A stretch of DNA of 64,000 nucleotides from Prochlorococcus marinus str. MIT 0917 (GTDB taxonomy: Bacteria; Cyanobacteriota; Cyanobacteriia; PCC-6307; Cyanobiaceae): NCBI RefSeq assembly GCF_027359575.1, contig NZ_CP114784.1, positions 1,239,819 to 1,303,818 of the forward strand, in the 5' to 3' direction. The notes below the pieces were generated by a model. The model did no database searches. It was not told the origin of the DNA and saw only the letters and a program-made list of their open reading frames with translations. A program made the position numbers and the translations under genes. The stretch's first letter is position 1; each line of letters begins with the position of its first letter. Below are positions 1 through 64,000 of the stretch, one piece after another.

Positions 1-272
1 GCCCAGTTGTAGGAGCAAATAAAGGTGGAATACCAGATATCATTTCAGATGGAGAAAATGGATGCCTGTACAATCCTGATGGAGAAAATGATGGGGCTTC
101 AAGTTTAATTGAGGCTACAAAAAAATTGTTGGGCAATGAAATAGAACGCTCAGCAATGAGAAAAGCAGCTCGTTCAGAGGCTGAGAGATGGGGATGGGCA
201 GGAGCTACAAAACAATTGAGAAATTATTACGAAGACGTACTAGACAAAAAACAATCAAATGTCGCTGCTTAG
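1..272 (+). CDS. sqdX: Sulfolipid (SQDG) synthase SqdX, C-terminal part
   Basis: This is the 3' end of a family 4 glycosyltransferase, cut by the window edge; the frame starts at base 3 and ends at TAG 270-272. The visible piece has the GT4 nucleotide-sugar binding signature (PVVGANKGGIPDII, then DGENG and a PDGEN segment) followed by the usual C-terminal helix. The family of cyanobacterial sulfoquinovosyl transferases carries this signature, and SqdX would move sulfoquinovose from UDP-sulfoquinovose to diacylglycerol at the thylakoid. The identification rests on the tail only; another GT4 enzyme is possible. The gene converges on the minus-strand small gene that ends at 276. Confidence 0.6.
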   Translation, partial: PVVGANKGGIPDIISDGENGCLYNPDGENDGASSLIEATKKLLGNEIERSAMRKAARSEAERWGWAGATKQLRNYYEDVLDKKQSNVAA

Positions 273-275
273 TTT

Positions 276-536
276 TTACGCAGCATGAGGGGGTGGAGTG
301 GGGGAATCAAATGATTGCAGAGGTAATACCAAAGTTGCCCATGGAGAAAGTTTTGGTGGCCTTTGTTTCTTAGGCTGACGAACCCCAAATGGGACTCTAA
401 CGACATTAGTTCCAGAAACTTTTAAAAGTTCTCCTTTATTTAAAACAGATTCAAAGCAATTAGAAAAAGAAGGCAAAGACAAATCATTCTTTTTATTCAT
501 TTGATCTATAAGATCAAAAGATGTCTTTTTGTTCAT
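276..536 (-). CDS. Small hypothetical protein, proline-rich C-terminus
   Basis: An 86-residue protein that I do not recognise. The C-terminal half is basic and proline-rich (VPFGVRQPKKQRPPKLSPW, then a PTPPP tail) and looks constrained. The start at 536 is chosen because a GGGGA run lies just upstream; the frame stays open to 593, and a second ATG at 500 is also possible. The first residues are an imperfect duplication, with MNKK occurring at both candidate starts. It lies 3 bases from the end of the SqdX gene, tail to tail, and downstream of gcvP in the same direction but behind a hairpin terminator. No signal peptide or membrane segment is visible. Confidence 0.5.
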   Translation of the reverse strand: MNKKTSFDLIDQMNKKNDLSLPSFSNCFESVLNKGELLKVSGTNVVRVPFGVRQPKKQRPPKLSPWATLVLPLQSFDSPTPPPHAA

Positions 537-597
537 TTGGTCCCCATATAATTTAAGGCTGCGGCAAAGATTAATAGAAAACTTGCAAAACAACCCG

Positions 598-622
598 AAA
601 AAACCACAAATTTGGTTTTCGC
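598..622 (-). terminator. Rho-independent terminator of gcvP
   Basis: Read on the minus strand, AAAACCA and TGGTTTT form a 7-bp stem around a 6-base loop, followed by a run of T ending TTTTTT. It lies about 40 bases past the gcvP stop codon and ahead of the small minus-strand gene, so it probably ends the glycine cleavage transcript. Confidence 0.55.
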
Positions 623-659
623 TTGAAATTTAACCAATAAAACAAGTTTTAACCAGTCT

Positions 660-3566
660 TCAAATAGAATTAGTATCTTCTAAGTCTTGAACGGAAGGAC
701 AACTACATATCAAATTTCTGTCTCCATAAGCATTATTAATACGTGAAACTGATGGCCAAAATTTATATTTTTCCTGGCTGCTCAAAGGGAAAGCTGCTTC
801 TTTACGAGAATAAGGTCTATCCCAATCATCGGATGTAACTGTTTTTAAAGTATGAGGAGATTGTTTTAAAGGATTATTAATAGGATCAATCTTTCCTAAT
901 TTAATTTGTTCAATTTCTTCTCGTATTCCAATCATCGCCTCACAAAAACGATTTAATTCAGACAAACTTTCACTTTCTGTTGGTTCAACCATCAAAGTTC
1001 CAGCAACTGGCCAACTGATTGTTGGAGCATGAAATCCATAATCCATCAATCTCTTTGCAATATCCTCAACTTCTATACCTAACTGACTCTTTAAAGGTCG
1101 TAAGTCTAATATGCATTCATGAGCTACCAAGCCATTGGGATCTTTAAATAAAACTGGATAATAAGCATCAAGACGTTTGGCTAAATAATTAGCAGAAAGG
1201 ATTGCAATTGAACTTGCTTTGCGTAACCCATCTTTACCCATCATTCGAATGTACATCCAACTAATCGGCAATATTCCAGCGCTGCCAAATGGAGCTGAAG
1301 AGACTGCCGAAATAGCCTTTTTGCCTCCACACTTAACTATTGAATGTCCAGGAAGATAAGGAACCAAATGGCCTGCAACAGCTATGGGGCCTACGCCTGG
1401 ACCTCCTCCTCCATGAGGAATTGAAAAAGTTTTATGAAGATTTAAATGACAGACATCTATGCCATAAGTTCCAGGCCTGCAAATACCTACTTGAGCATTC
1501 AGATTTGCCCCATCCAAATAGACCTGACCACCCTCTTGATGAATGACTTGGCAAATTTCACGAATATTCGGCTCAAATACACCATGTGTTGAAGGATAGG
1601 TAACCATCAATGAAGCCAAATTCTTTGAATGAATCTTTGCTTTATTTCTTAAGTCTTCCAAATCAACATTGCCATATTCATCACATTTAACAGAGACAAC
1701 TTTAAAACCAGACATGACTGCACTAGCTGGATTTGTACCGTGTGCACTAGTGGGAATCAAGCAAATATTTCTATGCCCCTCACCAAGAGACTGATGCCAA
1801 GAACGTATTACAAGCAAACCAGCAAATTCTCCTTGAGAACCTGCATTTGGCTGCAGAGAAACACCCTGAAAGCCAGTTAAAGCAGAAAGCCAACTTTCAA
1901 GGTCATTAATGATTTCCTTGTATCCAGCTAATTGAGTAGTAGGAGCAAAAGGATGAATAGAAGCAAACTCGCTCCATTCAATGGGTAAAAGTTCCGCAGC
2001 TGCATTCAATTTCATTGTGCAACTCCCCAGAGGAATCATTCCTTGCACTAGAGAAAAATCTTTCGAAACTAAAAAATGTATGTATCTCATTAAATCAGTC
2101 TCACTTTGATATTGATTAAATACCGGTTGTTCAAGCCAAGGTTTTTCACGAAGTGGAATATCTATTAGTGGATCATTCTCCTTAATAATCTTAGAAATAT
2201 CATTAACATTTTTTCCTTTAACATTTGCAAGTATTTGATGCAATTTATAAATTTCTTGATCACAAGTTAATTCATCAAAAGTCACTCCAAAACCCTTAGC
2301 ATTATTAATATCAGATCCAATAGGAAGAACTCTAAGGTTATATCCTTCTTCTGAAGCTGACAGAATAACTTTTGATGCTTCTGCACAATATATGTCAATA
2401 CTATCAAACCCGGAATATCTATCTATGGTATATTCTAAGTCACTTAAAATATATTCAAAATCAGATCTATATTTAAGGATCTTGTTTGCAATTTTCTTAA
2501 GCCCATTTGGACCATGATGAACTGCATAAAAAGAAGAAAGAACAGCTAATAAAACTTGAGCAGTGCATATATTACTTGTTGCTTTATCCCTTCGAATATG
2601 TTGCTCTCTTGTTTGAAGGGCAAGTCTCAAAGCTTGATTTCCCTCTACATCAACTGATTGGCCAACAATCCTTCCTGGTATTTGTCTTTTATATATTTCT
2701 TTAGTTGCAAAAAAAGCTGCATGTGGTCCACCAAATGCAATAGGCACTCCAAATCTTTGCGCACTTCCAACAACAATATCCGCACCAAATTCTCCCATTG
2801 GTTTAATCAAAACTTGAGCCAAGGGATCAATTGATATCGTTACAATTGCATCACATTTATGTACTTTATTAATTACTGAAGTTGGGTCCCAAATACGACC
2901 ATTTTTTCCAGGTAACTGAATAAGTATTCCGAAGACATTATTATCAATTTCAAAATTCTTATTATCAAAGAACTCAAGTACAATCCCCAGTGGCTCACAT
3001 CGAGTTTTTAAGACGTCAAATGTTTGAGGCAGAGTTTCTTGATCTACTAAAAATTTATTAGCATTTTTATTTTTTCTAACAGCCAAACTCAAACTTATTG
3101 CCTCAGCTACCGCAGTTGCTTCATCAAGTAAAGATGCATTTGCGATAGGTAAAGCTGTTAATTCACTTATTAAAGTTTGAAAATTAAATAAGGCTTCTAA
3201 TCTGCCTTGGGATATTTCTGCTTGATAAGGAGTATAAGCCGTATACCAATTGGGATTTTCTAGAACATTTCTTTGTACGACTGGAGGTATGACTGTCGAA
3301 TGATAACCAAGGCCAATCAACGATCGATGTTCAATATTTTTCTTGGAAATAATATTGATTTCTTTTAACGCTTCATTTTGATCACACCCACATGAAATAG
3401 AAACACCATTATTTTCTGCATCAAAGATTTCATTAGGAATGACAGAAGAAATGAAATCTTCCAAATTGTCAAAACCAAGATGTTGAAGCATAAAAGCTTC
3501 CTCTTCGTTGGTTGGACCTACATGGCGAGACTTAAAAGTGAAATCCTTTAATTCTGCTTTTGACAT
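660..3566 (-). CDS. gcvP: Glycine dehydrogenase (decarboxylating), P protein
   Basis: The P protein of the glycine cleavage system decarboxylates glycine with PLP and passes the aminomethyl group to the lipoyl arm of GcvH; in cyanobacteria this serves photorespiratory glycine and one-carbon supply. From ATG 3566 the protein has 968 residues, the normal length of the fused homodimeric type. The N-terminal half begins with [10 protein letters not shown], and the PLP lysine is in [16 protein letters not shown] near residue 711. The frame is open to a TTG at 3590, but ATG 3566 fits homologs better. It lies downstream of gcvH on the same strand (about 100 bases apart), likely one transcript. gcvT is separate, about 20 kb away. 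Confidence 0.97.
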
Positions 3567-3667
3567 GAGCTTGTTCTCAAGCACAAGCAAGTTAAGTTAT
3601 TGGAAGGAAGGCCACTGTAGAGAAAAATTTCCTGATTTGTTGTAAGAAAAAATTATTAAGTAAAATT

Positions 3668-4054
3668 TTATGAAACAATTTTCTTTGCATAAGTCCCAGA
3701 ATCCATAAGATCTTGTAATTGATCAGGATTATCAGGACGAATTATTAATAACCATCCTTCACCATGCGGATCATTTTGAAGTTCCTCTGGGCTAGCTAAA
3801 ACAGAATTGTTTCTATGGACAATTTCTCCACTAACTGGTGCATACATATCTTCTACAGCCTTTACTGATTCCACTGAGCCAAAACTTTCTCCTTTAGCTA
3901 TTGAAGTCCCTTCATCTGGTAGATCAACAAAAACGATATCTCCTAACTGATCAACCGCAAATTCACTGATGCCAATTCGAACTAATCCATCATCAGCAAA
4001 AGCATATTCATGACTGTCAGCAAAACGAAAATGATCTGGGAAGGAAAAAGCCAT
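3668..4054 (-). CDS. gcvH: Glycine cleavage system H protein
   Basis: The 128-residue lipoyl carrier of the glycine cleavage system shuttles the aminomethyl intermediate between the P and T proteins. The lipoylation site is visible as the ESVKAVEDMY segment, with the modified lysine at residue 65, inside the usual hammerhead-fold sequence (GISEFAVDQLGDIVFVDLP before it, YAPVSGEI after it). The length is typical. It starts at ATG 4054, 20 bases after the upstream PLP-enzyme gene ends, and precedes gcvP on the same strand, so the three genes probably share a transcript. Confidence 0.97.
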   Translation of the reverse strand: MAFSFPDHFRFADSHEYAFADDGLVRIGISEFAVDQLGDIVFVDLPDEGTSIAKGESFGSVESVKAVEDMYAPVSGEIVHRNNSVLASPEELQNDPHGEGWLLIIRPDNPDQLQDLMDSGTYAKKIVS

Positions 4055-4074
4055 TGCGTCAAAACGAAAAACGC

Positions 4075-5346
4075 TTAGTCATTCTGGGGCAATTTGATCA
4101 ATCCTGCCTGAAATAAATTGGATAATGCATGAATCAAAGCAATTTTGATATGAGAGCGATGGGATCCTCCTTGAATAAATAAATCAAAAGGAGGTTTCAT
4201 AGGAGCATCCGCAGAAAATTCACTCGTACTACCATCTACGAAAGTTCCTCCAGCCATGACTAAGTTATTTTCATAACCTGGCATAGGAGCAGGTATTGGA
4301 TCGAGAAAAGATCCAATAGGTGATTTTTCCTGAAAAGACCTACAAATAATTTGTAAAATTTCTGGATCGCCGATCCTTACTACTTGGATCAAATCAGTTC
4401 TGTGAGAACCTGGTTTTGGCAAAACTTGAAAGCCCAATTCGCTAAAAGTAGTAGAAATAATCTCAGCACCTATTAGAGCCTCTGCAACCATTTGAGGCGC
4501 AAGAAAAAGTCCTTGTAAAATAGTTCTATTTAAATCAAAAGTAATACCACCCTCAGATCCAATACCTGGAGCAGTCAAGCGGCAACATGCTTTATCCACT
4601 AAATCAGCTTTCCCCGCAATATATCCACCAGTAGGAACGATCGTTCCCCCTAAATTTTTTATTAAAGAGCCTGCAATTAAATCTGCCCCGACTGACGTTG
4701 GTTCCTTCGTTTCGACAAATTCTCCATAGCAATTATCAACAAAACAAATACAATTAGGTTGAATCTTATGGCAAAAATTACAAATCTCTTTAATAACCTC
4801 AATACTCAAAGATGGACGCCATGTATAACCACAACTACGTTGTATAAAAATTAATTTTCTAGGGGTGTGTAAAGCTTTTTCTAAAGCTAAGAAATCTATA
4901 TTTCCATTTTTATTTAAAGATATCTCTTCATAATTAATGCCAAACTCAATCAAGGATCCTTGACCAATCCCCCTCAATCCAATGACTTCTTCAAGTGATT
5001 CGTAGGGCCTTCCAGTAACAGATAGCAAATAATCTCCTGGTCTTAAAACGCCAAACAAAGATGTTGTAATAGCATGAGTACCGCTCACAAGCTGAAGTCT
5101 TACCGCTGCTTTTTCCGCTTCTAAAACATCCGCAAAAATTTTATCAATTATATCTCTCCCTAAATCTCCATGTCCATATCCAGTTAACGATGCAAAATGT
5201 TGCACATTTAGATGAGAGTCAGAAAAAGCTTTTAACACTTTTTCTAATTTAAATGATATACTGTCGGTCTTTTCTTGAATTGATAAGTATAATTTTTTTT
5301 CTATATTATCAACAAAATTTTTAGCGTATTTTTGTAACATATACAT
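4075..5346 (-). CDS. PLP-dependent enzyme, methionine gamma-lyase-like / aluminium resistance family
   Basis: A 423-residue fold-type I PLP enzyme of the family named after an aluminium resistance protein (Met_gamma_lyase Pfam group). The likely PLP lysine is K230 in AGSLIKNLGG, followed by the family's GGYIAGK segment. The N-terminal part has SGTHAITTSLFGVLRPGD, the cofactor phosphate-cup region, and the family's HLNVQHFASLTGYGHGDLG. The true substrate is not known for cyanobacterial members; a role in sulphur amino acid breakdown is only a family-based guess. The gene is upstream of gcvH on the same strand with a 20-base gap. A second ATG two codons in could be the start. Confidence 0.8.
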   Translation of the reverse strand: MYMLQKYAKNFVDNIEKKLYLSIQEKTDSISFKLEKVLKAFSDSHLNVQHFASLTGYGHGDLGRDIIDKIFADVLEAEKAAVRLQLVSGTHAITTSLFGVLRPGDYLLSVTGRPYESLEEVIGLRGIGQGSLIEFGINYEEISLNKNGNIDFLALEKALHTPRKLIFIQRSCGYTWRPSLSIEVIKEICNFCHKIQPNCICFVDNCYGEFVETKEPTSVGADLIAGSLIKNLGGTIVPTGGYIAGKADLVDKACCRLTAPGIGSEGGITFDLNRTILQGLFLAPQMVAEALIGAEIISTTFSELGFQVLPKPGSHRTDLIQVVRIGDPEILQIICRSFQEKSPIGSFLDPIPAPMPGYENNLVMAGGTFVDGSTSEFSADAPMKPPFDLFIQGGSHRSHIKIALIHALSNLFQAGLIKLPQND

Positions 5347-5376
5347 TTTACTTGAGAATATATAAGTTTTATCAAA

Positions 5377-6111
5377 TTAATCAGAAAAAATAATTTCTAG
5401 TTTTTCTTGATCTTTAAGTAATAAGCCTCTTTGGCGAAGATTCTCCAAAAAGTCATCTGCACCTTGCAAATGATTTGTATTTAACAATTTATTAGTTGCA
5501 TGTAAATCTAGCAATTCACCATCAAGTTCTTCGGCTGTGTAATCTTTTAAACCCGCCATAACTGCTTCAAACCTGTCTCTACGTTGCTTTTTACTGACTG
5601 GATATGCAGACATAACTTGTTCTCTACACATTCTCCACGACCTTCCTTTACATAAATAGTCAGCCAAAGCGGCGCTAAGCACAGGGGCTTCTGCATCCTC
5701 AATAAACCAATCAAAAGAGGAAGGCAAAGACGCTAAACCAACAAAAATCTCAAAAAAATCACCTGCAGAAAGAGGATTATTGTCATTTCCTTCAACAGCG
5801 ATAGCTGACTCTTGAAGCGATCTATGCAACTCAGGATGAACGCTCAATATATGACTTTCTATATTTTCTAACCCACGAGAAAGTACTTGATTTACCTTCC
5901 CCAAAGCAAAAAATACTTCAGGGCTGGGAGATACAAGTTTTCCATTTCTTAGATTTGAAATTTGAGAACTATGAACTCTTCCTAGATCCAAACATTCAGC
6001 CAAAGCAGGAAGAACTTTATGAGACCAGCCATTGCGCTCATGCCATACATGCACTAGGTGAGCCATAGCCCTTCTACCTGCAGTCAATTGGTCCCGAAAA
6101 CTAGAGGTCAC
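5377..6111 (-). CDS. Conserved cyanobacterial protein with helix-turn-helix-like N-terminus
   Basis: A 244-residue protein. Residues about 35-75 (ALAECLDLGRVHSSQISNLRNGK, read in parts) resemble a Cro/C1-type helix-turn-helix, suggesting DNA binding. The rest is acidic and helical with no motif I can name. The length and the position next to a fatty acid desaturase recall conserved cyanobacterial hypothetical genes. The gene is divergent from desC across a 79-base gap with an AT-rich promoter-like core, so it could act on desC or on the gcv run downstream; that is inference only. Confidence 0.6.
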   Translation of the reverse strand: MTSSFRDQLTAGRRAMAHLVHVWHERNGWSHKVLPALAECLDLGRVHSSQISNLRNGKLVSPSPEVFFALGKVNQVLSRGLENIESHILSVHPELHRSLQESAIAVEGNDNNPLSAGDFFEIFVGLASLPSSFDWFIEDAEAPVLSAALADYLCKGRSWRMCREQVMSAYPVSKKQRRDRFEAVMAGLKDYTAEELDGELLDLHATNKLLNTNHLQGADDFLENLRQRGLLLKDQEKLEIIFSD

Positions 6112-6158
6112 AAATCACATTCAAGATTGATAGATAGGCCTGGTTAGGATCCTTATCG

Positions 6159-6169
6159 TATATTATATA
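6159..6169. promoter_or_regulatory. Candidate divergent -10 region between the HTH gene and desC
   Basis: The symmetrical AT run TATATTATATA lies in the 79-base gap between two divergent genes and offers a -10-like hexamer in both directions. I see no clear -35 element. The call rests on position and composition only. Confidence 0.3.
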
Positions 6170-6190
6170 CACCAAGTAGACGGATCACTA

Positions 6191-7120
6191 ATGGTTTCAA
6201 GTTTAATCGAGGCTTCGGCTCCATTAAAAAAACCAGTTGCTGCCGATAAAGCCATGGCTGCATCGAAGAAGCTCCAAGGACATGTACCAAGAAGGATTCA
6301 TAACCAAAGGGCCAGAAGAAGATGGGGAACAGTCATATTCATGCTGACAATACACGCTCTAACAATATTTACTTTGCAAGCTAAATTTTGGAGTTGGTTA
6401 GCATTTTCTGGATTTATTTTCTTATATTGGGTAACTGCTTGCTTAGGAGTAACCACAGGATATCATCGCCTTCTCTCACACCGATCTTTTCAAGTTCCAA
6501 AATGGCTTGAAAGATTTTTCGCAACTTGTGGAGCATTAAGTTGCCAACATGGACCAATCGATTGGGTTGGTCTTCACAGGCATCATCATACTTTTTCCGA
6601 TACTGAAGCTGATCATCATGACAGTAATAAAGGATTTTGGTGGAGTCACATGGGATGGATGTTTGAAGATGTACCTGCCATGAAAGCCGTTCCAAGACTT
6701 TCTGGAGATTTAATCAAAGATCCTTACTATCGCTTCTTAAATAAAAATTTTTTACTTTTGCAACTACCCTTAGGCGCGACGCTTTATTTAATTGGCCAAT
6801 CAGCTGGTATTGGAGGATGGGCAATGGTCTTATGGGGAATTCCTCTAAGACTGGTTTTTGTTTATCACATAACTTGGCTAGTTAATTCAGCAACTCATTG
6901 TTGGGGTTCTATTGCATATGAGAGTGGAGATAATTCCAAAAATAATAAATGGGTGGCAGCGCTTACATTTGGAGAAGGGTGGCACAATAATCATCATGCT
7001 TTTCCTAATTCAGCGAAGCACGGCCTTCAAAGAAATCAAATAGATCTAACCTGGCAACACATACGATTTTTGAAAGCAATTGGGTTAGCGAAAAAAATTA
7101 GACTCCCTATCGCGTCGTAA
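6191..7120 (+). CDS. desC: Fatty acid (acyl-lipid) delta-9 desaturase
   Basis: A 309-residue membrane di-iron desaturase that puts the first double bond into stearoyl or palmitoyl chains on membrane lipids, using ferredoxin in cyanobacteria. All three histidine boxes are present: HRLLSH at 92-97, HRHHH at 129-133 and HNNHH at 265-269. Two pairs of hydrophobic segments surround them (about 45-85 and 185-225). The roughly 40-residue N-terminus ahead of the first membrane segment is basic and variable. It is transcribed divergently from the HTH gene and followed 43 bases later by rplI. Confidence 0.93.
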   Translation: MVSSLIEASAPLKKPVAADKAMAASKKLQGHVPRRIHNQRARRRWGTVIFMLTIHALTIFTLQAKFWSWLAFSGFIFLYWVTACLGVTTGYHRLLSHRSFQVPKWLERFFATCGALSCQHGPIDWVGLHRHHHTFSDTEADHHDSNKGFWWSHMGWMFEDVPAMKAVPRLSGDLIKDPYYRFLNKNFLLLQLPLGATLYLIGQSAGIGGWAMVLWGIPLRLVFVYHITWLVNSATHCWGSIAYESGDNSKNNKWVAALTFGEGWHNNHHAFPNSAKHGLQRNQIDLTWQHIRFLKAIGLAKKIRLPIAS

Positions 7121-7163
7121 TATTACTAACAACAATTAAATAGCATTAATTCATTTTCGATCC

Positions 7164-7622
7164 ATGCCTAAGCGAGTTCAAGTTGTTCTAAACGAAGACA
7201 TAAAAAGTCTTGGCAATGATGGTGACCTTGTTGAGGTTGCTCCTGGCTTTGCCAGAAACTTTTTATTACCCAACAAAAAAGCATTACCGGTTACTCCAAC
7301 TGTTTTAAAACAAGTTGAACACAGAAGAGCAAAACAAGCAGAAAAAGAGGCAGCTAAAAAACAAGAAGCTATTGATTTCCAAACAGCTCTAACAACAATT
7401 GGAAGATTTACGGTCAAAAAACAAGTAGGAGAAGACGGAGTCTTATTTGGAACAGTAACTAATGGAGATGTAGCAGAAGTGATAAAAGAAGCTACTAAAA
7501 AGGACATAGATCGTAGAGACATATCGGTTCCTGAGATACATGGTGTGGGGAAATATAAAGTGCAAATCAAACTTCACAACGAAGTAAATGCTGAGATAAA
7601 CCTTGAAGTTACAAGTTACTAA
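7164..7622 (+). CDS. rplI: 50S ribosomal protein L9
   Basis: A 152-residue L9 protein. The N-terminal domain shows the hallmark [32 protein letters not shown], seen here in two pieces, which binds 23S rRNA; a long charged connecting helix follows ([12 protein letters not shown], about residues 52-64) and then the C-terminal domain ending at 152. The length is normal. It directly precedes dnaB (57-base gap), the common bacterial rplI-dnaB order. Confidence 0.98.
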
Positions 7623-7679
7623 TAGTTGCATCTTGGCCCGAACAAGCCAAAGTAGGTGTCCTTGTCCAACAAGCAATAA

Positions 7680-9098
7680 ATGATAATCACCCCCTCTTCA
7701 AATAACGGGGATTTTTCAAAACAAGGTAGAGATTTTGGAGCTTTTAATAATTCCAAAATTGAAAAGCCTCGTTTTGAAGCTCAACCTGACCAAATACCAC
7801 CACAAAATTTGGAAGCAGAAGAATCTGTTCTGGGTGGAATTTTATTGGATCCTGATGCGATAGGACGAATAGCTGATTTGCTACAAGTTGAAGCTTTTTA
7901 CATTTCTGCTCATCGAGAAATATATAGAACAGCATTAATGCTTCATAGCCAAGGCAAACCTACAGATTTAACAGCAATGAGCGCTTGGCTTGCCGATACA
8001 AATTCTTTAGAAAAAGTGGGAGGAAACAACCGATTAGTTGAACTGGTTGAGAGGGTTACATCTACAGCTTCAATCGAACAAGTTGCTAAATTAATTAGCG
8101 ATAAATTTTTGCGCAGGCAATTAATTAAATCTGGAAATGATGTGATCAAATTAGGCTTTGATCAAAGCCTTCCAATGGAAGAAGCCATTGATCAAGCTGA
8201 ACAAAAGATCTTTGCTATTAGCCAAGAGCAACCATCCAAAGGTTTAACGCCTACTGCAGAAATTCTGACAAAGACTTTCAATGAAATAGAAAGTAGATCA
8301 CTTGGTACATCAGTGGCAGGCATACCAGTTAATTTTTACGATCTGGATGCAATGACACAAGGACTTCAGAGGAGCGATCTAATCATTGTTGCAGGAAGAC
8401 CAGCAATGGGAAAAACTTCAATTGTTCTTAATCTCGCTAAAAACGTAGCGCAACTTCATGACCTACCTGTTTGTGTATTCAGTCTTGAAATGAGTAAAGA
8501 GCAACTAACTTACAGATTGCTATCAAGCGAGGTAGGAATTGAAAGCAGTCGATTAAGAACAGGACGACTGCAACAAGATGAATGGCCATTACTTGGTCAA
8601 GGTATTAATACACTTGGGCAATTACCAATCTTCATTGATGACAAACCAAATTCAAGTGTTCTTGAAATGAGGTCTTTATGTCGTCGCCTAATTGCTGAAC
8701 AAGGTAAAGAGCTGGGACTAATTGTTATTGATTATCTACAACTCATGGAAGGTACTTCGCCAGATAATCGAGTTCAAGAAATATCAAGAATTACTCGAGG
8801 TCTTAAGGGTATGGCAAGAGAACTTAAAGTCCCTGTAATCGCTTTATCTCAATTAAGTAGAGGAGTTGAATCAAGAACCAATAAAAGACCAATGCTTAGC
8901 GATCTACGTGAATCTGGCTCAATAGAACAGGATGCGGACTTGGTTCTAATGATTTATAGGGATGAGTATTACAATCCAGAAACTACTGATAGAGGAATTA
9001 CAGAAGTTATCGTGACAAAACACCGAAATGGACCGGTTGGAACAGTTAAATTACTTTTTGAACCCCAATTCACTAGATTTAGAAATCTTGCTGCTTAA
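7680..9098 (+). CDS. dnaB: Replicative DNA helicase DnaB
   Basis: The hexameric helicase that unwinds DNA at the replication fork. The protein has 472 residues: an N-terminal DnaG-interacting domain (about 40-150), a linker, and a RecA-like core with Walker A AGRPAMGKTS at about 238-247, Walker B-type LIVIDYLQL and the DLRESGSIEQDADLV segment. No intein interrupts it, unlike many cyanobacterial dnaB genes. It follows rplI. A perfect 18-base palindrome (AGGCTTTGATCAAAGCCT) lies inside the gene at 8153-8170. Confidence 0.98.
   Translation: MIITPSSNNGDFSKQGRDFGAFNNSKIEKPRFEAQPDQIPPQNLEAEESVLGGILLDPDAIGRIADLLQVEAFYISAHREIYRTALMLHSQGKPTDLTAMSAWLADTNSLEKVGGNNRLVELVERVTSTASIEQVAKLISDKFLRRQLIKSGNDVIKLGFDQSLPMEEAIDQAEQKIFAISQEQPSKGLTPTAEILTKTFNEIESRSLGTSVAGIPVNFYDLDAMTQGLQRSDLIIVAGRPAMGKTSIVLNLAKNVAQLHDLPVCVFSLEMSKEQLTYRLLSSEVGIESSRLRTGRLQQDEWPLLGQGINTLGQLPIFIDDKPNSSVLEMRSLCRRLIAEQGKELGLIVIDYLQLMEGTSPDNRVQEISRITRGLKGMARELKVPVIALSQLSRGVESRTNKRPMLSDLRESGSIEQDADLVLMIYRDEYYNPETTDRGITEVIVTKHRNGPVGTVKLLFEPQFTRFRNLAA
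8153..8170. repeat. Perfect 18-base palindrome inside dnaB
   Basis: AGGCTTTGATCAAAGCCT equals its own reverse complement over all 18 bases. It lies in the linker between the two DnaB domains. It encodes ordinary residues, so it could be chance; no function is known to me. Confidence 0.9.
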
Positions 9099-9129
9099 TT
9101 GTTCGAAAATTAAATTCCTAAATGCTTAA

Positions 9130-11103
9130 TTGATGATTACTAAACAATCTTCAGATGAAAGTTTTGACGTAATTGTTGTAGGAGGTGGTCACGCAGGCTG
9201 CGAAGCTGCATTGACTTCAGCAAGATTAGGATTGAATACAGTTTTATTTACTCTCAATTTAGATCGAATCGCATGGCAACCATGTAACCCCGCAGTAGGT
9301 GGACCAGCTAAAAGTCAATTGGTTCATGAAGTTGATGCGCTGGGAGGGATTATCGGGAAATTAGCCGATCTAACAGCTCTTCAAAAAAGGATCCTTAACG
9401 CAAGCAGAGGACCTGCAGTTCGAGCATTAAGAGCACAAACAGATAAGCGAATATATGCACATGAAATGCTAAAAATCCTTCAAAATACGCCAAATTTAAA
9501 GATTAGAGAGGCAATGGTTACTGGGCTAGAAATTGAACATTATCCCAATCAGATTGAAAAAAACACATCAGAAATTCAAGAGAGAATTGGATTTATAAAG
9601 GGAGTTAAAACCTATTTTGGAACTATTTTTCATGCAAAAGCAGTTGTACTTACAACAGGAACTTTTTTAGGAGGCAGAATTTGGATTGGCAATCAATCTA
9701 TGAGTGCAGGTCGAGCAGGAGAGCAGGCCTCTCAAGGGTTAACTGAAGAATTACAAACTTTAGGCTTTACTACTGATCGTTTAAAAACAGGAACCCCTGC
9801 TCGCATCGATAGACGAACTATTGATCTTGACTCCCTAGAAGAGCAATTGAGCGATGCTTCAGATAAATTCTTTTCTTTTGATCCTCTTTCTTGGAAAAGT
9901 GGAGAACAAATGAGTTGTCATATCACTCGAACAACAAAAGCAACTCACCAACTTATTAAAAAAAATCTTCATTTAACTCCTATTTACGGAGGTTTTATTA
10001 ATAGTAAAGGTCCAAGATATTGCCCATCCATTGAAGATAAAATTGTACGTTTTGCTGACAAAGATTCACACCAGATTTTCTTGGAGCCCGAAGGTAGAGA
10101 TACTCCAGAAATGTATGTACAAGGTTTCTCAACTGGACTGCCCGAAAACTTACAATTAGAACTTTTAAGGACTCTACCAGGCTTAGAAAGATGTGTAATG
10201 CTGAGACCCGCTTATGCAGTTGAATATGACTACATACCAGCCACACAATTGGAAGCAACACTCGAAACAAAAAGAATAAGTGGTTTATTTAGTGCAGGGC
10301 AACTAAATGGAACAACAGGATACGAAGAAGCAGCTGCACAAGGTTTAGTAGCAGGTTTAAATGCTGCAAGATTAGTCAACGATAAAGAAGGCATTATTTT
10401 CGAAAGGGAGAGTAGTTATATAGGAACTATGATTGATGATTTAGTTACAAAAGATTTAAAGGAGCCATATAGAGTATTAACTAGTAGAAGTGAATATCGA
10501 TTAATTTTAAGGGGTGATAATGCAGATAGGAGATTGACTCCACTCGGTTACAAATTAGGGTTGATTGATGAAAGAAGGTGGAAAATCTTTAATACTAAGC
10601 AACAATTAATCGATCAAGAGAAAATAAGATTAGAAAAAGATCGCATTAAAGAAAGCGATAAATGTGCAAAAGAAATATATTCTTCAACTGGAACTGCTAT
10701 TAAAGGTTCAATAACACTAGCCAATTTCCTAAGAAGAACAAATATTCACTATAAAGACCTAATTAATTATAATTTAGCAACTAAGAGTATTCCCTTAGAT
10801 GTTGAAGAAGGAGTTGAAATAGATATTAAATATACCGGTTATTTAGAAAGACAAAAAGCTCAAATAAATCAATTAAAACAGCAAAGTAAAAAGTTATTAC
10901 CAAAAAATTTAAACTATAATAATATCAAAACTCTTTCTAAAGAAGCGAGAGAAAAATTAACAATTTCTCAGCCAAAAAGTTTTGGACATGCTGCTCAACT
11001 TCCTGGTGTAAGCAAAGCAGACCTCACTGCACTTCTTGTATGGTTAAAAATAGAACAAATGAAAAAATCTGCAAGCAAAGATCCAATGCAAAAAACAAGC
11101 TGA
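9130..11103 (+). CDS. mnmG: tRNA uridine-5-carboxymethylaminomethyl modification enzyme
   Basis: MnmG (GidA) works with MnmE to place a carboxymethylaminomethyl group on the wobble uridine of several tRNAs, using FAD and methylene-THF. The FAD dinucleotide-binding motif [12 protein letters not shown] is near residues 16-27; the family signatures [17 protein letters not shown] and [10 protein letters not shown] follow, and the C-terminal helical domain ends at 657 residues. The open frame begins at TTG 9130, with ATG 9133 as an alternative. The next gene starts five bases after its stop, suggesting co-transcription. Confidence 0.97.
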
Positions 11104-11108
11104 TAAAA

Positions 11109-11696
11109 GTGAATTCACATCAATCTCAATTACCTTCTCCTGAAGTTATTTGGAAAGCATCGAAAGAAAGTGTTCTTTCAGGCAAAGGGAATTATAAACT
11201 CTCTGGAGCATGGCAATTAATGCTATTGGGTGATGGCAGCCCAACCAGGCATCTCAAGCTTTTAACAGGGCATGAAGTTGCCATAAAGGTGATATCTATG
11301 GCAATGGAAAATAATAATCAAAATGGAGTCCCAGAAGAAGTGCATGAGCTAGAGCCACCTTTGATAAGAAGACAAGTTTGGCTTACGTGTGGAGACTTAA
11401 CCCTGGCATGGGCTGAAAGCTGGTGGAATTATGAAGAAGCAGAAAAAAATCTGCAAAATAAGGATCAACCAATCTGGAAAAGCTTGACCCAAGGACGCTC
11501 AGAGCTTTTTAGAGAAGTTGACGGATTGGGATTAGTTCATGCAAATTGGCTGAAAGCAGAATTTAATGAAGATGGTCCTTTTTGGAGTAGGCATTATCGA
11601 TTTTTTCGTCAACAAAAAGAATTAACTGTAATTAGAGAAGTTTTCAGCCCAAAACTAGAAAAATGGTTAGGACCAATACCAAGAAAGGCTTTTTAA
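11109..11696 (+). CDS. Chorismate lyase (4-hydroxybenzoate synthase), cyanobacterial type
   Basis: About 195 residues from GTG 11109, chosen because the longer open frame from 11040 would overlap mnmG by 64 bases. The sequence matches my recollection of the cyanobacterial DUF98/UbiC-like family, which turns chorismate into 4-hydroxybenzoate and pyruvate, the first step of plastoquinone ring synthesis. Visible family features are LSGAWQLMLLGDGSPTRHL near the N-terminus, EPPLIRRQVWL in the middle, and the C-terminal REVFSPKLEKWLGP. It directly follows mnmG. No membrane segment is seen. Assignment is by family resemblance. Confidence 0.75.
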   Translation: MNSHQSQLPSPEVIWKASKESVLSGKGNYKLSGAWQLMLLGDGSPTRHLKLLTGHEVAIKVISMAMENNNQNGVPEEVHELEPPLIRRQVWLTCGDLTLAWAESWWNYEEAEKNLQNKDQPIWKSLTQGRSELFREVDGLGLVHANWLKAEFNEDGPFWSRHYRFFRQQKELTVIREVFSPKLEKWLGPIPRKAF

Positions 11697-11702
11697 CAAC
11701 AG

Positions 11703-12236
11703 CTAATATTTTCTTCGACTAGATCTTGGTATGTTTTTTCTTCTTTGAGGAGTTCGTTCATCTAGGAAAGAATCGTTTAAATCGAGTTCATTTTGCTTAA
11801 TTAAATTATCTTTCCTTTTCCACTTATTTAATTTAAAAGATTGATCATCTGGCCATTCATCCAGTTCGTCTGAATTGTTTCTCCTTACTTCCATCTGAGG
11901 TGGTAAAGCTTTAGGAGCTCTTAAGGAAATAGCACTTAAGGGTCTTTTTGTATTGTTTGTGCTTTCCTTAAGCGGTTCATTCTCAAAGTCTTCATTCTCC
12001 AACCACTCGTCATCATCCTCAAAAAACCAATCAATTTTCTCTTCCATCCAACGACCAACTTTTTCGAAATTTGCTGAAGTCTCTTTATCTTGCCACCCTC
12101 CCCTTCTTTTACCAGGGCGATTACCCGAAACACCATCTACAACCTGTTTTCCAGTTTGTATCCATTTATCCATTCTGCGATCAAGGGGTGCTCTAGATCG
12201 CTGACGAATTTGATTACGATTGTTATGTGAGCTCAT
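11703..12236 (-). CDS. Hypothetical charged protein, cyanobacterial
   Basis: A 177-residue, highly charged, low-complexity protein. The N-terminus is basic (RNQIRQRSRAPLDRRMDKW), the middle has a conserved-looking GWQDKETSANFEKVGRWMEEKIDWFFEDDDEW segment (given here in halves: an amphipathic part and an acidic part), and the C-terminus is Arg/Lys-rich, ending PRSSRRKY. Such a layout is common in disordered or nucleic-acid-associated proteins, but no family is recognised. It is convergent with the chorismate lyase gene and 64 bases downstream of the SprT-like gene. Confidence 0.65.
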   Translation of the reverse strand: MSSHNNRNQIRQRSRAPLDRRMDKWIQTGKQVVDGVSGNRPGKRRGGWQDKETSANFEKVGRWMEEKIDWFFEDDDEWLENEDFENEPLKESTNNTKRPLSAISLRAPKALPPQMEVRRNNSDELDEWPDDQSFKLNKWKRKDNLIKQNELDLNDSFLDERTPQRRKNIPRSSRRKY

Positions 12237-12300
12237 CTTTTAAATTTAACGCTTTCAAACCAACAAGTGAATCACCGTAAAGTTGAAATTATTCAAAAAA

Positions 12301-12852
12301 TTAATTGTTACTTCTAGAAAAAGGTTGAAATTCAAGTACGAATTTTGGATCCCATCTACCGCCAAAATAATTATTACAACAACTGCGGCAGGCAGCGCCA
12401 TTAACAATACGTCGATAACTAAAACTTCTTTCACATGAAGGGCAAGTTGCCACCCATTTTGGGAGTCTTTTTGATATTGGGAACGAGTGACGAACTGTTA
12501 CTTGGAAATCAGTTTGAGCGGAATTTATCTCTGCCATACGTTTATGAAAATTAGGTCCATGTGCCTCTTCAACTTTCAGAACAAGGTCAATCCAGGCATG
12601 AATCATTTCGTGGCATAAGGTGCTCATCAATGCTTTGCGGGGAAGATGTTCCAATACTGGTCTAGACAAAATTATTTCACTAGCTTTCACTCCGAAGAAA
12701 TTCGTTTTACTTCTATAGATCCCAGCCGTAGTACGCATGCGGCCATCACTCCAACGAAGAGAGACTCTGGGAACTCCATTCTCGAACAAAGAGTTCTGAA
12801 AATGTTGTCTGTTTAATTCAAGAAATAATGGTAGAACAGGTATTAAAGACAT
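12301..12852 (-). CDS. SprT-like zinc metalloprotein
   Basis: A 183-residue protein with the SprT-family HExxH motif: CHEMIHAW at residues 80-87, with H81, E82 and H85 as zinc-ligand and catalytic residues. A C-terminal zinc-ribbon follows, with CPSC and CRSCC pairs at about residues 137-160. SprT/Spartan proteins cleave DNA-protein crosslinks in eukaryotes; the role of bacterial SprT is not settled. It starts at ATG 12852 and is divergent from the 140-residue gene across 118 bases. Confidence 0.85.
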   Translation of the reverse strand: MSLIPVLPLFLELNRQHFQNSLFENGVPRVSLRWSDGRMRTTAGIYRSKTNFFGVKASEIILSRPVLEHLPRKALMSTLCHEMIHAWIDLVLKVEEAHGPNFHKRMAEINSAQTDFQVTVRHSFPISKRLPKWVATCPSCERSFSYRRIVNGAACRSCCNNYFGGRWDPKFVLEFQPFSRSNN

Positions 12853-12970
12853 TGATACCGAGAACTCGTTAGCATTATTATTCCGATAACATTCTGTCTA
12901 ACTATCAATAACAAACAAGCTAATCTCATGGCTAATAAGTCAGAATCTATAACTAAACGGAATTAAAAAA

Positions 12971-13393
12971 ATGGATAGTGCTCTTATCAAAGCAATTGGA
13001 TTAAAAGCTCTCTTGGTTGGAGTTGGCGCACTTCTCCTTTTTTGGACTTTTAACGCAATCAAGCTAGTCATCAGTGCTAGAGGCATTAACCCTCTTGTGA
13101 AAAAGTTTTTTGATCAGATTGCAGCTGGCCGAATAGATGGGGCTTATAGACTTACGACAAAAGCTTATAAAACACATGTCAATAGACAAGAATTCATCAA
13201 ATTTTTGGGTAGCTTGCAATTAAATCGATATAGAAACTTGAAGTCGGGGCGACCAAGAATAGAAGATAATCAAATAATGCTCACACTAAGCTTGAAATCA
13301 GAAGATAAGAAAAATGAAATGCCACTGGACTTCACTTTTATTAAAATAAACGAAAATTGGCAAATAGATCGTATTGCGAAAGCCAATACATAA
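12971..13393 (+). CDS. Hypothetical membrane-anchored protein, DUF4864-like
   Basis: A 140-residue protein with one hydrophobic segment at about residues 8-28 (LLVGVGALLLFWTFNAIKL), probably an uncleaved anchor, then a soluble domain resembling small cystatin/NTF2-like folds in which FFDQIAAGRIDGAYRLTT is typical of such domains. It lies 18 bases upstream of ligA on the same strand. The function is unknown; the fold guess is from pattern only. Confidence 0.6.
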   Translation: MDSALIKAIGLKALLVGVGALLLFWTFNAIKLVISARGINPLVKKFFDQIAAGRIDGAYRLTTKAYKTHVNRQEFIKFLGSLQLNRYRNLKSGRPRIEDNQIMLTLSLKSEDKKNEMPLDFTFIKINENWQIDRIAKANT

Positions 13394-13408
13394 TGAAGCT
13401 AAATGTGA

Positions 13409-15484
<2,076 letters not shown>

Positions 15485-15503
15485 AAATGATTAGAATTTA
15501 AAA

Positions 15504-15662
15504 ATGGATAAAAATCCAATCTTTTCTTTAATCAAAACAGAATGTGGACGCGCAAAATATGAAATGCTTGCTTCTAAAAAAGGTATATTTAATCGCATAA
15601 GACTTTATTGGTTTATCGTATTTGCAGCGATTGAAGATTGGAATTTAAAAGCTGATGCTTAA
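15504..15662 (+). CDS. Small hypothetical protein (52 residues)
   Basis: An ATG-initiated open frame from 15504 to TAA 15660-15662, in the gap between ligA and the convergent TVP38 gene. The product begins MDKNPIFSLIKTECGRAKYE and carries a hydrophobic, aromatic stretch (LYWFIVFAAIEDW). It fills the gap exactly, which supports a real gene, but no family is recognised and no strong ribosome binding site is seen. Confidence 0.5.
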   Translation: MDKNPIFSLIKTECGRAKYEMLASKKGIFNRIRLYWFIVFAAIEDWNLKADA

Positions 15663-15667
15663 TCTAG

Positions 15668-16282
15668 TCATTGAGAATCCTGATTTAGTTTTCTTGTTGA
15701 ACGTAAAACTAAAATAACAACTAAAATAGTCGACAAAATACTAATTAAGCTCCAAATAAATGAACTAGTATCAGATCTTCCTGATAGTACTTCTCCAAAA
15801 TTTGAAACTTTGAGTGCTAATGAGCCTAAGCTGCAATATAAAATTGTGCCAGGCAATATACCAATCATTCCAAGAGTAAAATCACGGACTTTTACCTCAC
15901 TCAAACCATATGTAAAATTAAGTAAGCCAAATGGGAAAAGAGGAGAAAGTCTTGTGAGAAGAATGACTTTTAGACCCTCGCGTTGAACAGCTTTCTCCAT
16001 TATTTGAACTTTTGGAAAATTTGAGACCTTTTTTTGAGCCCATTCTTTTAAAAAAGTTCTGCCTAAATAAAAAGTTAGATGAGCTCCAATAAAAGCACCT
16101 ACAAAAACAACCGAACTTCCAAGCCAGGTTCCATAAAGAAAGCCAGACAACATGGAAAGCCATGAGCCTGGCAACAAAAAAGACACCCAAAAAACATACA
16201 CCAAAGCAAAAACCAAAATTCCAAAAGGGCTACTTAAAAAAGGAATGAAATTATTAATCAGATTTTCTAAGTTGTAAGACAT
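15668..16282 (-). CDS. TVP38/TMEM64 family membrane protein (DedA-like)
   Basis: A 204-residue protein with about five or six hydrophobic segments. The SNARE-associated (VTT) domain shows the family's LLPGSWLSMLSGFLYG, an amphipathic re-entrant region, and RLSPLFPFGLLNFTYGLSEVKVRDF, including the conserved R and the proline-rich loop. The bacterial relatives are thought to be lipid or ion transporters, with uncertain substrates. It lies 16 bases after valS on the same strand and converges on the 52-residue ORF. Confidence 0.8.
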   Translation of the reverse strand: MSYNLENLINNFIPFLSSPFGILVFALVYVFWVSFLLPGSWLSMLSGFLYGTWLGSSVVFVGAFIGAHLTFYLGRTFLKEWAQKKVSNFPKVQIMEKAVQREGLKVILLTRLSPLFPFGLLNFTYGLSEVKVRDFTLGMIGILPGTILYCSLGSLALKVSNFGEVLSGRSDTSSFIWSLISILSTILVVILVLRSTRKLNQDSQ

Positions 16283-16298
16283 GGATAGTTTAGAGAGT

Positions 16299-19100
16299 TC
16301 AATCCAATCCCATTAGACGCTCTTTGACTAGGCGTACTTGCGCTTCTGACTCCTGTAAGTTTGCTCTGCATTCCTCAACAACCTCTTTGGGTGCTTTATC
16401 AACAAAATTCTTATTGGCTAGACGTCCAGAGAGACTTTCTATTTCCTTTTGTGCTTTATTTAAATCTTTTTCAAGCCTTGATCGTAAAGAAGCTATATCT
16501 ATCAATCCTTCAATAGGAAGAACCACCTCTAGCTCTCCACTTACGCCTGCTAAAGCTTTCATCGAAGGTAATGATTTTGCTTGCTCTGGAGATAATATTT
16601 GGACTTCCTTAGCCTTAGTCAAAACAGTAATATCATTGATTGATGTTTTGAGAGTATTTTGCAAAACTTCCTTACCAGAGACCAACATGACAGGAACTTT
16701 TTGAGAGGGTTTCAACCCAGCAACTGCTCGTAAATTGCGAATCAATCTGATAGATGCAAATAAATCAGAGAAAGAACTCTCTAAATCAATATTCAAGTCT
16801 TGTTCATTTGATTTTGGCCAAGGCTGCAAAGCGAGAAATTGATCTTCAGTTAAACCTGTTAATCCATGCCAAAGCTCCTCTGTCAAATGAGGCATAAGAG
16901 GATGAAGCATAATCAAAAGATCACTTAAAACTTTGTATAAGATGCTTTTCGCTATTTTTTGATCTAATAATTCATTAGGAGAAAGATTTGCTGCACTATT
17001 CAATCGTCGTTTAATTAGTTCTAAATACCAATCACAAAAATCATTCCAAGCAAATTCATACAATCCCTTAGCTGCCTCTCCTAAAGCATAATTTTCATAT
17101 CGTTGAGCAGTCTCACGATTAACTCGAGCAAGTCTTGATAAAATCCATTTATCTGATAATTGCAACTTCGATAAATCATATTTGTCCAAAGTTTCATAAT
17201 CTTGATCCTCAAGATTGATAAGAGCAAATCTAGTTGCATTCCAAAGCTTGTTTGCAAAATTTCTAGAGGCCTCAACCGTTGCAGATGTTTGATTTTTACG
17301 ATCAAAGTCAAGACGTATATCTTGTCCAGCGCCGGCAACTTCACGAACAAGAGCAAACCTCAAAGCATCAGTTCCATAACTTTCTATTAGTAATAAAGGA
17401 TCAATACCATTTCCTGCACTTTTACTCATCTTTCTATTTTGCTCATCTCTAACAAGTCCATGAATATAGACGTCTGCAAATGGCATCTTCTCAGTAAAGG
17501 CTCCCGCCATCATTGTCATTCTTGCTACCCAAAAGAAAATAATGTCAAAGCCAGTTACTAGGGTATGCGTGGGATACCAGCGTTGAAAATCAGGATGAGT
17601 TTCATCAGGCCAACCTAATGTGGAAAAAGGCCATAATCCGCTAGAGAACCATGTATCTAGAACATCTTCATCTTGCTCAATTTTGACTGAATCTCCATAT
17701 TGTTCACGTGCTAATTTCTTAGCTTCATCTTCTGTTCTAGCGACAATATACGGTGTTTCATTAACAACTTTATTATCTGTTTGACTAATTACAAACCAAG
17801 CCGGAATACGATGTCCCCACCATAATTGTCTACTAATACACCAATCTCTGATATCAGTTAACCAATCTCGATAAACTTTTGACCATCTATTAGGAATAAA
17901 TTTAGGTTGTCCTTTCTCAAAAAATTCAGAACAACTTTTTGCTAAAGGATCCATTTTGACAAACCACTGAGTTGACAGCAATGGCTCTACTGGTACTTTC
18001 CCTCTGTCAGAGAAAGGGACACTATGTTTATAAGCTTCTATTTTGGTTAAAAGACCAATCTCCTTTAAAGAATCAATAACAGCTTCACGAGCTTCAAAAC
18101 GATCCAAGCCTTCAAATTGACCTGCATTGTGATTCATTGTTCCTTTTTTAGTCATGACTGTTATTTGAGGTAAGTCATGTCTCTGACCTATCTCAAAATC
18201 ATTAGGATCATGCGCTGGAGTAACTTTGACACATCCAGTTCCAAAATCTTTATCTACATGAGGGTCTCCAATAATGGGAATAGTTCTACCAACTAGAGGC
18301 AAAGTAAGTTTCTCCCCTATGAGATCTTTATACCTTTCATCTGATGGATTCACAGCAACAGCGACATCACCAAGCATCGTCTCAGGACGTGTAGTCGCTA
18401 CTTCTAAGTAACTAATTTGTTTCCCACTTGATACCGATGATGTGACTAACGGATATCGAAAATGCCATAAATGTCCATCTACTTCTTTCATTTCAACTTC
18501 TAAATCACTCACAGCCGAACCAGAGGCAGGGCACCAATTCACTAAATATTCTCCTCTGTATATCAATCCTTTTTCATATAAACGAATAAATGCCTCGGAA
18601 ACAGCTTTACTTAGACCCTCATCCAAGGTAAATCTCTCTCTACTCCAGTCTACGGAATATCCCAAACGCTTTAATTGATCAACAATTCTTCCACCACTTT
18701 TTTCTTTCCACTTCCAAGCTTGTTCCAAAAAAGAAGCTCTACCAAGATCATGACGGTTTTTGCCTTCTTCCTTCAGTTGTCTCTCGAGAATAGTTTGAAC
18801 CGCAATTGAAGCATGGTCTGTCCCTGGAAGACAAAGAACATTATTTCCTTTTAATCTCTTATACCTGACAATTGTATCGATTAAGGCAGTATTAAAAGCA
18901 TGCCCCATATGCAGACTACCTGTGACATTAGGGGGAGGAATAACTACGGAGAATGGGTCTCCAGGGGCTGATGGATCAGGCTTAAAAGCTCCTTTTTCTT
19001 CCCAAGCTTTCTGCCAGCGTTTTTCAGTACCAACTGGATCATATGTTTTAGGAAGACCTGAGGCTTCAGAGAATTTTGTAGTTTTTGCCCGCTCTATCAC
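16299..19100 (-). CDS. valS: Valyl-tRNA synthetase
   Basis: A class I aminoacyl-tRNA synthetase of 933 residues that charges tRNA-Val. The HIGH motif appears as HMGH at 64-67, and KMSKS is near residue 557; the editing (CP1) domain lies between them. The C-terminal coiled coil ([20 protein letters not shown]) closes the protein. The length is normal. A tRNA-Val gene is found at 20343-20414, also on the minus strand. Confidence 0.98.
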
Positions 19101-19173
19101 AGAAAAAAAATGTGTTTAATTTAATTTACTCATTCCCGACAAAAGTTTTACATCATTCTTGCTTTTCCTAAAT

Positions 19174-19647
19174 TCAAATGTCACTTTTCACGTTCCAAGG
19201 AATCGAAACTATTGCGTCATGCCTTTCCCATGCAGCCGAAGATGAAGAAACCTTTTCACTTAAACCAATCGTTTTTAATGCTTGAACTATTTCTATATCA
19301 TTAATCTCCTTATCTACAGCTATGGGCATTATCAAAACTTGGGCTTCTGCAGGATCGGCCATCACATGTAATGATAAATCTTCTAAAGCTCTTTCAAAAA
19401 ATATTTTTCTCATTCGACTTGTTAAAGGAGAACCCATGGCTTTCGCAAACAATTCCAGGCTTTCTTTGTCTCCAGAAAGCCCACAATTTAAACTTAACCA
19501 GATTAAAAATTTAACCCAGCTATCCACGCTCCATAGTGGCTGAAAGCTATCTCGCTTACTATAAATTAATTCCATCAATGCGAACTCAAATGCTTTTGCT
19601 TGAATAGATGTGCGAGATATTTGTTCCATAGAAGACATTTTCTCCAA
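19174..19647 (-). CDS. Conserved hypothetical protein (157 residues)
   Basis: I do not recognise this protein. It is soluble, mixed acidic, with QISRTSIQAKAFEFALMELI near the N-terminus, WSVDSWVKFLIWLSLNCGLSG in the middle and HDAIVSIPWNVKSDI at the end; it may be a cyanobacterial clade protein. It starts at ATG 19647, divergent from the 83-residue gene 45 bases away, and lies upstream of valS on the same strand with a gap of about 70 bases. Confidence 0.65.
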   Translation of the reverse strand: MEKMSSMEQISRTSIQAKAFEFALMELIYSKRDSFQPLWSVDSWVKFLIWLSLNCGLSGDKESLELFAKAMGSPLTSRMRKIFFERALEDLSLHVMADPAEAQVLIMPIAVDKEINDIEIVQALKTIGLSEKVSSSSAAWERHDAIVSIPWNVKSDI

Positions 19648-19692
19648 CTACAGCCAAACTAGTGTTTATTGTTCATTATCTGTTTATTTGTC

Positions 19693-19944
19693 ATGGATCT
19701 GAACGACCCTGAACTTGAGTTCTCCGATCTTGTCTACGCATATCAAAGCTGGGTAATTGCTGTAATCAACGATGAAAAATTAAATAGTAAAGAAAAGTTG
19801 CTTACAGAAGACATATCGGATGATGCTTTAAATGCTATGAGATTCTTACCTGGTGACGTAACTAGCGCAATTGAAACAAGTTTAGCTCGCGTCTATGAAG
19901 TTGATTCTGATGAACTATCTTCGATCTTGTTTCCAGAAGAATAG
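19693..19944 (+). CDS. Small acidic conserved hypothetical protein (83 residues)
   Basis: The protein starts at ATG 19693 (MDLNDPELEFSDLVYAYQSW) and is strongly acidic throughout. It has no transmembrane segment or known motif that I can see. The frame is open upstream to 19669, but the internal ATG gives a natural start. It is convergent with the Fe-S-like protein gene, whose stop is 27 bases away. The function is unknown. Confidence 0.65.
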   Translation: MDLNDPELEFSDLVYAYQSWVIAVINDEKLNSKEKLLTEDISDDALNAMRFLPGDVTSAIETSLARVYEVDSDELSSILFPEE

Positions 19945-19971
19945 AGTCAATTCTCTAATTGTTTTAAGAAA

Positions 19972-20322
19972 TTATTGAGCTTTTGAAAGTTTTCTAAAGC
20001 CTGAGCCACATGGAGAAGCTTCTGCCCCTTTTGGCGTGCTAATAAGAAATCCACCTCCACTTAAATCACCGAAATAATTCAGCTTTAAACCTTGAAAAAA
20101 TAGGACTTGATCTTGGCGAGCATACAAAGTAATCCCATCAGCTCTAGCCAGGGGAACACCATCATTTTTCCCTGGCCTAATTCTTATAAATTTCCATCCC
20201 TCTCCACACTTATCATCCAATAAATCAATATGCATAACTCCTGGTGTTCCAGTAAAAGCAGCTTGCCTATTTAACTCTGCTACTGCTGTTGCTGAAATTT
20301 TTAATCCAGGACCATATTGCAT
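19972..20322 (-). CDS. A-type iron-sulphur carrier-like (HesB/IscA) protein, cysteine-poor
   Basis: A 116-residue protein with the HesB/IscA fold pattern: LKISATAVAELNRQAAF near the N-terminus and a C-terminal PCGSGFRKL. Canonical IscA uses three cysteines, one mid-protein and two in a C-terminal CGC/CGCG motif. Here the C-terminal motif has only one cysteine and another lies in DKCGEGW, so metal binding may be altered. Family membership is fairly clear but the role in Fe-S assembly is uncertain. It sits 20 bases from the tRNA-Val gene. Confidence 0.7.
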   Translation of the reverse strand: MQYGPGLKISATAVAELNRQAAFTGTPGVMHIDLLDDKCGEGWKFIRIRPGKNDGVPLARADGITLYARQDQVLFFQGLKLNYFGDLSGGGFLISTPKGAEASPCGSGFRKLSKAQ

Positions 20323-20342
20323 AAATTAAAAAATAATCTAGA

Positions 20343-20414
<72 letters not shown>

Positions 20415-20519
20415 ATACAATTCTTAGTCCTTAGACTAATTCATGTACTTTATACCTCAAGCTGCTCTGTTGTTGAGAATTAATCATAATTAGATCAACG
20501 ATTCAAAAAAAATCGTTTT

Positions 20520-21368
20520 ATGAGCTTCATTACAGCTCTCTCAGGACAGCTAAAAATGACAAACACAAACCAAATCAATTTAGACAAAAAAATCAATAAA
20601 CTCCTTCAAGTAGTTTCAGACCTACGAGATCCAATCAATGGTTGTCCTTGGGATATCAAGCAAACTCATCTTTCGTTGATCCCATATGTTTTAGAGGAAG
20701 CCTATGAAGTTACTCACGCAATACGAGAAGACAATCCTGACGAATTAAAAGAAGAGCTTGGAGATCTTTTATTACAAATAATTTTGCATGCTCAAATAGC
20801 AAAAGAAAAAAACTTATTTGATATGAGCGATATAATTGACATAATCACTGAAAAGCTAATTCGCAGACATCCACATGTATTTCAAAAAAAAGCAACAGTA
20901 AGTATAAAAGAAGTGGAATACTCATGGGAAAAAATCAAGAATAAAGAGAGACCATTAAATAACTCAAAAACTCCAATTAGTGACCGATTAAAATTAAAGA
21001 TACGACCTCAACCTTCAACAAAAGCAGCACTCATTATATCTAACAAAGCTTCAAAAAACGGATTCGAATGGGAAAAAAGTGATCAGATTTGGGATAAATT
21101 GTTTGAAGAATTAAAAGAATTAAAAGATGCATTAAAAGCGGATCAGCCTTCCGAGGCAGAGGCTGAAATAGGAGATGTATTATTTACATTGATCAATATT
21201 GCAAGATGGCACAAAATATCTATAGAAGAAGGATTAGCAAAAACTAATAAAAGATTCCTAGAGCGATTAAAGTACATAGAAGAAAATATAGAGGGCGAAT
21301 TACATTCCCAATCAAAAAAAAATTTAGATAAATTATGGGAATTAGCAAAGATCAATCTCAAGCATTAA
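20520..21368 (+). CDS. mazG: Nucleoside triphosphate pyrophosphohydrolase MazG
   Basis: A 282-residue protein with two tandem MazG domains, which hydrolyse NTPs/dNTPs to monophosphates. The first domain shows LRDPINGCPWDIKQTHLS and the acidic metal motif EEAYEV ... ELKEELGDLLLQ; the second shows EELKELKDALKAD and EAEIGDVLFTLINIAR. ATG 20520 is used, with an in-frame ATG at 20556 (MTNTNQ) as the alternative. It is 10 bases upstream of speE. This is a host gene; cyanophages carry a related but smaller one. Confidence 0.92.
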   Translation: MSFITALSGQLKMTNTNQINLDKKINKLLQVVSDLRDPINGCPWDIKQTHLSLIPYVLEEAYEVTHAIREDNPDELKEELGDLLLQIILHAQIAKEKNLFDMSDIIDIITEKLIRRHPHVFQKKATVSIKEVEYSWEKIKNKERPLNNSKTPISDRLKLKIRPQPSTKAALIISNKASKNGFEWEKSDQIWDKLFEELKELKDALKADQPSEAEAEIGDVLFTLINIARWHKISIEEGLAKTNKRFLERLKYIEENIEGELHSQSKKNLDKLWELAKINLKH

Positions 21369-21378
21369 TATTATAATT

Positions 21379-22245
21379 ATGAATAACAAACTTAAGAAAA
21401 GATCAGATTGGCTTGACGAGTATCATCAAGGAGTTAGATATGGACTACTTGGAAAGTTAATACTAGAAGAGTCTAGTACTTTTCAAAAAATTACTATCTT
21501 TGAAAGCAAAAGATATGGAAAAGCACTATTACTTGATGATTGTTGGATGACAGCAGAAAAGTCTGAAAAGTGTTATCACGAATGTCTTATTCATCCTGCC
21601 TTATCTTGTTCTACGCAAATAGATAATATTTTAATTATTGGAGGAGGTGATGGGGGTAGCGCAAGAGAATGTTTAAAATATAAAGAGGTTAGGTCTATCG
21701 ATTTAGTTGAAATCGATCTAAGAGTTATTGAATTAAGTAAAAAGTATTTACCTACTATCGGAGGAAATGCATGGTCTGACTCAAGATTGCATTTACAAAT
21801 CAAGAATGGAATTGATTGGGTAAAACATAAAGAAGAAAATTCATATGATGTGATTATTATTGATGGTGCAGATCCTATTGGACCGTCTAAAGAATTATTC
21901 AGCAATTCTTTCCTGACAGATTGTAAACGAATAATGAAGCCAGGAGGAGTTTTAGCAACTCAAAGTGAATCGCCAGAATCTTTCCGGCAAATTCATATAA
22001 ATATTGTCAAAGTTCTGCGTGAAATTTTTGACTACGCAGATCCAATGTATGGATCTGTATCCATTTACCCAAGCGGTTTATGGAGCTGGACATTTGCATC
22101 TATGGAGAAGCCCAAATACATGTATCCCCAAAAAAATCGCGTAAATGAGATCTCTGAAAATTGTCAGATTTGGAGTGAGAGATGGCAACAAGGTGCGTTT
22201 AACGCTATTCCTGCATTTATAGAAAGAGAGCTAGCAAAAACATGA
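21379..22245 (+). CDS. speE: Spermidine synthase (polyamine aminopropyltransferase)
   Basis: Transfers an aminopropyl group from decarboxylated SAM to an amine acceptor. The 288-residue protein has the N-terminal beta domain (QKITIFESKRYGKALLLDD), the nucleotide-binding ILIIGGGDGGSARECLKY, and the DVIIIDGADPIGPSKELFS loop with the catalytic aspartate. Its stop codon overlaps the speB start (ATGA), so the two genes are translationally coupled, which fits a polyamine pathway role. Confidence 0.95.
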   Translation: MNNKLKKRSDWLDEYHQGVRYGLLGKLILEESSTFQKITIFESKRYGKALLLDDCWMTAEKSEKCYHECLIHPALSCSTQIDNILIIGGGDGGSARECLKYKEVRSIDLVEIDLRVIELSKKYLPTIGGNAWSDSRLHLQIKNGIDWVKHKEENSYDVIIIDGADPIGPSKELFSNSFLTDCKRIMKPGGVLATQSESPESFRQIHINIVKVLREIFDYADPMYGSVSIYPSGLWSWTFASMEKPKYMYPQKNRVNEISENCQIWSERWQQGAFNAIPAFIERELAKT

Positions 22246-23135
22246 GCAAAGCCAACCTCAAAGATCTATCACTATTTAATAACGATGGTGCAATATTCAT
22301 GGGAGGACAAAGAAACATTGATCAATGCAAAGTGTCGCTGTTAGGCGTCCCTTACGATGGAACTTGTTGCTTTAGACCTGGCGCGAGATTCGGTCCCTCT
22401 GCTGTTAGAGAAAATAGCTATGGAATTGAATCATATTGTCCGCAATTAAATTTAGATTTAGAAGATATAAAATTTGCTGACATAGGTTCATTAGATGTGC
22501 CCCTTGGAGATGCAAAATTAACAATTGATTATGTAAAAGACGCAATAGATATTTTACTTAAAAATAATTTAAAGCCTCTTATTATAGGTGGAGAACATTC
22601 AATAACAACTGGAATTATTACATCAATAATTAATAATTATCCTGAATTAATTATGATTCAATTAGATGCTCACGCAGACCTTAGAGATGAATGGTTAGGT
22701 AGTAAGTTTAGTCATGCTTGTACTATGAAAAGATGTTTAGAAATACTACCTAGCAAAAAGATCTTTCAAATAGGAATAAGAAGTGGAACAAAATCAGAAT
22801 TTCTTGAAATGAATCATACTAAAAGAATAATTCAACATAATTGTGGAGAGAATGCAAAATATTTAGAAGAAGCTCTAAAAAAATTCAAAGGAAAACCAAT
22901 CTATTTAACTTTTGATTTAGACTGGTTTGATCCATCTATAATGCCAGGTACAGGCACTCCTGAACCCGGAGGTTATTTTTGGGGAGATTTTGCAGCAATA
23001 ATAGATGTTATCAAGTCGCATAACTTAATTGGTGCAGATGTAGTTGAATTATCTCCTGATTTAGATAAATCTGGTATTAGTAGTAACCTGGCTGCAAAAG
23101 TTATACGTTCATTAATTATGTTATTGGACCAATAA
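22242..23135 (+). CDS. speB: Agmatinase / ureohydrolase SpeB
   Basis: A 297-residue arginase-family enzyme, most likely making putrescine and urea from agmatine. Manganese-binding motifs are clear: GGEHSITTG, DAHADLRDEW and the late SFDLDWFDP-type motif seen as LTFDLDWFDPSIMPGTGTPEPGG (given in part). It overlaps speE by 4 bases and is expected to act just before it in polyamine synthesis. Family members can differ in substrate (guanidino compounds), so agmatine is an inference from context. Confidence 0.9.
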   Translation: MSKANLKDLSLFNNDGAIFMGGQRNIDQCKVSLLGVPYDGTCCFRPGARFGPSAVRENSYGIESYCPQLNLDLEDIKFADIGSLDVPLGDAKLTIDYVKDAIDILLKNNLKPLIIGGEHSITTGIITSIINNYPELIMIQLDAHADLRDEWLGSKFSHACTMKRCLEILPSKKIFQIGIRSGTKSEFLEMNHTKRIIQHNCGENAKYLEEALKKFKGKPIYLTFDLDWFDPSIMPGTGTPEPGGYFWGDFAAIIDVIKSHNLIGADVVELSPDLDKSGISSNLAAKVIRSLIMLLDQ

Positions 23136-23153
23136 TCCCAAAAAAATTTGACT

Positions 23154-23381
23154 TTAATTCTTATCCGTAACTAATACTTTTCCAAAATCGAGTTGTTGAT
23201 CAACAGATCTTTCAGAAATTCTTGGGAAATAAGGTTCTTTTTTTATCCAATGACCACAAGAAACAGATGCAGATATCTCAGAATGTATTTTTATCTTTCT
23301 AAGTTTGCACCATGAGAATGAATCAAAATGACTTGCAACACACTGATTGCAGCTCATACAAGATCTTTTTAGAATCATCAA
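23154..23381 (-). CDS. Small cysteine-rich hypothetical protein
   Basis: A 75-residue protein with seven or so cysteine and histidine residues arranged as CMSCNQC, WCKL and SCGHW, which suggests metal binding. It resembles short cyanobacterial proteins of unknown function. ATG 23381 is used, with a second ATG one codon in. The gene lies tail to tail with speB (18 bases) and is divergent from gcvT. Confidence 0.55.
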   Translation of the reverse strand: MMILKRSCMSCNQCVASHFDSFSWCKLRKIKIHSEISASVSCGHWIKKEPYFPRISERSVDQQLDFGKVLVTDKN

Positions 23382-23508
23382 GTCTTAACCCAAGACTCAT
23401 AGAGTAGTAAAACTTTCCGGATCGAGCCACAAAGCATTAAATTTAGTTCTAGAAATTCTTATCGGTTCACGTTTTTACTAGTGAATTTCTTTTAACGTTC
23501 AGCAAAAA

Positions 23509-24627
23509 ATGAAATTACTGCAAACTCCTCTTTACGAAGAATGCCAAAAATTAGGGGGTAAAATGGTCCCTTTTGCAAATTGGGAAATGCCTGTTAGTTT
23601 TTCTGGGTTAATAGAAGAACACAATGCAGTAAGAAAAAATGTTGGAATGTTCGACATATCTCATATGGGTGTTGTCCAATTAAAAGGTAAAAATATCAAG
23701 AGCTCATTACAAAAATTAGTTCCTTCAGACGTGTTTCGAATAGGACCTGGTGAAGCGTGTTATACAGTTTTTTTAAAAGAAAATGGAGGGATTCAAGACG
23801 ATCTAATCATTTATGACCAGGGAATTTTAGATACAAAAGATGAAAGTATAGTTCTAGTCATTAATGCCTCAAGAAAAGAATCAGACATTGAATGGTTGAG
23901 ATTAAATCTTTCAAAAAAGGCAATTACTATATCCGAATTCATGCCTGAAGGTGCATTAATTGCCATCCAAGGTCCAGAATCGATTCGTACATTTGAGAAA
24001 ATTCTTCAAGAGCCTTTATCCGATTTGCCACGTTTTGGCCATAGAACTATTACTTCTAATCCCAATCTAATCAACTCAGAAGAATCAATTTTTATTGCAC
24101 GAACTGGGTATACCGGAGAGGAAGGTTTCGAATTTTTATCATCACCAGAAACAGCAAAGTCCATCTGGAAGAATCTAATTGCATCGGGAGTTACTCCATG
24201 CGGGCTTGGAGCCAGAGATACACTGCGACTAGAGGCTTCTATGCATTTATATGGCAACGATATCAACTTAGATACCACTCCCTTTGAAGCTGGCTTGGGT
24301 TGGTTAGTTCATTTAGAAATGCCTCATGATTTTATTGGTAGGAAAGCTTTAGAAAAACAGGCCGAAGATGGAACGCAAAAAAAACTTGTTGGTATTAAAG
24401 TGATGAATAAAGGAATCGCAAGAAAAGGATATCCAGTTTTATTCAACTGCAAAACTGTTGGAGAAGTAACTAGCGGAACTTGGTCTCCAACATTGAAAGA
24501 ACCTATAGCTCTTGCTTATGTACCTAGCGAAATTGCAAAAGTAAATACTCAATTAGAAGTAGAAATTAGAGGAAAAAAACATCCTGCAATCATCGTAAAA
24601 AGACCTTTCTATCGAAAAGGTTTTTGA
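23509..24627 (+). CDS. gcvT: Aminomethyltransferase, glycine cleavage T protein
   Basis: The 372-residue T protein releases ammonia from the GcvH-bound intermediate and transfers the methylene group to tetrahydrofolate. It shows PFANWEMPVSFSGLIEEH at the N-terminus, NVGMFDISHMG, and the folate-site RTGYTGEEGFEF, with GLGARDTLRLEASMHLYGND following. The C-terminal barrel domain is complete. It is about 20 kb from gcvPH. I looked for a glycine riboswitch in the 127-base leader and saw no convincing motif. Confidence 0.97.
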   Translation: MKLLQTPLYEECQKLGGKMVPFANWEMPVSFSGLIEEHNAVRKNVGMFDISHMGVVQLKGKNIKSSLQKLVPSDVFRIGPGEACYTVFLKENGGIQDDLIIYDQGILDTKDESIVLVINASRKESDIEWLRLNLSKKAITISEFMPEGALIAIQGPESIRTFEKILQEPLSDLPRFGHRTITSNPNLINSEESIFIARTGYTGEEGFEFLSSPETAKSIWKNLIASGVTPCGLGARDTLRLEASMHLYGNDINLDTTPFEAGLGWLVHLEMPHDFIGRKALEKQAEDGTQKKLVGIKVMNKGIARKGYPVLFNCKTVGEVTSGTWSPTLKEPIALAYVPSEIAKVNTQLEVEIRGKKHPAIIVKRPFYRKGF

Positions 24628-24701
24628 GCAAGTAGAAACTGTGTTGTGCATACAAGCCCGTCTTTGTGGGAAACTCAGTATTCATGATGATTGAAAATTT
24701 C

Positions 24702-26522
24702 ATGCGCAATAAAACTTGTGGAGAACTACGAGCTTCCGCAATTGGCGCAAATGTTCAACTATGTGGTTGGGTTGATCGCAGAAGGGATCATGGCGGAGTA
24801 ATCTTTATTGATGTAAGAGACGGCTCTGGAACAATTCAAATCACAGTTGATCCAGATCAAGGTCAAGATCTTTTTAACATCGCTGAAAGTCTTAGAAATG
24901 AGACTGTTCTTCAAATCAATGGCTTAGTAAGAGCAAGACCTGAAGAAGCTATTAATACAAAAATCCCAACCGGTGAAGTAGAAGTCTTAGCTGAAAATAT
25001 AAAAATTCTGAATGCTGTTACTAGTACACTCCCCTTCTCAGTTTCAATTCATGATGAAGAGAGTGTTAAAGAAGAAATCAGGCTGAGACATAGATATTTG
25101 GATCTAAGAAGAGCGAGAATGAATAAAAATCTTCGATTAAGACATAACACAGTCAAAGCGGCTAGAAGTTTTCTTGAAGGAGAAGGATTTATAGAAGTTG
25201 AAACACCTATTTTGACTCGATCAACTCCTGAAGGAGCAAGAGATTACTTAGTCCCCTCACGCTTATGCGGTGGGGAATTTTTTGCATTGCCCCAATCACC
25301 ACAATTATTCAAACAATTATTAATGGTTGGTGGCATTGAACGTTACTACCAAGTTGCACGCTGTTTCCGTGATGAAGATTTACGCGCAGACAGGCAGCCA
25401 GAATTTACTCAATTAGATATTGAAATGAGTTTTATGGAAGAAAAAGAAATAATTGAGTTAAATGAGAAGTTAATTATTAACATTTGGAAAAAAATTAAAG
25501 AGATTGACCTCCCAAGCCCATTTCCAAGGATGACTTGGCAAGAGGCTATGGATCGGTTTGGAACTGACAGACCTGATACTCGATATGGAATGGAACTTGT
25601 TAACACAAGTGATTTATTTTCTACAAGTGGATTTAAAGTTTTTTCAAATGCTATTTCTTCTGGTGGATGCGTCAAATGCATCACCATTGAGGATGGAAAT
25701 AATTTGATTAGTAATGTAAGAATAAAACCAGGTGGAGACATTTTCAGCGAAGCCCAAAAGGCTGGCGCTGGCGGGCTAGCATTTATTAGAGTTAGAGATA
25801 ATGAAGAAGTCGATACTATTGGAGCCATAAAAGATAATTTAACTACCTCACAAATAAAAGAACTCCTATCCAAAACCCAAGCAAAAGCTGGTGATCTAAT
25901 CCTTTTTGGTGCAGGGCCCACAAACATTGTTAATAGGACCTTAGATAGGGTTCGTCAATTTATTGCGAAAGATCTAAAGATAATCTCAGACAACGAATTA
26001 AAAACTCAATGGAATTTTCTTTGGGTCACTGATTTTCCTATGTTTGAATTCAATTCTGATGAAAATCGTCTTGAAGCAATTCATCATCCTTTCTGCGCTC
26101 CTAAGCCTGAAGATATTGGTGAATCAGAAAGCTTATGGAAAGACAAATTACCCAATTCAAATGCTCAAGCGTATGATCTAGTTCTAAATGGATTAGAAAT
26201 TGGTGGAGGATCTTTAAGAATTCACAACTCAGAACTTCAAAAAACCGTGCTAGAAGTAATTGGTCTATCTAAAAATGAAGCAGAAGAGCAATTTGGTTTT
26301 TTAATTGATGCGCTCTCAATGGGTGCTCCTCCACATGGTGGGATTGCTTTTGGACTGGACAGAATAGTTATGCTCTTATCCAATGAAGATTCAATTAGAG
26401 ATACTATTGCTTTTCCAAAAACACAACAAGCTCGTTGTTCCATGGCTCAAGCCCCTGCAAACGTGGAAAACAAGCAATTAGAAGACCTCCATATAGCTTC
26501 TACTTGGATAAATCCTGATTGA
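24702..26522 (+). CDS. aspS: Aspartyl-tRNA synthetase
   Basis: A class II synthetase of about 606 residues from ATG 24702 ([12 protein letters not shown]), which matches the usual N-terminus; the frame is open from GTG 24666, with other in-frame ATGs in between. Domains in order: OB-fold anticodon binding ([16 protein letters not shown]), class II motif 2 ([24 protein letters not shown], quoted in part), a bacterial GAD insertion, and motif 3 ([13 protein letters not shown]). Likely the non-discriminating type found in cyanobacteria, though that cannot be told from sequence alone. Confidence 0.97.
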
Positions 26523-26625
26523 ATTGATAGAAATTAACGGTAAAAACATTATCCTAAAGAGAAAATATGTAAATTTCTTGGTGTTTACCTGGATCAAGGT
26601 AGCTTAAAGAATGATTGAAAAGTAA

Positions 26626-28293
<1,668 letters not shown>

Positions 28294-28935
28294 ATGGAAC
28301 CATGTCTACCAGTAGTGGAATGTTTTCATTCTTTACAAGGAGAAGGAGAACATGCTGGTAGAAGCGCTTACTTCATCAGATTAGCTAGTTGTAAAGTTGG
28401 ATGTCCTTGGTGTGATACGAAAAATTCATGGAATTCCGAACTTCATCCACAACAAACTTTGATAGATTTATCAATTAGCACAGCCAAAGCACAAAAAGAA
28501 GGTGCAGCGTTTGTTGTAATCACTGGAGGCGAGCCATTGCATCATAATTTAAATCATCTATGCAGAGAAATTAGAAAATCTACACTCAATCTAGAGAAGA
28601 AATCTATTCCAATTCATCTCGAAACAAGTGGCGTAGATGCACTAAGTGGCAACCCAGATTGGATAACATTATCTCCTAAACGGCATTCTCCTCCACGCCT
28701 TGATAATCTGTTATCTTGCCAAGAATTAAAAGTTGTCATCCAGAACGCTGAAGATTTACTTTTTGCTAAAAAAATGGCTGATTTAATAAAAAACAATGGA
28801 AAGATTAAACCTCAATTATTTTTGCAAGCAGGATGGGAAAATGAAGAAGGGCAAACACTCGCAATCAAGTATGTAAAAAACAATCCTGATTGGAGATTAA
28901 GTATGCAAACTCACAAATGGCTAGGTGTACTCTAA
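28294..28935 (+). CDS. queE: 7-carboxy-7-deazaguanine synthase
   Basis: A radical SAM enzyme that converts 6-carboxytetrahydropterin to 7-carboxy-7-deazaguanine, on the path to queuosine. The cluster motif is CKVGCPWC with cysteines 33, 37 and 40, preceded by SLQGEGEHAGRSAYF, which is typical of QueE; the SAM-binding TGGEPL follows. 213 residues, normal length. It abuts pyrG without a gap and is followed 46 bases later by queC. No queD or queF is seen in the window. Confidence 0.93.
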   Translation: MEPCLPVVECFHSLQGEGEHAGRSAYFIRLASCKVGCPWCDTKNSWNSELHPQQTLIDLSISTAKAQKEGAAFVVITGGEPLHHNLNHLCREIRKSTLNLEKKSIPIHLETSGVDALSGNPDWITLSPKRHSPPRLDNLLSCQELKVVIQNAEDLLFAKKMADLIKNNGKIKPQLFLQAGWENEEGQTLAIKYVKNNPDWRLSMQTHKWLGVL

Positions 28936-28981
28936 CCAACTAGATTAATGAGATTTTGCTTCATTAGATTAAAAAAAAATA

Positions 28982-29659
28982 ATGATTGAACAGACAACAA
29001 TTGCATTACTTTCCGGAGGAATTGATTCAGCTACAGCTGCTTGTATAGCTATGGAAGCTGGGCAAAAAGTGATTGGATTATCCTTTGATTATGGCCAACG
29101 CCATCTTAAGGAGTTACAAGCAGCCGCAGATTTAGCAAAAGATCTAAATCTTGAGGATCACATAACAATCAAGATTGATTTATCTTCTTGGGGTGGGTCC
29201 TCCTTGACCGACACGTCACAAATAATTCCCACTCAAGGCATACAAAAAAATACTATTCCTAACACTTACGTTCCAGGTAGAAACACTATCTTTGTTGCTA
29301 TTGGGTTAAGTCTTGCAGAAGCTCGTGGAGCCAATCGAATAGCATTAGGCATCAATGCAATGGATTATTCTGGATATCCAGACTGTAGACCGGATTATTT
29401 AGAGGCATATCAAGAATTAGCCAACTTATCCAGTAGAGTAGGACGCGAGGGGAAAGGTATAAAACTGTGGGCTCCACTACTAGATTGGGAAAAAACAAAA
29501 ATCTTTAAAGAGGCATTACGCTTAAAAATTCCTATAGAAAAAACATGGAGTTGCTATCAAGGTGAAAGTAAACCGTGTGGTAAATGTGATAGTTGTCGTA
29601 TTAGAGATAAAGCATTAAAAGAAATAGGTCGAGAAGATCTATGTAGCCTAAATATCTAG
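28982..29659 (+). CDS. queC: 7-cyano-7-deazaguanine synthase
   Basis: ATP- and ammonia-dependent conversion of 7-carboxy-7-deazaguanine to preQ0. The 225-residue protein has the PP-loop SGGIDSAT at residues 11-18, the [11 protein letters not shown] segment, and the zinc-binding C-terminal [15 protein letters not shown]. Its stop codon overlaps the start of pabB by one base. Together with queE it supplies the queuosine precursor. Confidence 0.95.
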
Positions 29660-30999
29660 TGAATAACATTAAGCGACTACTATGTCAGTGGAAATCACCT
29701 GAGCTAGTAGCTTATAAATTGATTCAAGAATGGGGAGAGGCAGGATTTATATGGCTTGATGGCGATGGGAGTGATTTAGGTCGATGGGTCACCTTAGGAA
29801 TTAATCCTCTAGAACAGTTTTGTTCTAGAGGATTAGAAATGTCAAAAAAAGGTTCTAATCCTTTTAAAATTTTACGCGAATTACCGCCAGGGCACTGGAC
29901 TGGTTGGTTGAGTTATGAAGCTGCATCTTGGACAGAGCCACAAAATCCATGGCAAACAAGTTCTATGGCAACTTTATGGATAGCCTCTCATGACCCTATA
30001 TTGAAATTTGATCTTCAAAATAAAGAGCTATGGCTAGAAGGCACAGATGAAAAGCGCATCTCAATTATGGAAAATTTTCTAAAAAGTACTTTTCATCAAA
30101 AGCTTTCCAAACCAGACAGTGAAACAGCAAAACAAGCAGAACGCAAACATAATATTCCCCTAGAATCTTGGGAATGGAAGTTAACAAGTCAAGAATATTC
30201 TAAAAGAGTTGATGAGATCAAAGAATGGATTGCGAAAGGTGATATTTTTCAGGCTAATCTAACTACCTCATGCCAAGCCCAATTACCAGAATTCATGCGT
30301 CCAATAGACGTATATTCAAAACTTAAAAAATGCTCCCCTGCTCCATTTGCTGGAGTAATTATCGGCGATCAGATGGCAAAAGGAGAAGCTATTATATCAA
30401 CTTCACCAGAAAGATTCTTAAAAGCTTTACCCAGTGGTGAGGTGGAAACGAGACCAATCAAAGGAACTAGACCCAGAGATAGAGATCCAGAAAAAGATGC
30501 TGATTGGGCAGCAGAGCTTATTTGTAGTCCAAAAGATCATGCTGAGAATGTCATGATTGTCGATCTACTAAGAAATGATCTTGGAAGAGTATGCCAACCG
30601 GGTTCAATCAAAGTGCCTCATCTACTAGTTTTAGAAAGCTATTCACAAGTTCATCATCTCACTTCAGTAGTTAAAGGTAGACTCAATACAAATAAAACTT
30701 GGGTTGACTTGCTTGAGGCCTGTTGGCCAGGTGGTTCCGTAACAGGAGCACCCAAGCTTAGGGCTTGTAAAAGATTGTATGAGCTTGAACCAACAGCGAG
30801 AGGTCCATATTGTGGATCAATATTAAATATAAATTGGGATGGGGTCCTTGATAGCAATATTCTAATCCGATCTTTAATGATTAAAGAATCCTCTGTTACT
30901 GCTAATGCTGGATGTGGAATTGTTGCAGATTCAGATAGTCAAAAGGAAGCTGAGGAAATGAATTGGAAATTAATGCCACTTTTAAAAGCATTAACATGA
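29659..30999 (+). CDS. pabB: Aminodeoxychorismate synthase component I (PabB-type)
   Basis: A 446-residue chorismate-utilising enzyme, GTG-started, that makes 4-amino-4-deoxychorismate for folate (the glutaminase partner is not in the window). The C-terminal chorismate-binding core shows IFQANLTTSCQAQLP, ISTSPERFLK, ETRPIKGTRPR and GAPKLRACKRLYELEP. An anthranilate synthase TrpE role is the alternative, but the KGT(R)PR pattern and overlap with pabC favour PabB. It overlaps queC by one base and pabC by four. A perfect 15-bp hairpin lies inside it at 29802-29835. Confidence 0.85.
   Translation: MNNIKRLLCQWKSPELVAYKLIQEWGEAGFIWLDGDGSDLGRWVTLGINPLEQFCSRGLEMSKKGSNPFKILRELPPGHWTGWLSYEAASWTEPQNPWQTSSMATLWIASHDPILKFDLQNKELWLEGTDEKRISIMENFLKSTFHQKLSKPDSETAKQAERKHNIPLESWEWKLTSQEYSKRVDEIKEWIAKGDIFQANLTTSCQAQLPEFMRPIDVYSKLKKCSPAPFAGVIIGDQMAKGEAIISTSPERFLKALPSGEVETRPIKGTRPRDRDPEKDADWAAELICSPKDHAENVMIVDLLRNDLGRVCQPGSIKVPHLLVLESYSQVHHLTSVVKGRLNTNKTWVDLLEACWPGGSVTGAPKLRACKRLYELEPTARGPYCGSILNINWDGVLDSNILIRSLMIKESSVTANAGCGIVADSDSQKEAEEMNWKLMPLLKALT
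29802..29835. repeat. Perfect 15-bp inverted repeat inside pabB
   Basis: TAATCCTCTAGAACA (29802-29816), loop GTTT, then TGTTCTAGAGGATTA (29821-29835), a perfect match over 15 base pairs with a 4-base loop. It is wholly inside the coding frame (residues about 48-59, NPLEQFCSRGL) and lies 143 bases into the gene. No T-run follows, so it does not look like a terminator. Confidence 0.95.
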
Positions 31000-31823
31000 C
31001 TGAAAATAAGAACGAAAAATTAGGCTGGATTAATGGTCACTGGGGAATCTTCAAAGATTTAAAAGTGCCAATTAATGATCGAGGTCTCAACTTTGCAGAT
31101 GGAATCTTTGAAACGATTTTCATTTTGAATGGAGTTCCGCAGCTTCTTAATGAGCATTTAAATAGATGGCAAAAAAGTGCAAGTATCTTAGAAATGAATC
31201 CTCCACCATCAAAAGAATGGTTGATTTCACTCATTGAAGATGGCATTAACCGATCACAATTAAATAATGTCAATGGAGTAATTCGTATTAATTGGACTCG
31301 AGGAGCATCAAAACAACGTGGAATTGATATCAGCAATACAAGCCATCATAGCTTTTGGTTGGAGATAGATTCTTATCAACCAAATTTTGAATCTATATCT
31401 ACAATAATTAGTCAAACTGAAAGAAGAAATTCTTTTAGCCGATTGAGTTATTGTAAAACATTTGCCTATAATCAAGGGATTCAAGCGCGCATAGAAGCAA
31501 AGAATGCAGGCTTTAATGATGCACTGTTATTAAATAATCGAGGTGAAATATGTTGTGCCACTACAGCAAATATATTAGTAAAAAGGGAAAATAATTGGTT
31601 GACTCCACCATCTAATAGTGGTTGTCTACCTGGCATAATGCGTCAACGAGGAATTGATTTGAATATAATAAAAGAAGCTCTCATTGAAGCGACACCAAAA
31701 GATAATGATGAATGGTTTTTAATAAATAGTTTAAGTTGTCGTCCAATTCAAAAAATAAACAAAAAAGAATTTAAAATATCAACTAACCCCAAAGAATTTT
31801 GGCTGAGTTTGTTAAAAATCTAA
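30996..31823 (+). CDS. pabC: Class IV aminotransferase, probable aminodeoxychorismate lyase PabC
   Basis: A PLP enzyme of the branched-chain aminotransferase/ADC lyase fold. The start used is ATG 30996, which overlaps the pabB stop (ATGA) and gives 275 residues; the frame is open further upstream. Visible: NDRGLNFADGIFETIF, the lysine region SYCKTFAYNQGIQARIEA, and EICCATTANILV. Its overlap with pabB argues for 4-amino-4-deoxychorismate lyase, releasing pyruvate to make p-aminobenzoate. A D-amino acid or branched-chain aminotransferase role cannot be excluded. Confidence 0.78.
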   Translation: MTENKNEKLGWINGHWGIFKDLKVPINDRGLNFADGIFETIFILNGVPQLLNEHLNRWQKSASILEMNPPPSKEWLISLIEDGINRSQLNNVNGVIRINWTRGASKQRGIDISNTSHHSFWLEIDSYQPNFESISTIISQTERRNSFSRLSYCKTFAYNQGIQARIEAKNAGFNDALLLNNRGEICCATTANILVKRENNWLTPPSNSGCLPGIMRQRGIDLNIIKEALIEATPKDNDEWFLINSLSCRPIQKINKKEFKISTNPKEFWLSLLKI

Positions 31824-31845
31824 AAAATAATATCTGACAGACTAT

Positions 31846-32631
31846 CTAGATAGGAATTGGAAATGTCACTTCAGCTGGTGGAGGAGAACAAGCCTCTATT
31901 TGAAAATCAACAACAGAACCTATTACAACGATAGAGGGAGAGACTAAATTTTCAGTTTCTACTCGATCAAAAAGATTCACTAATTGAGACTTAATAAAAC
32001 GTTGTCCAACAACAGTTCCCTGCTGAATCACTGCTGCAGGGGTAGATGGATTCATCCCCCCAGCAATTAATTCAGTAGAGATGAACTTTAAATTATGAAC
32101 ACCCATGTATATGACTAATCCGTCACTAGATTTTGCCAGAGAGCGCCAATTGACTGATGGACGCTTTTTATCAATCCCTTCGTGTCCAGTCACAAAAGTC
32201 ACTGAAGATCCAGCAAGCCTATGAGTAATAGGTATACCTACATAAGCTGGGGCAGCAATACCAGAGGTGACTCCGGGTACAACCTGGACCGGGACACCTT
32301 TTTTATGAAGATAGGATGCCTCTTCCGCTCCTCTACCGAACAAGAATGGATCACCACCTTTTAATCGGACTATAGAAGAATAAGTCTTTGCCAAATCAAA
32401 CAAAATATCATTCGTTTTCCTCTGAGGAACTGAATGATGTCCACGTCTCTTCCCGACTGAATGGAGTTGACAAGTAGACGATACTAAGTTGACCAACTCA
32501 ACTGGAACTAAAGAATCGTATACAAGAGCATCACATTGGCTAATTAATCTTTGTGCTTTAACTGTTAACAAATCAGGGTCACCAGGACCTGCTCCCACAA
32601 GATAAACAGTACCAAATTCCTTTTTACTCAT
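31846..32631 (-). CDS. cobA: Uroporphyrinogen-III C-methyltransferase
   Basis: SAM-dependent methylation of uroporphyrinogen III to precorrin-2, the branch point to siroheme and cobalamin. 261 residues with VYLVGAGPGDPDLLTVKAQRLI near the start, SAM loop VRLKGGDPFLFGRG, and VPVQVVPGVTSGIAAPAYVGIPITHR (read in parts). Its start codon overlaps the preceding small ORF (ATGA). Siroheme is the cofactor of NirA, whose gene is divergent nearby, which fits the context. Confidence 0.95.
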   Translation of the reverse strand: MSKKEFGTVYLVGAGPGDPDLLTVKAQRLISQCDALVYDSLVPVELVNLVSSTCQLHSVGKRRGHHSVPQRKTNDILFDLAKTYSSIVRLKGGDPFLFGRGAEEASYLHKKGVPVQVVPGVTSGIAAPAYVGIPITHRLAGSSVTFVTGHEGIDKKRPSVNWRSLAKSSDGLVIYMGVHNLKFISTELIAGGMNPSTPAAVIQQGTVVGQRFIKSQLVNLFDRVETENLVSPSIVVIGSVVDFQIEACSPPPAEVTFPIPI

Positions 32632-32822
32632 AGCAATTGCCCAAATATATATACAAAGCCACGATTAATGATTTCAGTAAAGCATATTAGCTGTTCTTCA
32701 TTACTATCAATTTTTATATTCTTATTTGGAGTTAAAAGATAAGGTATTAGAAGATAATCTTTATTCTGATTAGAACTATCTTTCTGGAAGAAAGAAGCAG
32801 AATTAAACGACTTCACAAACAT
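32628..32822 (-). CDS. Small hypothetical protein between the CbiX-like gene and cobA
   Basis: A 64-residue ORF whose start overlaps the stop of the upstream gene (TAATG) and whose stop overlaps the start of cobA (ATGA). This double overlap favours a translated, coupled gene. The sequence (YLLIPYLLTPNKNI) weakly resembles the tail of the upstream CbiX-like protein (IPYTLLPTEKT), so it may be a partial duplication or a decayed second domain. No function is recognised. Confidence 0.45.
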   Translation of the reverse strand: MFVKSFNSASFFQKDSSNQNKDYLLIPYLLTPNKNIKIDSNEEQLICFTEIINRGFVYIFGQLL

Positions 32823-33511
32823 TATGGCAGCTCACTTAATAAATTAATTAAACCATTTCTAAAAGATTTGATTTCAAGTAAAGAAGAAATAGAATCTTTT
32901 CTATTTAAAGATTTTGTTTTTTCTGTAGGCAATAATGTGTAAGGTATTGGAGAATAATTCATACTGGGCTTCTCTAAAAATTTATCCCATTCTGTCCAAG
33001 ATGCAGTTTGTATTCCTAGCCTATTGCCTAAGAATAGCATATGATCAGATGCAACCTTTGATCGCAGAGGATGATGCAAAAAAACTGGTGTCACTGATTT
33101 TTTCTCGACTTTTATCATTTCAACAAGAATATTAATCCAATTCTTCCACGATCCAATATAAGGAGTTAATTTAGAATTGATAAGTTCATTTTTCAATCTA
33201 TTTCTTATCAAAGGAACATCTATCCTGACATGATTACCTGGTAATAAGAATAAGGGTACGAGCCAAATAAACTTTGAAGAAGAAGTTTGATAAGAATTTT
33301 CAGTCAAGACTTCTAATTCTACTAATTTACCTCTTCTTTTTTGCACTTGATTGATGATAATATCCATAATAGGATGAACAAAACCATTTTTTGAACCATG
33401 GATTATTAATCTAATATCTCTTTTAGAAAATACTTTATTCTTTTTCTTTTGTATGCCTTCAAAAAATTCAGAATTTTTTAAAAATAATAAATTATTAGAA
33501 GATTTGTTCAT
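32822..33511 (-). CDS. CbiX/SirB-like chelatase family protein
   Basis: A 229-residue protein with the N-terminal chelatase signature RLIIHGSKNGFVHPIMDIIINQVQ and LVPLFLLPGNHVRIDVPLIRNRL, which follows the CbiX/sirohydrochlorin ferrochelatase pattern; a His in LIIHGSK fits the metal-ligand site. A cyanobacterial subgroup of this family is often near cobA and nirA, and it would insert iron (or cobalt) into sirohydrochlorin. Its stop overlaps the next ORF, and the gene is divergent from nirA across 282 bases holding an NtcA box. Confidence 0.7.
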   Translation of the reverse strand: MNKSSNNLLFLKNSEFFEGIQKKKNKVFSKRDIRLIIHGSKNGFVHPIMDIIINQVQKRRGKLVELEVLTENSYQTSSSKFIWLVPLFLLPGNHVRIDVPLIRNRLKNELINSKLTPYIGSWKNWINILVEMIKVEKKSVTPVFLHHPLRSKVASDHMLFLGNRLGIQTASWTEWDKFLEKPSMNYSPIPYTLLPTEKTKSLNRKDSISSLLEIKSFRNGLINLLSELP

Positions 33512-33666
33512 TGAACTAATTTCTTAGTAAGGAGAATAAATAAAAATCTCCTGATAAAACCCTTCATGGAATTGATGGGGATTATTTAACCAAAAAACAA
33601 CAAAATACGAGCATTAATTGTATCAAAAACTACATTTTTCTTTTTAAATTCTAAGTTCGAGATTTT

Positions 33667-33680
33667 GTATGTTTTGCTAC
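33667..33680. promoter_or_regulatory. NtcA-binding box upstream of nirA
   Basis: GTA-TGTTTTGC-TAC is an exact match to the cyanobacterial NtcA consensus GTA-N8-TAC. It lies 113 bases upstream of the nirA ATG and in the gap divergent with the CbiX-like gene. A clear -10 box at the standard spacing (about 22 bases downstream) is not obvious; TAATAG at 33705-33710 is a close candidate. It would give nitrogen control of nirA. Confidence 0.75.
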
Positions 33681-33793
33681 ATAGTAAGTCCCAGTTTTAG
33701 GGATTAATAGGTTCATAATATCCAATCTTCAAAAACTCAAAGCAATCATGAATCTGATGGACACCATTTTGCTTTGAAAAGATTAATTTTAAA

Positions 33794-35341
33794 ATGATGA
33801 GTAGCAACCAAGTTATGAAATCTTATTTACAAGAGAAAAAATTAAATAAAATTGAACAAAATAAAGCAAATAAAGATGGATTATTAATTGGTAAAGAAAT
33901 TGAAAATTTCGCAAAAATAGGCTGGGAAGAGATGGATAAAACTGACCTAGAGCTAAGGCTTAAATGGTATGGGATGTTTTGGAGACCAAAAACACCAGGT
34001 AAATTCATGCTTAGGCTGAGAGTCCCAAATGGTGTTATAAATGCACATCAATTAAAAATTGTTTCCTCAATTGTTGCAAGATACGGAGACAGTGGAAGCT
34101 GTGATGTAACAACAAGACAAAGTCTTCAACTTAGGGGGATTTTAATAAGTGATTTACCTGAAATTCTTAGACGATTAAATAAAGCTGGAATCTATAGTAT
34201 TCAATCTGGTTTCGATAATCCGAGAAATATAACTGGGAACCCAATAGCGGGTATTGATCCTGAAGAAATTATTGACACTAGAGATTATGTAAAACAATTA
34301 AATGATTATCTTACAAATAATGGTAAAGGAAATGAAGATTTTTCAAATTTACCTAGGAAATGGAATACTGCAATCGCAGGTTCAAAAGATAATTTTCTTT
34401 TACATAACGATTTAGTCTTTTTACCTGTAAAAGTGAATAATATTTTAGGCTTTAGTGTTTGGGTGGGTGGAATACTTTCATCAGTATTAAACGACTATGC
34501 CATTCCACTAAACGTTTGGATTGAGGATAACAAAATTTGTGAGTTTACAAATGCTGTTTTAAGTCTCTGGAGAGATCATGGAGAACGCTCTGCTCGACCT
34601 AAAGGAAGATTTAGATTGTATTTGAACAAAATTGGAATTGAAAACTTTAGAGATTTAGTTGAAGAACGGTTCGGAAAACTTAAGACTGATCCTGGTAGTG
34701 ACTTTTGCAAAATCCCTAGGTCCTTTCTTGGTATTAACCAGCAAAAACAAAAAGATATATTTTTTGCTGGATTACACATCCCTGTAGGAAGATTAAGCTC
34801 AGAGGATCTTCAAGACATTGCCTTGCTGAGTGAAAATTATGGATCAGGGGATATACGCCTAACAGAAGATCAGAATATAATAATTACGAATATTCCTAAG
34901 GACAAATTAGAAGAGTTCAAAAAAGAAAACCTATTAGATAAATTCCCTTTGAATCCTGGACATTTATCAGCAGGAACTGTTTCATGCACTGGTAATACCT
35001 ATTGTAATTTTGCTCTAACAAATACCAAAGATACTGCATTAGAAGTTTCTCAACTACTCGATCAGGAACTGGATCTAGATGATGAAATCAAAATTCATTG
35101 GACTGGATGTCCAAATAGTTGTGGTCAAGCATATATGGGTGCAATTGGGTTGACAGGCAAAAAAGGAAGAGATTCTGAGGGGAAAATAGTTGATGCTTAT
35201 GATATTTGTATTGGAGGTGAACAAGGACCATCAAATAAAATTGGCAAAATTCATCTTAAAAAAGTTCCTAAATATGAAATAAAAAATACTCTGAAACAGA
35301 TACTTATTGAAAATTTTTCAGCGAAGAAAAAAGTTGATTAA
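33794..35341 (+). CDS. nirA: Ferredoxin-nitrite reductase
   Basis: A 515-residue enzyme reducing nitrite to ammonium with six electrons from ferredoxin, using siroheme and a [4Fe-4S] cluster. The cluster ligands are visible as CTGNTYC (cysteines near 398 and 404) and CPNSCGQ (near 439 and 443). The N-terminal half shows TRQSLQLRG and the RSARPKGRFR anion/siroheme contacts. It starts at ATG 33794 downstream of an NtcA box. Its stop is followed one base later by the HEAT-repeat gene. A C-terminal ferredoxin fusion is absent. Confidence 0.97.
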   Translation: MMSSNQVMKSYLQEKKLNKIEQNKANKDGLLIGKEIENFAKIGWEEMDKTDLELRLKWYGMFWRPKTPGKFMLRLRVPNGVINAHQLKIVSSIVARYGDSGSCDVTTRQSLQLRGILISDLPEILRRLNKAGIYSIQSGFDNPRNITGNPIAGIDPEEIIDTRDYVKQLNDYLTNNGKGNEDFSNLPRKWNTAIAGSKDNFLLHNDLVFLPVKVNNILGFSVWVGGILSSVLNDYAIPLNVWIEDNKICEFTNAVLSLWRDHGERSARPKGRFRLYLNKIGIENFRDLVEERFGKLKTDPGSDFCKIPRSFLGINQQKQKDIFFAGLHIPVGRLSSEDLQDIALLSENYGSGDIRLTEDQNIIITNIPKDKLEEFKKENLLDKFPLNPGHLSAGTVSCTGNTYCNFALTNTKDTALEVSQLLDQELDLDDEIKIHWTGCPNSCGQAYMGAIGLTGKKGRDSEGKIVDAYDICIGGEQGPSNKIGKIHLKKVPKYEIKNTLKQILIENFSAKKKVD

Positions 35342-35342
35342 G

Positions 35343-36077
35343 ATGGCTACTTTAAGTGAGAAAGAAATTCGGGATAGATTTAATCAAAAAAATATACCTA
35401 AAGATCCATTATGGATTGAACAAGCTTATTCGAAATCTCTCCCTTATGAGATAAGACATTTATTGTGCGAACGTCTAGGTTTTTTAGCTGAGAAAGGTTG
35501 GACATCAATCAAATCATTAATAAAAAAACATGGTGGACAACCTGAATTGATCTATGCAGTTGGTATCTGCCATCAAATTGAGGCAAGAGATTTCTTACTT
35601 AATCAACTTGATGAACAAAAAGATCTAGATATAAATATATTAAAAGCACTTGCTTGCTGGGGAGCTGTAGTAAATAACAGCCAATTAGAATTAATTTTGA
35701 AGAGTAAATCCCAAGCGATTAGAATAGCTGGGTTAGAACTCCTAAGTTTTAAATCTCATTTACTGCATGAAACTGAGCTTTTAGAATTAGTTAATGAACC
35801 ACTAAAAGACTTTAGAGATGAAGTAGTCATTAAAGGAATCAAAATTCTTCAAAGGCGTAATGAAGATGCTGTTATCGATCGTCTTAAACAACTCGCTTTA
35901 AATGGTAGCTATCCCATTGCAGAACAAGCATTAATAGCACTAGGTTCAATCGGCACAAAATATAGTTCACGCCAAATTTCAGAGCTTATTACTCAACTAG
36001 ATATCAAGGAATTACAACAAAAAGCCAAAAAGCAACTATCTGTTCAAGATATATTTCTGGATCGAATAAATAATTAA
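35343..36077 (+). CDS. HEAT-repeat protein downstream of nirA
   Basis: About 244 residues from ATG 35343, one base after the nirA stop. The sequence is a series of helical HEAT-like repeats; ELLELVNEPLKDFRDEVVIKGIK and EQALIALGSIGTKYS are typical repeat units. The genes next to nirA in several cyanobacteria (such as nirB of Synechococcus elongatus) are needed for full nitrite reductase activity; whether this protein is equivalent is inference. It may help in assembly or electron supply for NirA. Confidence 0.7.
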   Translation: MATLSEKEIRDRFNQKNIPKDPLWIEQAYSKSLPYEIRHLLCERLGFLAEKGWTSIKSLIKKHGGQPELIYAVGICHQIEARDFLLNQLDEQKDLDINILKALACWGAVVNNSQLELILKSKSQAIRIAGLELLSFKSHLLHETELLELVNEPLKDFRDEVVIKGIKILQRRNEDAVIDRLKQLALNGSYPIAEQALIALGSIGTKYSSRQISELITQLDIKELQQKAKKQLSVQDIFLDRINN

Positions 36078-36080
36078 ATT

Positions 36081-36836
36081 TCATGCAAACGCTAATTTAA
36101 AACTTGCTAAAAATAAGATGAAAGAAATAATTTTTTTTATAAAATTATCATCAAATGTTCTGCTACCAAGAGAACTTCCACAAAAAGCAAAAAATAATAC
36201 AATTATTAAATGAAGAAAAATATTAGATGTGAAATGAATTTTTGAAGAATTATTTATTGTTTGCCATGTAATTATTCCAACTAAAGAATTAAAAAAAATA
36301 AAAACTGATGAAGCTGCAGCTGTAGTTTTAAGTGGCATCCACTTAAGTAAAATAGATAGAGGAGTTAAAAATATACCACCTCCTGTCCCAGTAATTCCAG
36401 ATAGTAAGCCAAGTATTGAACCAGTAAAAAAAACAACAATTTTTGAGGGCAGCTTATAATCATTTATAGTATTATTTTTTATTAGTAACGATGTAATTAA
36501 AAATCTAATTCCGGAAAGAAACAGTATAAGAGATAAAAAATATCTAAGTAAGGTATCAGTGATATTCAAGTTGCCTCCAACAATTGTAGAGGGAATTGAA
36601 ACTAATAGAATTGGTATTAAAAAATTAACTAATGAATATTTTTTTAAATGACCATCACCACAAAATCTTATTGAATTTAATGTTGATGCTGCCAGATTCA
36701 AAATTAAAGCTATTGGCTTGATAAGTGAAACTGGCTTATCAAATATAACCATACAGGCTATATAACCTGATGCACCAGCATGACCAACAATCGAATAAAG
36801 AAAAGCAATTAATGCTATCCCAATGAAATAAAGCAC
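36081..36836 (-). CDS. TauE/SafE-family permease
   Basis: A 251-residue integral membrane protein with about seven or eight hydrophobic segments and the family's paired motifs: SIVGHAGASGYIA near the N-terminus and LLSGITGTGGGIFLTPLSIL mid-protein. TauE/SafE members move sulfite, sulfonates or related anions. It converges with the HEAT gene (3 bases apart) inside the nitrate cluster, next to moaB, so another anion (for example nitrite or molybdate) is conceivable but unproven. Confidence 0.75.
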   Translation of the reverse strand: MLYFIGIALIAFLYSIVGHAGASGYIACMVIFDKPVSLIKPIALILNLAASTLNSIRFCGDGHLKKYSLVNFLIPILLVSIPSTIVGGNLNITDTLLRYFLSLILFLSGIRFLITSLLIKNNTINDYKLPSKIVVFFTGSILGLLSGITGTGGGIFLTPLSILLKWMPLKTTAAASSVFIFFNSLVGIITWQTINNSSKIHFTSNIFLHLIIVLFFAFCGSSLGSRTFDDNFIKKIISFILFLASFKLAFA

Positions 36837-36861
36837 TCTTTTAATCCATATCTTTTTCCAA

Positions 36862-37356
36862 CTATTTTTTTAATCTATTAATTAAATTTATCAAATTACA
36901 TGGTTTAGTATCACTGTTTAGTTGATATTTTATTATTTGATTCCATGCAGTATTTACTGCATCTAAAGATCCTGGCAAACTAAAGATAAAAGTTCCATTT
37001 GCCACACCTGCAATACATCTACTTTGCAAGGTGCTCGTGCCAATTTTCTTAAATGATGTATATCTAAAGATTTCCGCAAAACCTTCTATTTCTTTATCTA
37101 ATAAGGGTTTTATTGCCTCCGGCGTAACATCAGTAAAAGTAAGCCCTGTTCCTCCAGTAGTGATAATAACATCAATATCATCATCAGCTATCCAATCACT
37201 TATATACTTTCTAATAATATAAACATTATCCTTGCATATTATTCTATTACTTATATTATGTTTATCTATTTTTAGTGAATCAACTAAAAATTGACCACTA
37301 TCATCATTTTTTATGTCTCGAGTATCAGATACAGTTAACAATGCAATAGAAACCAC
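36862..37356 (-). CDS. moaB: Molybdenum cofactor biosynthesis protein MoaB
   Basis: A 164-residue MoaB/Mog-family protein with the MPT-binding motif VIITTGGTGLTFTDVTPEAI and the SLPGS segment. This family adenylates molybdopterin for molybdenum insertion. It is upstream of the TauE permease on the same strand and divergent from moaD across 38 bases. The overall gene set makes a Moco role for NarB the natural reading. Confidence 0.9.
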   Translation of the reverse strand: MVSIALLTVSDTRDIKNDDSGQFLVDSLKIDKHNISNRIICKDNVYIIRKYISDWIADDDIDVIITTGGTGLTFTDVTPEAIKPLLDKEIEGFAEIFRYTSFKKIGTSTLQSRCIAGVANGTFIFSLPGSLDAVNTAWNQIIKYQLNSDTKPCNLINLINRLKK

Positions 37357-37394
37357 TTAGTATAAAACAATTAAAATATATGAATTAACTATAC

Positions 37395-37646
37395 ATGAAA
37401 AATAATGCTAGCCAAATCAAAGTATTATTGTTTGCTGAATTAAGTGAAAAATATGGATGGGATGAACAATATCTTTCTTTAGACCTAATAGAAGATAAAA
37501 AAGCAAAATCTATACTAAAACATATTAATATCAATGTAGATCACCAATCAATAATTGTGGCTATTAATAAAGAAATTTCTAGTCTAGAAGCAACTGTTAA
37601 AGATAATGATGAGGTAGCATTCATGCCGATTTTTACAGGTGGATAA
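37395..37646 (+). CDS. moaD: Molybdopterin synthase small subunit
   Basis: An 83-residue ubiquitin-like sulfur carrier ending in the required C-terminal Gly-Gly (PIFTGG), which is thiocarboxylated and donates sulfur to precursor Z. It overlaps moaE by 8 bases, as expected for the two subunits of molybdopterin synthase. The length is typical. The activating enzyme MoeB is not in the window. Confidence 0.9.
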   Translation: MKNNASQIKVLLFAELSEKYGWDEQYLSLDLIEDKKAKSILKHININVDHQSIIVAINKEISSLEATVKDNDEVAFMPIFTGG

Positions 37647-38085
37647 AATTAAGTACAAATTCAAAATAGCAACTGATCCTTTTGATCCATATCGAGAAAT
37701 TGAAAAATGGGAAATTAATAATCAAATGGCTGCAATGTCAATTTTTATTGGACGAGTTAGAGAGATAGATCAATTTGGAAGTCAATTAAAAAAATTAGAA
37801 ATCCATCACTACAGTGGTTTAACTGAAAAGTTAATCGAAAAGCACTTATCAGAAATTACTAAAAAAATCGAATCTTTTTCTGCGTTAGTTATCCATCGAG
37901 TAGGCTTCATTGATCCACTAGAGCCAATAGTGCTCATAGCAGTTCGTGCTGATAAAAGAGGAATAGCTAATCAATACTGCTCTGAAATTTTAGAGGTAAC
38001 AAAATTCAAAGTACCTTTCTGGAAAAAGGAATGGACTGACAAAGGTTCTTCCTGGGTCAAAAATAATACTGCACTTTCAACCTAA
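37639..38085 (+). CDS. moaE: Molybdopterin synthase large subunit
   Basis: A 148-residue protein, GTG-started, that overlaps moaD. Family signatures are visible: GRVREIDQFGSQLKKLEIHHYSGL and IHRVGFIDPLEPIVLIAVRADKRG (read in parts), plus KVPFWKKEW with the active-site lysine. With MoaD it converts cyclic pyranopterin monophosphate to molybdopterin. It is convergent with moeA, one base apart. Confidence 0.93.
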   Translation: MDKIKYKFKIATDPFDPYREIEKWEINNQMAAMSIFIGRVREIDQFGSQLKKLEIHHYSGLTEKLIEKHLSEITKKIESFSALVIHRVGFIDPLEPIVLIAVRADKRGIANQYCSEILEVTKFKVPFWKKEWTDKGSSWVKNNTALST

Positions 38086-38086
38086 A

Positions 38087-39367
38087 CTATAAAATTGTTT
38101 TTCTGAAAAGCTGTGCCCAAAGATATGTTCCTTTCTTAAGTAAATCCTTATCGGGTGGGATCTCAATTAACAGATCAGAATCAATTAAAGAAGAAATTTG
38201 TGAGGATGATTGTGCAGGAGGAATATCCGCGTATAATTCACCTTGCTGATCTACTTTAAGTTTAGATCTAATCAATTCAGGTCTACCTTTTCTTCTTTTA
38301 AGATCAGAGTTAATTCTGATCTTAAATCTCAAGGGTGTTTCTATATTCTTCACTCCACTAAAAACTTGAAATACGGGCCACAAAATTTGCAAACAAATTA
38401 CTACTGCAGACACAGGATTACCAGGTAAACCAAAAAATGGAATATCTTGACCAATAAAACCAAAGGCAAAGGGTCTACCAGGCTTTAAAAAAAGCTTCCA
38501 GAACTTTATTTCTCCAATTTCATTAATAATATTTTTAATATAGTCTTTTTTCCCAACGGAAATTCCACCTATGGAAATTACAATTTGATTATTTTTTGCA
38601 AGTTCAATAAGAGAATTCTTTAATTTGAATTTATCATCTGCTTGAATTGATATTTCATTGATATCATATCCAAGATTTTTTATAATACTTTTAATTAAAA
38701 AACTATTACTTTCCCAGATTAATCCAGTTGATTTATCTATACCAGGTTTGATTAATTCATCGCCTGAAATAAGTAATCCTATTTTGAAAGATTTAAACAC
38801 ACTAATATAACTTTTTCCACAACTAGCAAGTAATCCAATAATACTAGGAGTAATTTTTTGACCCTTCGCTAATACGATATCTCCTTCCGATAATTGATCA
38901 TTAACAGGTCTAATCCAATTACTATCCGTTAAGTCGTCTATGAGATGTATTTTCTCAAAAGAGCTATCTTTTATCATTTCTGTCTTTATCTGTTCTAAAG
39001 GAATAACCCAAGAGCATTCATCAGGAACTAATGAACCAGTGCTTATAGCAATGGCTTCACCTTCAGAAAGATTTTTAGTGTAAGGTTTCCCAGCGGATGA
39101 ATCTCCAACAACTTTCCAATATTGTCCTTTCTGAGGTTTGGCAGAATGACTAACCGCGAAACCATCCATTATGGAGGCTCTAAAGCCGGGAATATTCTGT
39201 TTTACAAAAATATCTGTTGAAGAAATTTTTTCTAAGGAATCTTCTAAAGGAATACTTTCGAAAGGAATAGTAAAATTATCTAAAACGTTCTTGATTTCCT
39301 TTAAAACTTCTTTTCTAGCTTCTTCTACTTTTAATCCCTCCCTTAAAAAAGGCTCTTGAGTCATCAA
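38087..39367 (-). CDS. moeA: Molybdopterin molybdenumtransferase MoeA
   Basis: A 426-residue enzyme that inserts molybdate into adenylylated molybdopterin. It shows PGFRASIMDGFAV near the N-terminus, the MPT-binding ISIGGISVGKKDY, and FFGLPGNPVSAVV. It lies downstream of moaC on the same strand with a 4-base gap. A perfect 12-bp hairpin lies inside its coding sequence at 38297-38326. No separate MogA is needed if MoaB does the adenylation. Confidence 0.93.
   Translation of the reverse strand: MMTQEPFLREGLKVEEARKEVLKEIKNVLDNFTIPFESIPLEDSLEKISSTDIFVKQNIPGFRASIMDGFAVSHSAKPQKGQYWKVVGDSSAGKPYTKNLSEGEAIAISTGSLVPDECSWVIPLEQIKTEMIKDSSFEKIHLIDDLTDSNWIRPVNDQLSEGDIVLAKGQKITPSIIGLLASCGKSYISVFKSFKIGLLISGDELIKPGIDKSTGLIWESNSFLIKSIIKNLGYDINEISIQADDKFKLKNSLIELAKNNQIVISIGGISVGKKDYIKNIINEIGEIKFWKLFLKPGRPFAFGFIGQDIPFFGLPGNPVSAVVICLQILWPVFQVFSGVKNIETPLRFKIRINSDLKRRKGRPELIRSKLKVDQQGELYADIPPAQSSSQISSLIDSDLLIEIPPDKDLLKKGTYLWAQLFRKTIL
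38297..38326. repeat. Perfect 12-bp inverted repeat inside moeA
   Basis: TTTAAGATCAGA (38297-38308), loop GTTAAT, then TCTGATCTTAAA (38315-38326), all 12 pairs matching. It falls within the C-terminal domain coding region (around FKIRINSDLKR) of the minus-strand moeA gene. Neither strand has a following T-run, so it is not a terminator. Confidence 0.95.
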
Positions 39368-39371
39368 AAAA

Positions 39372-39857
39372 TTAATTAGTTTCTCTCCTCAGGATACCTT
39401 TTTTGCCTCCTTTTTTTTCTAAAAGTCGAATTGAATTTATTGTTAAAAAAGGATCGATAGCTTTAAGCATATCGTAAATAGTTAGTAATCCTATAGAAAC
39501 CGCAGTAAGTGCTTCCATCTCTACACCAGTTTGAGCATTCGTTTTACATAATGCAGTGATTTTTATCGCTCTTTTTTTATTACATAGATCTATATCAATC
39601 CTGATATTACTTAAACTTAATAAGTGACAAAGTGGGATTAATTCCGAAGTTTTTTTAGATGCATTAATTGCAGCAAATCTTGCAGCAGCAAATAAATCTC
39701 CTTTTTTTATATTGCCGTCTTTAACATTATCAAATGCTTCCACACTTAAATCAATATATCCTTCAGCGAGAGCTTCTCTCGGAGTGCTTATTTTCTCAGA
39801 AATATCAACTATAAACATATCGCCCTTCTCATTTAAATGAGTTAGGTTTGAATCCAT
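39372..39857 (-). CDS. moaC: Cyclic pyranopterin monophosphate synthase MoaC
   Basis: A 161-residue MoaC that turns the MoaA product into cyclic pyranopterin monophosphate. Visible: MFIVDISEKISTPREALAEGYI near the start (in parts), LIPLCHLLSLSNI, and KTNAQTGVEMEALTAVSIGLLTIYDMLKA (in parts), all strong family motifs. It is 4 bases upstream of moeA in one transcript and divergent from narM across 120 AT-rich bases. Confidence 0.95.
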   Translation of the reverse strand: MDSNLTHLNEKGDMFIVDISEKISTPREALAEGYIDLSVEAFDNVKDGNIKKGDLFAAARFAAINASKKTSELIPLCHLLSLSNIRIDIDLCNKKRAIKITALCKTNAQTGVEMEALTAVSIGLLTIYDMLKAIDPFLTINSIRLLEKKGGKKGILRRETN

Positions 39858-39876
39858 TTTCTTATTTATGATTAGT

Positions 39877-39882
39877 TATAAT
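39877..39882 (+). promoter_or_regulatory. Candidate -10 element for narM-mobA-moaA
   Basis: TATAAT lies in the 120-base gap between the divergent moaC and narM genes and points toward narM. An ATTATA on the same stretch (39908-39913) could serve the opposite direction. No NtcA consensus box was found in this gap. Position and sequence only. Confidence 0.3.
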
Positions 39883-39977
39883 GATAAATAAAAAATAATG
39901 ATTAATTATTATATGTTAGAGAATAGTAAAATTCACAAATAAGTTATTATGGTTAAATTAAATCCGTAGGTTTTGAC

Positions 39978-40445
39978 TTGGAACAATCAAGCCACTGTTT
40001 TGAATTTGAAGATGAATTTATTAGTGATCTAAGATGTATACCTTTATGCGTTCGTAGGAAACTTGATCTTATCGGTTTAAAACTAAAACTTCAACATTGG
40101 CAGGAGTTAAATCACGATGATAAAAGAAAAATAGTTTATTGGTCAGATTCGATTGACGACTTAGATGGATTGAAATCCTATTTGATTAGTAAAACTAGGC
40201 GTAGTCGTATAGGTCAAGCAAAAGAAATTTTAATTTCAAAAGATGAGCCATGGTTGTTATCGGGTACAGTCCCAAAATTTATTGATGTTGAAGCAAACAA
40301 ATATACATTTCAGATATCTCAGAAAATATGGTCTAATTTGAGCGAACTTGAAAGGTTCGCTCTATGTAAACTTGCAAGACCTGGACATGAACACCGAAAT
40401 CTTATTAAAGCTTTTAAAGAAATATTAATCAATAATGATTCTTAG
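39978..40445 (+). CDS. narM: Nitrate-reductase-associated protein NarM
   Basis: A 155-residue protein of the nitrate-reductase-associated family (Nitr_red_assoc), recognised by FEFEDEFISDLRCIPLCVRRKLDLIGLKLKL (quoted here as two overlapping parts: FEFEDEFISDLRCIP and RRKLDLIGLKL). NarM is required for active nitrate reductase in Synechococcus elongatus, probably in cofactor loading or stability. It starts at TTG 39978 with GTAGG seven bases upstream as ribosome site; ATG starts are absent. It leads the run narM-mobA-moaA. Confidence 0.85.
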   Translation: MEQSSHCFEFEDEFISDLRCIPLCVRRKLDLIGLKLKLQHWQELNHDDKRKIVYWSDSIDDLDGLKSYLISKTRRSRIGQAKEILISKDEPWLLSGTVPKFIDVEANKYTFQISQKIWSNLSELERFALCKLARPGHEHRNLIKAFKEILINNDS

Positions 40446-40569
40446 AAATTATAGAGATTTCGAATAATGAAGATTAGATCGATTAAATTAATATATAATT
40501 TATGTTTTCATGATAACAAAATAAATATTTATTCAAGTTTTATGCTAGTTTTTAATTTAGAGAAAATAA

Positions 40570-41184
40570 ATTATCATTTTAGATAGTTCTACTAAGAAAG
40601 AACTCAAAGCTTGTATTCTCTCTGGGGGGCAAAGTACCAGAATGGGTAAAGATAAGGCACTATTAAAACATCATGAAGGCGATAGCTGGTTATCACATAA
40701 ATTAAATATCCTGAAAAAACTGGACTTAGAAACTATCCTCTTAACTAATCATCAATCTCATATAAATGAAATTAGTGAATTTCATAAAGTAAATATATTA
40801 TTTGATAAAAAACCTTTCCATGGACCACTAAATTGTATGGAGTTTTTATATTCAAAATTTTTAGGAAAATATAACTATATACTCTTAATGCCAGTAGATA
40901 TGCCTTTCATTAATAGCAATCATATTGAAGCTTTTATCAAGTGTTGGAAAAAAAATAGAGATATAGCACTTATCGCACATAGTAATAAAATGGCTCAACC
41001 ACTACTTGGCATTTATCCTCTAAATCAAAATAACTTAAATAAGTTAAATGAAAGACTTCAATTAGGTAAAATAAATTTTCAGGGATGGACAAAATCAATT
41101 CCTTTTCATTATTATTTTGCCAAAGACAAAGAATTCTTAAATGTCAACTCATTACAAGAACTAAAATCACTAAATTATTATTAA
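40570..41184 (+). CDS. mobA: Molybdenum cofactor guanylyltransferase MobA, likely ATT start
   Basis: MobA attaches GMP to Mo-molybdopterin, giving the bis-MGD form used by NarB. The family motif LSGGQSTRMGKDKALL is present, but the only ATG (40642) lies inside that motif and would remove the GTP-binding loop. In frame upstream there is no ATG, GTG or TTG before the stop at 40567-40569; the only start options are ATT or ATC codons at 40570-40578. ATT 40570 has GAGA six bases ahead. The full protein would have about 204 residues, the normal size. moaA follows after 4 bases. Confidence 0.8.
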   Translation: MIILDSSTKKELKACILSGGQSTRMGKDKALLKHHEGDSWLSHKLNILKKLDLETILLTNHQSHINEISEFHKVNILFDKKPFHGPLNCMEFLYSKFLGKYNYILLMPVDMPFINSNHIEAFIKCWKKNRDIALIAHSNKMAQPLLGIYPLNQNNLNKLNERLQLGKINFQGWTKSIPFHYYFAKDKEFLNVNSLQELKSLNYY

Positions 41185-41188
41185 AGGT

Positions 41189-42235
41189 ATGATTAAAGAT
41201 ATTCATGATAGAGAGTTAAAAGTTTTAAGGCTTTCATTAACTAATACATGTAATTTTTCATGTCCATATTGTATGCCAGAAAATAATAGCTGTTTGACTA
41301 CATTAACTAATAAGCAATTTCTATCAATAATTAAGGTTGCTTGCAAATTAGGAGTAAACTCACTCAGATTAACTGGTGGAGAGCCATTAATAAGCAGCCA
41401 GTTGAATAAGCTGATGGAAGCAATTAATACATTAAAGAAAACAAGAAATCATCCTATAAATAATTTAAAAGACATTGCTATAACTACAAATGGATCATTA
41501 TTAACAAAAGATAGATGTAAAAATTTATTTGATTATGGACTCAACAGAATCACAGTTAGTCTAGATGCTCTAGATCCAAAAATATTTTCAATAATGACAG
41601 GAGATAATAATATGATTTCAGCTAAAAATAAGCTAAATCATGTTCTCCAAGGCATTGATAATGCCATCCAAGCTGGCTTTGATCCATTAGAGGGTCGGCT
41701 AAAAATAAATTGTGTCATAAAAAAGAACATAAATGATAATCAGATCTTAAATCTTGTTCACTTTGCTAAAGCTAAATCTATTGAAATTAGATTCATAGAA
41801 TATATGGATGTAGGAAATAAGAATAATTGGCAAGCTAATGAAGTTCTAAAATCTCACGAATTGATCAGTATAATAAAAGAGCATTTTAAAATCAATGAAG
41901 CTGGAAGATTAATAGGAAATACAGCCCATAAATGGTATATGAAAGATAGTAATAGTTATATAAGCACAATATCTTCGATATCTAATCCTTTTTGTTCTGA
42001 CTGCAATAGATTAAGGATTACTAGTGATGGTTTCGCACATACTTGTCTTTTTTCAAACAATGGTTCTGATTTAAAAAAATGGCTCAATCCTTCAATTAAT
42101 GAAAAAGGCTTAGAAGAATTTCTTGAGACAATATGGCTAATAAGAGATGATAAATATAGTGAAAATAGATTTGATCAATCTGAAAACTCGAAACTACAAA
42201 AACCTCATCCTTCAATGTCGTATTTAGGAGGTTAA
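41189..42235 (+). CDS. moaA: GTP 3',8-cyclase MoaA
   Basis: The radical SAM enzyme that starts molybdopterin synthesis from GTP. The first cluster motif CNFSCPYC has cysteines 21, 25 and 28; the second cluster motif NPFCSDCNRLRIT with a later HTC lies near residues 269-286. The C-terminus ends in Gly-Gly, as MoaA should. 348 residues. It follows mobA after 4 bases and is the last gene before a gene-poor 1.5-kb stretch. Confidence 0.95.
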   Translation: MIKDIHDRELKVLRLSLTNTCNFSCPYCMPENNSCLTTLTNKQFLSIIKVACKLGVNSLRLTGGEPLISSQLNKLMEAINTLKKTRNHPINNLKDIAITTNGSLLTKDRCKNLFDYGLNRITVSLDALDPKIFSIMTGDNNMISAKNKLNHVLQGIDNAIQAGFDPLEGRLKINCVIKKNINDNQILNLVHFAKAKSIEIRFIEYMDVGNKNNWQANEVLKSHELISIIKEHFKINEAGRLIGNTAHKWYMKDSNSYISTISSISNPFCSDCNRLRITSDGFAHTCLFSNNGSDLKKWLNPSINEKGLEEFLETIWLIRDDKYSENRFDQSENSKLQKPHPSMSYLGG

Positions 42236-42371
42236 AATCCATGTACATAAAGAAAATGGTATTAACTCATACATAAATTAAAAAATGTTCTTTTGAAAAT
42301 TAATTTTCGTATAAATAAAGACAACTGAAGTACTAAAAATCTATGAAATTCGCAATAGTCGTTTCAAAAAA

Positions 42372-42545
42372 GTGCGCTTTGCTATTAGTTTAGGAATGTT
42401 AATGGGTATGACTCATGGTTGGTATGTAAGTAAAGGTTATGCATCTACATACCAATATAATGATACTTATTTTCAGTCTGAGATTAACCAACTTCCCACC
42501 TACTCTTTTTTGAAATCTAAAAATACAGGATTGAGTTTTAATTGA
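42372..42545 (+). CDS. Possible small protein, 57 residues
   Basis: An open frame from GTG 42372 (or ATG 42396) to TGA 42543-42545. The product begins VRFAISLGMLMGMTHGWYVS, a short hydrophobic N-terminus, then a polar Tyr/Ser-rich tail. It could be a secreted or anchored peptide of the type common in Prochlorococcus. Coding evidence is weak and no family is known. Confidence 0.35.
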   Translation: MRFAISLGMLMGMTHGWYVSKGYASTYQYNDTYFQSEINQLPTYSFLKSKNTGLSFN

Positions 42546-42753
42546 TTTAATTTAGAATTATAATAAGTAAAATTCATAAAAGTAACTACATTCAATACGA
42601 TTTACTTTTCTGTTCATTGATTTTTTTTGTATCAATCTGAACCACTTTTAGGAGCTTAAAGCATTATTATGTATTAACTAATACAAAATTCTTCTTTTTA
42701 GATCAGCTCGGGTCTTCTTTAAGAACTTTTGCATAGTTCATCACTCTATTCTC
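42546..42753. other. AT-rich intergenic stretch with nothing clear
   Basis: Together with the small ORF before it, this belongs to a 518-base gap after moaA. I see only poly-T runs and a weak ATTGAT/ATCAAT hairpin near 42617-42637, and no tRNA, NtcA box or long ORF. Confidence 0.5.
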
Positions 42754-42954
42754 ATGGATCTCCTTACATACAGAGGTCAAAAATATCTACCTGAAGACAT
42801 TAAAAATCTTCATTACTCAAACACGAGTTATCTTGATAGGCAAATCAAAGCCAAAATGACTATCAATGAGACTCTATTTTCTTATAGAGGCATAAATTAT
42901 AAAAAATCAAAGCCAAAAGATATAACAGTCAACTGTTTTTGGAAGAATTTTTAA
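42754..42954 (+). CDS. Small DUF4278-like protein
   Basis: A 66-residue protein with the pattern LTYRGQKY near its start and FSYRGINYK later, a two-copy YRG-x-x-Y motif typical of the cyanobacterial DUF4278 group. The function of that group is unknown to me. It stands alone between moaA and the nitrate permease and is transcribed in their direction. Confidence 0.6.
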   Translation: MDLLTYRGQKYLPEDIKNLHYSNTSYLDRQIKAKMTINETLFSYRGINYKKSKPKDITVNCFWKNF

Positions 42955-43037
42955 ATACTTTTGTATTACACTGAACAACACTGCTCTGGAAAAGGGATCA
43001 TAATAAATATGTAGTGAAGACTACAAAAACGTTCAAC

Positions 43038-43088
43038 TCGCTCCAGCGAGCCGCAAATCGCCTTAAGCCAAGGAACGGGGAGCTTAAG
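43038..43088 (+). other. Two short hairpins upstream of a small gene
   Basis: CTCGC-tcca-GCGAG (43038-43051) and CTTAAGC (43062-43068) pairing with GCTTAAG (43082-43088) lie in a locally GC-richer run just ahead of ATG 43110. They may form a structured 5' leader if that ATG is the true start; otherwise they are coding. Confidence 0.4.
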
Positions 43089-43109
43089 CTAAAACGATCC
43101 AAATTAATC

Positions 43110-43424
43110 ATGTCTACGAGTTCCGCACGAAGCACTGAAAGAAGTGCCATTACTGTTTCAGCAGGATTTTTGGGAGCTTTCATTGTTAGTTCTTTAGCTG
43201 TTCAGCTTTTTAGAAGCTACTCCCCTACTGTTCAAAATAAATTAACTACTGTTGACCCAGTAATTGCTAGTCCTGCCACTCTTTGGTCTGAACTGGGAAC
43301 ACGAGATAACATTATTACTAAACAATCAAATACAAAATTAAATACAAATAGTTCAACTTCTATCAATATTCAACCTGTAATAGCCTCTGAGGCAACTTTG
43401 TGGTCTCCTCTTTTTATTGATTGA
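43110..43424 (+). CDS. Hypothetical single-span membrane protein
   Basis: About 104 residues from ATG 43110, with the alternative GTG 43014 giving 136. One hydrophobic helix (ITVSAGFLGAFIVSSLAVQLF) lies near the N-terminus, and the remainder is a Ser/Thr/Asn-rich tail holding two copies of VIAS-x-ATLWS (PVIASPATLWSEL and PVIASEATLWSPL). The function is unknown. It is the last gene before the nitrate permease promoter. Confidence 0.6.
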   Translation: MSTSSARSTERSAITVSAGFLGAFIVSSLAVQLFRSYSPTVQNKLTTVDPVIASPATLWSELGTRDNIITKQSNTKLNTNSSTSINIQPVIASEATLWSPLFID

Positions 43425-43649
43425 TTTTACTAATCTTCAATTCATTAATTGATTCAAATATGATTAATCAGAATTTCGATTATCAGTAAATAATTTAAAC
43501 TTAGTTCAAGGAAATCAATCCATCCGATATCTAAATTTTTGTATTTTTTACCGCATAATATTAAAGATCTTGAAATCCTCAGACGACTAATTCGTTTTAG
43601 TAGCAATAACTACTTAATCAATCAAATAAGTATAAAACTCTTATTTTTT
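43425..43649. other. Gap before the nitrate permease promoter
   Basis: First 225 bases of the 343-base gap ahead of the permease gene. They are AT-rich, with no ORF, tRNA or hairpin I can support; the NtcA box follows at 43650. Confidence 0.5.
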
Positions 43650-43663
43650 GTATCGACTACTAC
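43650..43663 (+). promoter_or_regulatory. NtcA-binding box upstream of the nitrate permease
   Basis: GTA-TCGACTAC-TAC matches GTA-N8-TAC exactly. TTTAAT follows at 43686-43691, exactly 22 bases after the box, the spacing of classical NtcA class II promoters, so transcription likely starts near 43697. The gene ATG is 105 bases downstream of the box. This places nitrate uptake under nitrogen control. Confidence 0.85.
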
Positions 43664-43767
43664 TTAGTGGGAATATACCGGCTGATTTAATTCTTCAAAA
43701 CGGTTTGATTTTTTACCGTTTTCAATAGGCAAATTTTTTAAGCCTTCTTTCTTACTTTTTAATTTCA

Positions 43768-45309
43768 ATGCTTGGAAATCTTTGGACATTTCAAGGGAGA
43801 TATCGAACACTTCATCTCACTTGGTTTGCGTTCTTTCTAACTTTTGTTGTTTGGTTCAATTTGGCTCCCCTCGCTACGACTGTTAAGGCAGACTTGGGGC
43901 TCACTTTGGGTCAAATTCGAACTGTAGCTATCTGTAATGTTGCGTTAACAATTCCAGCGAGAGTCCTGATCGGAATGCTTTTAGATAAATTTGGACCACG
44001 TAAAACATACTCAAGTCTTCTCATCTTTTCGGTAGTTCCATGCTTACTGTTCGCCTCAGCAGAAACTTTTAATCAATTAGTTATCGCTCGCTTATTACTT
44101 TCAATTGTAGGTGCAGGATTTGTAATTGGTATTCGGATGGTGGCTGAATGGTTCCCACCTAAAGAAATCGGTTTAGCAGAAGGAATATATGGAGGTTGGG
44201 GTAATTTTGGCTCGGCTTTCTCGGCTCTGACAATGGTTGCCATTGCTGGGTTACTTTCTTTTTCAGGTGGATTTGAATTACCAACAGGTGCCGTTCTTAA
44301 CTGGCGAGGTGCTATCGCTGGCAGTGGTGTGATTTCAGCATTGTATGGCATCTTTTATTTCTTTAATGTCAGAGATACTCCTCCTGGAAAAATTTATCAG
44401 CGCCCAACTAAAACAGCTGGTCTAGAAGTCACTTCTATGCGAGATTTTTGGGGGCTTTTGGGTATGAATGTGCCGTTTGCAGCCATACTTGCTGTTTTAT
44501 GTTGGAGGTTAAAGAAAGTTGGTTTCCTTGATGCAGGAACATATCCATTAGCTCTTTTCGCTGTTTTAATTTGGTTCGCTTTTCAGACTTGGGGGATTAT
44601 TCGTACAAACTCAGAGTTAATTGCAGGAACTAAAATTTATCCAAAAGAAGACCGTTATGAATTCAAACAAGTAGCAATTCTTGAACTCACATATATTGTT
44701 AATTTTGGTTCTGAGCTGGCAGTTGTTTCAATGTTACCTACTTTTTTTGAGACAACATTTGATTTACCAAAAGCAACAGCAGGTATTCTAGCCTCCTCCT
44801 TTGCTTTCGTTAACCTTGTTGCACGTCCAGCTGGAGGTCTAATTTCTGACAAGCTCGGAAGTAGAAAAAATACTATGAGTTTTCTAACCGGAGGCTTAGG
44901 AATTGGATACCTTGTCATGAGTTGGATCAAACCCGGTACTTTTTCAGGTGTAAGTGGAATTATCGTCGCATTGTTCATAACAATGCTTGCTTCCTTCTTT
45001 GTTCAGGCAGGTGAAGGCGCTACTTTTGCTCTAGTCCCACTTGTCAAAAGAAGAGTTACTGGACAGGTCGCTGGTCTTGTTGGTGCCTATGGCAACGTAG
45101 GAGCAGTTACTTATCTAACTATTTTTAGTCTTCTACCTATGTGGATGAGTGGAGGTGGAGAAACTACAGCAGAGATAATTGCTAATTCCAATAGTGCCTT
45201 TTTCCAAATCTTAGGAATAGCAGGGCTGATAGTTGCATTCATGTGCTTTTTCTTTCTTAAAGAACCAAAAGGATCCTTCGATGAATTACATGAAGGGGAA
45301 ATTGCATAA
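43768..45309 (+). CDS. Nitrate/nitrite permease, MFS NrtP (NapA) type
   Basis: A 513-residue, 12-span major facilitator protein of the nitrate-nitrite porter family. The nitrate signature is visible twice: GIYGGWGNFGSAFSA in the first half and GLVGAYGNVGAVTYL in the second. MFS loop motif GMLLDKFGPRK is also present. Marine cyanobacteria use this permease (NrtP, also called NapA) in place of the NrtABCD ABC transporter. It is preceded by an NtcA box and followed by a strong terminator before narB. Confidence 0.92.
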   Translation: MLGNLWTFQGRYRTLHLTWFAFFLTFVVWFNLAPLATTVKADLGLTLGQIRTVAICNVALTIPARVLIGMLLDKFGPRKTYSSLLIFSVVPCLLFASAETFNQLVIARLLLSIVGAGFVIGIRMVAEWFPPKEIGLAEGIYGGWGNFGSAFSALTMVAIAGLLSFSGGFELPTGAVLNWRGAIAGSGVISALYGIFYFFNVRDTPPGKIYQRPTKTAGLEVTSMRDFWGLLGMNVPFAAILAVLCWRLKKVGFLDAGTYPLALFAVLIWFAFQTWGIIRTNSELIAGTKIYPKEDRYEFKQVAILELTYIVNFGSELAVVSMLPTFFETTFDLPKATAGILASSFAFVNLVARPAGGLISDKLGSRKNTMSFLTGGLGIGYLVMSWIKPGTFSGVSGIIVALFITMLASFFVQAGEGATFALVPLVKRRVTGQVAGLVGAYGNVGAVTYLTIFSLLPMWMSGGGETTAEIIANSNSAFFQILGIAGLIVAFMCFFFLKEPKGSFDELHEGEIA

Positions 45310-45330
45310 AATATTATTCAATTTTCAATC

Positions 45331-45369
45331 AAAACCTTGGGTAACTAACTACCCAAGGTTTTATTTTCT
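45331..45369 (+). terminator. Strong hairpin terminator between the permease and narB
   Basis: AAAACCTTGGGTA (45331-45343), loop ACTAAC, TACCCAAGGTTTT (45350-45362), a perfect 13-bp stem followed by ATTTTCTT. It sits 22 bases after the permease stop and 18 before the narB ATG. It looks like a rho-independent terminator, with possible read-through or RNA processing into narB. Confidence 0.85.
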
Positions 45370-45386
45370 TATCTCATTAAATTAAG

Positions 45387-47612
45387 ATGACAGAAAAAAT
45401 TAAAAATTTAACTACTCAATGTCCATATTGTGGAGTTGGATGTGGTCTAGAAATGCAACCACCAGCTGAAATCGGAAAGGCAGTCCGTAGAGATGCAGAT
45501 GGTTATCCAATGTGGAGATCTAGAGGAGATCGCAATCATCCATCCAACCTTGGACAAATATGTATTAAAGGTGCAACCGTAGGAGAAACCTTGTCTCCAG
45601 GGAGATTAAATCAACCTCTGTATCGAGATAATTTCAATGATAAATATCGACCGATTAGCTGGAATGAAGCTACAGATAAAATAGTTTCACAGATCAAAAA
45701 AAGTTTAATCAAAAAAGGTCCAAACTCTATAGCGATGTATGGTTCTGGACAATTTCATACTGAAGACTACTATATTGCTCAAAAATTACTCAAAGGAGCT
45801 TTAGGTACAAATAATTTTGATGCAAATTCAAGACTATGCATGAGCTCAGCTGTGGCTGGATATAATTTAAGTCTTGGATCAGATGGTCCTCCTTGTTGTT
45901 ATGAAGATCTTGATCACTACACCGTTGCATTCCTTATTGGCACTAATACTGCAGAATGCCATCCAGTACTTTTTCAACGTCTACTCAAAAGGAAAAAACG
46001 ACATCCTGATAAAGTAAAAATTATTGTTATAGATCCAAGATTAACCGACACTGCAAAAGCTGCAGACATTTATTTACCTATTGCTCCCGGTAGCGACTTA
46101 GCTCTGTTATATGGTATTGCCAATTTAGTTCTGAAAAAGAATGGGCAAAATACAGAATTTATTGAAAATCATACAGATCAATATTCAGAATTCTTAGAGA
46201 TTGTCAAAAATTGGACGCCACGAAAAGTTGCTCGCTTTTGTGGTATCCCAGAAAAAAAATTAGAAGAAGTAGCTAATATGTTTAATCATCACGAAAGGGT
46301 GCTCAGTCTTTGGTCAATGGGTGTAAATCAACGTAGAGAAGGTACTGCAGTTGTTGGAGGACTTATCAATCTACATCTTCTTACAGGACAAATTGGGAAA
46401 GAAGGAGCAGGACCTTTCTCACTTACAGGCCAGCCAAATGCTATGGGAGGACGTGAAGCAGGAGGCCTATCTCATCTACTACCTGGTTATAGACATGTTG
46501 CTAGTACAAAACATAGACAAGTAGTCGAAAATCACTGGGATTTTCCGGCTGGAAGTATCTCTGAAGAACCAGGTCTAAATGCCTGGCAACAAATTGAAGC
46601 AATGGAAAAAGGAGAAATAGATCTTTGGTGGGTGGCTGCAACAAACCCACTTGTAAGCATGCCTGATCTAAATCGAGTGAAAGCAGCAATAAAAAATTGT
46701 TCACTGGTTGTTTTATCTGAAGCATATGTAAATACTGAAACCTCTCATTACGCCCACCTATTATTACCCGCTGCACAGTGGAGTGAGAAAGCCGGTGTAA
46801 TGACTAACTCAGAAAGGCGAATTACTTATTGTCCAGCTTTTCGTCCTTGCTTTGGTCAAAGTCGTCCAGATTGGGAGATCTTTGCTGAAGTAGGCCAAAA
46901 ACTTGGATTTATTGATCAGTTTACTTACGGTTCTTCTTCTGAGGTATATTCAGAATTCACAGCTCTGACACACGGTCGTCTTTGTGATAGTTCGGGACTT
47001 AATCATGAATTACTAAAAAGTATTGGTCCCCAACAGTGGCCATTTCCAAAAGGGGGTAATCCGACAAAAGAAGCTAAGCGACTTTATGAAGATAAAAGAT
47101 TTGCAACACCTAATGGTCGAGCCCAATTTTACACTAAGCAACCTATGGGAATCGCTGAACCTCCATGCGATATGTACCCGTTAGTTTTAACTGTTGGGCG
47201 TTACCTAGGACAATGGCATACCATGACTCGTACTGGGAAAGTAAATCGGCTCAATAAAATGCACCCTGAACCATTACTTGAAATTCATCCTATGGATGCA
47301 AAAGATATGAATATCAAAGATGGTGAGTTATCTGCTCTTAATTCTCGTAGAGGATATCTTACGGTACGTGTAAAAGAAACCGATCGTATACGTCGAGGCA
47401 CAGTTTTTCTCCCAATGCACTGGGGCTTCACTCAAACAAATCACTGTGAAACAAATAACTTGATGCATGAACAATCATGTCCCGTATCTAAACAGCCTGA
47501 ACTAAAAGCAAGTGCTGTAATTGTGGCTCCAGTGAATCCTGTCAATCAACCAATTGAAAATGATAAAAAAGGATTTGTTAAATACGTAAAAGAAATCGTC
47601 AATATTCAATAA
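45387..47612 (+). CDS. narB: Ferredoxin-dependent assimilatory nitrate reductase
   Basis: A 741-residue molybdoenzyme reducing nitrate to nitrite with ferredoxin. The N-terminal [4Fe-4S] motif uses cysteines 12, 15, 19 and 59 (CPYCGVGC, then QICIKG). C151 in NSRLCMSSA is the molybdenum ligand, and GPPCCYEDLD follows. The bis-MGD binding domain at the end shows GRYLGQWHTMTRTGK and HWGFTQTN. Length is normal. No separate promoter motif was found in the short gap from the permease, which holds a hairpin. Confidence 0.97.
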   Translation: MTEKIKNLTTQCPYCGVGCGLEMQPPAEIGKAVRRDADGYPMWRSRGDRNHPSNLGQICIKGATVGETLSPGRLNQPLYRDNFNDKYRPISWNEATDKIVSQIKKSLIKKGPNSIAMYGSGQFHTEDYYIAQKLLKGALGTNNFDANSRLCMSSAVAGYNLSLGSDGPPCCYEDLDHYTVAFLIGTNTAECHPVLFQRLLKRKKRHPDKVKIIVIDPRLTDTAKAADIYLPIAPGSDLALLYGIANLVLKKNGQNTEFIENHTDQYSEFLEIVKNWTPRKVARFCGIPEKKLEEVANMFNHHERVLSLWSMGVNQRREGTAVVGGLINLHLLTGQIGKEGAGPFSLTGQPNAMGGREAGGLSHLLPGYRHVASTKHRQVVENHWDFPAGSISEEPGLNAWQQIEAMEKGEIDLWWVAATNPLVSMPDLNRVKAAIKNCSLVVLSEAYVNTETSHYAHLLLPAAQWSEKAGVMTNSERRITYCPAFRPCFGQSRPDWEIFAEVGQKLGFIDQFTYGSSSEVYSEFTALTHGRLCDSSGLNHELLKSIGPQQWPFPKGGNPTKEAKRLYEDKRFATPNGRAQFYTKQPMGIAEPPCDMYPLVLTVGRYLGQWHTMTRTGKVNRLNKMHPEPLLEIHPMDAKDMNIKDGELSALNSRRGYLTVRVKETDRIRRGTVFLPMHWGFTQTNHCETNNLMHEQSCPVSKQPELKASAVIVAPVNPVNQPIENDKKGFVKYVKEIVNIQ

Positions 47613-47652
47613 AAAATTGGGGACAACACTTCCTTTTGAGAAAAAAATTTCT

Positions 47653-48711
47653 ATGCCGAAAAACTACGAAGAATTTAAAACCTATTTAAAAAAAATAGGT
47701 AGTGGTGAGTTTACAGGCAAAAGTCTTACTCGCGAAGAAACTAAAGCAGCTATCACACTGATGCTGAAAGAAGAAGCAACTGCAGCACAAATTGGTGGTT
47801 TCATGATTGCACATAGAATTAGACGTCCTATCCCTGAAGAATTAGCCGGGATGATTGACGCCTATAGAGAACTAGGACCAAAAATTCAATCACCTAGTAA
47901 TCAACGTCAACCTATATTTTTTGGGATGCCTTTTGATGGTCGAAAAAAAACTGCACCTATATATCCTCTAACAACTTTACTATTACTAACGCAGAAAAAG
48001 CCTGTTATTTTACATGGTGGTTCTCGTATGCCTGTGAAATACGGCGTTACTCATAACGAACTCTTTCAAGCGCTAGGATTAAATTTAACCGGTCTATCAA
48101 TCGAACAACTGCAAAATTTTTTCAATCAGAACGACCTTGCCTTAATACATCAGCCAGATCATTTTCCACTAGCTGAAAATTTAATTCCTTATAGAGATCA
48201 AATAGGTAAACGCCCACCTCTAGCAAGTATGGAATTAATCTGGACATGTCATCAAGGAAGTCATCTACATATAAGTGGCTATGTTCATTCTCCTACTGAA
48301 GAAAGACATTGGACAACCTTAGAACTTATGGGAGAACAAAATGTGATTACTATCAAAGGACTGGAAGGTGGAATAGATCTTTCAATAAGTCGTTCATCAA
48401 CAATTGGACAGTACAAAAATCAACATGGAACTAGAACTGTTTTTCATCCCAAAGACTACGCATGTTCTGGAAAAGATATTGAATGGAGCGACATCACAGA
48501 ATGGAAGAAATTTGCCTTACAAGCTCTTAATGGCGAAGGCCCTTTAACTAAAGCGTTAGAGTGGAATGCTGGTATTTACTTTTTTTATGCAGGCTTAAGC
48601 TCTGATATTAAAGAGGGAATTAATAAAGCAAAAGAAGTAATCAATTCAGGGTTTGCTTTAAAGAAATTAGAAAAATTAATTCATTGGAGAGACGAAAATA
48701 TTGATTCCTAA
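47653..48711 (+). CDS. TrpD2/YbiB-like (anthranilate phosphoribosyltransferase family) protein
   Basis: 352 residues from ATG 47653; the frame is open from TTG 47617, five bases after narB. N-terminal helices show LTREETKAAITLMLKEEATAAQIGGFMIAHRIRRP (two pieces), typical of the glycosyltransferase family 3 fold, but the PRPP loop of true TrpD is not clear (GGSRMPVKYGVT occupies that place). YbiB/TrpD2 homologs bind nucleic acids and do not make tryptophan. It is co-directional with narB, so it may be co-transcribed; a nitrogen link is unproven. Confidence 0.7.
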   Translation: MPKNYEEFKTYLKKIGSGEFTGKSLTREETKAAITLMLKEEATAAQIGGFMIAHRIRRPIPEELAGMIDAYRELGPKIQSPSNQRQPIFFGMPFDGRKKTAPIYPLTTLLLLTQKKPVILHGGSRMPVKYGVTHNELFQALGLNLTGLSIEQLQNFFNQNDLALIHQPDHFPLAENLIPYRDQIGKRPPLASMELIWTCHQGSHLHISGYVHSPTEERHWTTLELMGEQNVITIKGLEGGIDLSISRSSTIGQYKNQHGTRTVFHPKDYACSGKDIEWSDITEWKKFALQALNGEGPLTKALEWNAGIYFFYAGLSSDIKEGINKAKEVINSGFALKKLEKLIHWRDENIDS

Positions 48712-48730
48712 AAGCTTTTTAACAATACAT

Positions 48731-49225
48731 TTAATACAAAGTTTTTTCCATTAAATAACGAGAAAAATGAACACCACCTATTTGTATTTCCTCGGGAGCA
48801 ATAATTGTCCATCCATGACGTAAAAGAAGTTGATAACTACATAAACTTGCCTCTGTTTTTAAATTAATAGGTCTATCTTTGAGAGTATCTTCCTCAATTT
48901 GATGTAATAGAGCTGTAGCATGCCCCTGACGAGACGAACGTCCTCGGCAATAAAGTAATGCCAAGCGATTATGGGGATATTTCAAAGCAAATGCTTCAAT
49001 CGTTTTATTAACACAACTCACCCAGCCCACGCCTTGCTTCAAAGGTTTATCTAAAATCCCAGGCAGATATGCTAATGCTGACCATGCTTCAATCTGTTCT
49101 GGGCTATACAAGGATTTATCGCAAGTTCGAATAGCATCTTCATAAACTTCTCTGAGAGCAATTTCGTCAGAACTCTCACAAGGTCGCAAATATCGATTTA
49201 GACTGATTTTATTATTTGAAGCCAA
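48731..49225 (-). CDS. GNAT-family acetyltransferase
   Basis: A 164-residue protein with the acetyl-CoA-binding motif: ALLYCRGRSSRQGHATALLHQIEED (in parts) corresponds to the R/Q-x-x-G-x-G/A loop. The N-terminus shows EIALREVYEDAIRTCDKSLYSPEQIEAW, which is common in small N-acetyltransferases. Substrate is unknown. It converges on the TrpD2-like gene and is divergent from the MFS gene 46 bases away. Confidence 0.75.
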   Translation of the reverse strand: MASNNKISLNRYLRPCESSDEIALREVYEDAIRTCDKSLYSPEQIEAWSALAYLPGILDKPLKQGVGWVSCVNKTIEAFALKYPHNRLALLYCRGRSSRQGHATALLHQIEEDTLKDRPINLKTEASLCSYQLLLRHGWTIIAPEEIQIGGVHFSRYLMEKTLY

Positions 49226-49271
49226 GTTCTCTGACAGTATGAGAGGGTGAATAAATTATGAGCTATTTGCT

Positions 49272-50516
49272 TTGAGAAGGCTAAAAATTCCAACACTTTT
49301 AGGAGCTTTCATAACACTTCTAGATGATCGGTTAGGTGAAACTATTGTTTTACCTTTATTACCTTTTTTATTAGAACAATTCACCACAAGCGCGACCACT
49401 CTCGGTTTTCTAACTGGAACGTATGCAATATCGCAGTTTGCTGCAGCCCCATTAATAGGAGCGATGAGTGATCGTTTCGGTCGCAAGCCGATAATGATCA
49501 CATGTGTATTAGGTTCAGTAATAGGTATATCCTTATTTGCATTAACTGTAAGCCTAAATTGGGATAATTTTTTACCTTTATGGGCCTCAACTGTACCTTT
49601 ATCTTTACTATTTTTAGCCAGAATAATTGATGGTATAAGTGGCGGTACAGCAGCTACTGCTACTACGATACTTGCAGATATCTCAACCCCCGAAAATCGC
49701 GCAAAAACCTTTGGTTTAATTGGAGTAGCGTTTGGTTTGGGTTTTATTCTCGGACCAGGATTAGGAACAGCCCTAGCTAAATTTAGCGTTACTTTACCGG
49801 TATGGGTCGCAAGCGGATTTGCAATATTTAATCTTGTTTTTGTCATTTGGTTTCTACCTGAAACACTGCCAAAAAACAAAAGAAATTTACTACCAAGAAA
49901 AAGAGATTTGAATCCAATTAGTCAGCTACTAATTGTATTTAAAAACCCGTTAGCGAGAAGACTTTGCTTATCATTTTTTGTTTTCTTTATGGCATTTAAT
50001 GGCTTTACAGCTGTTTTAGTCCTTTATTTAAAAGAAAAATTTGGATGGAGTCCTGAATTATGTAGTGCTGCTTTTATTGTCGTTGGAGTTATTGCGATGA
50101 TTGTTCAAGGAGGTCTAATTGGTCCTCTTGTAAAAAGATTTGGGGAGTCGAGATTAACTTTTGCTGGTATTGGCTTTGTAATGACAGGATGCATTCTTTT
50201 AACGCTCGCAAATATAGACACGTCAATTCCACTTGTATTTTCTGGCGTCGCAATACTTGCAATGGGAACTGGACTAGTAACTCCTAGTTTAAGAGCATTA
50301 ATTTCAAGAAGACTAAGTTCTATAGGTCAAGGAGCAGTATTAGGAAATCTGCAGGGTTTACAAAGTCTGGGAACTTTTCTTGGAGCAATAGCAGCGGGAC
50401 GCTCATATGATCTTTTGGGTCCAAGAAGTCCATTCTTTGGCACAATATTGCTTCTACTATTAGTTATGTTTTTAATTTCAGGGAAAAGTCTTAACAAGCA
50501 AAAAGCTATCTCCTAG
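49272..50516 (+). CDS. MFS transporter, drug:H+ antiporter-like
   Basis: A 414-residue, 12-span major facilitator protein with a TTG start. The loop motif GAMSDRFGRKPIMI (between spans 2 and 3) and FGLIGVAFGLGFILGPGLG (antiporter motif C region) place it with the TetA-like 12-span drug exporters. The substrate is unknown. It is divergent from the GNAT gene and followed 54 bases later by ppk. Confidence 0.8.
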   Translation: MRRLKIPTLLGAFITLLDDRLGETIVLPLLPFLLEQFTTSATTLGFLTGTYAISQFAAAPLIGAMSDRFGRKPIMITCVLGSVIGISLFALTVSLNWDNFLPLWASTVPLSLLFLARIIDGISGGTAATATTILADISTPENRAKTFGLIGVAFGLGFILGPGLGTALAKFSVTLPVWVASGFAIFNLVFVIWFLPETLPKNKRNLLPRKRDLNPISQLLIVFKNPLARRLCLSFFVFFMAFNGFTAVLVLYLKEKFGWSPELCSAAFIVVGVIAMIVQGGLIGPLVKRFGESRLTFAGIGFVMTGCILLTLANIDTSIPLVFSGVAILAMGTGLVTPSLRALISRRLSSIGQGAVLGNLQGLQSLGTFLGAIAAGRSYDLLGPRSPFFGTILLLLLVMFLISGKSLNKQKAIS

Positions 50517-50570
50517 ACTGATAGATCATCCAGCCATTAAAATAATAATAATTTAAAATTGAATAAATAA

Positions 50571-52709
50571 GTGATAGATATGACTAGTCCAAAAATCAAT
50601 AATGAAACTTATATTAATCGTGAACTGAGTTGGATAGATTTTAATAAACGTGTTTTAGAACTTGCTATAGAAGAAGAAACACCATTACTAGAAAAAATTA
50701 AATTCAGTTCAATCTTTAGCAATAATTTAGACGAATTTTTTATGGTTAGAGTTGCCTCATTAAAATCACAAGTAGAAGGTGGAATCTCAAAAAGAAGCCA
50801 AGATGGAAAATCTCCTGAAGAACAACTTATTGAAATTCGAAATTATTTAGACCCTATTTTAAAGACGCAGCAATATAAAACAAGAAAATATATAGAAGAG
50901 GACTTTAAAAAAAATAATATATTTATACTTGAATATAAAGAGTTAAATGAAAGACAAAAGGTTTGGATAGATAATTATTTTACAACTGCAATTTTTCCGA
51001 TCCTAACCCCCTTAGCAGTTGACCCTTCTCATCCATTCCCTTTTATAAGTAATCTAAGTTTAAATTTAGCTGCAATTATCGTCGATAATGAATCAGATAA
51101 AGAACAATTTACCCGCATAAAAATTCCTGGTGAAAGTATTTCTAGATTTATAAGTATTCCAGTTGAACTAAATAATAAAGAATCAACAAAATACACAGGA
51201 ATTGCCATTGAACAAATCATTGCAAATAATCTATCCATGCTTTTCCCTGGGATGGATGTTAAAGAATATTCATTCTTTCGCGTTACAAGAGATGCTGATC
51301 TAGAGCTTCGTGACATTGAAGCTGATGATTTAATGAGTGCATTAGAAGAAGGTTTACGCAAGCGTCGCAAAGGAGGTGAAGTAGTGAGGCTAGAAGTCTC
51401 TATAAATACGCCAAAGGTAATTCTTGATCTTTTACAAGAAGGGATGAATATTGACAAAGAAAATTTATATCAAATTGAGGGGTTACTAGCATTAGATGAA
51501 TTAATAGAATTAACAACTTTCAATCTACCGAAATTAAAATTTAAAGAGCATCAAGGCATTACTCATAGTTCACTCAAAAATAGTCAATTGCGAGAACAAG
51601 AAGAATTAGATACTAGAAATAAAAGCAATTTTAAAAGTATATTCTCGATTATTCGCCGTAATGATTTACTAGTCCATCACCCATACAATCTTTTCTCAAC
51701 CTCAGTCGAAGAGTTTATTAATCAAGCTGCGGAAGATAAGCAAGTCATGGGAATCAAAATGACCTTGTATAGAATTTCCAAGGACTCTTTAATTATTGAT
51801 GCACTAATAAGAGCTGCTGAGAAAGGAAAACAAGTAATGGCGCTCGTTGAACTAAAAGCAAGATTTGATGAAGATAATAATATCCAATGGGCAAAACAAT
51901 TAGAACAAGCTGGAGTTCATGTTGTTTATGGAGTCATTGGACTAAAAACTCATACAAAAATTGCTTTGATCATAAGAAAAGAAAAAAACAGATTAAGAAC
52001 ATACTTTCATATTGGTACTGGTAATTATAATTCAAAAACGTCTAGAACATATACAGATTTTGGCTTACTATCTTGCCAGCCTGAGCTTGGTCAAGATCTT
52101 ATTGAACTATTTAATTATCTGACTGGGTTTGCTAAACAACAGTCCTACAGAAAATTATTAGTTGCACCGGTAACTCTTAGAAGTGGAATAGAAAATCTAA
52201 TCAAAAGAGAAATCAATTATGCAAAAAATGGCTTGCCGGCAAAGATAATAGCCAAAATGAATTCCCTAGTAGATCCAGAAATTATAAAGCTACTTTATAT
52301 AGCATCACAGGAAGGAGTAGAAATTGAACTTATCATTAGAGGAATGTGCTGCCTATATCCTCAGAAAAAAGGCTTAAGCGAAAATATAAAAGTAACAAGC
52401 ATTATTGGTAGGTTTTTAGAACATTCAAGAATCTTTTGGTTTTCCAACGATGGAGATGCAGAAGTATTTATTGGTAGTGCAGATTGGATGAGGCGTAATT
52501 TAGATCGAAGAGTTGAAGCAGTTACACCTATTCAAGACAATAAAATTAAAAAAGAAATTAAACATTTATTAGATTGTTATTTAGAAGAAAATAAAGACTC
52601 TTGGAAGATGCAAAGTGATGGTAGCTTCGCCAAAAATCCAATTTTGAATGATAAGAAAAAATATATTCAAGAAAAAATTATTAAACTATACAAGAAAGAA
52701 GAAAATTAA
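50571..52709 (+). CDS. ppk: Polyphosphate kinase
   Basis: Makes and degrades polyphosphate from ATP. The 712-residue PPK1 shows NRELSWIDFNKRVLELA at the N-terminus, RFDEDNNIQWAKQLEQAGVHVVYG, the catalytic histidine in TYFHIGTGNYN, and a second histidine in FLEHSRIFWF. The frame begins at GTG 50571, with ATG 50580 as an alternative. It closes the interval that begins at pyrG and holds the nitrogen cluster. Confidence 0.95.
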   Translation: MIDMTSPKINNETYINRELSWIDFNKRVLELAIEEETPLLEKIKFSSIFSNNLDEFFMVRVASLKSQVEGGISKRSQDGKSPEEQLIEIRNYLDPILKTQQYKTRKYIEEDFKKNNIFILEYKELNERQKVWIDNYFTTAIFPILTPLAVDPSHPFPFISNLSLNLAAIIVDNESDKEQFTRIKIPGESISRFISIPVELNNKESTKYTGIAIEQIIANNLSMLFPGMDVKEYSFFRVTRDADLELRDIEADDLMSALEEGLRKRRKGGEVVRLEVSINTPKVILDLLQEGMNIDKENLYQIEGLLALDELIELTTFNLPKLKFKEHQGITHSSLKNSQLREQEELDTRNKSNFKSIFSIIRRNDLLVHHPYNLFSTSVEEFINQAAEDKQVMGIKMTLYRISKDSLIIDALIRAAEKGKQVMALVELKARFDEDNNIQWAKQLEQAGVHVVYGVIGLKTHTKIALIIRKEKNRLRTYFHIGTGNYNSKTSRTYTDFGLLSCQPELGQDLIELFNYLTGFAKQQSYRKLLVAPVTLRSGIENLIKREINYAKNGLPAKIIAKMNSLVDPEIIKLLYIASQEGVEIELIIRGMCCLYPQKKGLSENIKVTSIIGRFLEHSRIFWFSNDGDAEVFIGSADWMRRNLDRRVEAVTPIQDNKIKKEIKHLLDCYLEENKDSWKMQSDGSFAKNPILNDKKKYIQEKIIKLYKKEEN

Positions 52710-52861
52710 AAAATTTCAAAGCTTTTGTCAAAACATTTAATCTGTTTTTTTGATGCGCTTTATACCTAATTAGGCAAAAAGTCATAAATTTTTCGTTTCA
52801 ATTAGTCAACTTCTCCTTATAAGTGCTAACTTCTTAATAAATCTAATTTCAAGAGGCCAGG

Positions 52862-53887
52862 GTGATGGGGATCCCGCTGGAATCTGCCAAGGCAATTTCT
52901 GATGTTTCATCAGAGAAGTCCAATTCGGCAAGCACAAGTCAAAAACTATCTGCATCAACTGTAAGTAGTCAAAAATCTCGAAGTTCAAGAAGACAAAGTA
53001 ATCGTCTAGCTACTGATGCTATAGGTTTCTATCTCACAAGTATTGGAAGAGTCCCACTTCTGACTCCTGCAGAAGAAATTGAGCTTGCTCATCATGTCCA
53101 ACAAATGAAAGATTTGCTGAGCCTACCTCTTGAACAGCGATCTACCCGTCAGAAACACAAAATAAAAATGGGTAAACGGGCAAGAGATCGCATGATGGCT
53201 GCAAACCTGAGACTTGTTGTAAGTGTTGCAAAAAAATATCAAAACCAAGGTCTCGAATTACTCGATTTAGTTCAAGAAGGTGCCATTGGATTAGAGAGAG
53301 CAGTTGATAAATTTGATCCTGCAATGGGTTATAAATTCTCAACCTATGCCTACTGGTGGATAAGACAAGGTATGACTCGTGCCATTGATAACAGTGCTAG
53401 AACTATTCGACTGCCAATACATATCAGCGAAAAACTTTCAAAAATGCGCCGGATATCGCGTGAATTATCTCATCGATTTGGTAGGCAACCAAATCGACTA
53501 GAGTTAGCAAACGCAATGGGAATTGAACCTCAAGATCTGGAAGATTTAGTGTCTCAAAGCGCGCCATGTGCATCTCTTGATGCTCATGCAAGAGGCGAAG
53601 AAGATCGAAGTACTCTTGGAGAACTAATTCCAGACCCTAATTCCGATGAGCCCATGGAAGGGATGGATAGAAGTATTCAAAAAGAACACCTTGGAGGATG
53701 GTTATCTCAATTAAATGAGAGAGAGCAAAAAATCATGAGACTTCGCTTTGGCCTCGATGGAGAAGAACCACTTACTCTTGCTGAAATTGGAAGACAAATA
53801 AATGTTTCGAGAGAACGTGTAAGACAACTTGAAGCAAAAGCAATTTTAAAATTGAGAGTAATGACTACCCATCAAAACGCTGCTTAA
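52862..53887 (+). CDS. Type II (group 2) RNA polymerase sigma-70 factor
   Basis: A 341-residue sigma factor, GTG or ATG (52865) started. The region 1.2-2 shows DAIGFYLTSIGRVPLLTPAEEIELA and LRLVVSVAKKYQNQGLELLDLVQEG; region 2.4 gives the melting domain FSTYAYWWIRQ; region 4.2 ends with VSRERVRQLEAKAI. The Ser/Gln-rich N-terminus is typical of the cyanobacterial RpoD paralogs. It is not the primary RpoD1 by its short length. A 152-base leader with CCTAATTAGG precedes it. Confidence 0.92.
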   Translation: MMGIPLESAKAISDVSSEKSNSASTSQKLSASTVSSQKSRSSRRQSNRLATDAIGFYLTSIGRVPLLTPAEEIELAHHVQQMKDLLSLPLEQRSTRQKHKIKMGKRARDRMMAANLRLVVSVAKKYQNQGLELLDLVQEGAIGLERAVDKFDPAMGYKFSTYAYWWIRQGMTRAIDNSARTIRLPIHISEKLSKMRRISRELSHRFGRQPNRLELANAMGIEPQDLEDLVSQSAPCASLDAHARGEEDRSTLGELIPDPNSDEPMEGMDRSIQKEHLGGWLSQLNEREQKIMRLRFGLDGEEPLTLAEIGRQINVSRERVRQLEAKAILKLRVMTTHQNAA

Positions 53888-53890
53888 TCA

Positions 53891-54544
53891 TTGCCTATTC
53901 AAATAGCTATTTTTATTATTGCGTTATGGATAATTATAATTTTATTAATTGCAGTTTTATGTAAAAGATATTTTCCTAAAAAAGAAGAGTTAAGTAGAAA
54001 AATTATTCATATAGGAACAGGGCCTGTAATTCTTTTAGCCTGGTTATTTGATATTCCAAAAAATATAGCTTTCTCAACTGCATTATTGATCACCATATCT
54101 TTAGGTGTTAATTATCAATATCGTTTATTACCTGCCATTGAAGATGTCGAGCGAAAAAGTTTTGGAACAATTGCATATGGTATCAGTATCACACTTTTAC
54201 TTTTACTATTTTGGCCTCGCTATGCATCATCAATTTCCATAGGAGTTCTATCAATGGCTTTTGGTGATGGATTAGCAGGTTTACTCGGAAGGTCTATTAA
54301 CTCTCCAAAATGGTCAATACTAGGTCAAACGAAATCGATCGTTGGAACATTAACAATGGGGTCAGTAGTAGCTATAACGACTTCAATTATCTCTTCAACT
54401 AATAATTTAGGGATACAGCCTCTAGAAATTTTAGTCTTCTCGCTAATCGCAACTTTTTTAGAGCAAATAAGTCCCTGGGGTATCGACAATTTAACTGTAC
54501 CTATTGGAGTAACTTGTATAGGGATATGGTTAATAGGAGTATAA
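53891..54544 (+). CDS. Phytol kinase / dolichol kinase-like membrane protein
   Basis: A 217-residue integral membrane protein, TTG-started three bases after the sigma gene. About six hydrophobic segments, with the CTP-kinase motifs ELSRKIIHIGTGP near residue 38 and AFGDGLAGLLGRS. In plants and Synechocystis the homolog VTE5 phosphorylates phytol released from chlorophyll for tocopherol or chlorophyll salvage. It could serve another isoprenoid alcohol. Confidence 0.75.
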   Translation: MPIQIAIFIIALWIIIILLIAVLCKRYFPKKEELSRKIIHIGTGPVILLAWLFDIPKNIAFSTALLITISLGVNYQYRLLPAIEDVERKSFGTIAYGISITLLLLLFWPRYASSISIGVLSMAFGDGLAGLLGRSINSPKWSILGQTKSIVGTLTMGSVVAITTSIISSTNNLGIQPLEILVFSLIATFLEQISPWGIDNLTVPIGVTCIGIWLIGV

Positions 54545-54558
54545 AAGAACAACTAAAT

Positions 54559-55629
54559 TTATCTGACTGATTCAGCTAGTTCCTCTAATAAAATTTCAGT
54601 TGTAGAAAAGTTTATGCATGCATCCGTAACACTTTGCCCATAAGTAAGTTTTGATAAATCTGAATTTAATTTCTGATTACCCTCAACAAGATGACTTTCA
54701 ATCATTACGCCCATTACATTCTTTGATCCACCTTTTAATTGTGATGCAACATCCCGTAAAACTTCTGATTGTCTACGAAAATCTTTATTTGAGTTGCCAT
54801 GGCTACAATCAACCATGACTCTTCCAGGCATCTTAAATTTTGCTAATTCATCTGCAATTAAATTAATTGCATCAAGATGATAATTAGTTCCATTCTTACC
54901 ACCTCTTAGAACGAGATGACCATCTGGATTGCCTGTAGTACTCACTATCGAAGCGTGACCATCGCTATTAATTCCTAAAAAATGATGAGGTTTTGAAGCC
55001 GCTTGCATTGCATTAATAGCTATGGTTGCTGTCCCATCAGTACCATTCTTGTAACCAACCGGCATTGATAATCCAGACGCCATTTCACGATGAGTCTGGC
55101 TCTCTGTAGTTCTTGCTCCAATAGCAGTCCAACTAATTAAATCAGCAATATATTGAGGAACAACTGGATCCAGTAATTCAGTTGCTGCCGGCATTCCTCT
55201 TTTGGCTAAATCAAGTAATAGACCTCTTGCCTTTCTTAAACCAGTATTTATATCGTAAGAATTATCAAGATGAGGGTCATTAATAAGCCCTTTCCATCCA
55301 ACAGTTGTACGTGGTTTCTCAAAATAAACACGCATAACAATCTCTAGCTTTTGACTATATTTCTCCCTTAGTGGAGCTAAACGATTTGAATATTCAATAG
55401 CAGCATCAACATCATGAACGGAACATGGTCCAACAATCACCAAAATTCTCGGATCATTGCCATGAAGAATTGATTGAATCTTATTTCGAGTAGTAGAGAC
55501 AACTCCAGAGGCTTCCTTATCTAAAGGCAAATCTCTATGAATTAATGCTGGTGACATTAATGGACGCGTCTCGACCACATGAAGGTCTGAGGTGCTATCC
55601 ACCATTGAAAAATATGATGAGGTGGACAT
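54559..55629 (-). CDS. 3-deoxy-7-phosphoheptulonate (DAHP) synthase, class I
   Basis: The first shikimate-pathway enzyme, condensing PEP with erythrose 4-phosphate. The 356-residue protein has the AroF/G/H pattern: LVIVGPCSVHDV (as ILVIVGPCSVHD), VMRVYFEKPRTTVGWKGLINDP, and VDCSHGNSNKDF with metal-binding residues. The length matches class I beta. Feedback sensitivity cannot be told with certainty from sequence. It is convergent with the phytol-kinase gene and divergent from acnB. Confidence 0.93.
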   Translation of the reverse strand: MSTSSYFSMVDSTSDLHVVETRPLMSPALIHRDLPLDKEASGVVSTTRNKIQSILHGNDPRILVIVGPCSVHDVDAAIEYSNRLAPLREKYSQKLEIVMRVYFEKPRTTVGWKGLINDPHLDNSYDINTGLRKARGLLLDLAKRGMPAATELLDPVVPQYIADLISWTAIGARTTESQTHREMASGLSMPVGYKNGTDGTATIAINAMQAASKPHHFLGINSDGHASIVSTTGNPDGHLVLRGGKNGTNYHLDAINLIADELAKFKMPGRVMVDCSHGNSNKDFRRQSEVLRDVASQLKGGSKNVMGVMIESHLVEGNQKLNSDLSKLTYGQSVTDACINFSTTEILLEELAESVR

Positions 55630-55782
55630 TTAAAGCGTGATCATAGATATAAGATTAGAGAAGTATCAGTCATAGGGGGGTAATAAGTTGCATTATCTGA
55701 ATGTTTGTTCAAGAAACATGCAGTTGTAAACAATGAAAACACAAGGCCCTCACTCAAATACATCCTCTGTTGAGATTTAAAA

Positions 55783-58383
55783 ATGCTAAAAAATTACTTA
55801 TCACATGTTGCAGAAAGAGAAGCTTTAGGAATCCCTCCGCTTCCTTTAGATGCAAAACAGACTAAAGATTTAACAGAGTTATTAGAAAAACCAGAGAAAG
55901 AATCCGACCAAAACTTCTTACTGGATCTTCTGGTCAATCGAATTCCTCCTGGAGTTGATCAAGCCTCTTATGTCAAAGCGACTTGGCTTAGTTCAATTGC
56001 TCAAGAAGAATCACAAAGTCCGTTAGTAAGTCCGTTAAAAGCAACTGAGCTTTTAGGTACAATGATTGGCGGATATAATGTGGCAGCATTAATTGAAATA
56101 CTAAAATCTAATAATAAAGAATTAGCATCTTCAGCTTGTACCGCATTGAGTAATACTCTTTTAGTTTATGATGCTTTAAACGACATTTTTGAATTAGCGA
56201 AAAAAAATATTTATGCAGAAAAAGTTATAAATAGCTGGTCCAATGGAGAATGGTTTACTAATAAACAACCCTTAGCTGAAGAAATAACATTAACAATATT
56301 CAAAGTTGAAGGAGAAACAAATACAGACGACCTCTCTCCAGCAACTCATGCCACCACAAGACCAGATATTCCTTTACATGCTCTAGCGATGCTAGAGACT
56401 CGAGACCCAAATGGTTTAGCCACTATTGAAGAATTAAAAAAGAAAGGATATCCAATCGCATATGTTGGCGATGTCGTTGGGACAGGAAGCTCTAGAAAAT
56501 CAGCAATAAACTCTGTCCTTTGGCATACAGGACAAGACATACCTTACGTACCAAATAAAAGAGGGAGTGGGGTTGTAATAGGAGGCAAAATTGCTCCTAT
56601 TTTCTTTAATACTGCTGAAGATTCAGGTGCACTTCCAATTGAATGTGATGTAAGCAATCTCAAAACAGGAGATGTCATCACTATTTTCCCTTACAAAGGA
56701 GAAGTTAGAAGAAGTAAAAATCAGGCAAACAGTGGAGAACTTCTATCAAAATTTGACTTAAAACCACAAACTATTACTGATGAAGTAAGAGCAGGTGGGC
56801 GAATTCCTTTAATGATTGGAAGAGCTTTGACAGACAAAGTGAGAACAAAATTAAAACTTCCTCCCTCTACTCTTTTTATTCGTCCTGGTCAGCCACCTGC
56901 ATCAAAGCACGGGTTTACGCAAGCTCAAAAAATAGTTGGAAAAGCTTGCGGTTTAGAAGGAGTGCTCCCTGGCGCAAGTTGTGAACCAATAATGACAACA
57001 GTAGGTAGTCAAGATACCACTGGTCCAATGACTAGAGATGAAATGAAAGAATTAGCCTGTTTAGGTTTTTCTGCTGATTTAGTTATGCAGAGTTTCTGTC
57101 ATACGGCAGCATATCCCAAGCCCGTTGATATCAAAACCCAAAAAGAACTCCCTGATTTTTTTGCTGAAAGGGGAGGTATAGCATTAAAACCCGGTGATGG
57201 AATTATTCATAGTTGGCTAAATAGGATGCTTTTACCCGACACAGTCGGGACAGGTGGTGATAGTCATACTCGATTCCCATTGGGCATCTCATTTCCAGGA
57301 GGTTCGGGAGTTGTAGCATTTGCTGCAGCCATTGGTTCCATGCCTTTAGATATGCCGGAATCAGTTCTTGTTCGTTTTAAAGGGTCTTTACAAACTGGCG
57401 TCACTTTAAGGGATGTAGTTAATGCCATTCCATGGATGGCTATACAACAAGGTCTTCTGACCGTAGCGAAAGCAAACAAAGTTAATGTGTTTAATGGAAA
57501 AATATTAGAAATTGAAGGTCTACCAAACCTAAAATTAGAGCAAGCCTTTGAGTTAACTGATGCAAGTGCAGAAAGATCTTGTGCTGGATGCACTATTCAA
57601 CTCTCTGAATCAACAATCAGTGAATATTTAAAAAGTAATATTGTTTTACTTAAAAATATGATTGCGAGGGGATATAAAGACCCAAGAACAATAAGTAGAA
57701 GGATTAAAGAAATGGAAGATTGGTTAAAAAAACCAGATTTACTAACAGCCGACTCAAATTCTCAATACTCAGAAATCATCGAAATAAACTTGAATGAACT
57801 TAAAGAACCTGTTTTAGCTTGTCCTAATGATCCTGATAACGTCAAACTTTTAAGCGAAGTCGCAGGCACTACCATTCAAGAAGTTTTTATTGGTTCGTGT
57901 ATGACTAATATTGGTCATTATCGAGCCGCTGCAAAAATTCTTGAAGGAGAAGGGAAGATAGCAGCACGATTATGGGTATGTCCGCCAACACGAATGGACG
58001 AGGAAATTTTGAAAAAAGAAGGATATTACGAGATCTTTGAAAAAGCTGGTAGCCGAATGGAAATGCCTGGTTGTTCTCTATGCATGGGCAATCAAGCTCG
58101 TGTAGAAGATAATTCAACTGTTTTCTCAACCAGTACAAGAAATTTCAACAACAGATTAGGGAAAGGAGCTCAGGTGTTCTTAGGAAGTGCAGAACTGGCC
58201 GCTGTTTGTGCTTTGTTGGGTCACATACCTACAACTGATGAATATCTTGCAATAGCTTCCAAAAAAGTTTCCCCTTTAACTAACGAAATATATAGATACT
58301 TAAACTTTGATGAAATACCAAACTTTATCGAAGATGGCCGTGTAATAACAAAAGAAGAAGAGGCCTCTATTTTACAAACCTAA
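55783..58383 (+). CDS. acnB: Aconitate hydratase B
   Basis: Interconverts citrate and isocitrate in the TCA cycle and 2-oxoglutarate supply, which is the carbon skeleton for nitrogen assimilation. The 866-residue protein has the AcnB-specific N-terminal HEAT-like domain, the swivel domain, and the Fe-S and catalytic part: [30 protein letters not shown]-type [19 protein letters not shown], and cysteines in SCAGC, SCMTN and PGCSLCMGN. Two bases short of the next gene start by ten. Length and motifs are complete. Confidence 0.97.
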
Positions 58384-58393
58384 ATTGAACTAA

Positions 58394-59752
58394 ATGATAA
58401 CAAGTCAAAGTCAAAATCCCATTAAAAAAAAATCAAGTCAAAGCATAAAAAAACTTCTTCAGAGGAAATGGCTAAATGTAATTCTTGCTCTCATACTTAC
58501 AGGTTTAGGAGCAGCATTAACAGGAATATTATTTAAAACTGGAATTCATGCATTAGAAGATTATCGATCAAAGCTTCTTGCATATATACCTAGATGGATA
58601 ATTTTGCCAATATTAGGCGCATTAGGAGGCTTGATTTCTGGATCTCTCATTCAAAATTTTGCCCCTGCAGCAAAAGGAGCAGGTGTAAGTCACATCATTG
58701 CTTTCCTTCGTCATAAGCCTGTCCCTATGGGATTAAGAGTTGGAATCGTCAAACTTTTTGCTGGAATTATTGCTATTGGCAGTGGATTCCCCCTAGGACC
58801 AGAGGGACCAGCAGTACAAATGGGAGGATCTGTTGCTTGGAAAATGGCAAAATGGCTAAAAGCACCCATTTCATTTCGTAGAGTCATAGTTGCAGCAGGA
58901 GGAGGTGCTGGAATTGCTGCAATTTTTAGTGCTCCAATTGGTGGCTTTATTTATGCAATTGAGGAACTTCTAAATTCAGCGAGACCAGTAGTTCTCTTAC
59001 TAGTAGTAATAACAACATTCTGGGCTGATAGTTGCGCTGATATTTTGCAAGCGATTGGACTTGATGAAAAAGCTGGTAGATTTGTTGATAATTTAGGTTT
59101 TCAATTAGAGAGAGCATATACGCCAGTAATAGAATTCTTTCCGATAGACTTTTTATACCTAATAGTTTTAGGAATCTTACTTGGATCCTTAGCAGAAATA
59201 TATTGCCAATACGTTTTAAAGATGCAAGTCCTAGGAAACAAATGGTTTAAAAATAAAACTATTCAAAGAATGAGTTTGTCCGGATTATTACTTGGTTCAA
59301 TGTATTCAATAATTCCAGAAAGTTTTCATAATATTGAAGGATTACAAAATATTATTGTTAATGAAAGTAGTAGTTTTATCCTCGCAATAAGTATATTTTT
59401 GGTTTTATTTTTTGCGTCTGGTTTAGCAGCAGCCTCTGGAGCTCCAGGTGGTTTATTTTACCCAATGCTCACCTTAGGAGGAGCGATAGGATTAGCTAGC
59501 GGTATAGGAGTAGAAATATTAACGGGCCATGTGCCAACAACATATATTTTTGCAGGAATGGGTGGATTCGTGGCTGGATGCTCAAGAACCCCATTAACTG
59601 CGATGTTTTTAGCCTTCGCGTTAACTAAAAATCTTTTAATACTTAAACCACTCTTGATTACATGTATAGCTAGCTTTTTAACTGCCAGAATATTTAATGA
59701 ACATTCAATTTATGAAAGACAAATTACAATTGAAGAAGAGGAATTAATATAA
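58394..59752 (+). CDS. ClC-type chloride channel/transporter family protein
   Basis: A 452-residue, multi-span ClC protein. The second signature appears as GSGFPLGPEGPAVQMGG, with GPEGP in place of the usual GREGP but keeping the gating-type glutamate; the third is GAPGGLFYPMLTLGG. The first GSGIP motif is replaced by GAGVSHII, so anion selectivity may differ. Whether it is a channel or an exchanger is not clear. It starts 11 bases after acnB. Confidence 0.85.
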   Translation: MITSQSQNPIKKKSSQSIKKLLQRKWLNVILALILTGLGAALTGILFKTGIHALEDYRSKLLAYIPRWIILPILGALGGLISGSLIQNFAPAAKGAGVSHIIAFLRHKPVPMGLRVGIVKLFAGIIAIGSGFPLGPEGPAVQMGGSVAWKMAKWLKAPISFRRVIVAAGGGAGIAAIFSAPIGGFIYAIEELLNSARPVVLLLVVITTFWADSCADILQAIGLDEKAGRFVDNLGFQLERAYTPVIEFFPIDFLYLIVLGILLGSLAEIYCQYVLKMQVLGNKWFKNKTIQRMSLSGLLLGSMYSIIPESFHNIEGLQNIIVNESSSFILAISIFLVLFFASGLAAASGAPGGLFYPMLTLGGAIGLASGIGVEILTGHVPTTYIFAGMGGFVAGCSRTPLTAMFLAFALTKNLLILKPLLITCIASFLTARIFNEHSIYERQITIEEEELI

Positions 59753-59770
59753 AGCTTTCTAAAAAATTTT

Positions 59771-61062
59771 TTAATGAAAAATTATAGTTTTAGAATTATA
59801 AATCATGCATCTAAGACCTATCAACAAGATCCAGCCTAAGAGATTTATTCTGCTATCAAATAATGGAATATCTGTCGCATGAAAACAAATGAGAATTAAA
59901 GTAGAGGTCCACCAAGCTCGGTCAACTATTATATTTTTTTGAAGATTTAAATTATTAAATATTCTATAAAAAAAAGAAATGAATAATAAGCTAAACACAA
60001 ATATATTTATCAATAAAGAAACTATAACACCATGGCTAATTGCCAATTCTAAAGGTAAATTATGAGAATGGCCATGAGATAAACCTGTCCTTAAAGGATA
60101 AAGAATTGAAAAAGCTGCAGCCCCCAACCAAACCATGGTTTTTCAAAAATTAAATTAAATCCTATTTTCCATTGACCAATACGTGTTGCTTCAAAAGGTC
60201 TACTATCAACGAATTGCATATCATTTAATCTCATCCAAATAGATTCAGGAACAATACTCCTTGCAAATTGTTGAATTCCAAAATCAAAAAATGGTAAAAC
60301 GGCAATAATCACCGGAAGAAAGCAAATAAGCATTAAAGGTATTAACCAAATCCACGATGATGAACCAAAAACTAATGGTAAACCTAAAAAGATTGCACCC
60401 CATGCGTTTCGAGAATCAGTCAAAATCATTGCTGAAACAAAAGCAATTAAAAGAGCGAAGGGAATAACTCGGTTTCTTCCAACAATAAAAGGATGCAGAA
60501 CTGACGCCAAACAGAATGGCCATACGCCTGATAACCATGCAGCAGTAATATTTGCATAATCGAACAACCCAGACAATCTGCCTAGAGGCTCACCTCCTGG
60601 AGAAATAAACCAAATTATTAAACCATCAAAAATCTGCCAAGGTCCCTCCCATCCAAGCCATAACTGACCAAATCCTGTTATTAAAACAGGAAGACTTCCT
60701 AAAACAAGCGTAGAAGCACATTTTTTTCTTCTTTCAGGAGTTGACAAATATGGTTGCAAGCCCCAAAAACACCAAAAGAATGGCAACCAATTAAACAGGC
60801 CAAGCCAAGCTAACCAACCAGTTTGAGAACGAATACAACCAATTACCATCAAAAAAGTTACAACTACTAGCGGATAATTCCAATATTCCCTCAAATAGAG
60901 ATCCCTTCTTTTAAAACTTCCGTCAAAGAGAGCTACAAGCAAAAATACATAAGAAATTAATGCGCTTGACGGCAAACAAAATACGCCTAACTGAAAACAA
61001 CTCCAGCCAACATTGTCTGAAAAATTATTTTTTAAATTTAGGAAATAAGCATTATTTATCAT
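59771..61062 (-). pseudogene. IctB/O-antigen ligase-like membrane protein, frameshifted
   Basis: The gene reads as two overlapping frames: 61062-60091 (323 residues) and 60136-59771 (121 residues). At KPWFGWG the first frame should continue as AAAFSILYPLRTGLSHGHSHN, which is found in the second frame. One extra base in the C run at 60121-60125 (five C present, six needed) restores one protein of about 430 residues, the usual length of the cyanobacterial IctB/Wzy family. The repaired protein has about ten spans. It may be a sequencing error, a phase-variable tract or true decay. ATG 61062 overlaps the purU stop. Confidence 0.8.
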
Positions 61063-61913
61063 GCAAATACTGCCGTTCTACCTCTATAAACCATGACTTG
61101 TCGTCTTAAATGCAATCTTAAAGCTCTTGCCAAAGCGACTCGTTCCAAATCTCTACCCTTCCTTATTAAATCTGATACTTCATCACGATGACTCACATTA
61201 GATATAGTCTGCTCAATTATTGGACCAGCATCAAGATCCTTAGTAACGTAATGCGCTGTTGCACCAATTAATTTTACCCCTCTTTCCCAAGCTTGATGAT
61301 ATGGTTGAGCACCTTTAAACGCAGGAAGAAAAGAATGATGAATATTGATGAGATGAGGAAACTTTTCTAAAAATGAACTACTTAAAATTTGCATATATTT
61401 AGCTAAAACCCCTAAATCGATTTGATACTCATTTAACAAATCAAAAATTTTACTTTCAGAATTTGCTTTGTTATTTTTATCTACTTCTATCAGCTTAAAA
61501 GGAATAGAAAATCCTGAGCAAATTTCCTCTAAATCTGAATGATTTGAGATCACTAAAGGTACATTCATACATAATTCACCTGCCTTAACTCTCCATAAAA
61601 GATCAACCAAACAATGACTCTGCTTACTAACAAAGATGGCAACATTAGGAAAGTCATCAGAGAAGCTCAAAACAGCTTTTCCATTAAATCGCTGCTCAAG
61701 TAAAATTACTTCAGATTTGATTTCATTTTTATCAAGCAGAAATCCATCTAAATCCCACTCAATCCGACTGAGAAACAATTTTGCATCTGCATCTGTATGG
61801 TGATCAGCATGTCTAATATTACCATTTTTACTTGCTATCCAACTTGCCAAATCACTTACAAGTCCTGGTTTATCAGGACAAATGAACTGCAAAATAACTG
61901 TTTTGATGCTCAC
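61059..61913 (-). CDS. purU: Formyltetrahydrofolate deformylase
   Basis: Releases formate from 10-formyl-THF, with links to photorespiratory one-carbon balance and purine synthesis. The 284-residue protein begins with an ACT domain (TVILQFICPDKPGLVSDLASWI) and continues into the formyltransferase domain with NIHHSFLPAFKGAQPYHQA and ATAHYVTKDLDAGPIIEQ, which carry the catalytic Asn, His and Asp. The stop overlaps the start of the IctB-like gene. Confidence 0.95.
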   Translation of the reverse strand: MSIKTVILQFICPDKPGLVSDLASWIASKNGNIRHADHHTDADAKLFLSRIEWDLDGFLLDKNEIKSEVILLEQRFNGKAVLSFSDDFPNVAIFVSKQSHCLVDLLWRVKAGELCMNVPLVISNHSDLEEICSGFSIPFKLIEVDKNNKANSESKIFDLLNEYQIDLGVLAKYMQILSSSFLEKFPHLINIHHSFLPAFKGAQPYHQAWERGVKLIGATAHYVTKDLDAGPIIEQTISNVSHRDEVSDLIRKGRDLERVALARALRLHLRRQVMVYRGRTAVFA

Positions 61914-61987
61914 TAAAGCTATATCCTTAAACTATTCTCTTTTTTAGACCACCCATTGAAAATTAACAAGCAAATTTCATAGATTCT

Positions 61988-63115
61988 GTGCAAATGAATA
62001 GCCAAAAATCAGAAAAAAAGCAAACTGAAATCTCAGTTATTGGTTGCGGTATAGCAGGAATTACAACTGCCTTTCATCTAGGGACAAAAGGTTATAAAGT
62101 AAATTTAATCGACCCAACAGTAAACTCAGAAATAAATAATTTATGTCCAAAAAATGGAACACAAGCTAGTTTGGGTGTTCTCATGGGTAATGTCTACAAA
62201 AGATCAAAAGGAAGAGCTTTTTCACTAAGAAATAAAAGTATGAAATTATGGAAAGATTGGCTTACTCAAATAAACTATTCTGAGTCAGGCTTTATATTTG
62301 AAAAACCATTAATTAAACTAACAAATTCTGAAAAAGAATATCAATCAATGATTGAATTAAGAAATAATAAAAAAAATTTTGGAATTGAACTATTAGATAA
62401 AAATTCTTTATCTTTTTGGAATTCAATATTTGAAACAAAATTAATCGGGGGATTAATATCTCATGAAGATGGACGATTAAATCCGATACAATTAATAAAG
62501 TCATTAATGAAAAGTCTTGACCAGATAAAGATAAATAAAATCGACAAAAACGTTAGTAAAATAAGTAAAAATAGTAGTTCATACGATAAAAACTGGAATA
62601 TAGATTTAGAAAATAATCAATCTATTACTCAAGATTATATTGTCATTTGTTCTGCATTAAATACTCACAAATTATTAAAGCCATTAGGCCATGAAATACT
62701 TTTAGAACCAATATTAGGACAAGTTATTGAATTAGAGTTAAAAAAAAGGAGTTCGAATTGGAAAGAATGGCCTGCAATATTAAATTATCAAGCTATAAAC
62801 TTTATACACCATCATCCAAATCATATGATTATAGGAGCAACTATCGAACAAAGCACGAAACCAAGCTTTATAAATAAACAAGAAATGTTAAATATGAACA
62901 ATACTGCTCCAAAATGGATGGCTAGCGCAAGAGTTTGCCATGAATGGAATGGAATCAGAGCTAAGCCAGTTAACGAACCTGCTCCCTTATTGAAACAACT
63001 AGAACCCGGTTTATTAATTAATACTGGTCACTATAGAAACGGTGTTTTGTTAGCTCCTGCATGCGCTGAGTGGATTGGAAATCAAATAGAGGGTCAAATA
63101 AATATTAATGAGTAA
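61988..63115 (+). CDS. FAD-dependent oxidoreductase, DadA/glycine-oxidase-like
   Basis: A 375-residue protein with the N-terminal FAD-binding motif SVIGCGIAGITTAFHLGTKGYKVNLID and a C-terminal DAO-family signature (NTGHYRNGVLLAPACA), which closes the FAD site. Substrate could be glycine, D-amino acids or another secondary amine. GTG 61988 and ATG 61994 are both possible starts. It lies between purU (divergent) and dnaK (convergent). Confidence 0.8.
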   Translation: MQMNSQKSEKKQTEISVIGCGIAGITTAFHLGTKGYKVNLIDPTVNSEINNLCPKNGTQASLGVLMGNVYKRSKGRAFSLRNKSMKLWKDWLTQINYSESGFIFEKPLIKLTNSEKEYQSMIELRNNKKNFGIELLDKNSLSFWNSIFETKLIGGLISHEDGRLNPIQLIKSLMKSLDQIKINKIDKNVSKISKNSSSYDKNWNIDLENNQSITQDYIVICSALNTHKLLKPLGHEILLEPILGQVIELELKKRSSNWKEWPAILNYQAINFIHHHPNHMIIGATIEQSTKPSFINKQEMLNMNNTAPKWMASARVCHEWNGIRAKPVNEPAPLLKQLEPGLLINTGHYRNGVLLAPACAEWIGNQIEGQININE

Positions 63116-63123
63116 ATATATAT

Positions 63124-64000
<877 letters not shown>

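Follow-up and report, generated by a model that had tools for sequence, protein, structure and literature searches.

A small predicted membrane protein behind a glutamine riboswitch in the Prochlorococcus nitrate cluster tracks the permease NrtP

We analysed a 64,000-nucleotide stretch of the Prochlorococcus marinus MIT 0917 genome (the window), which carries a nitrate assimilation cluster running from cobA to narB (Table 1). An initial annotation had described these genes, with seven molybdopterin (Moco) genes, as bounded further out by pyrG and ppk. Every gene it named was found in place with the expected Pfam domains, the seven being moaB, moaD, moaE, moeA, moaC, mobA and moaA, and pyrG (26626–28293, read from the sequence) and ppk (50571–52709) do flank the cluster. 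The narB, nrtP/napA, narM, Moco, nirA and nirX genes (nirX by position) are all present and open, and none of the 15 narB matches in the genus contains an internal stop. Motif searches found intact CPYCGVGC and fourth Cys in NarB, C-x5-C and C-x3-C in NirA, both Cys sets and the C-terminal GG in MoaA, the C-terminal GG in MoaD and GGWGNFG in NrtP; a second NrtP pattern (NS2) gave no match in the form searched. NrtP is 99–100% identical across the 12 other genus genomes listed. As annotated, the pathway is complete and, judging from sequence, probably functional. The annotation had passed over nirX, a TauE-family permease, three small open reading frames (ORFs; orf57, the DUF4278 gene and the gene that we propose to call pepR) and a glutamine-II riboswitch.

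Table 1. Features of the nitrate cluster and its pepR leader (window coordinates).
Feature	Position	Strand	Evidence or remark
cobA-like uroporphyrinogen-III methyltransferase, for NirA siroheme	31846–32631	-	PF00590 2.3e-44
CbiX-like chelatase, probable sirohydrochlorin ferrochelatase, divergent form	32822–33511	-	PF01903 24.5 bits (cut-off 22)
nirA, Type II-like ferredoxin-nitrite reductase	33794–35341	+	NF007125 826.6 bits (cut-off 594)
nirX, HEAT-repeat-like	35307–36077	+	PF13646 25.7 bits, under cut-off 27.7; name by position from PMC6370341
TauE/TSUP-family anion permease, paired with moaB	36081–36836	-	PF01925 3.6e-24
moaB, molybdopterin biosynthesis	36862–37356	-	PF00994
moaD	37395–37646	+	PF02597; C-terminal GG
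moaE	37639–38085	+	PF02391
moeA	38087–39367	-	PF03453/PF00994/PF03454
moaC	39372–39857	-	PF01967
narM, nitrate reductase-associated	39978–40445	+	PF09655 5.6e-41
mobA	40642–41184	+	PF12804
moaA	41189–42235	+	PF04055/PF06463
orf57, small conserved ORF, GTG start	42372–42545	+	RFA-SLG-HGW motif shared by LLI and Synechococcus loci
DUF4278 small protein	42754–42954	+	PF14105 26.0 bits (cut-off 25.3)
Distal NtcA-like site GTATTACACTGAAC, one mismatch	42963–42976	+	22 nt upstream of -10-like CATAAT (42999–43004)
Proximal exact NtcA-type palindrome GTAGTGAAGACTAC	43011–43024	+	2 nt before aptamer
Glutamine-II (downstream-peptide) riboswitch aptamer	43027–43088	+	RF01704 56 bits (gathering score 33), E 7.4e-11
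pepR, 104-aa single-TM protein, two PVxxSxATLW motifs	43110–43424	+	Family alignments, distribution
nrtP/napA, MFS nitrate/nitrite permease	43768–45309	+	TIGR00886 368 bits (cut-off 311.7)
narB, ferredoxin-nitrate reductase	45387–47612	+	PF00384/PF01568/PF04879
TrpD2-like gene, flank of nitrate block	47617–48711	+	NF005635

The cluster itself is not new, its location and order having been published (PMC6370341). In pyrG–ppk site, gene content and a divergent nirA without focA, it resembles the LLI nitrate cluster of MIT0917 type as set out in passages of PMC6370341 and PMC10470740, and the gene content of the window agrees with the configuration published for MIT0917. The nirA product shares 98–100% identity with those of four genomes lacking a focA match and 69–71% with those of 23 others, giving, in a comparison made among the study genomes, the two identity classes expected of two NirA types. 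No focA (PF01226) was found in the whole of the present genome (G000, complete), and all 23 genomes bearing the other nirA class have one. The CbiX-like protein is 97% identical in genome G016 (locus L136) and 35–36% identical in four focA-bearing genomes. According to passages of PMC10470740, MIT0917 can grow on nitrate, with some leakage of nitrite, the representative of the focA-less configuration releases 20–30% of its nitrate as nitrite, and the HL strain SB does so to a lesser extent. The TauE-family permease, absent by word search from the main texts of PMC6370341 and PMC10470740, occurs in 10 of 41 genus genomes, all narB-positive. We rejected it as a focA replacement, as it occurs in both focA-positive and focA-negative genus genomes, and found no support for it as a molybdate importer complementing ModA (7 genomes with both and 105 of 196 narB-positive genomes with neither, at the thresholds used).

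Between moaA and nrtP lies a leader region with NtcA-type sites. Exact GTAN8TAC sites number 11 in the window, 7 of them upstream of nirA (2), orf57, the DUF4278 gene, pepR and nrtP (2), both being raw counts. The 22-nt spacing of the distal site, counted by eye, recurs in the other aligned leaders that reach it. The proximal palindrome was exact in 11/11 LLI and 8/8 HL-type pepR leaders tested, and is shared by three of the six other glutamine-II copies of the genome. The aptamer exceeds the curated RF01704 score in sequence and fold, and pepR starts 21 nt downstream of it; the listed ORF (43014–43424) overruns the aptamer, and the start conserved in relatives is at 43110. RF01704 precedes pepR in 11 of the 12 PepR-positive genus genomes (the sequence of the twelfth, G029, begins 50 nt before pepR) and in 7/7 of genus g18. 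The unit of NtcA site, riboswitch and PepR is common to LLI and HL-type loci, the two Prochlorococcus groups examined. RF01704 was absent from the pepR loci of 29 distinct other Cyanobiaceae genomes (18 searched at E up to 10 and 13 at the gathering threshold, two in both) and from six named Synechococcus loci (gathering threshold). Upstream of pepR, many Synechococcus loci also carry orf57. A review reports, in the passages cited, that glutamine turns expression on through the type 2 aptamer, with binding and switching shown for another Prochlorococcus copy (PMC6316151). A word search of the main text of PMC6370341 found no riboswitch.

PepR matched no Pfam (E up to 1), NCBIfam or PHROG family. 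Its single hydrophobic helix contains small residues, and the protein has two Trp but lacks Cys. Seventeen aligned sequences share 14 invariant columns, mostly in the TM segment and first tail motif; 54 distinct sequences from 69 loci align across TM and tail, and identity between LLI and the other aligned proteins is 42–51%. Pairwise dN/dS was 0.3–0.7 in six pairs and 1.2 in one, by itself weak support, and the structure model (pLDDT 53.8) was of too low quality to search for similar folds. A literature search found no mention of PepR in the text passages it covered, nor do the passages of PMC6370341 and PMC10470740 that describe the nitrate cluster name it. As far as that search shows, PepR and its riboswitched unit are what is new at this known cluster.

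We then related PepR (E up to 1e-3) to narB (E up to 1e-100; 196 of 350 genomes positive) across Cyanobiaceae. All 95 PepR-bearing genomes carry narB, and none of the 154 narB-minus genomes has PepR. Among narB-positive genomes, PepR was found in 94/109 with NrtP vs 1/87 without, and the contig of the sole exception (G335) is cut beside narB. In the seven genera holding both kinds of genome, PepR accompanied 17 of 19 NrtP-positive and 0 of 66 NrtP-minus genomes; genus g35, in which G335 alone lacks NrtP, was left out of this count. In the 15 genomes for which the distance was worked out, pepR lies 0.5–6 kb from narB. PepR therefore tracks NrtP rather than NarB in Cyanobiaceae. Fifteen of the 109 narB- and NrtP-positive genomes showed no PepR, so NrtP may work without it; an HMM search found none in 14 narB neighbourhoods from such genomes, several shorter than the full cluster (best E 0.15).

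Outside Cyanobiaceae, an NrtP-like gene was present in 25 of 36 narB loci and PepR HMM matches under E 0.05, all of them weak, in only 3 of 36. Three Moorena loci have an ORF with a TM segment and an LWETLGER-like motif beside narB (E 0.0012, 0.021 and 0.18, in a small search set), and two loci (L079, L080) have a similar short ORF with no NrtP within the locus sequence compared; these ORFs may be distant PepR relatives or chance. A weak piece of the PepR HMM was seen in loci L047 and L174 (E 0.05–0.15). No relative was found in viral_contigs (38 pattern matches, 0 confirmed) or in phage records.

We propose that this is the nitrate cluster of LLI Prochlorococcus in its MIT0917-type configuration (Type II-like NirA, no FocA) and that PepR is a glutamine-gated modulator of nitrate uptake by NrtP, more probably a brake; we put this joint reading at about 0.5. 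Nitrate would enter via NrtP and be reduced by NarB, with cofactor from the local Moco genes, and the product would then be reduced by NirA, with siroheme from cobA/cbiX. NtcA would set pepR transcription, rising glutamine would permit PepR production through the riboswitch, and PepR in the membrane would alter NrtP activity, most likely stopping nitrate uptake once nitrogen suffices. More tentatively, PepR could be a dedicated glutamine-gated NrtP inhibitor of alpha-cyanobacteria, with the role that PII and NrtC have for the ABC nitrate transporter, placed in Prochlorococcus under a glutamine riboswitch. Several points count against the proposal. By eye, no Shine-Dalgarno-like stretch lies between the aptamer and the pepR start, and three other riboswitch copies have one. 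The activator spacing of the distal NtcA site would raise pepR transcription in nitrogen limitation, which fits a brake less simply. Maeda 2015, citing earlier work, also states in the passage cited that NrtP is not regulated post-translationally (PMC4390861).

PepR might instead act elsewhere in nitrate metabolism, for instance in membrane placement of NarB/NirA or in nitrite retention, its link to NrtP reflecting a single co-inherited or co-transferred module. Its restriction to narB-bearing genomes and its closeness to narB agree with this, and joint acquisition of nrtP, narB and pepR could explain the mixed genera, but 86 of the 87 narB-positive genomes without an NrtP match also lack PepR, which argues against NarB or NirA as sole partner; we regard this explanation as improbable, though the best of the alternatives. 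Scarcely behind it, and also doubtful, comes a positive role, with PepR as an accessory subunit that NrtP needs in order to fold, stay stable or reach high affinity. In plants and algae NRT2 relies in this way on NAR2, a single-TM protein, and close tracking of NrtP, a lone hydrophobic helix with small residues and the activator-spaced distal NtcA site of aligned LLI and HL-type leaders would suit such a part. However, behind a glutamine-on riboswitch an indispensable subunit would be made chiefly under nitrogen plenty, and PepR was not seen in most NrtP-bearing loci outside Cyanobiaceae. Nor does PepR have any match in Pfam, which presumably includes the NAR2 domain. The downstream-peptide motif is named after the short ORFs downstream of it. 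If this were an ordinary copy and the small ORF just a leader peptide or a product of chance, adding nothing to the known cluster, that name would fit, as would the lack of a protein family and a dN/dS that is not uniformly low; the 95 genomes with in-frame homologues, alignment over TM and tail, the LLI identities and the presence of PepR where no riboswitch was found make this very improbable.

The glutamine-gated modulator that we favour has partial parallels. Like other RF01704 units, it has an aptamer close upstream of a small ORF; here that ORF is pepR, inside a nitrate cluster. It differs from the riboswitch-DUF4278 unit, as PepR lacks DUF4278 and the ORF that carries this domain precedes the aptamer. 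The glutamine synthetase (GS) inactivating factors IF7/IF17 (gifA/gifB) are small inhibitors made in nitrogen excess, with NtcA sites and, for gifB, a glutamine riboswitch (PMC6316151, passages cited). PepR resembles them only in small size and control; it carries a TM helix and matches neither DUF4278 nor any other Pfam family, and its proposed target is NrtP, not GS. NirP1, also a small protein acting in nitrate assimilation, is a nitrite-reductase regulator whose homologues are mostly 76–86 aa long and conserve one Cys and three Trp, a pattern that PepR does not share, and the passages cited report none in Prochlorococcus (PMC10907346). PepR may also bear on nitrite leakage in the MIT0917 configuration; NirP1 is the known regulator of such leakage.

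Ecotypes of Prochlorococcus, a phototroph that ranks among the most abundant, differ in nitrate use. For the stop of nitrate uptake at sufficient nitrogen in marine picocyanobacteria, the passages cited describe PII control of the ABC transporter NrtABCD (PMC6603209), and NrtP is said to be free of post-translational control (PMC4390861). PepR, whose occurrence in 350 genomes follows that of NrtP and whose gene in Prochlorococcus sits behind a glutamine riboswitch, offers a specific, testable candidate that may tell the cell when to stop. If so, the feedback loop on ocean nitrate uptake would be closed by an RNA sensor together with a small membrane protein.

The history of the cluster is a separate matter. 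Nitrate use is a minority trait, as annotated: narB occurs in 14 of 41 genus genomes, and in 6 of 17 with ≥90% completeness and ≤5% contamination. The six strand switches first counted are in fact five within cobA to trpD2, and comparison of gene order upheld its conservation among nitrate-using LLI loci while contradicting fragmentation, order and orientation being identical in the seven loci long enough to compare (L020–L025 and L051, assigned to LLI here from location and identity). Passages of Berube 2019 (PMC6370341) report the pyrG–ppk position in 28/28 LLI genomes and likewise in Synechococcus, conserved order in LLI Prochlorococcus, and congruent narB and core trees; the strand layout is therefore no sign of fragmentation. 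That it marks recent patchy gain is most unlikely: the minority distribution and the AT-richer moaB–moaA stretch (27–32% GC between 36 and 43 kb, by 1-kb steps, vs 29–41% in most of the window) would fit, but place and order are constant in the LLI loci compared, and Berube 2019 draws on trees, position and GC to argue for vertical descent with loss. The cobA-cbiX-nirA genes, nirX and trpD2 remain in place in four single-contig narB-minus genomes, which lack the tauE-to-narB block. Of the stretch annotated as a nitrate island (31846–48711), the TrpD2-like gene at its end thus falls outside the nitrate block.

The nitrate cluster of MIT 0917 is itself an already known system, within which the 104-aa protein PepR and the riboswitch ahead of its gene look like a new component. 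PepR has a polar N-terminus, followed by a single hydrophobic stretch (19-residue mean peaking at 2.0, at residue 13), and its tail carries two PVxxSxATLW motifs; relatives have either one or two. Searches of Pfam, NCBIfam and PHROGs returned nothing for it at E up to 1, and it goes unmentioned in the literature searched, a search with little reach into subscription papers. In Moorena (loci L062, L065 and L069), a short TM-like ORF just past narB, ending in LWETLGER or similar, is a possible distant relative.

Features of the nitrate cluster and related loci (window positions unless a locus is named)
Feature	Position	Remark
cbiX, nirA and nirX	32822-36077	
TauE-family permease	36081-36836	adjoins moaB
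orf57	42372-42545	small ORF
DUF4278 protein	42754-42954	exact NtcA-type palindrome at 42671
Glutamine-II riboswitch	43027-43088	21 nt ahead of pepR start
pepR	43110-43424	
Glutamine-II riboswitch, L144	G000:C1:99548-99605	host genome
Guanidine-I riboswitch, L035	20410-20505	Synechococcus MAG
Moorena ORF, L062, L065, L069	~12290-12500 (-)	

PepR occurrence follows that of NrtP, the MFS nitrate/nitrite permease beside narB. Of 350 evenly drawn Cyanobiaceae genomes, 95 have PepR at E up to 1e-3; with the threshold at E up to 1e-100, 196 have narB and 111 have NrtP. All 95 PepR genomes carry narB, and none of the 154 narB-negative genomes has PepR. Within the narB-positive set, PepR was present in 94/109 genomes with NrtP versus 1/87 without, and in that single exception (G335) the contig ends 298 bases past narB, where nrtP would be. 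Fisher values on these pooled counts overstate certainty because the genomes are related; better evidence comes from within-genus contrasts, with PepR in 17/19 NrtP-positive versus 0/66 NrtP-negative genomes of the narB-positive set across the seven genera holding both kinds. Counting against full coupling are 15 NrtP-positive genomes without detected PepR, nine of them from genus g9, whose tenth genome (G151) has a divergent copy on a different contig from narB. One of the 15 (G021) is truncated at a contig edge; screening the remaining 14 neighbourhoods with an HMM turned up no PepR.

Passages of PMC6316151 report that glutamine turns expression on through type 2 glutamine riboswitches, with which DUF4278 proteins are associated, and that the inhibitors gifA/gifB are produced in nitrogen excess. 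Glutamine would induce PepR, a predicted membrane protein whose occurrence is linked to that of the nitrate permease, and PepR would brake NrtP; this is most simply how a glutamine-induced, permease-linked membrane protein may be read. Two points count against a brake: part of PMC4390861 calls NrtP unregulated, on the strength of cited earlier work, and outside Cyanobiaceae NrtP occurs in 25/36 narB loci, mostly without detectable PepR. For the ABC transporter NrtABCD, action by PII is known (PMC6603209). The main rival to the brake is that PepR is a positive subunit of NrtP.

An exact GTAN8TAC palindrome lies right ahead of the aptamer in 11/11 LLI and 8/8 HL-type pepR leaders tested, the latter (seven g18 genomes and locus L050) being assigned from gene order and divergence. 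These leaders also carry a one-mismatch GTA-N8-AAC site ~48 nt further upstream, 22 nt from a -10-like box as counted by eye in the aligned leaders reaching it (two LLI, three HL-type). The pepR control unit looks orthologous between the two groups despite differing cluster layouts. In Prochlorococcus, the distal site would fit activation by NtcA, and the proximal palindrome overlaps the presumed start. Synechococcus loci have pepR, often preceded by orf57; RF01704, the glutamine-II riboswitch family, was not found in those examined, and in about half of those scanned there is an NtcA-like site around -55, which is exact in a minority. The small ORF orf57 precedes pepR as a conserved sequence in LLI loci and in many from Synechococcus; a motif search did not find it in HL-type loci. 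The nearby DUF4278 protein has no aptamer of its own.

The host genome holds six other RF01704 copies. Four of them are followed by peptides, two scoring above the DUF4278 cut-off and two below; the fifth stands ahead of an ORF in which a YRG motif was seen by eye, and the sixth ahead of an unrelated ORF. The palindrome occupies the same spot in 4/7 copies, that of pepR included. At L144, the riboswitch is followed by a 54-aa ORF without a YRG motif. A Synechococcus MAG (L035) has a guanidine-I riboswitch close to its nitrate cluster.

All genes listed in the initial annotation are present (ORFs and Pfam matches). Its claim of intact catalytic motifs also stood: the Cys sets of NarB, NirA and MoaA are unbroken as searched, and so are the C-terminal GG of both MoaA and MoaD and the GGWGNFG motif of NrtP, using patterns that we take to be characteristic of these proteins. 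Its six strand switches, however, number five within cobA..trpD2. The host genome is a single 1.92-Mb contig (computed completeness 100%), and its NarB is 94–98% identical to named Prochlorococcus records. From this identity and the pyrG–ppk location, we assign the host, provisionally, to LLI Prochlorococcus. Passages of Berube 2019 (PMC6370341) place the nitrate and nitrite genes of all 28 LLI genomes between pyrG and ppk, as in Synechococcus, with gene order conserved save one exception.

In the host's genus, narB occurs in 14/41 genomes and nirA, at ≥69% identity, in 28/41; weaker nirA matches resemble sulfite reductase. The block running from tauE through narB is absent from four single-contig narB-negative genomes (L132–L135), all with focA, which retain cobA, cbiX, nirA, nirX, trpD2, gnat, mfs and ppk, so that the nitrate trait there is explained by the presence or absence of one block. 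The TauE-family permease was found in 10/14 narB-positive versus 0/27 narB-negative genus genomes; in the remaining four, narB contigs end short of the tauE position. It adjoins moaB in L034 and L035 too, and family-wide 66/70 TauE genomes have narB. ModA had no match in the host genome.

The window nirA is 98–100% identical in G016, G017, G024 and G027 and 69–71% in 23 other genomes, all 23 of which carry focA. The five genomes with window-type nirA all have narB and gave no focA match, G017, G024 and G027 being only 86–88% complete. Window cbiX and nirX show the same split (97–98% identity in G016 versus 35–39% in four narB-negative, focA-positive genomes), so the divergence spans a cassette. 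That cbiX, nirA and nirX differ jointly between the host and G016 on one side and the four focA-positive genomes on the other suggests a cassette swap. The nirA/focA pattern appears to fit the Type II configuration published for MIT0917, a strain that, according to passages of PMC10470740, releases 20–30% of its nitrate as nitrite, unlike MIT0915.
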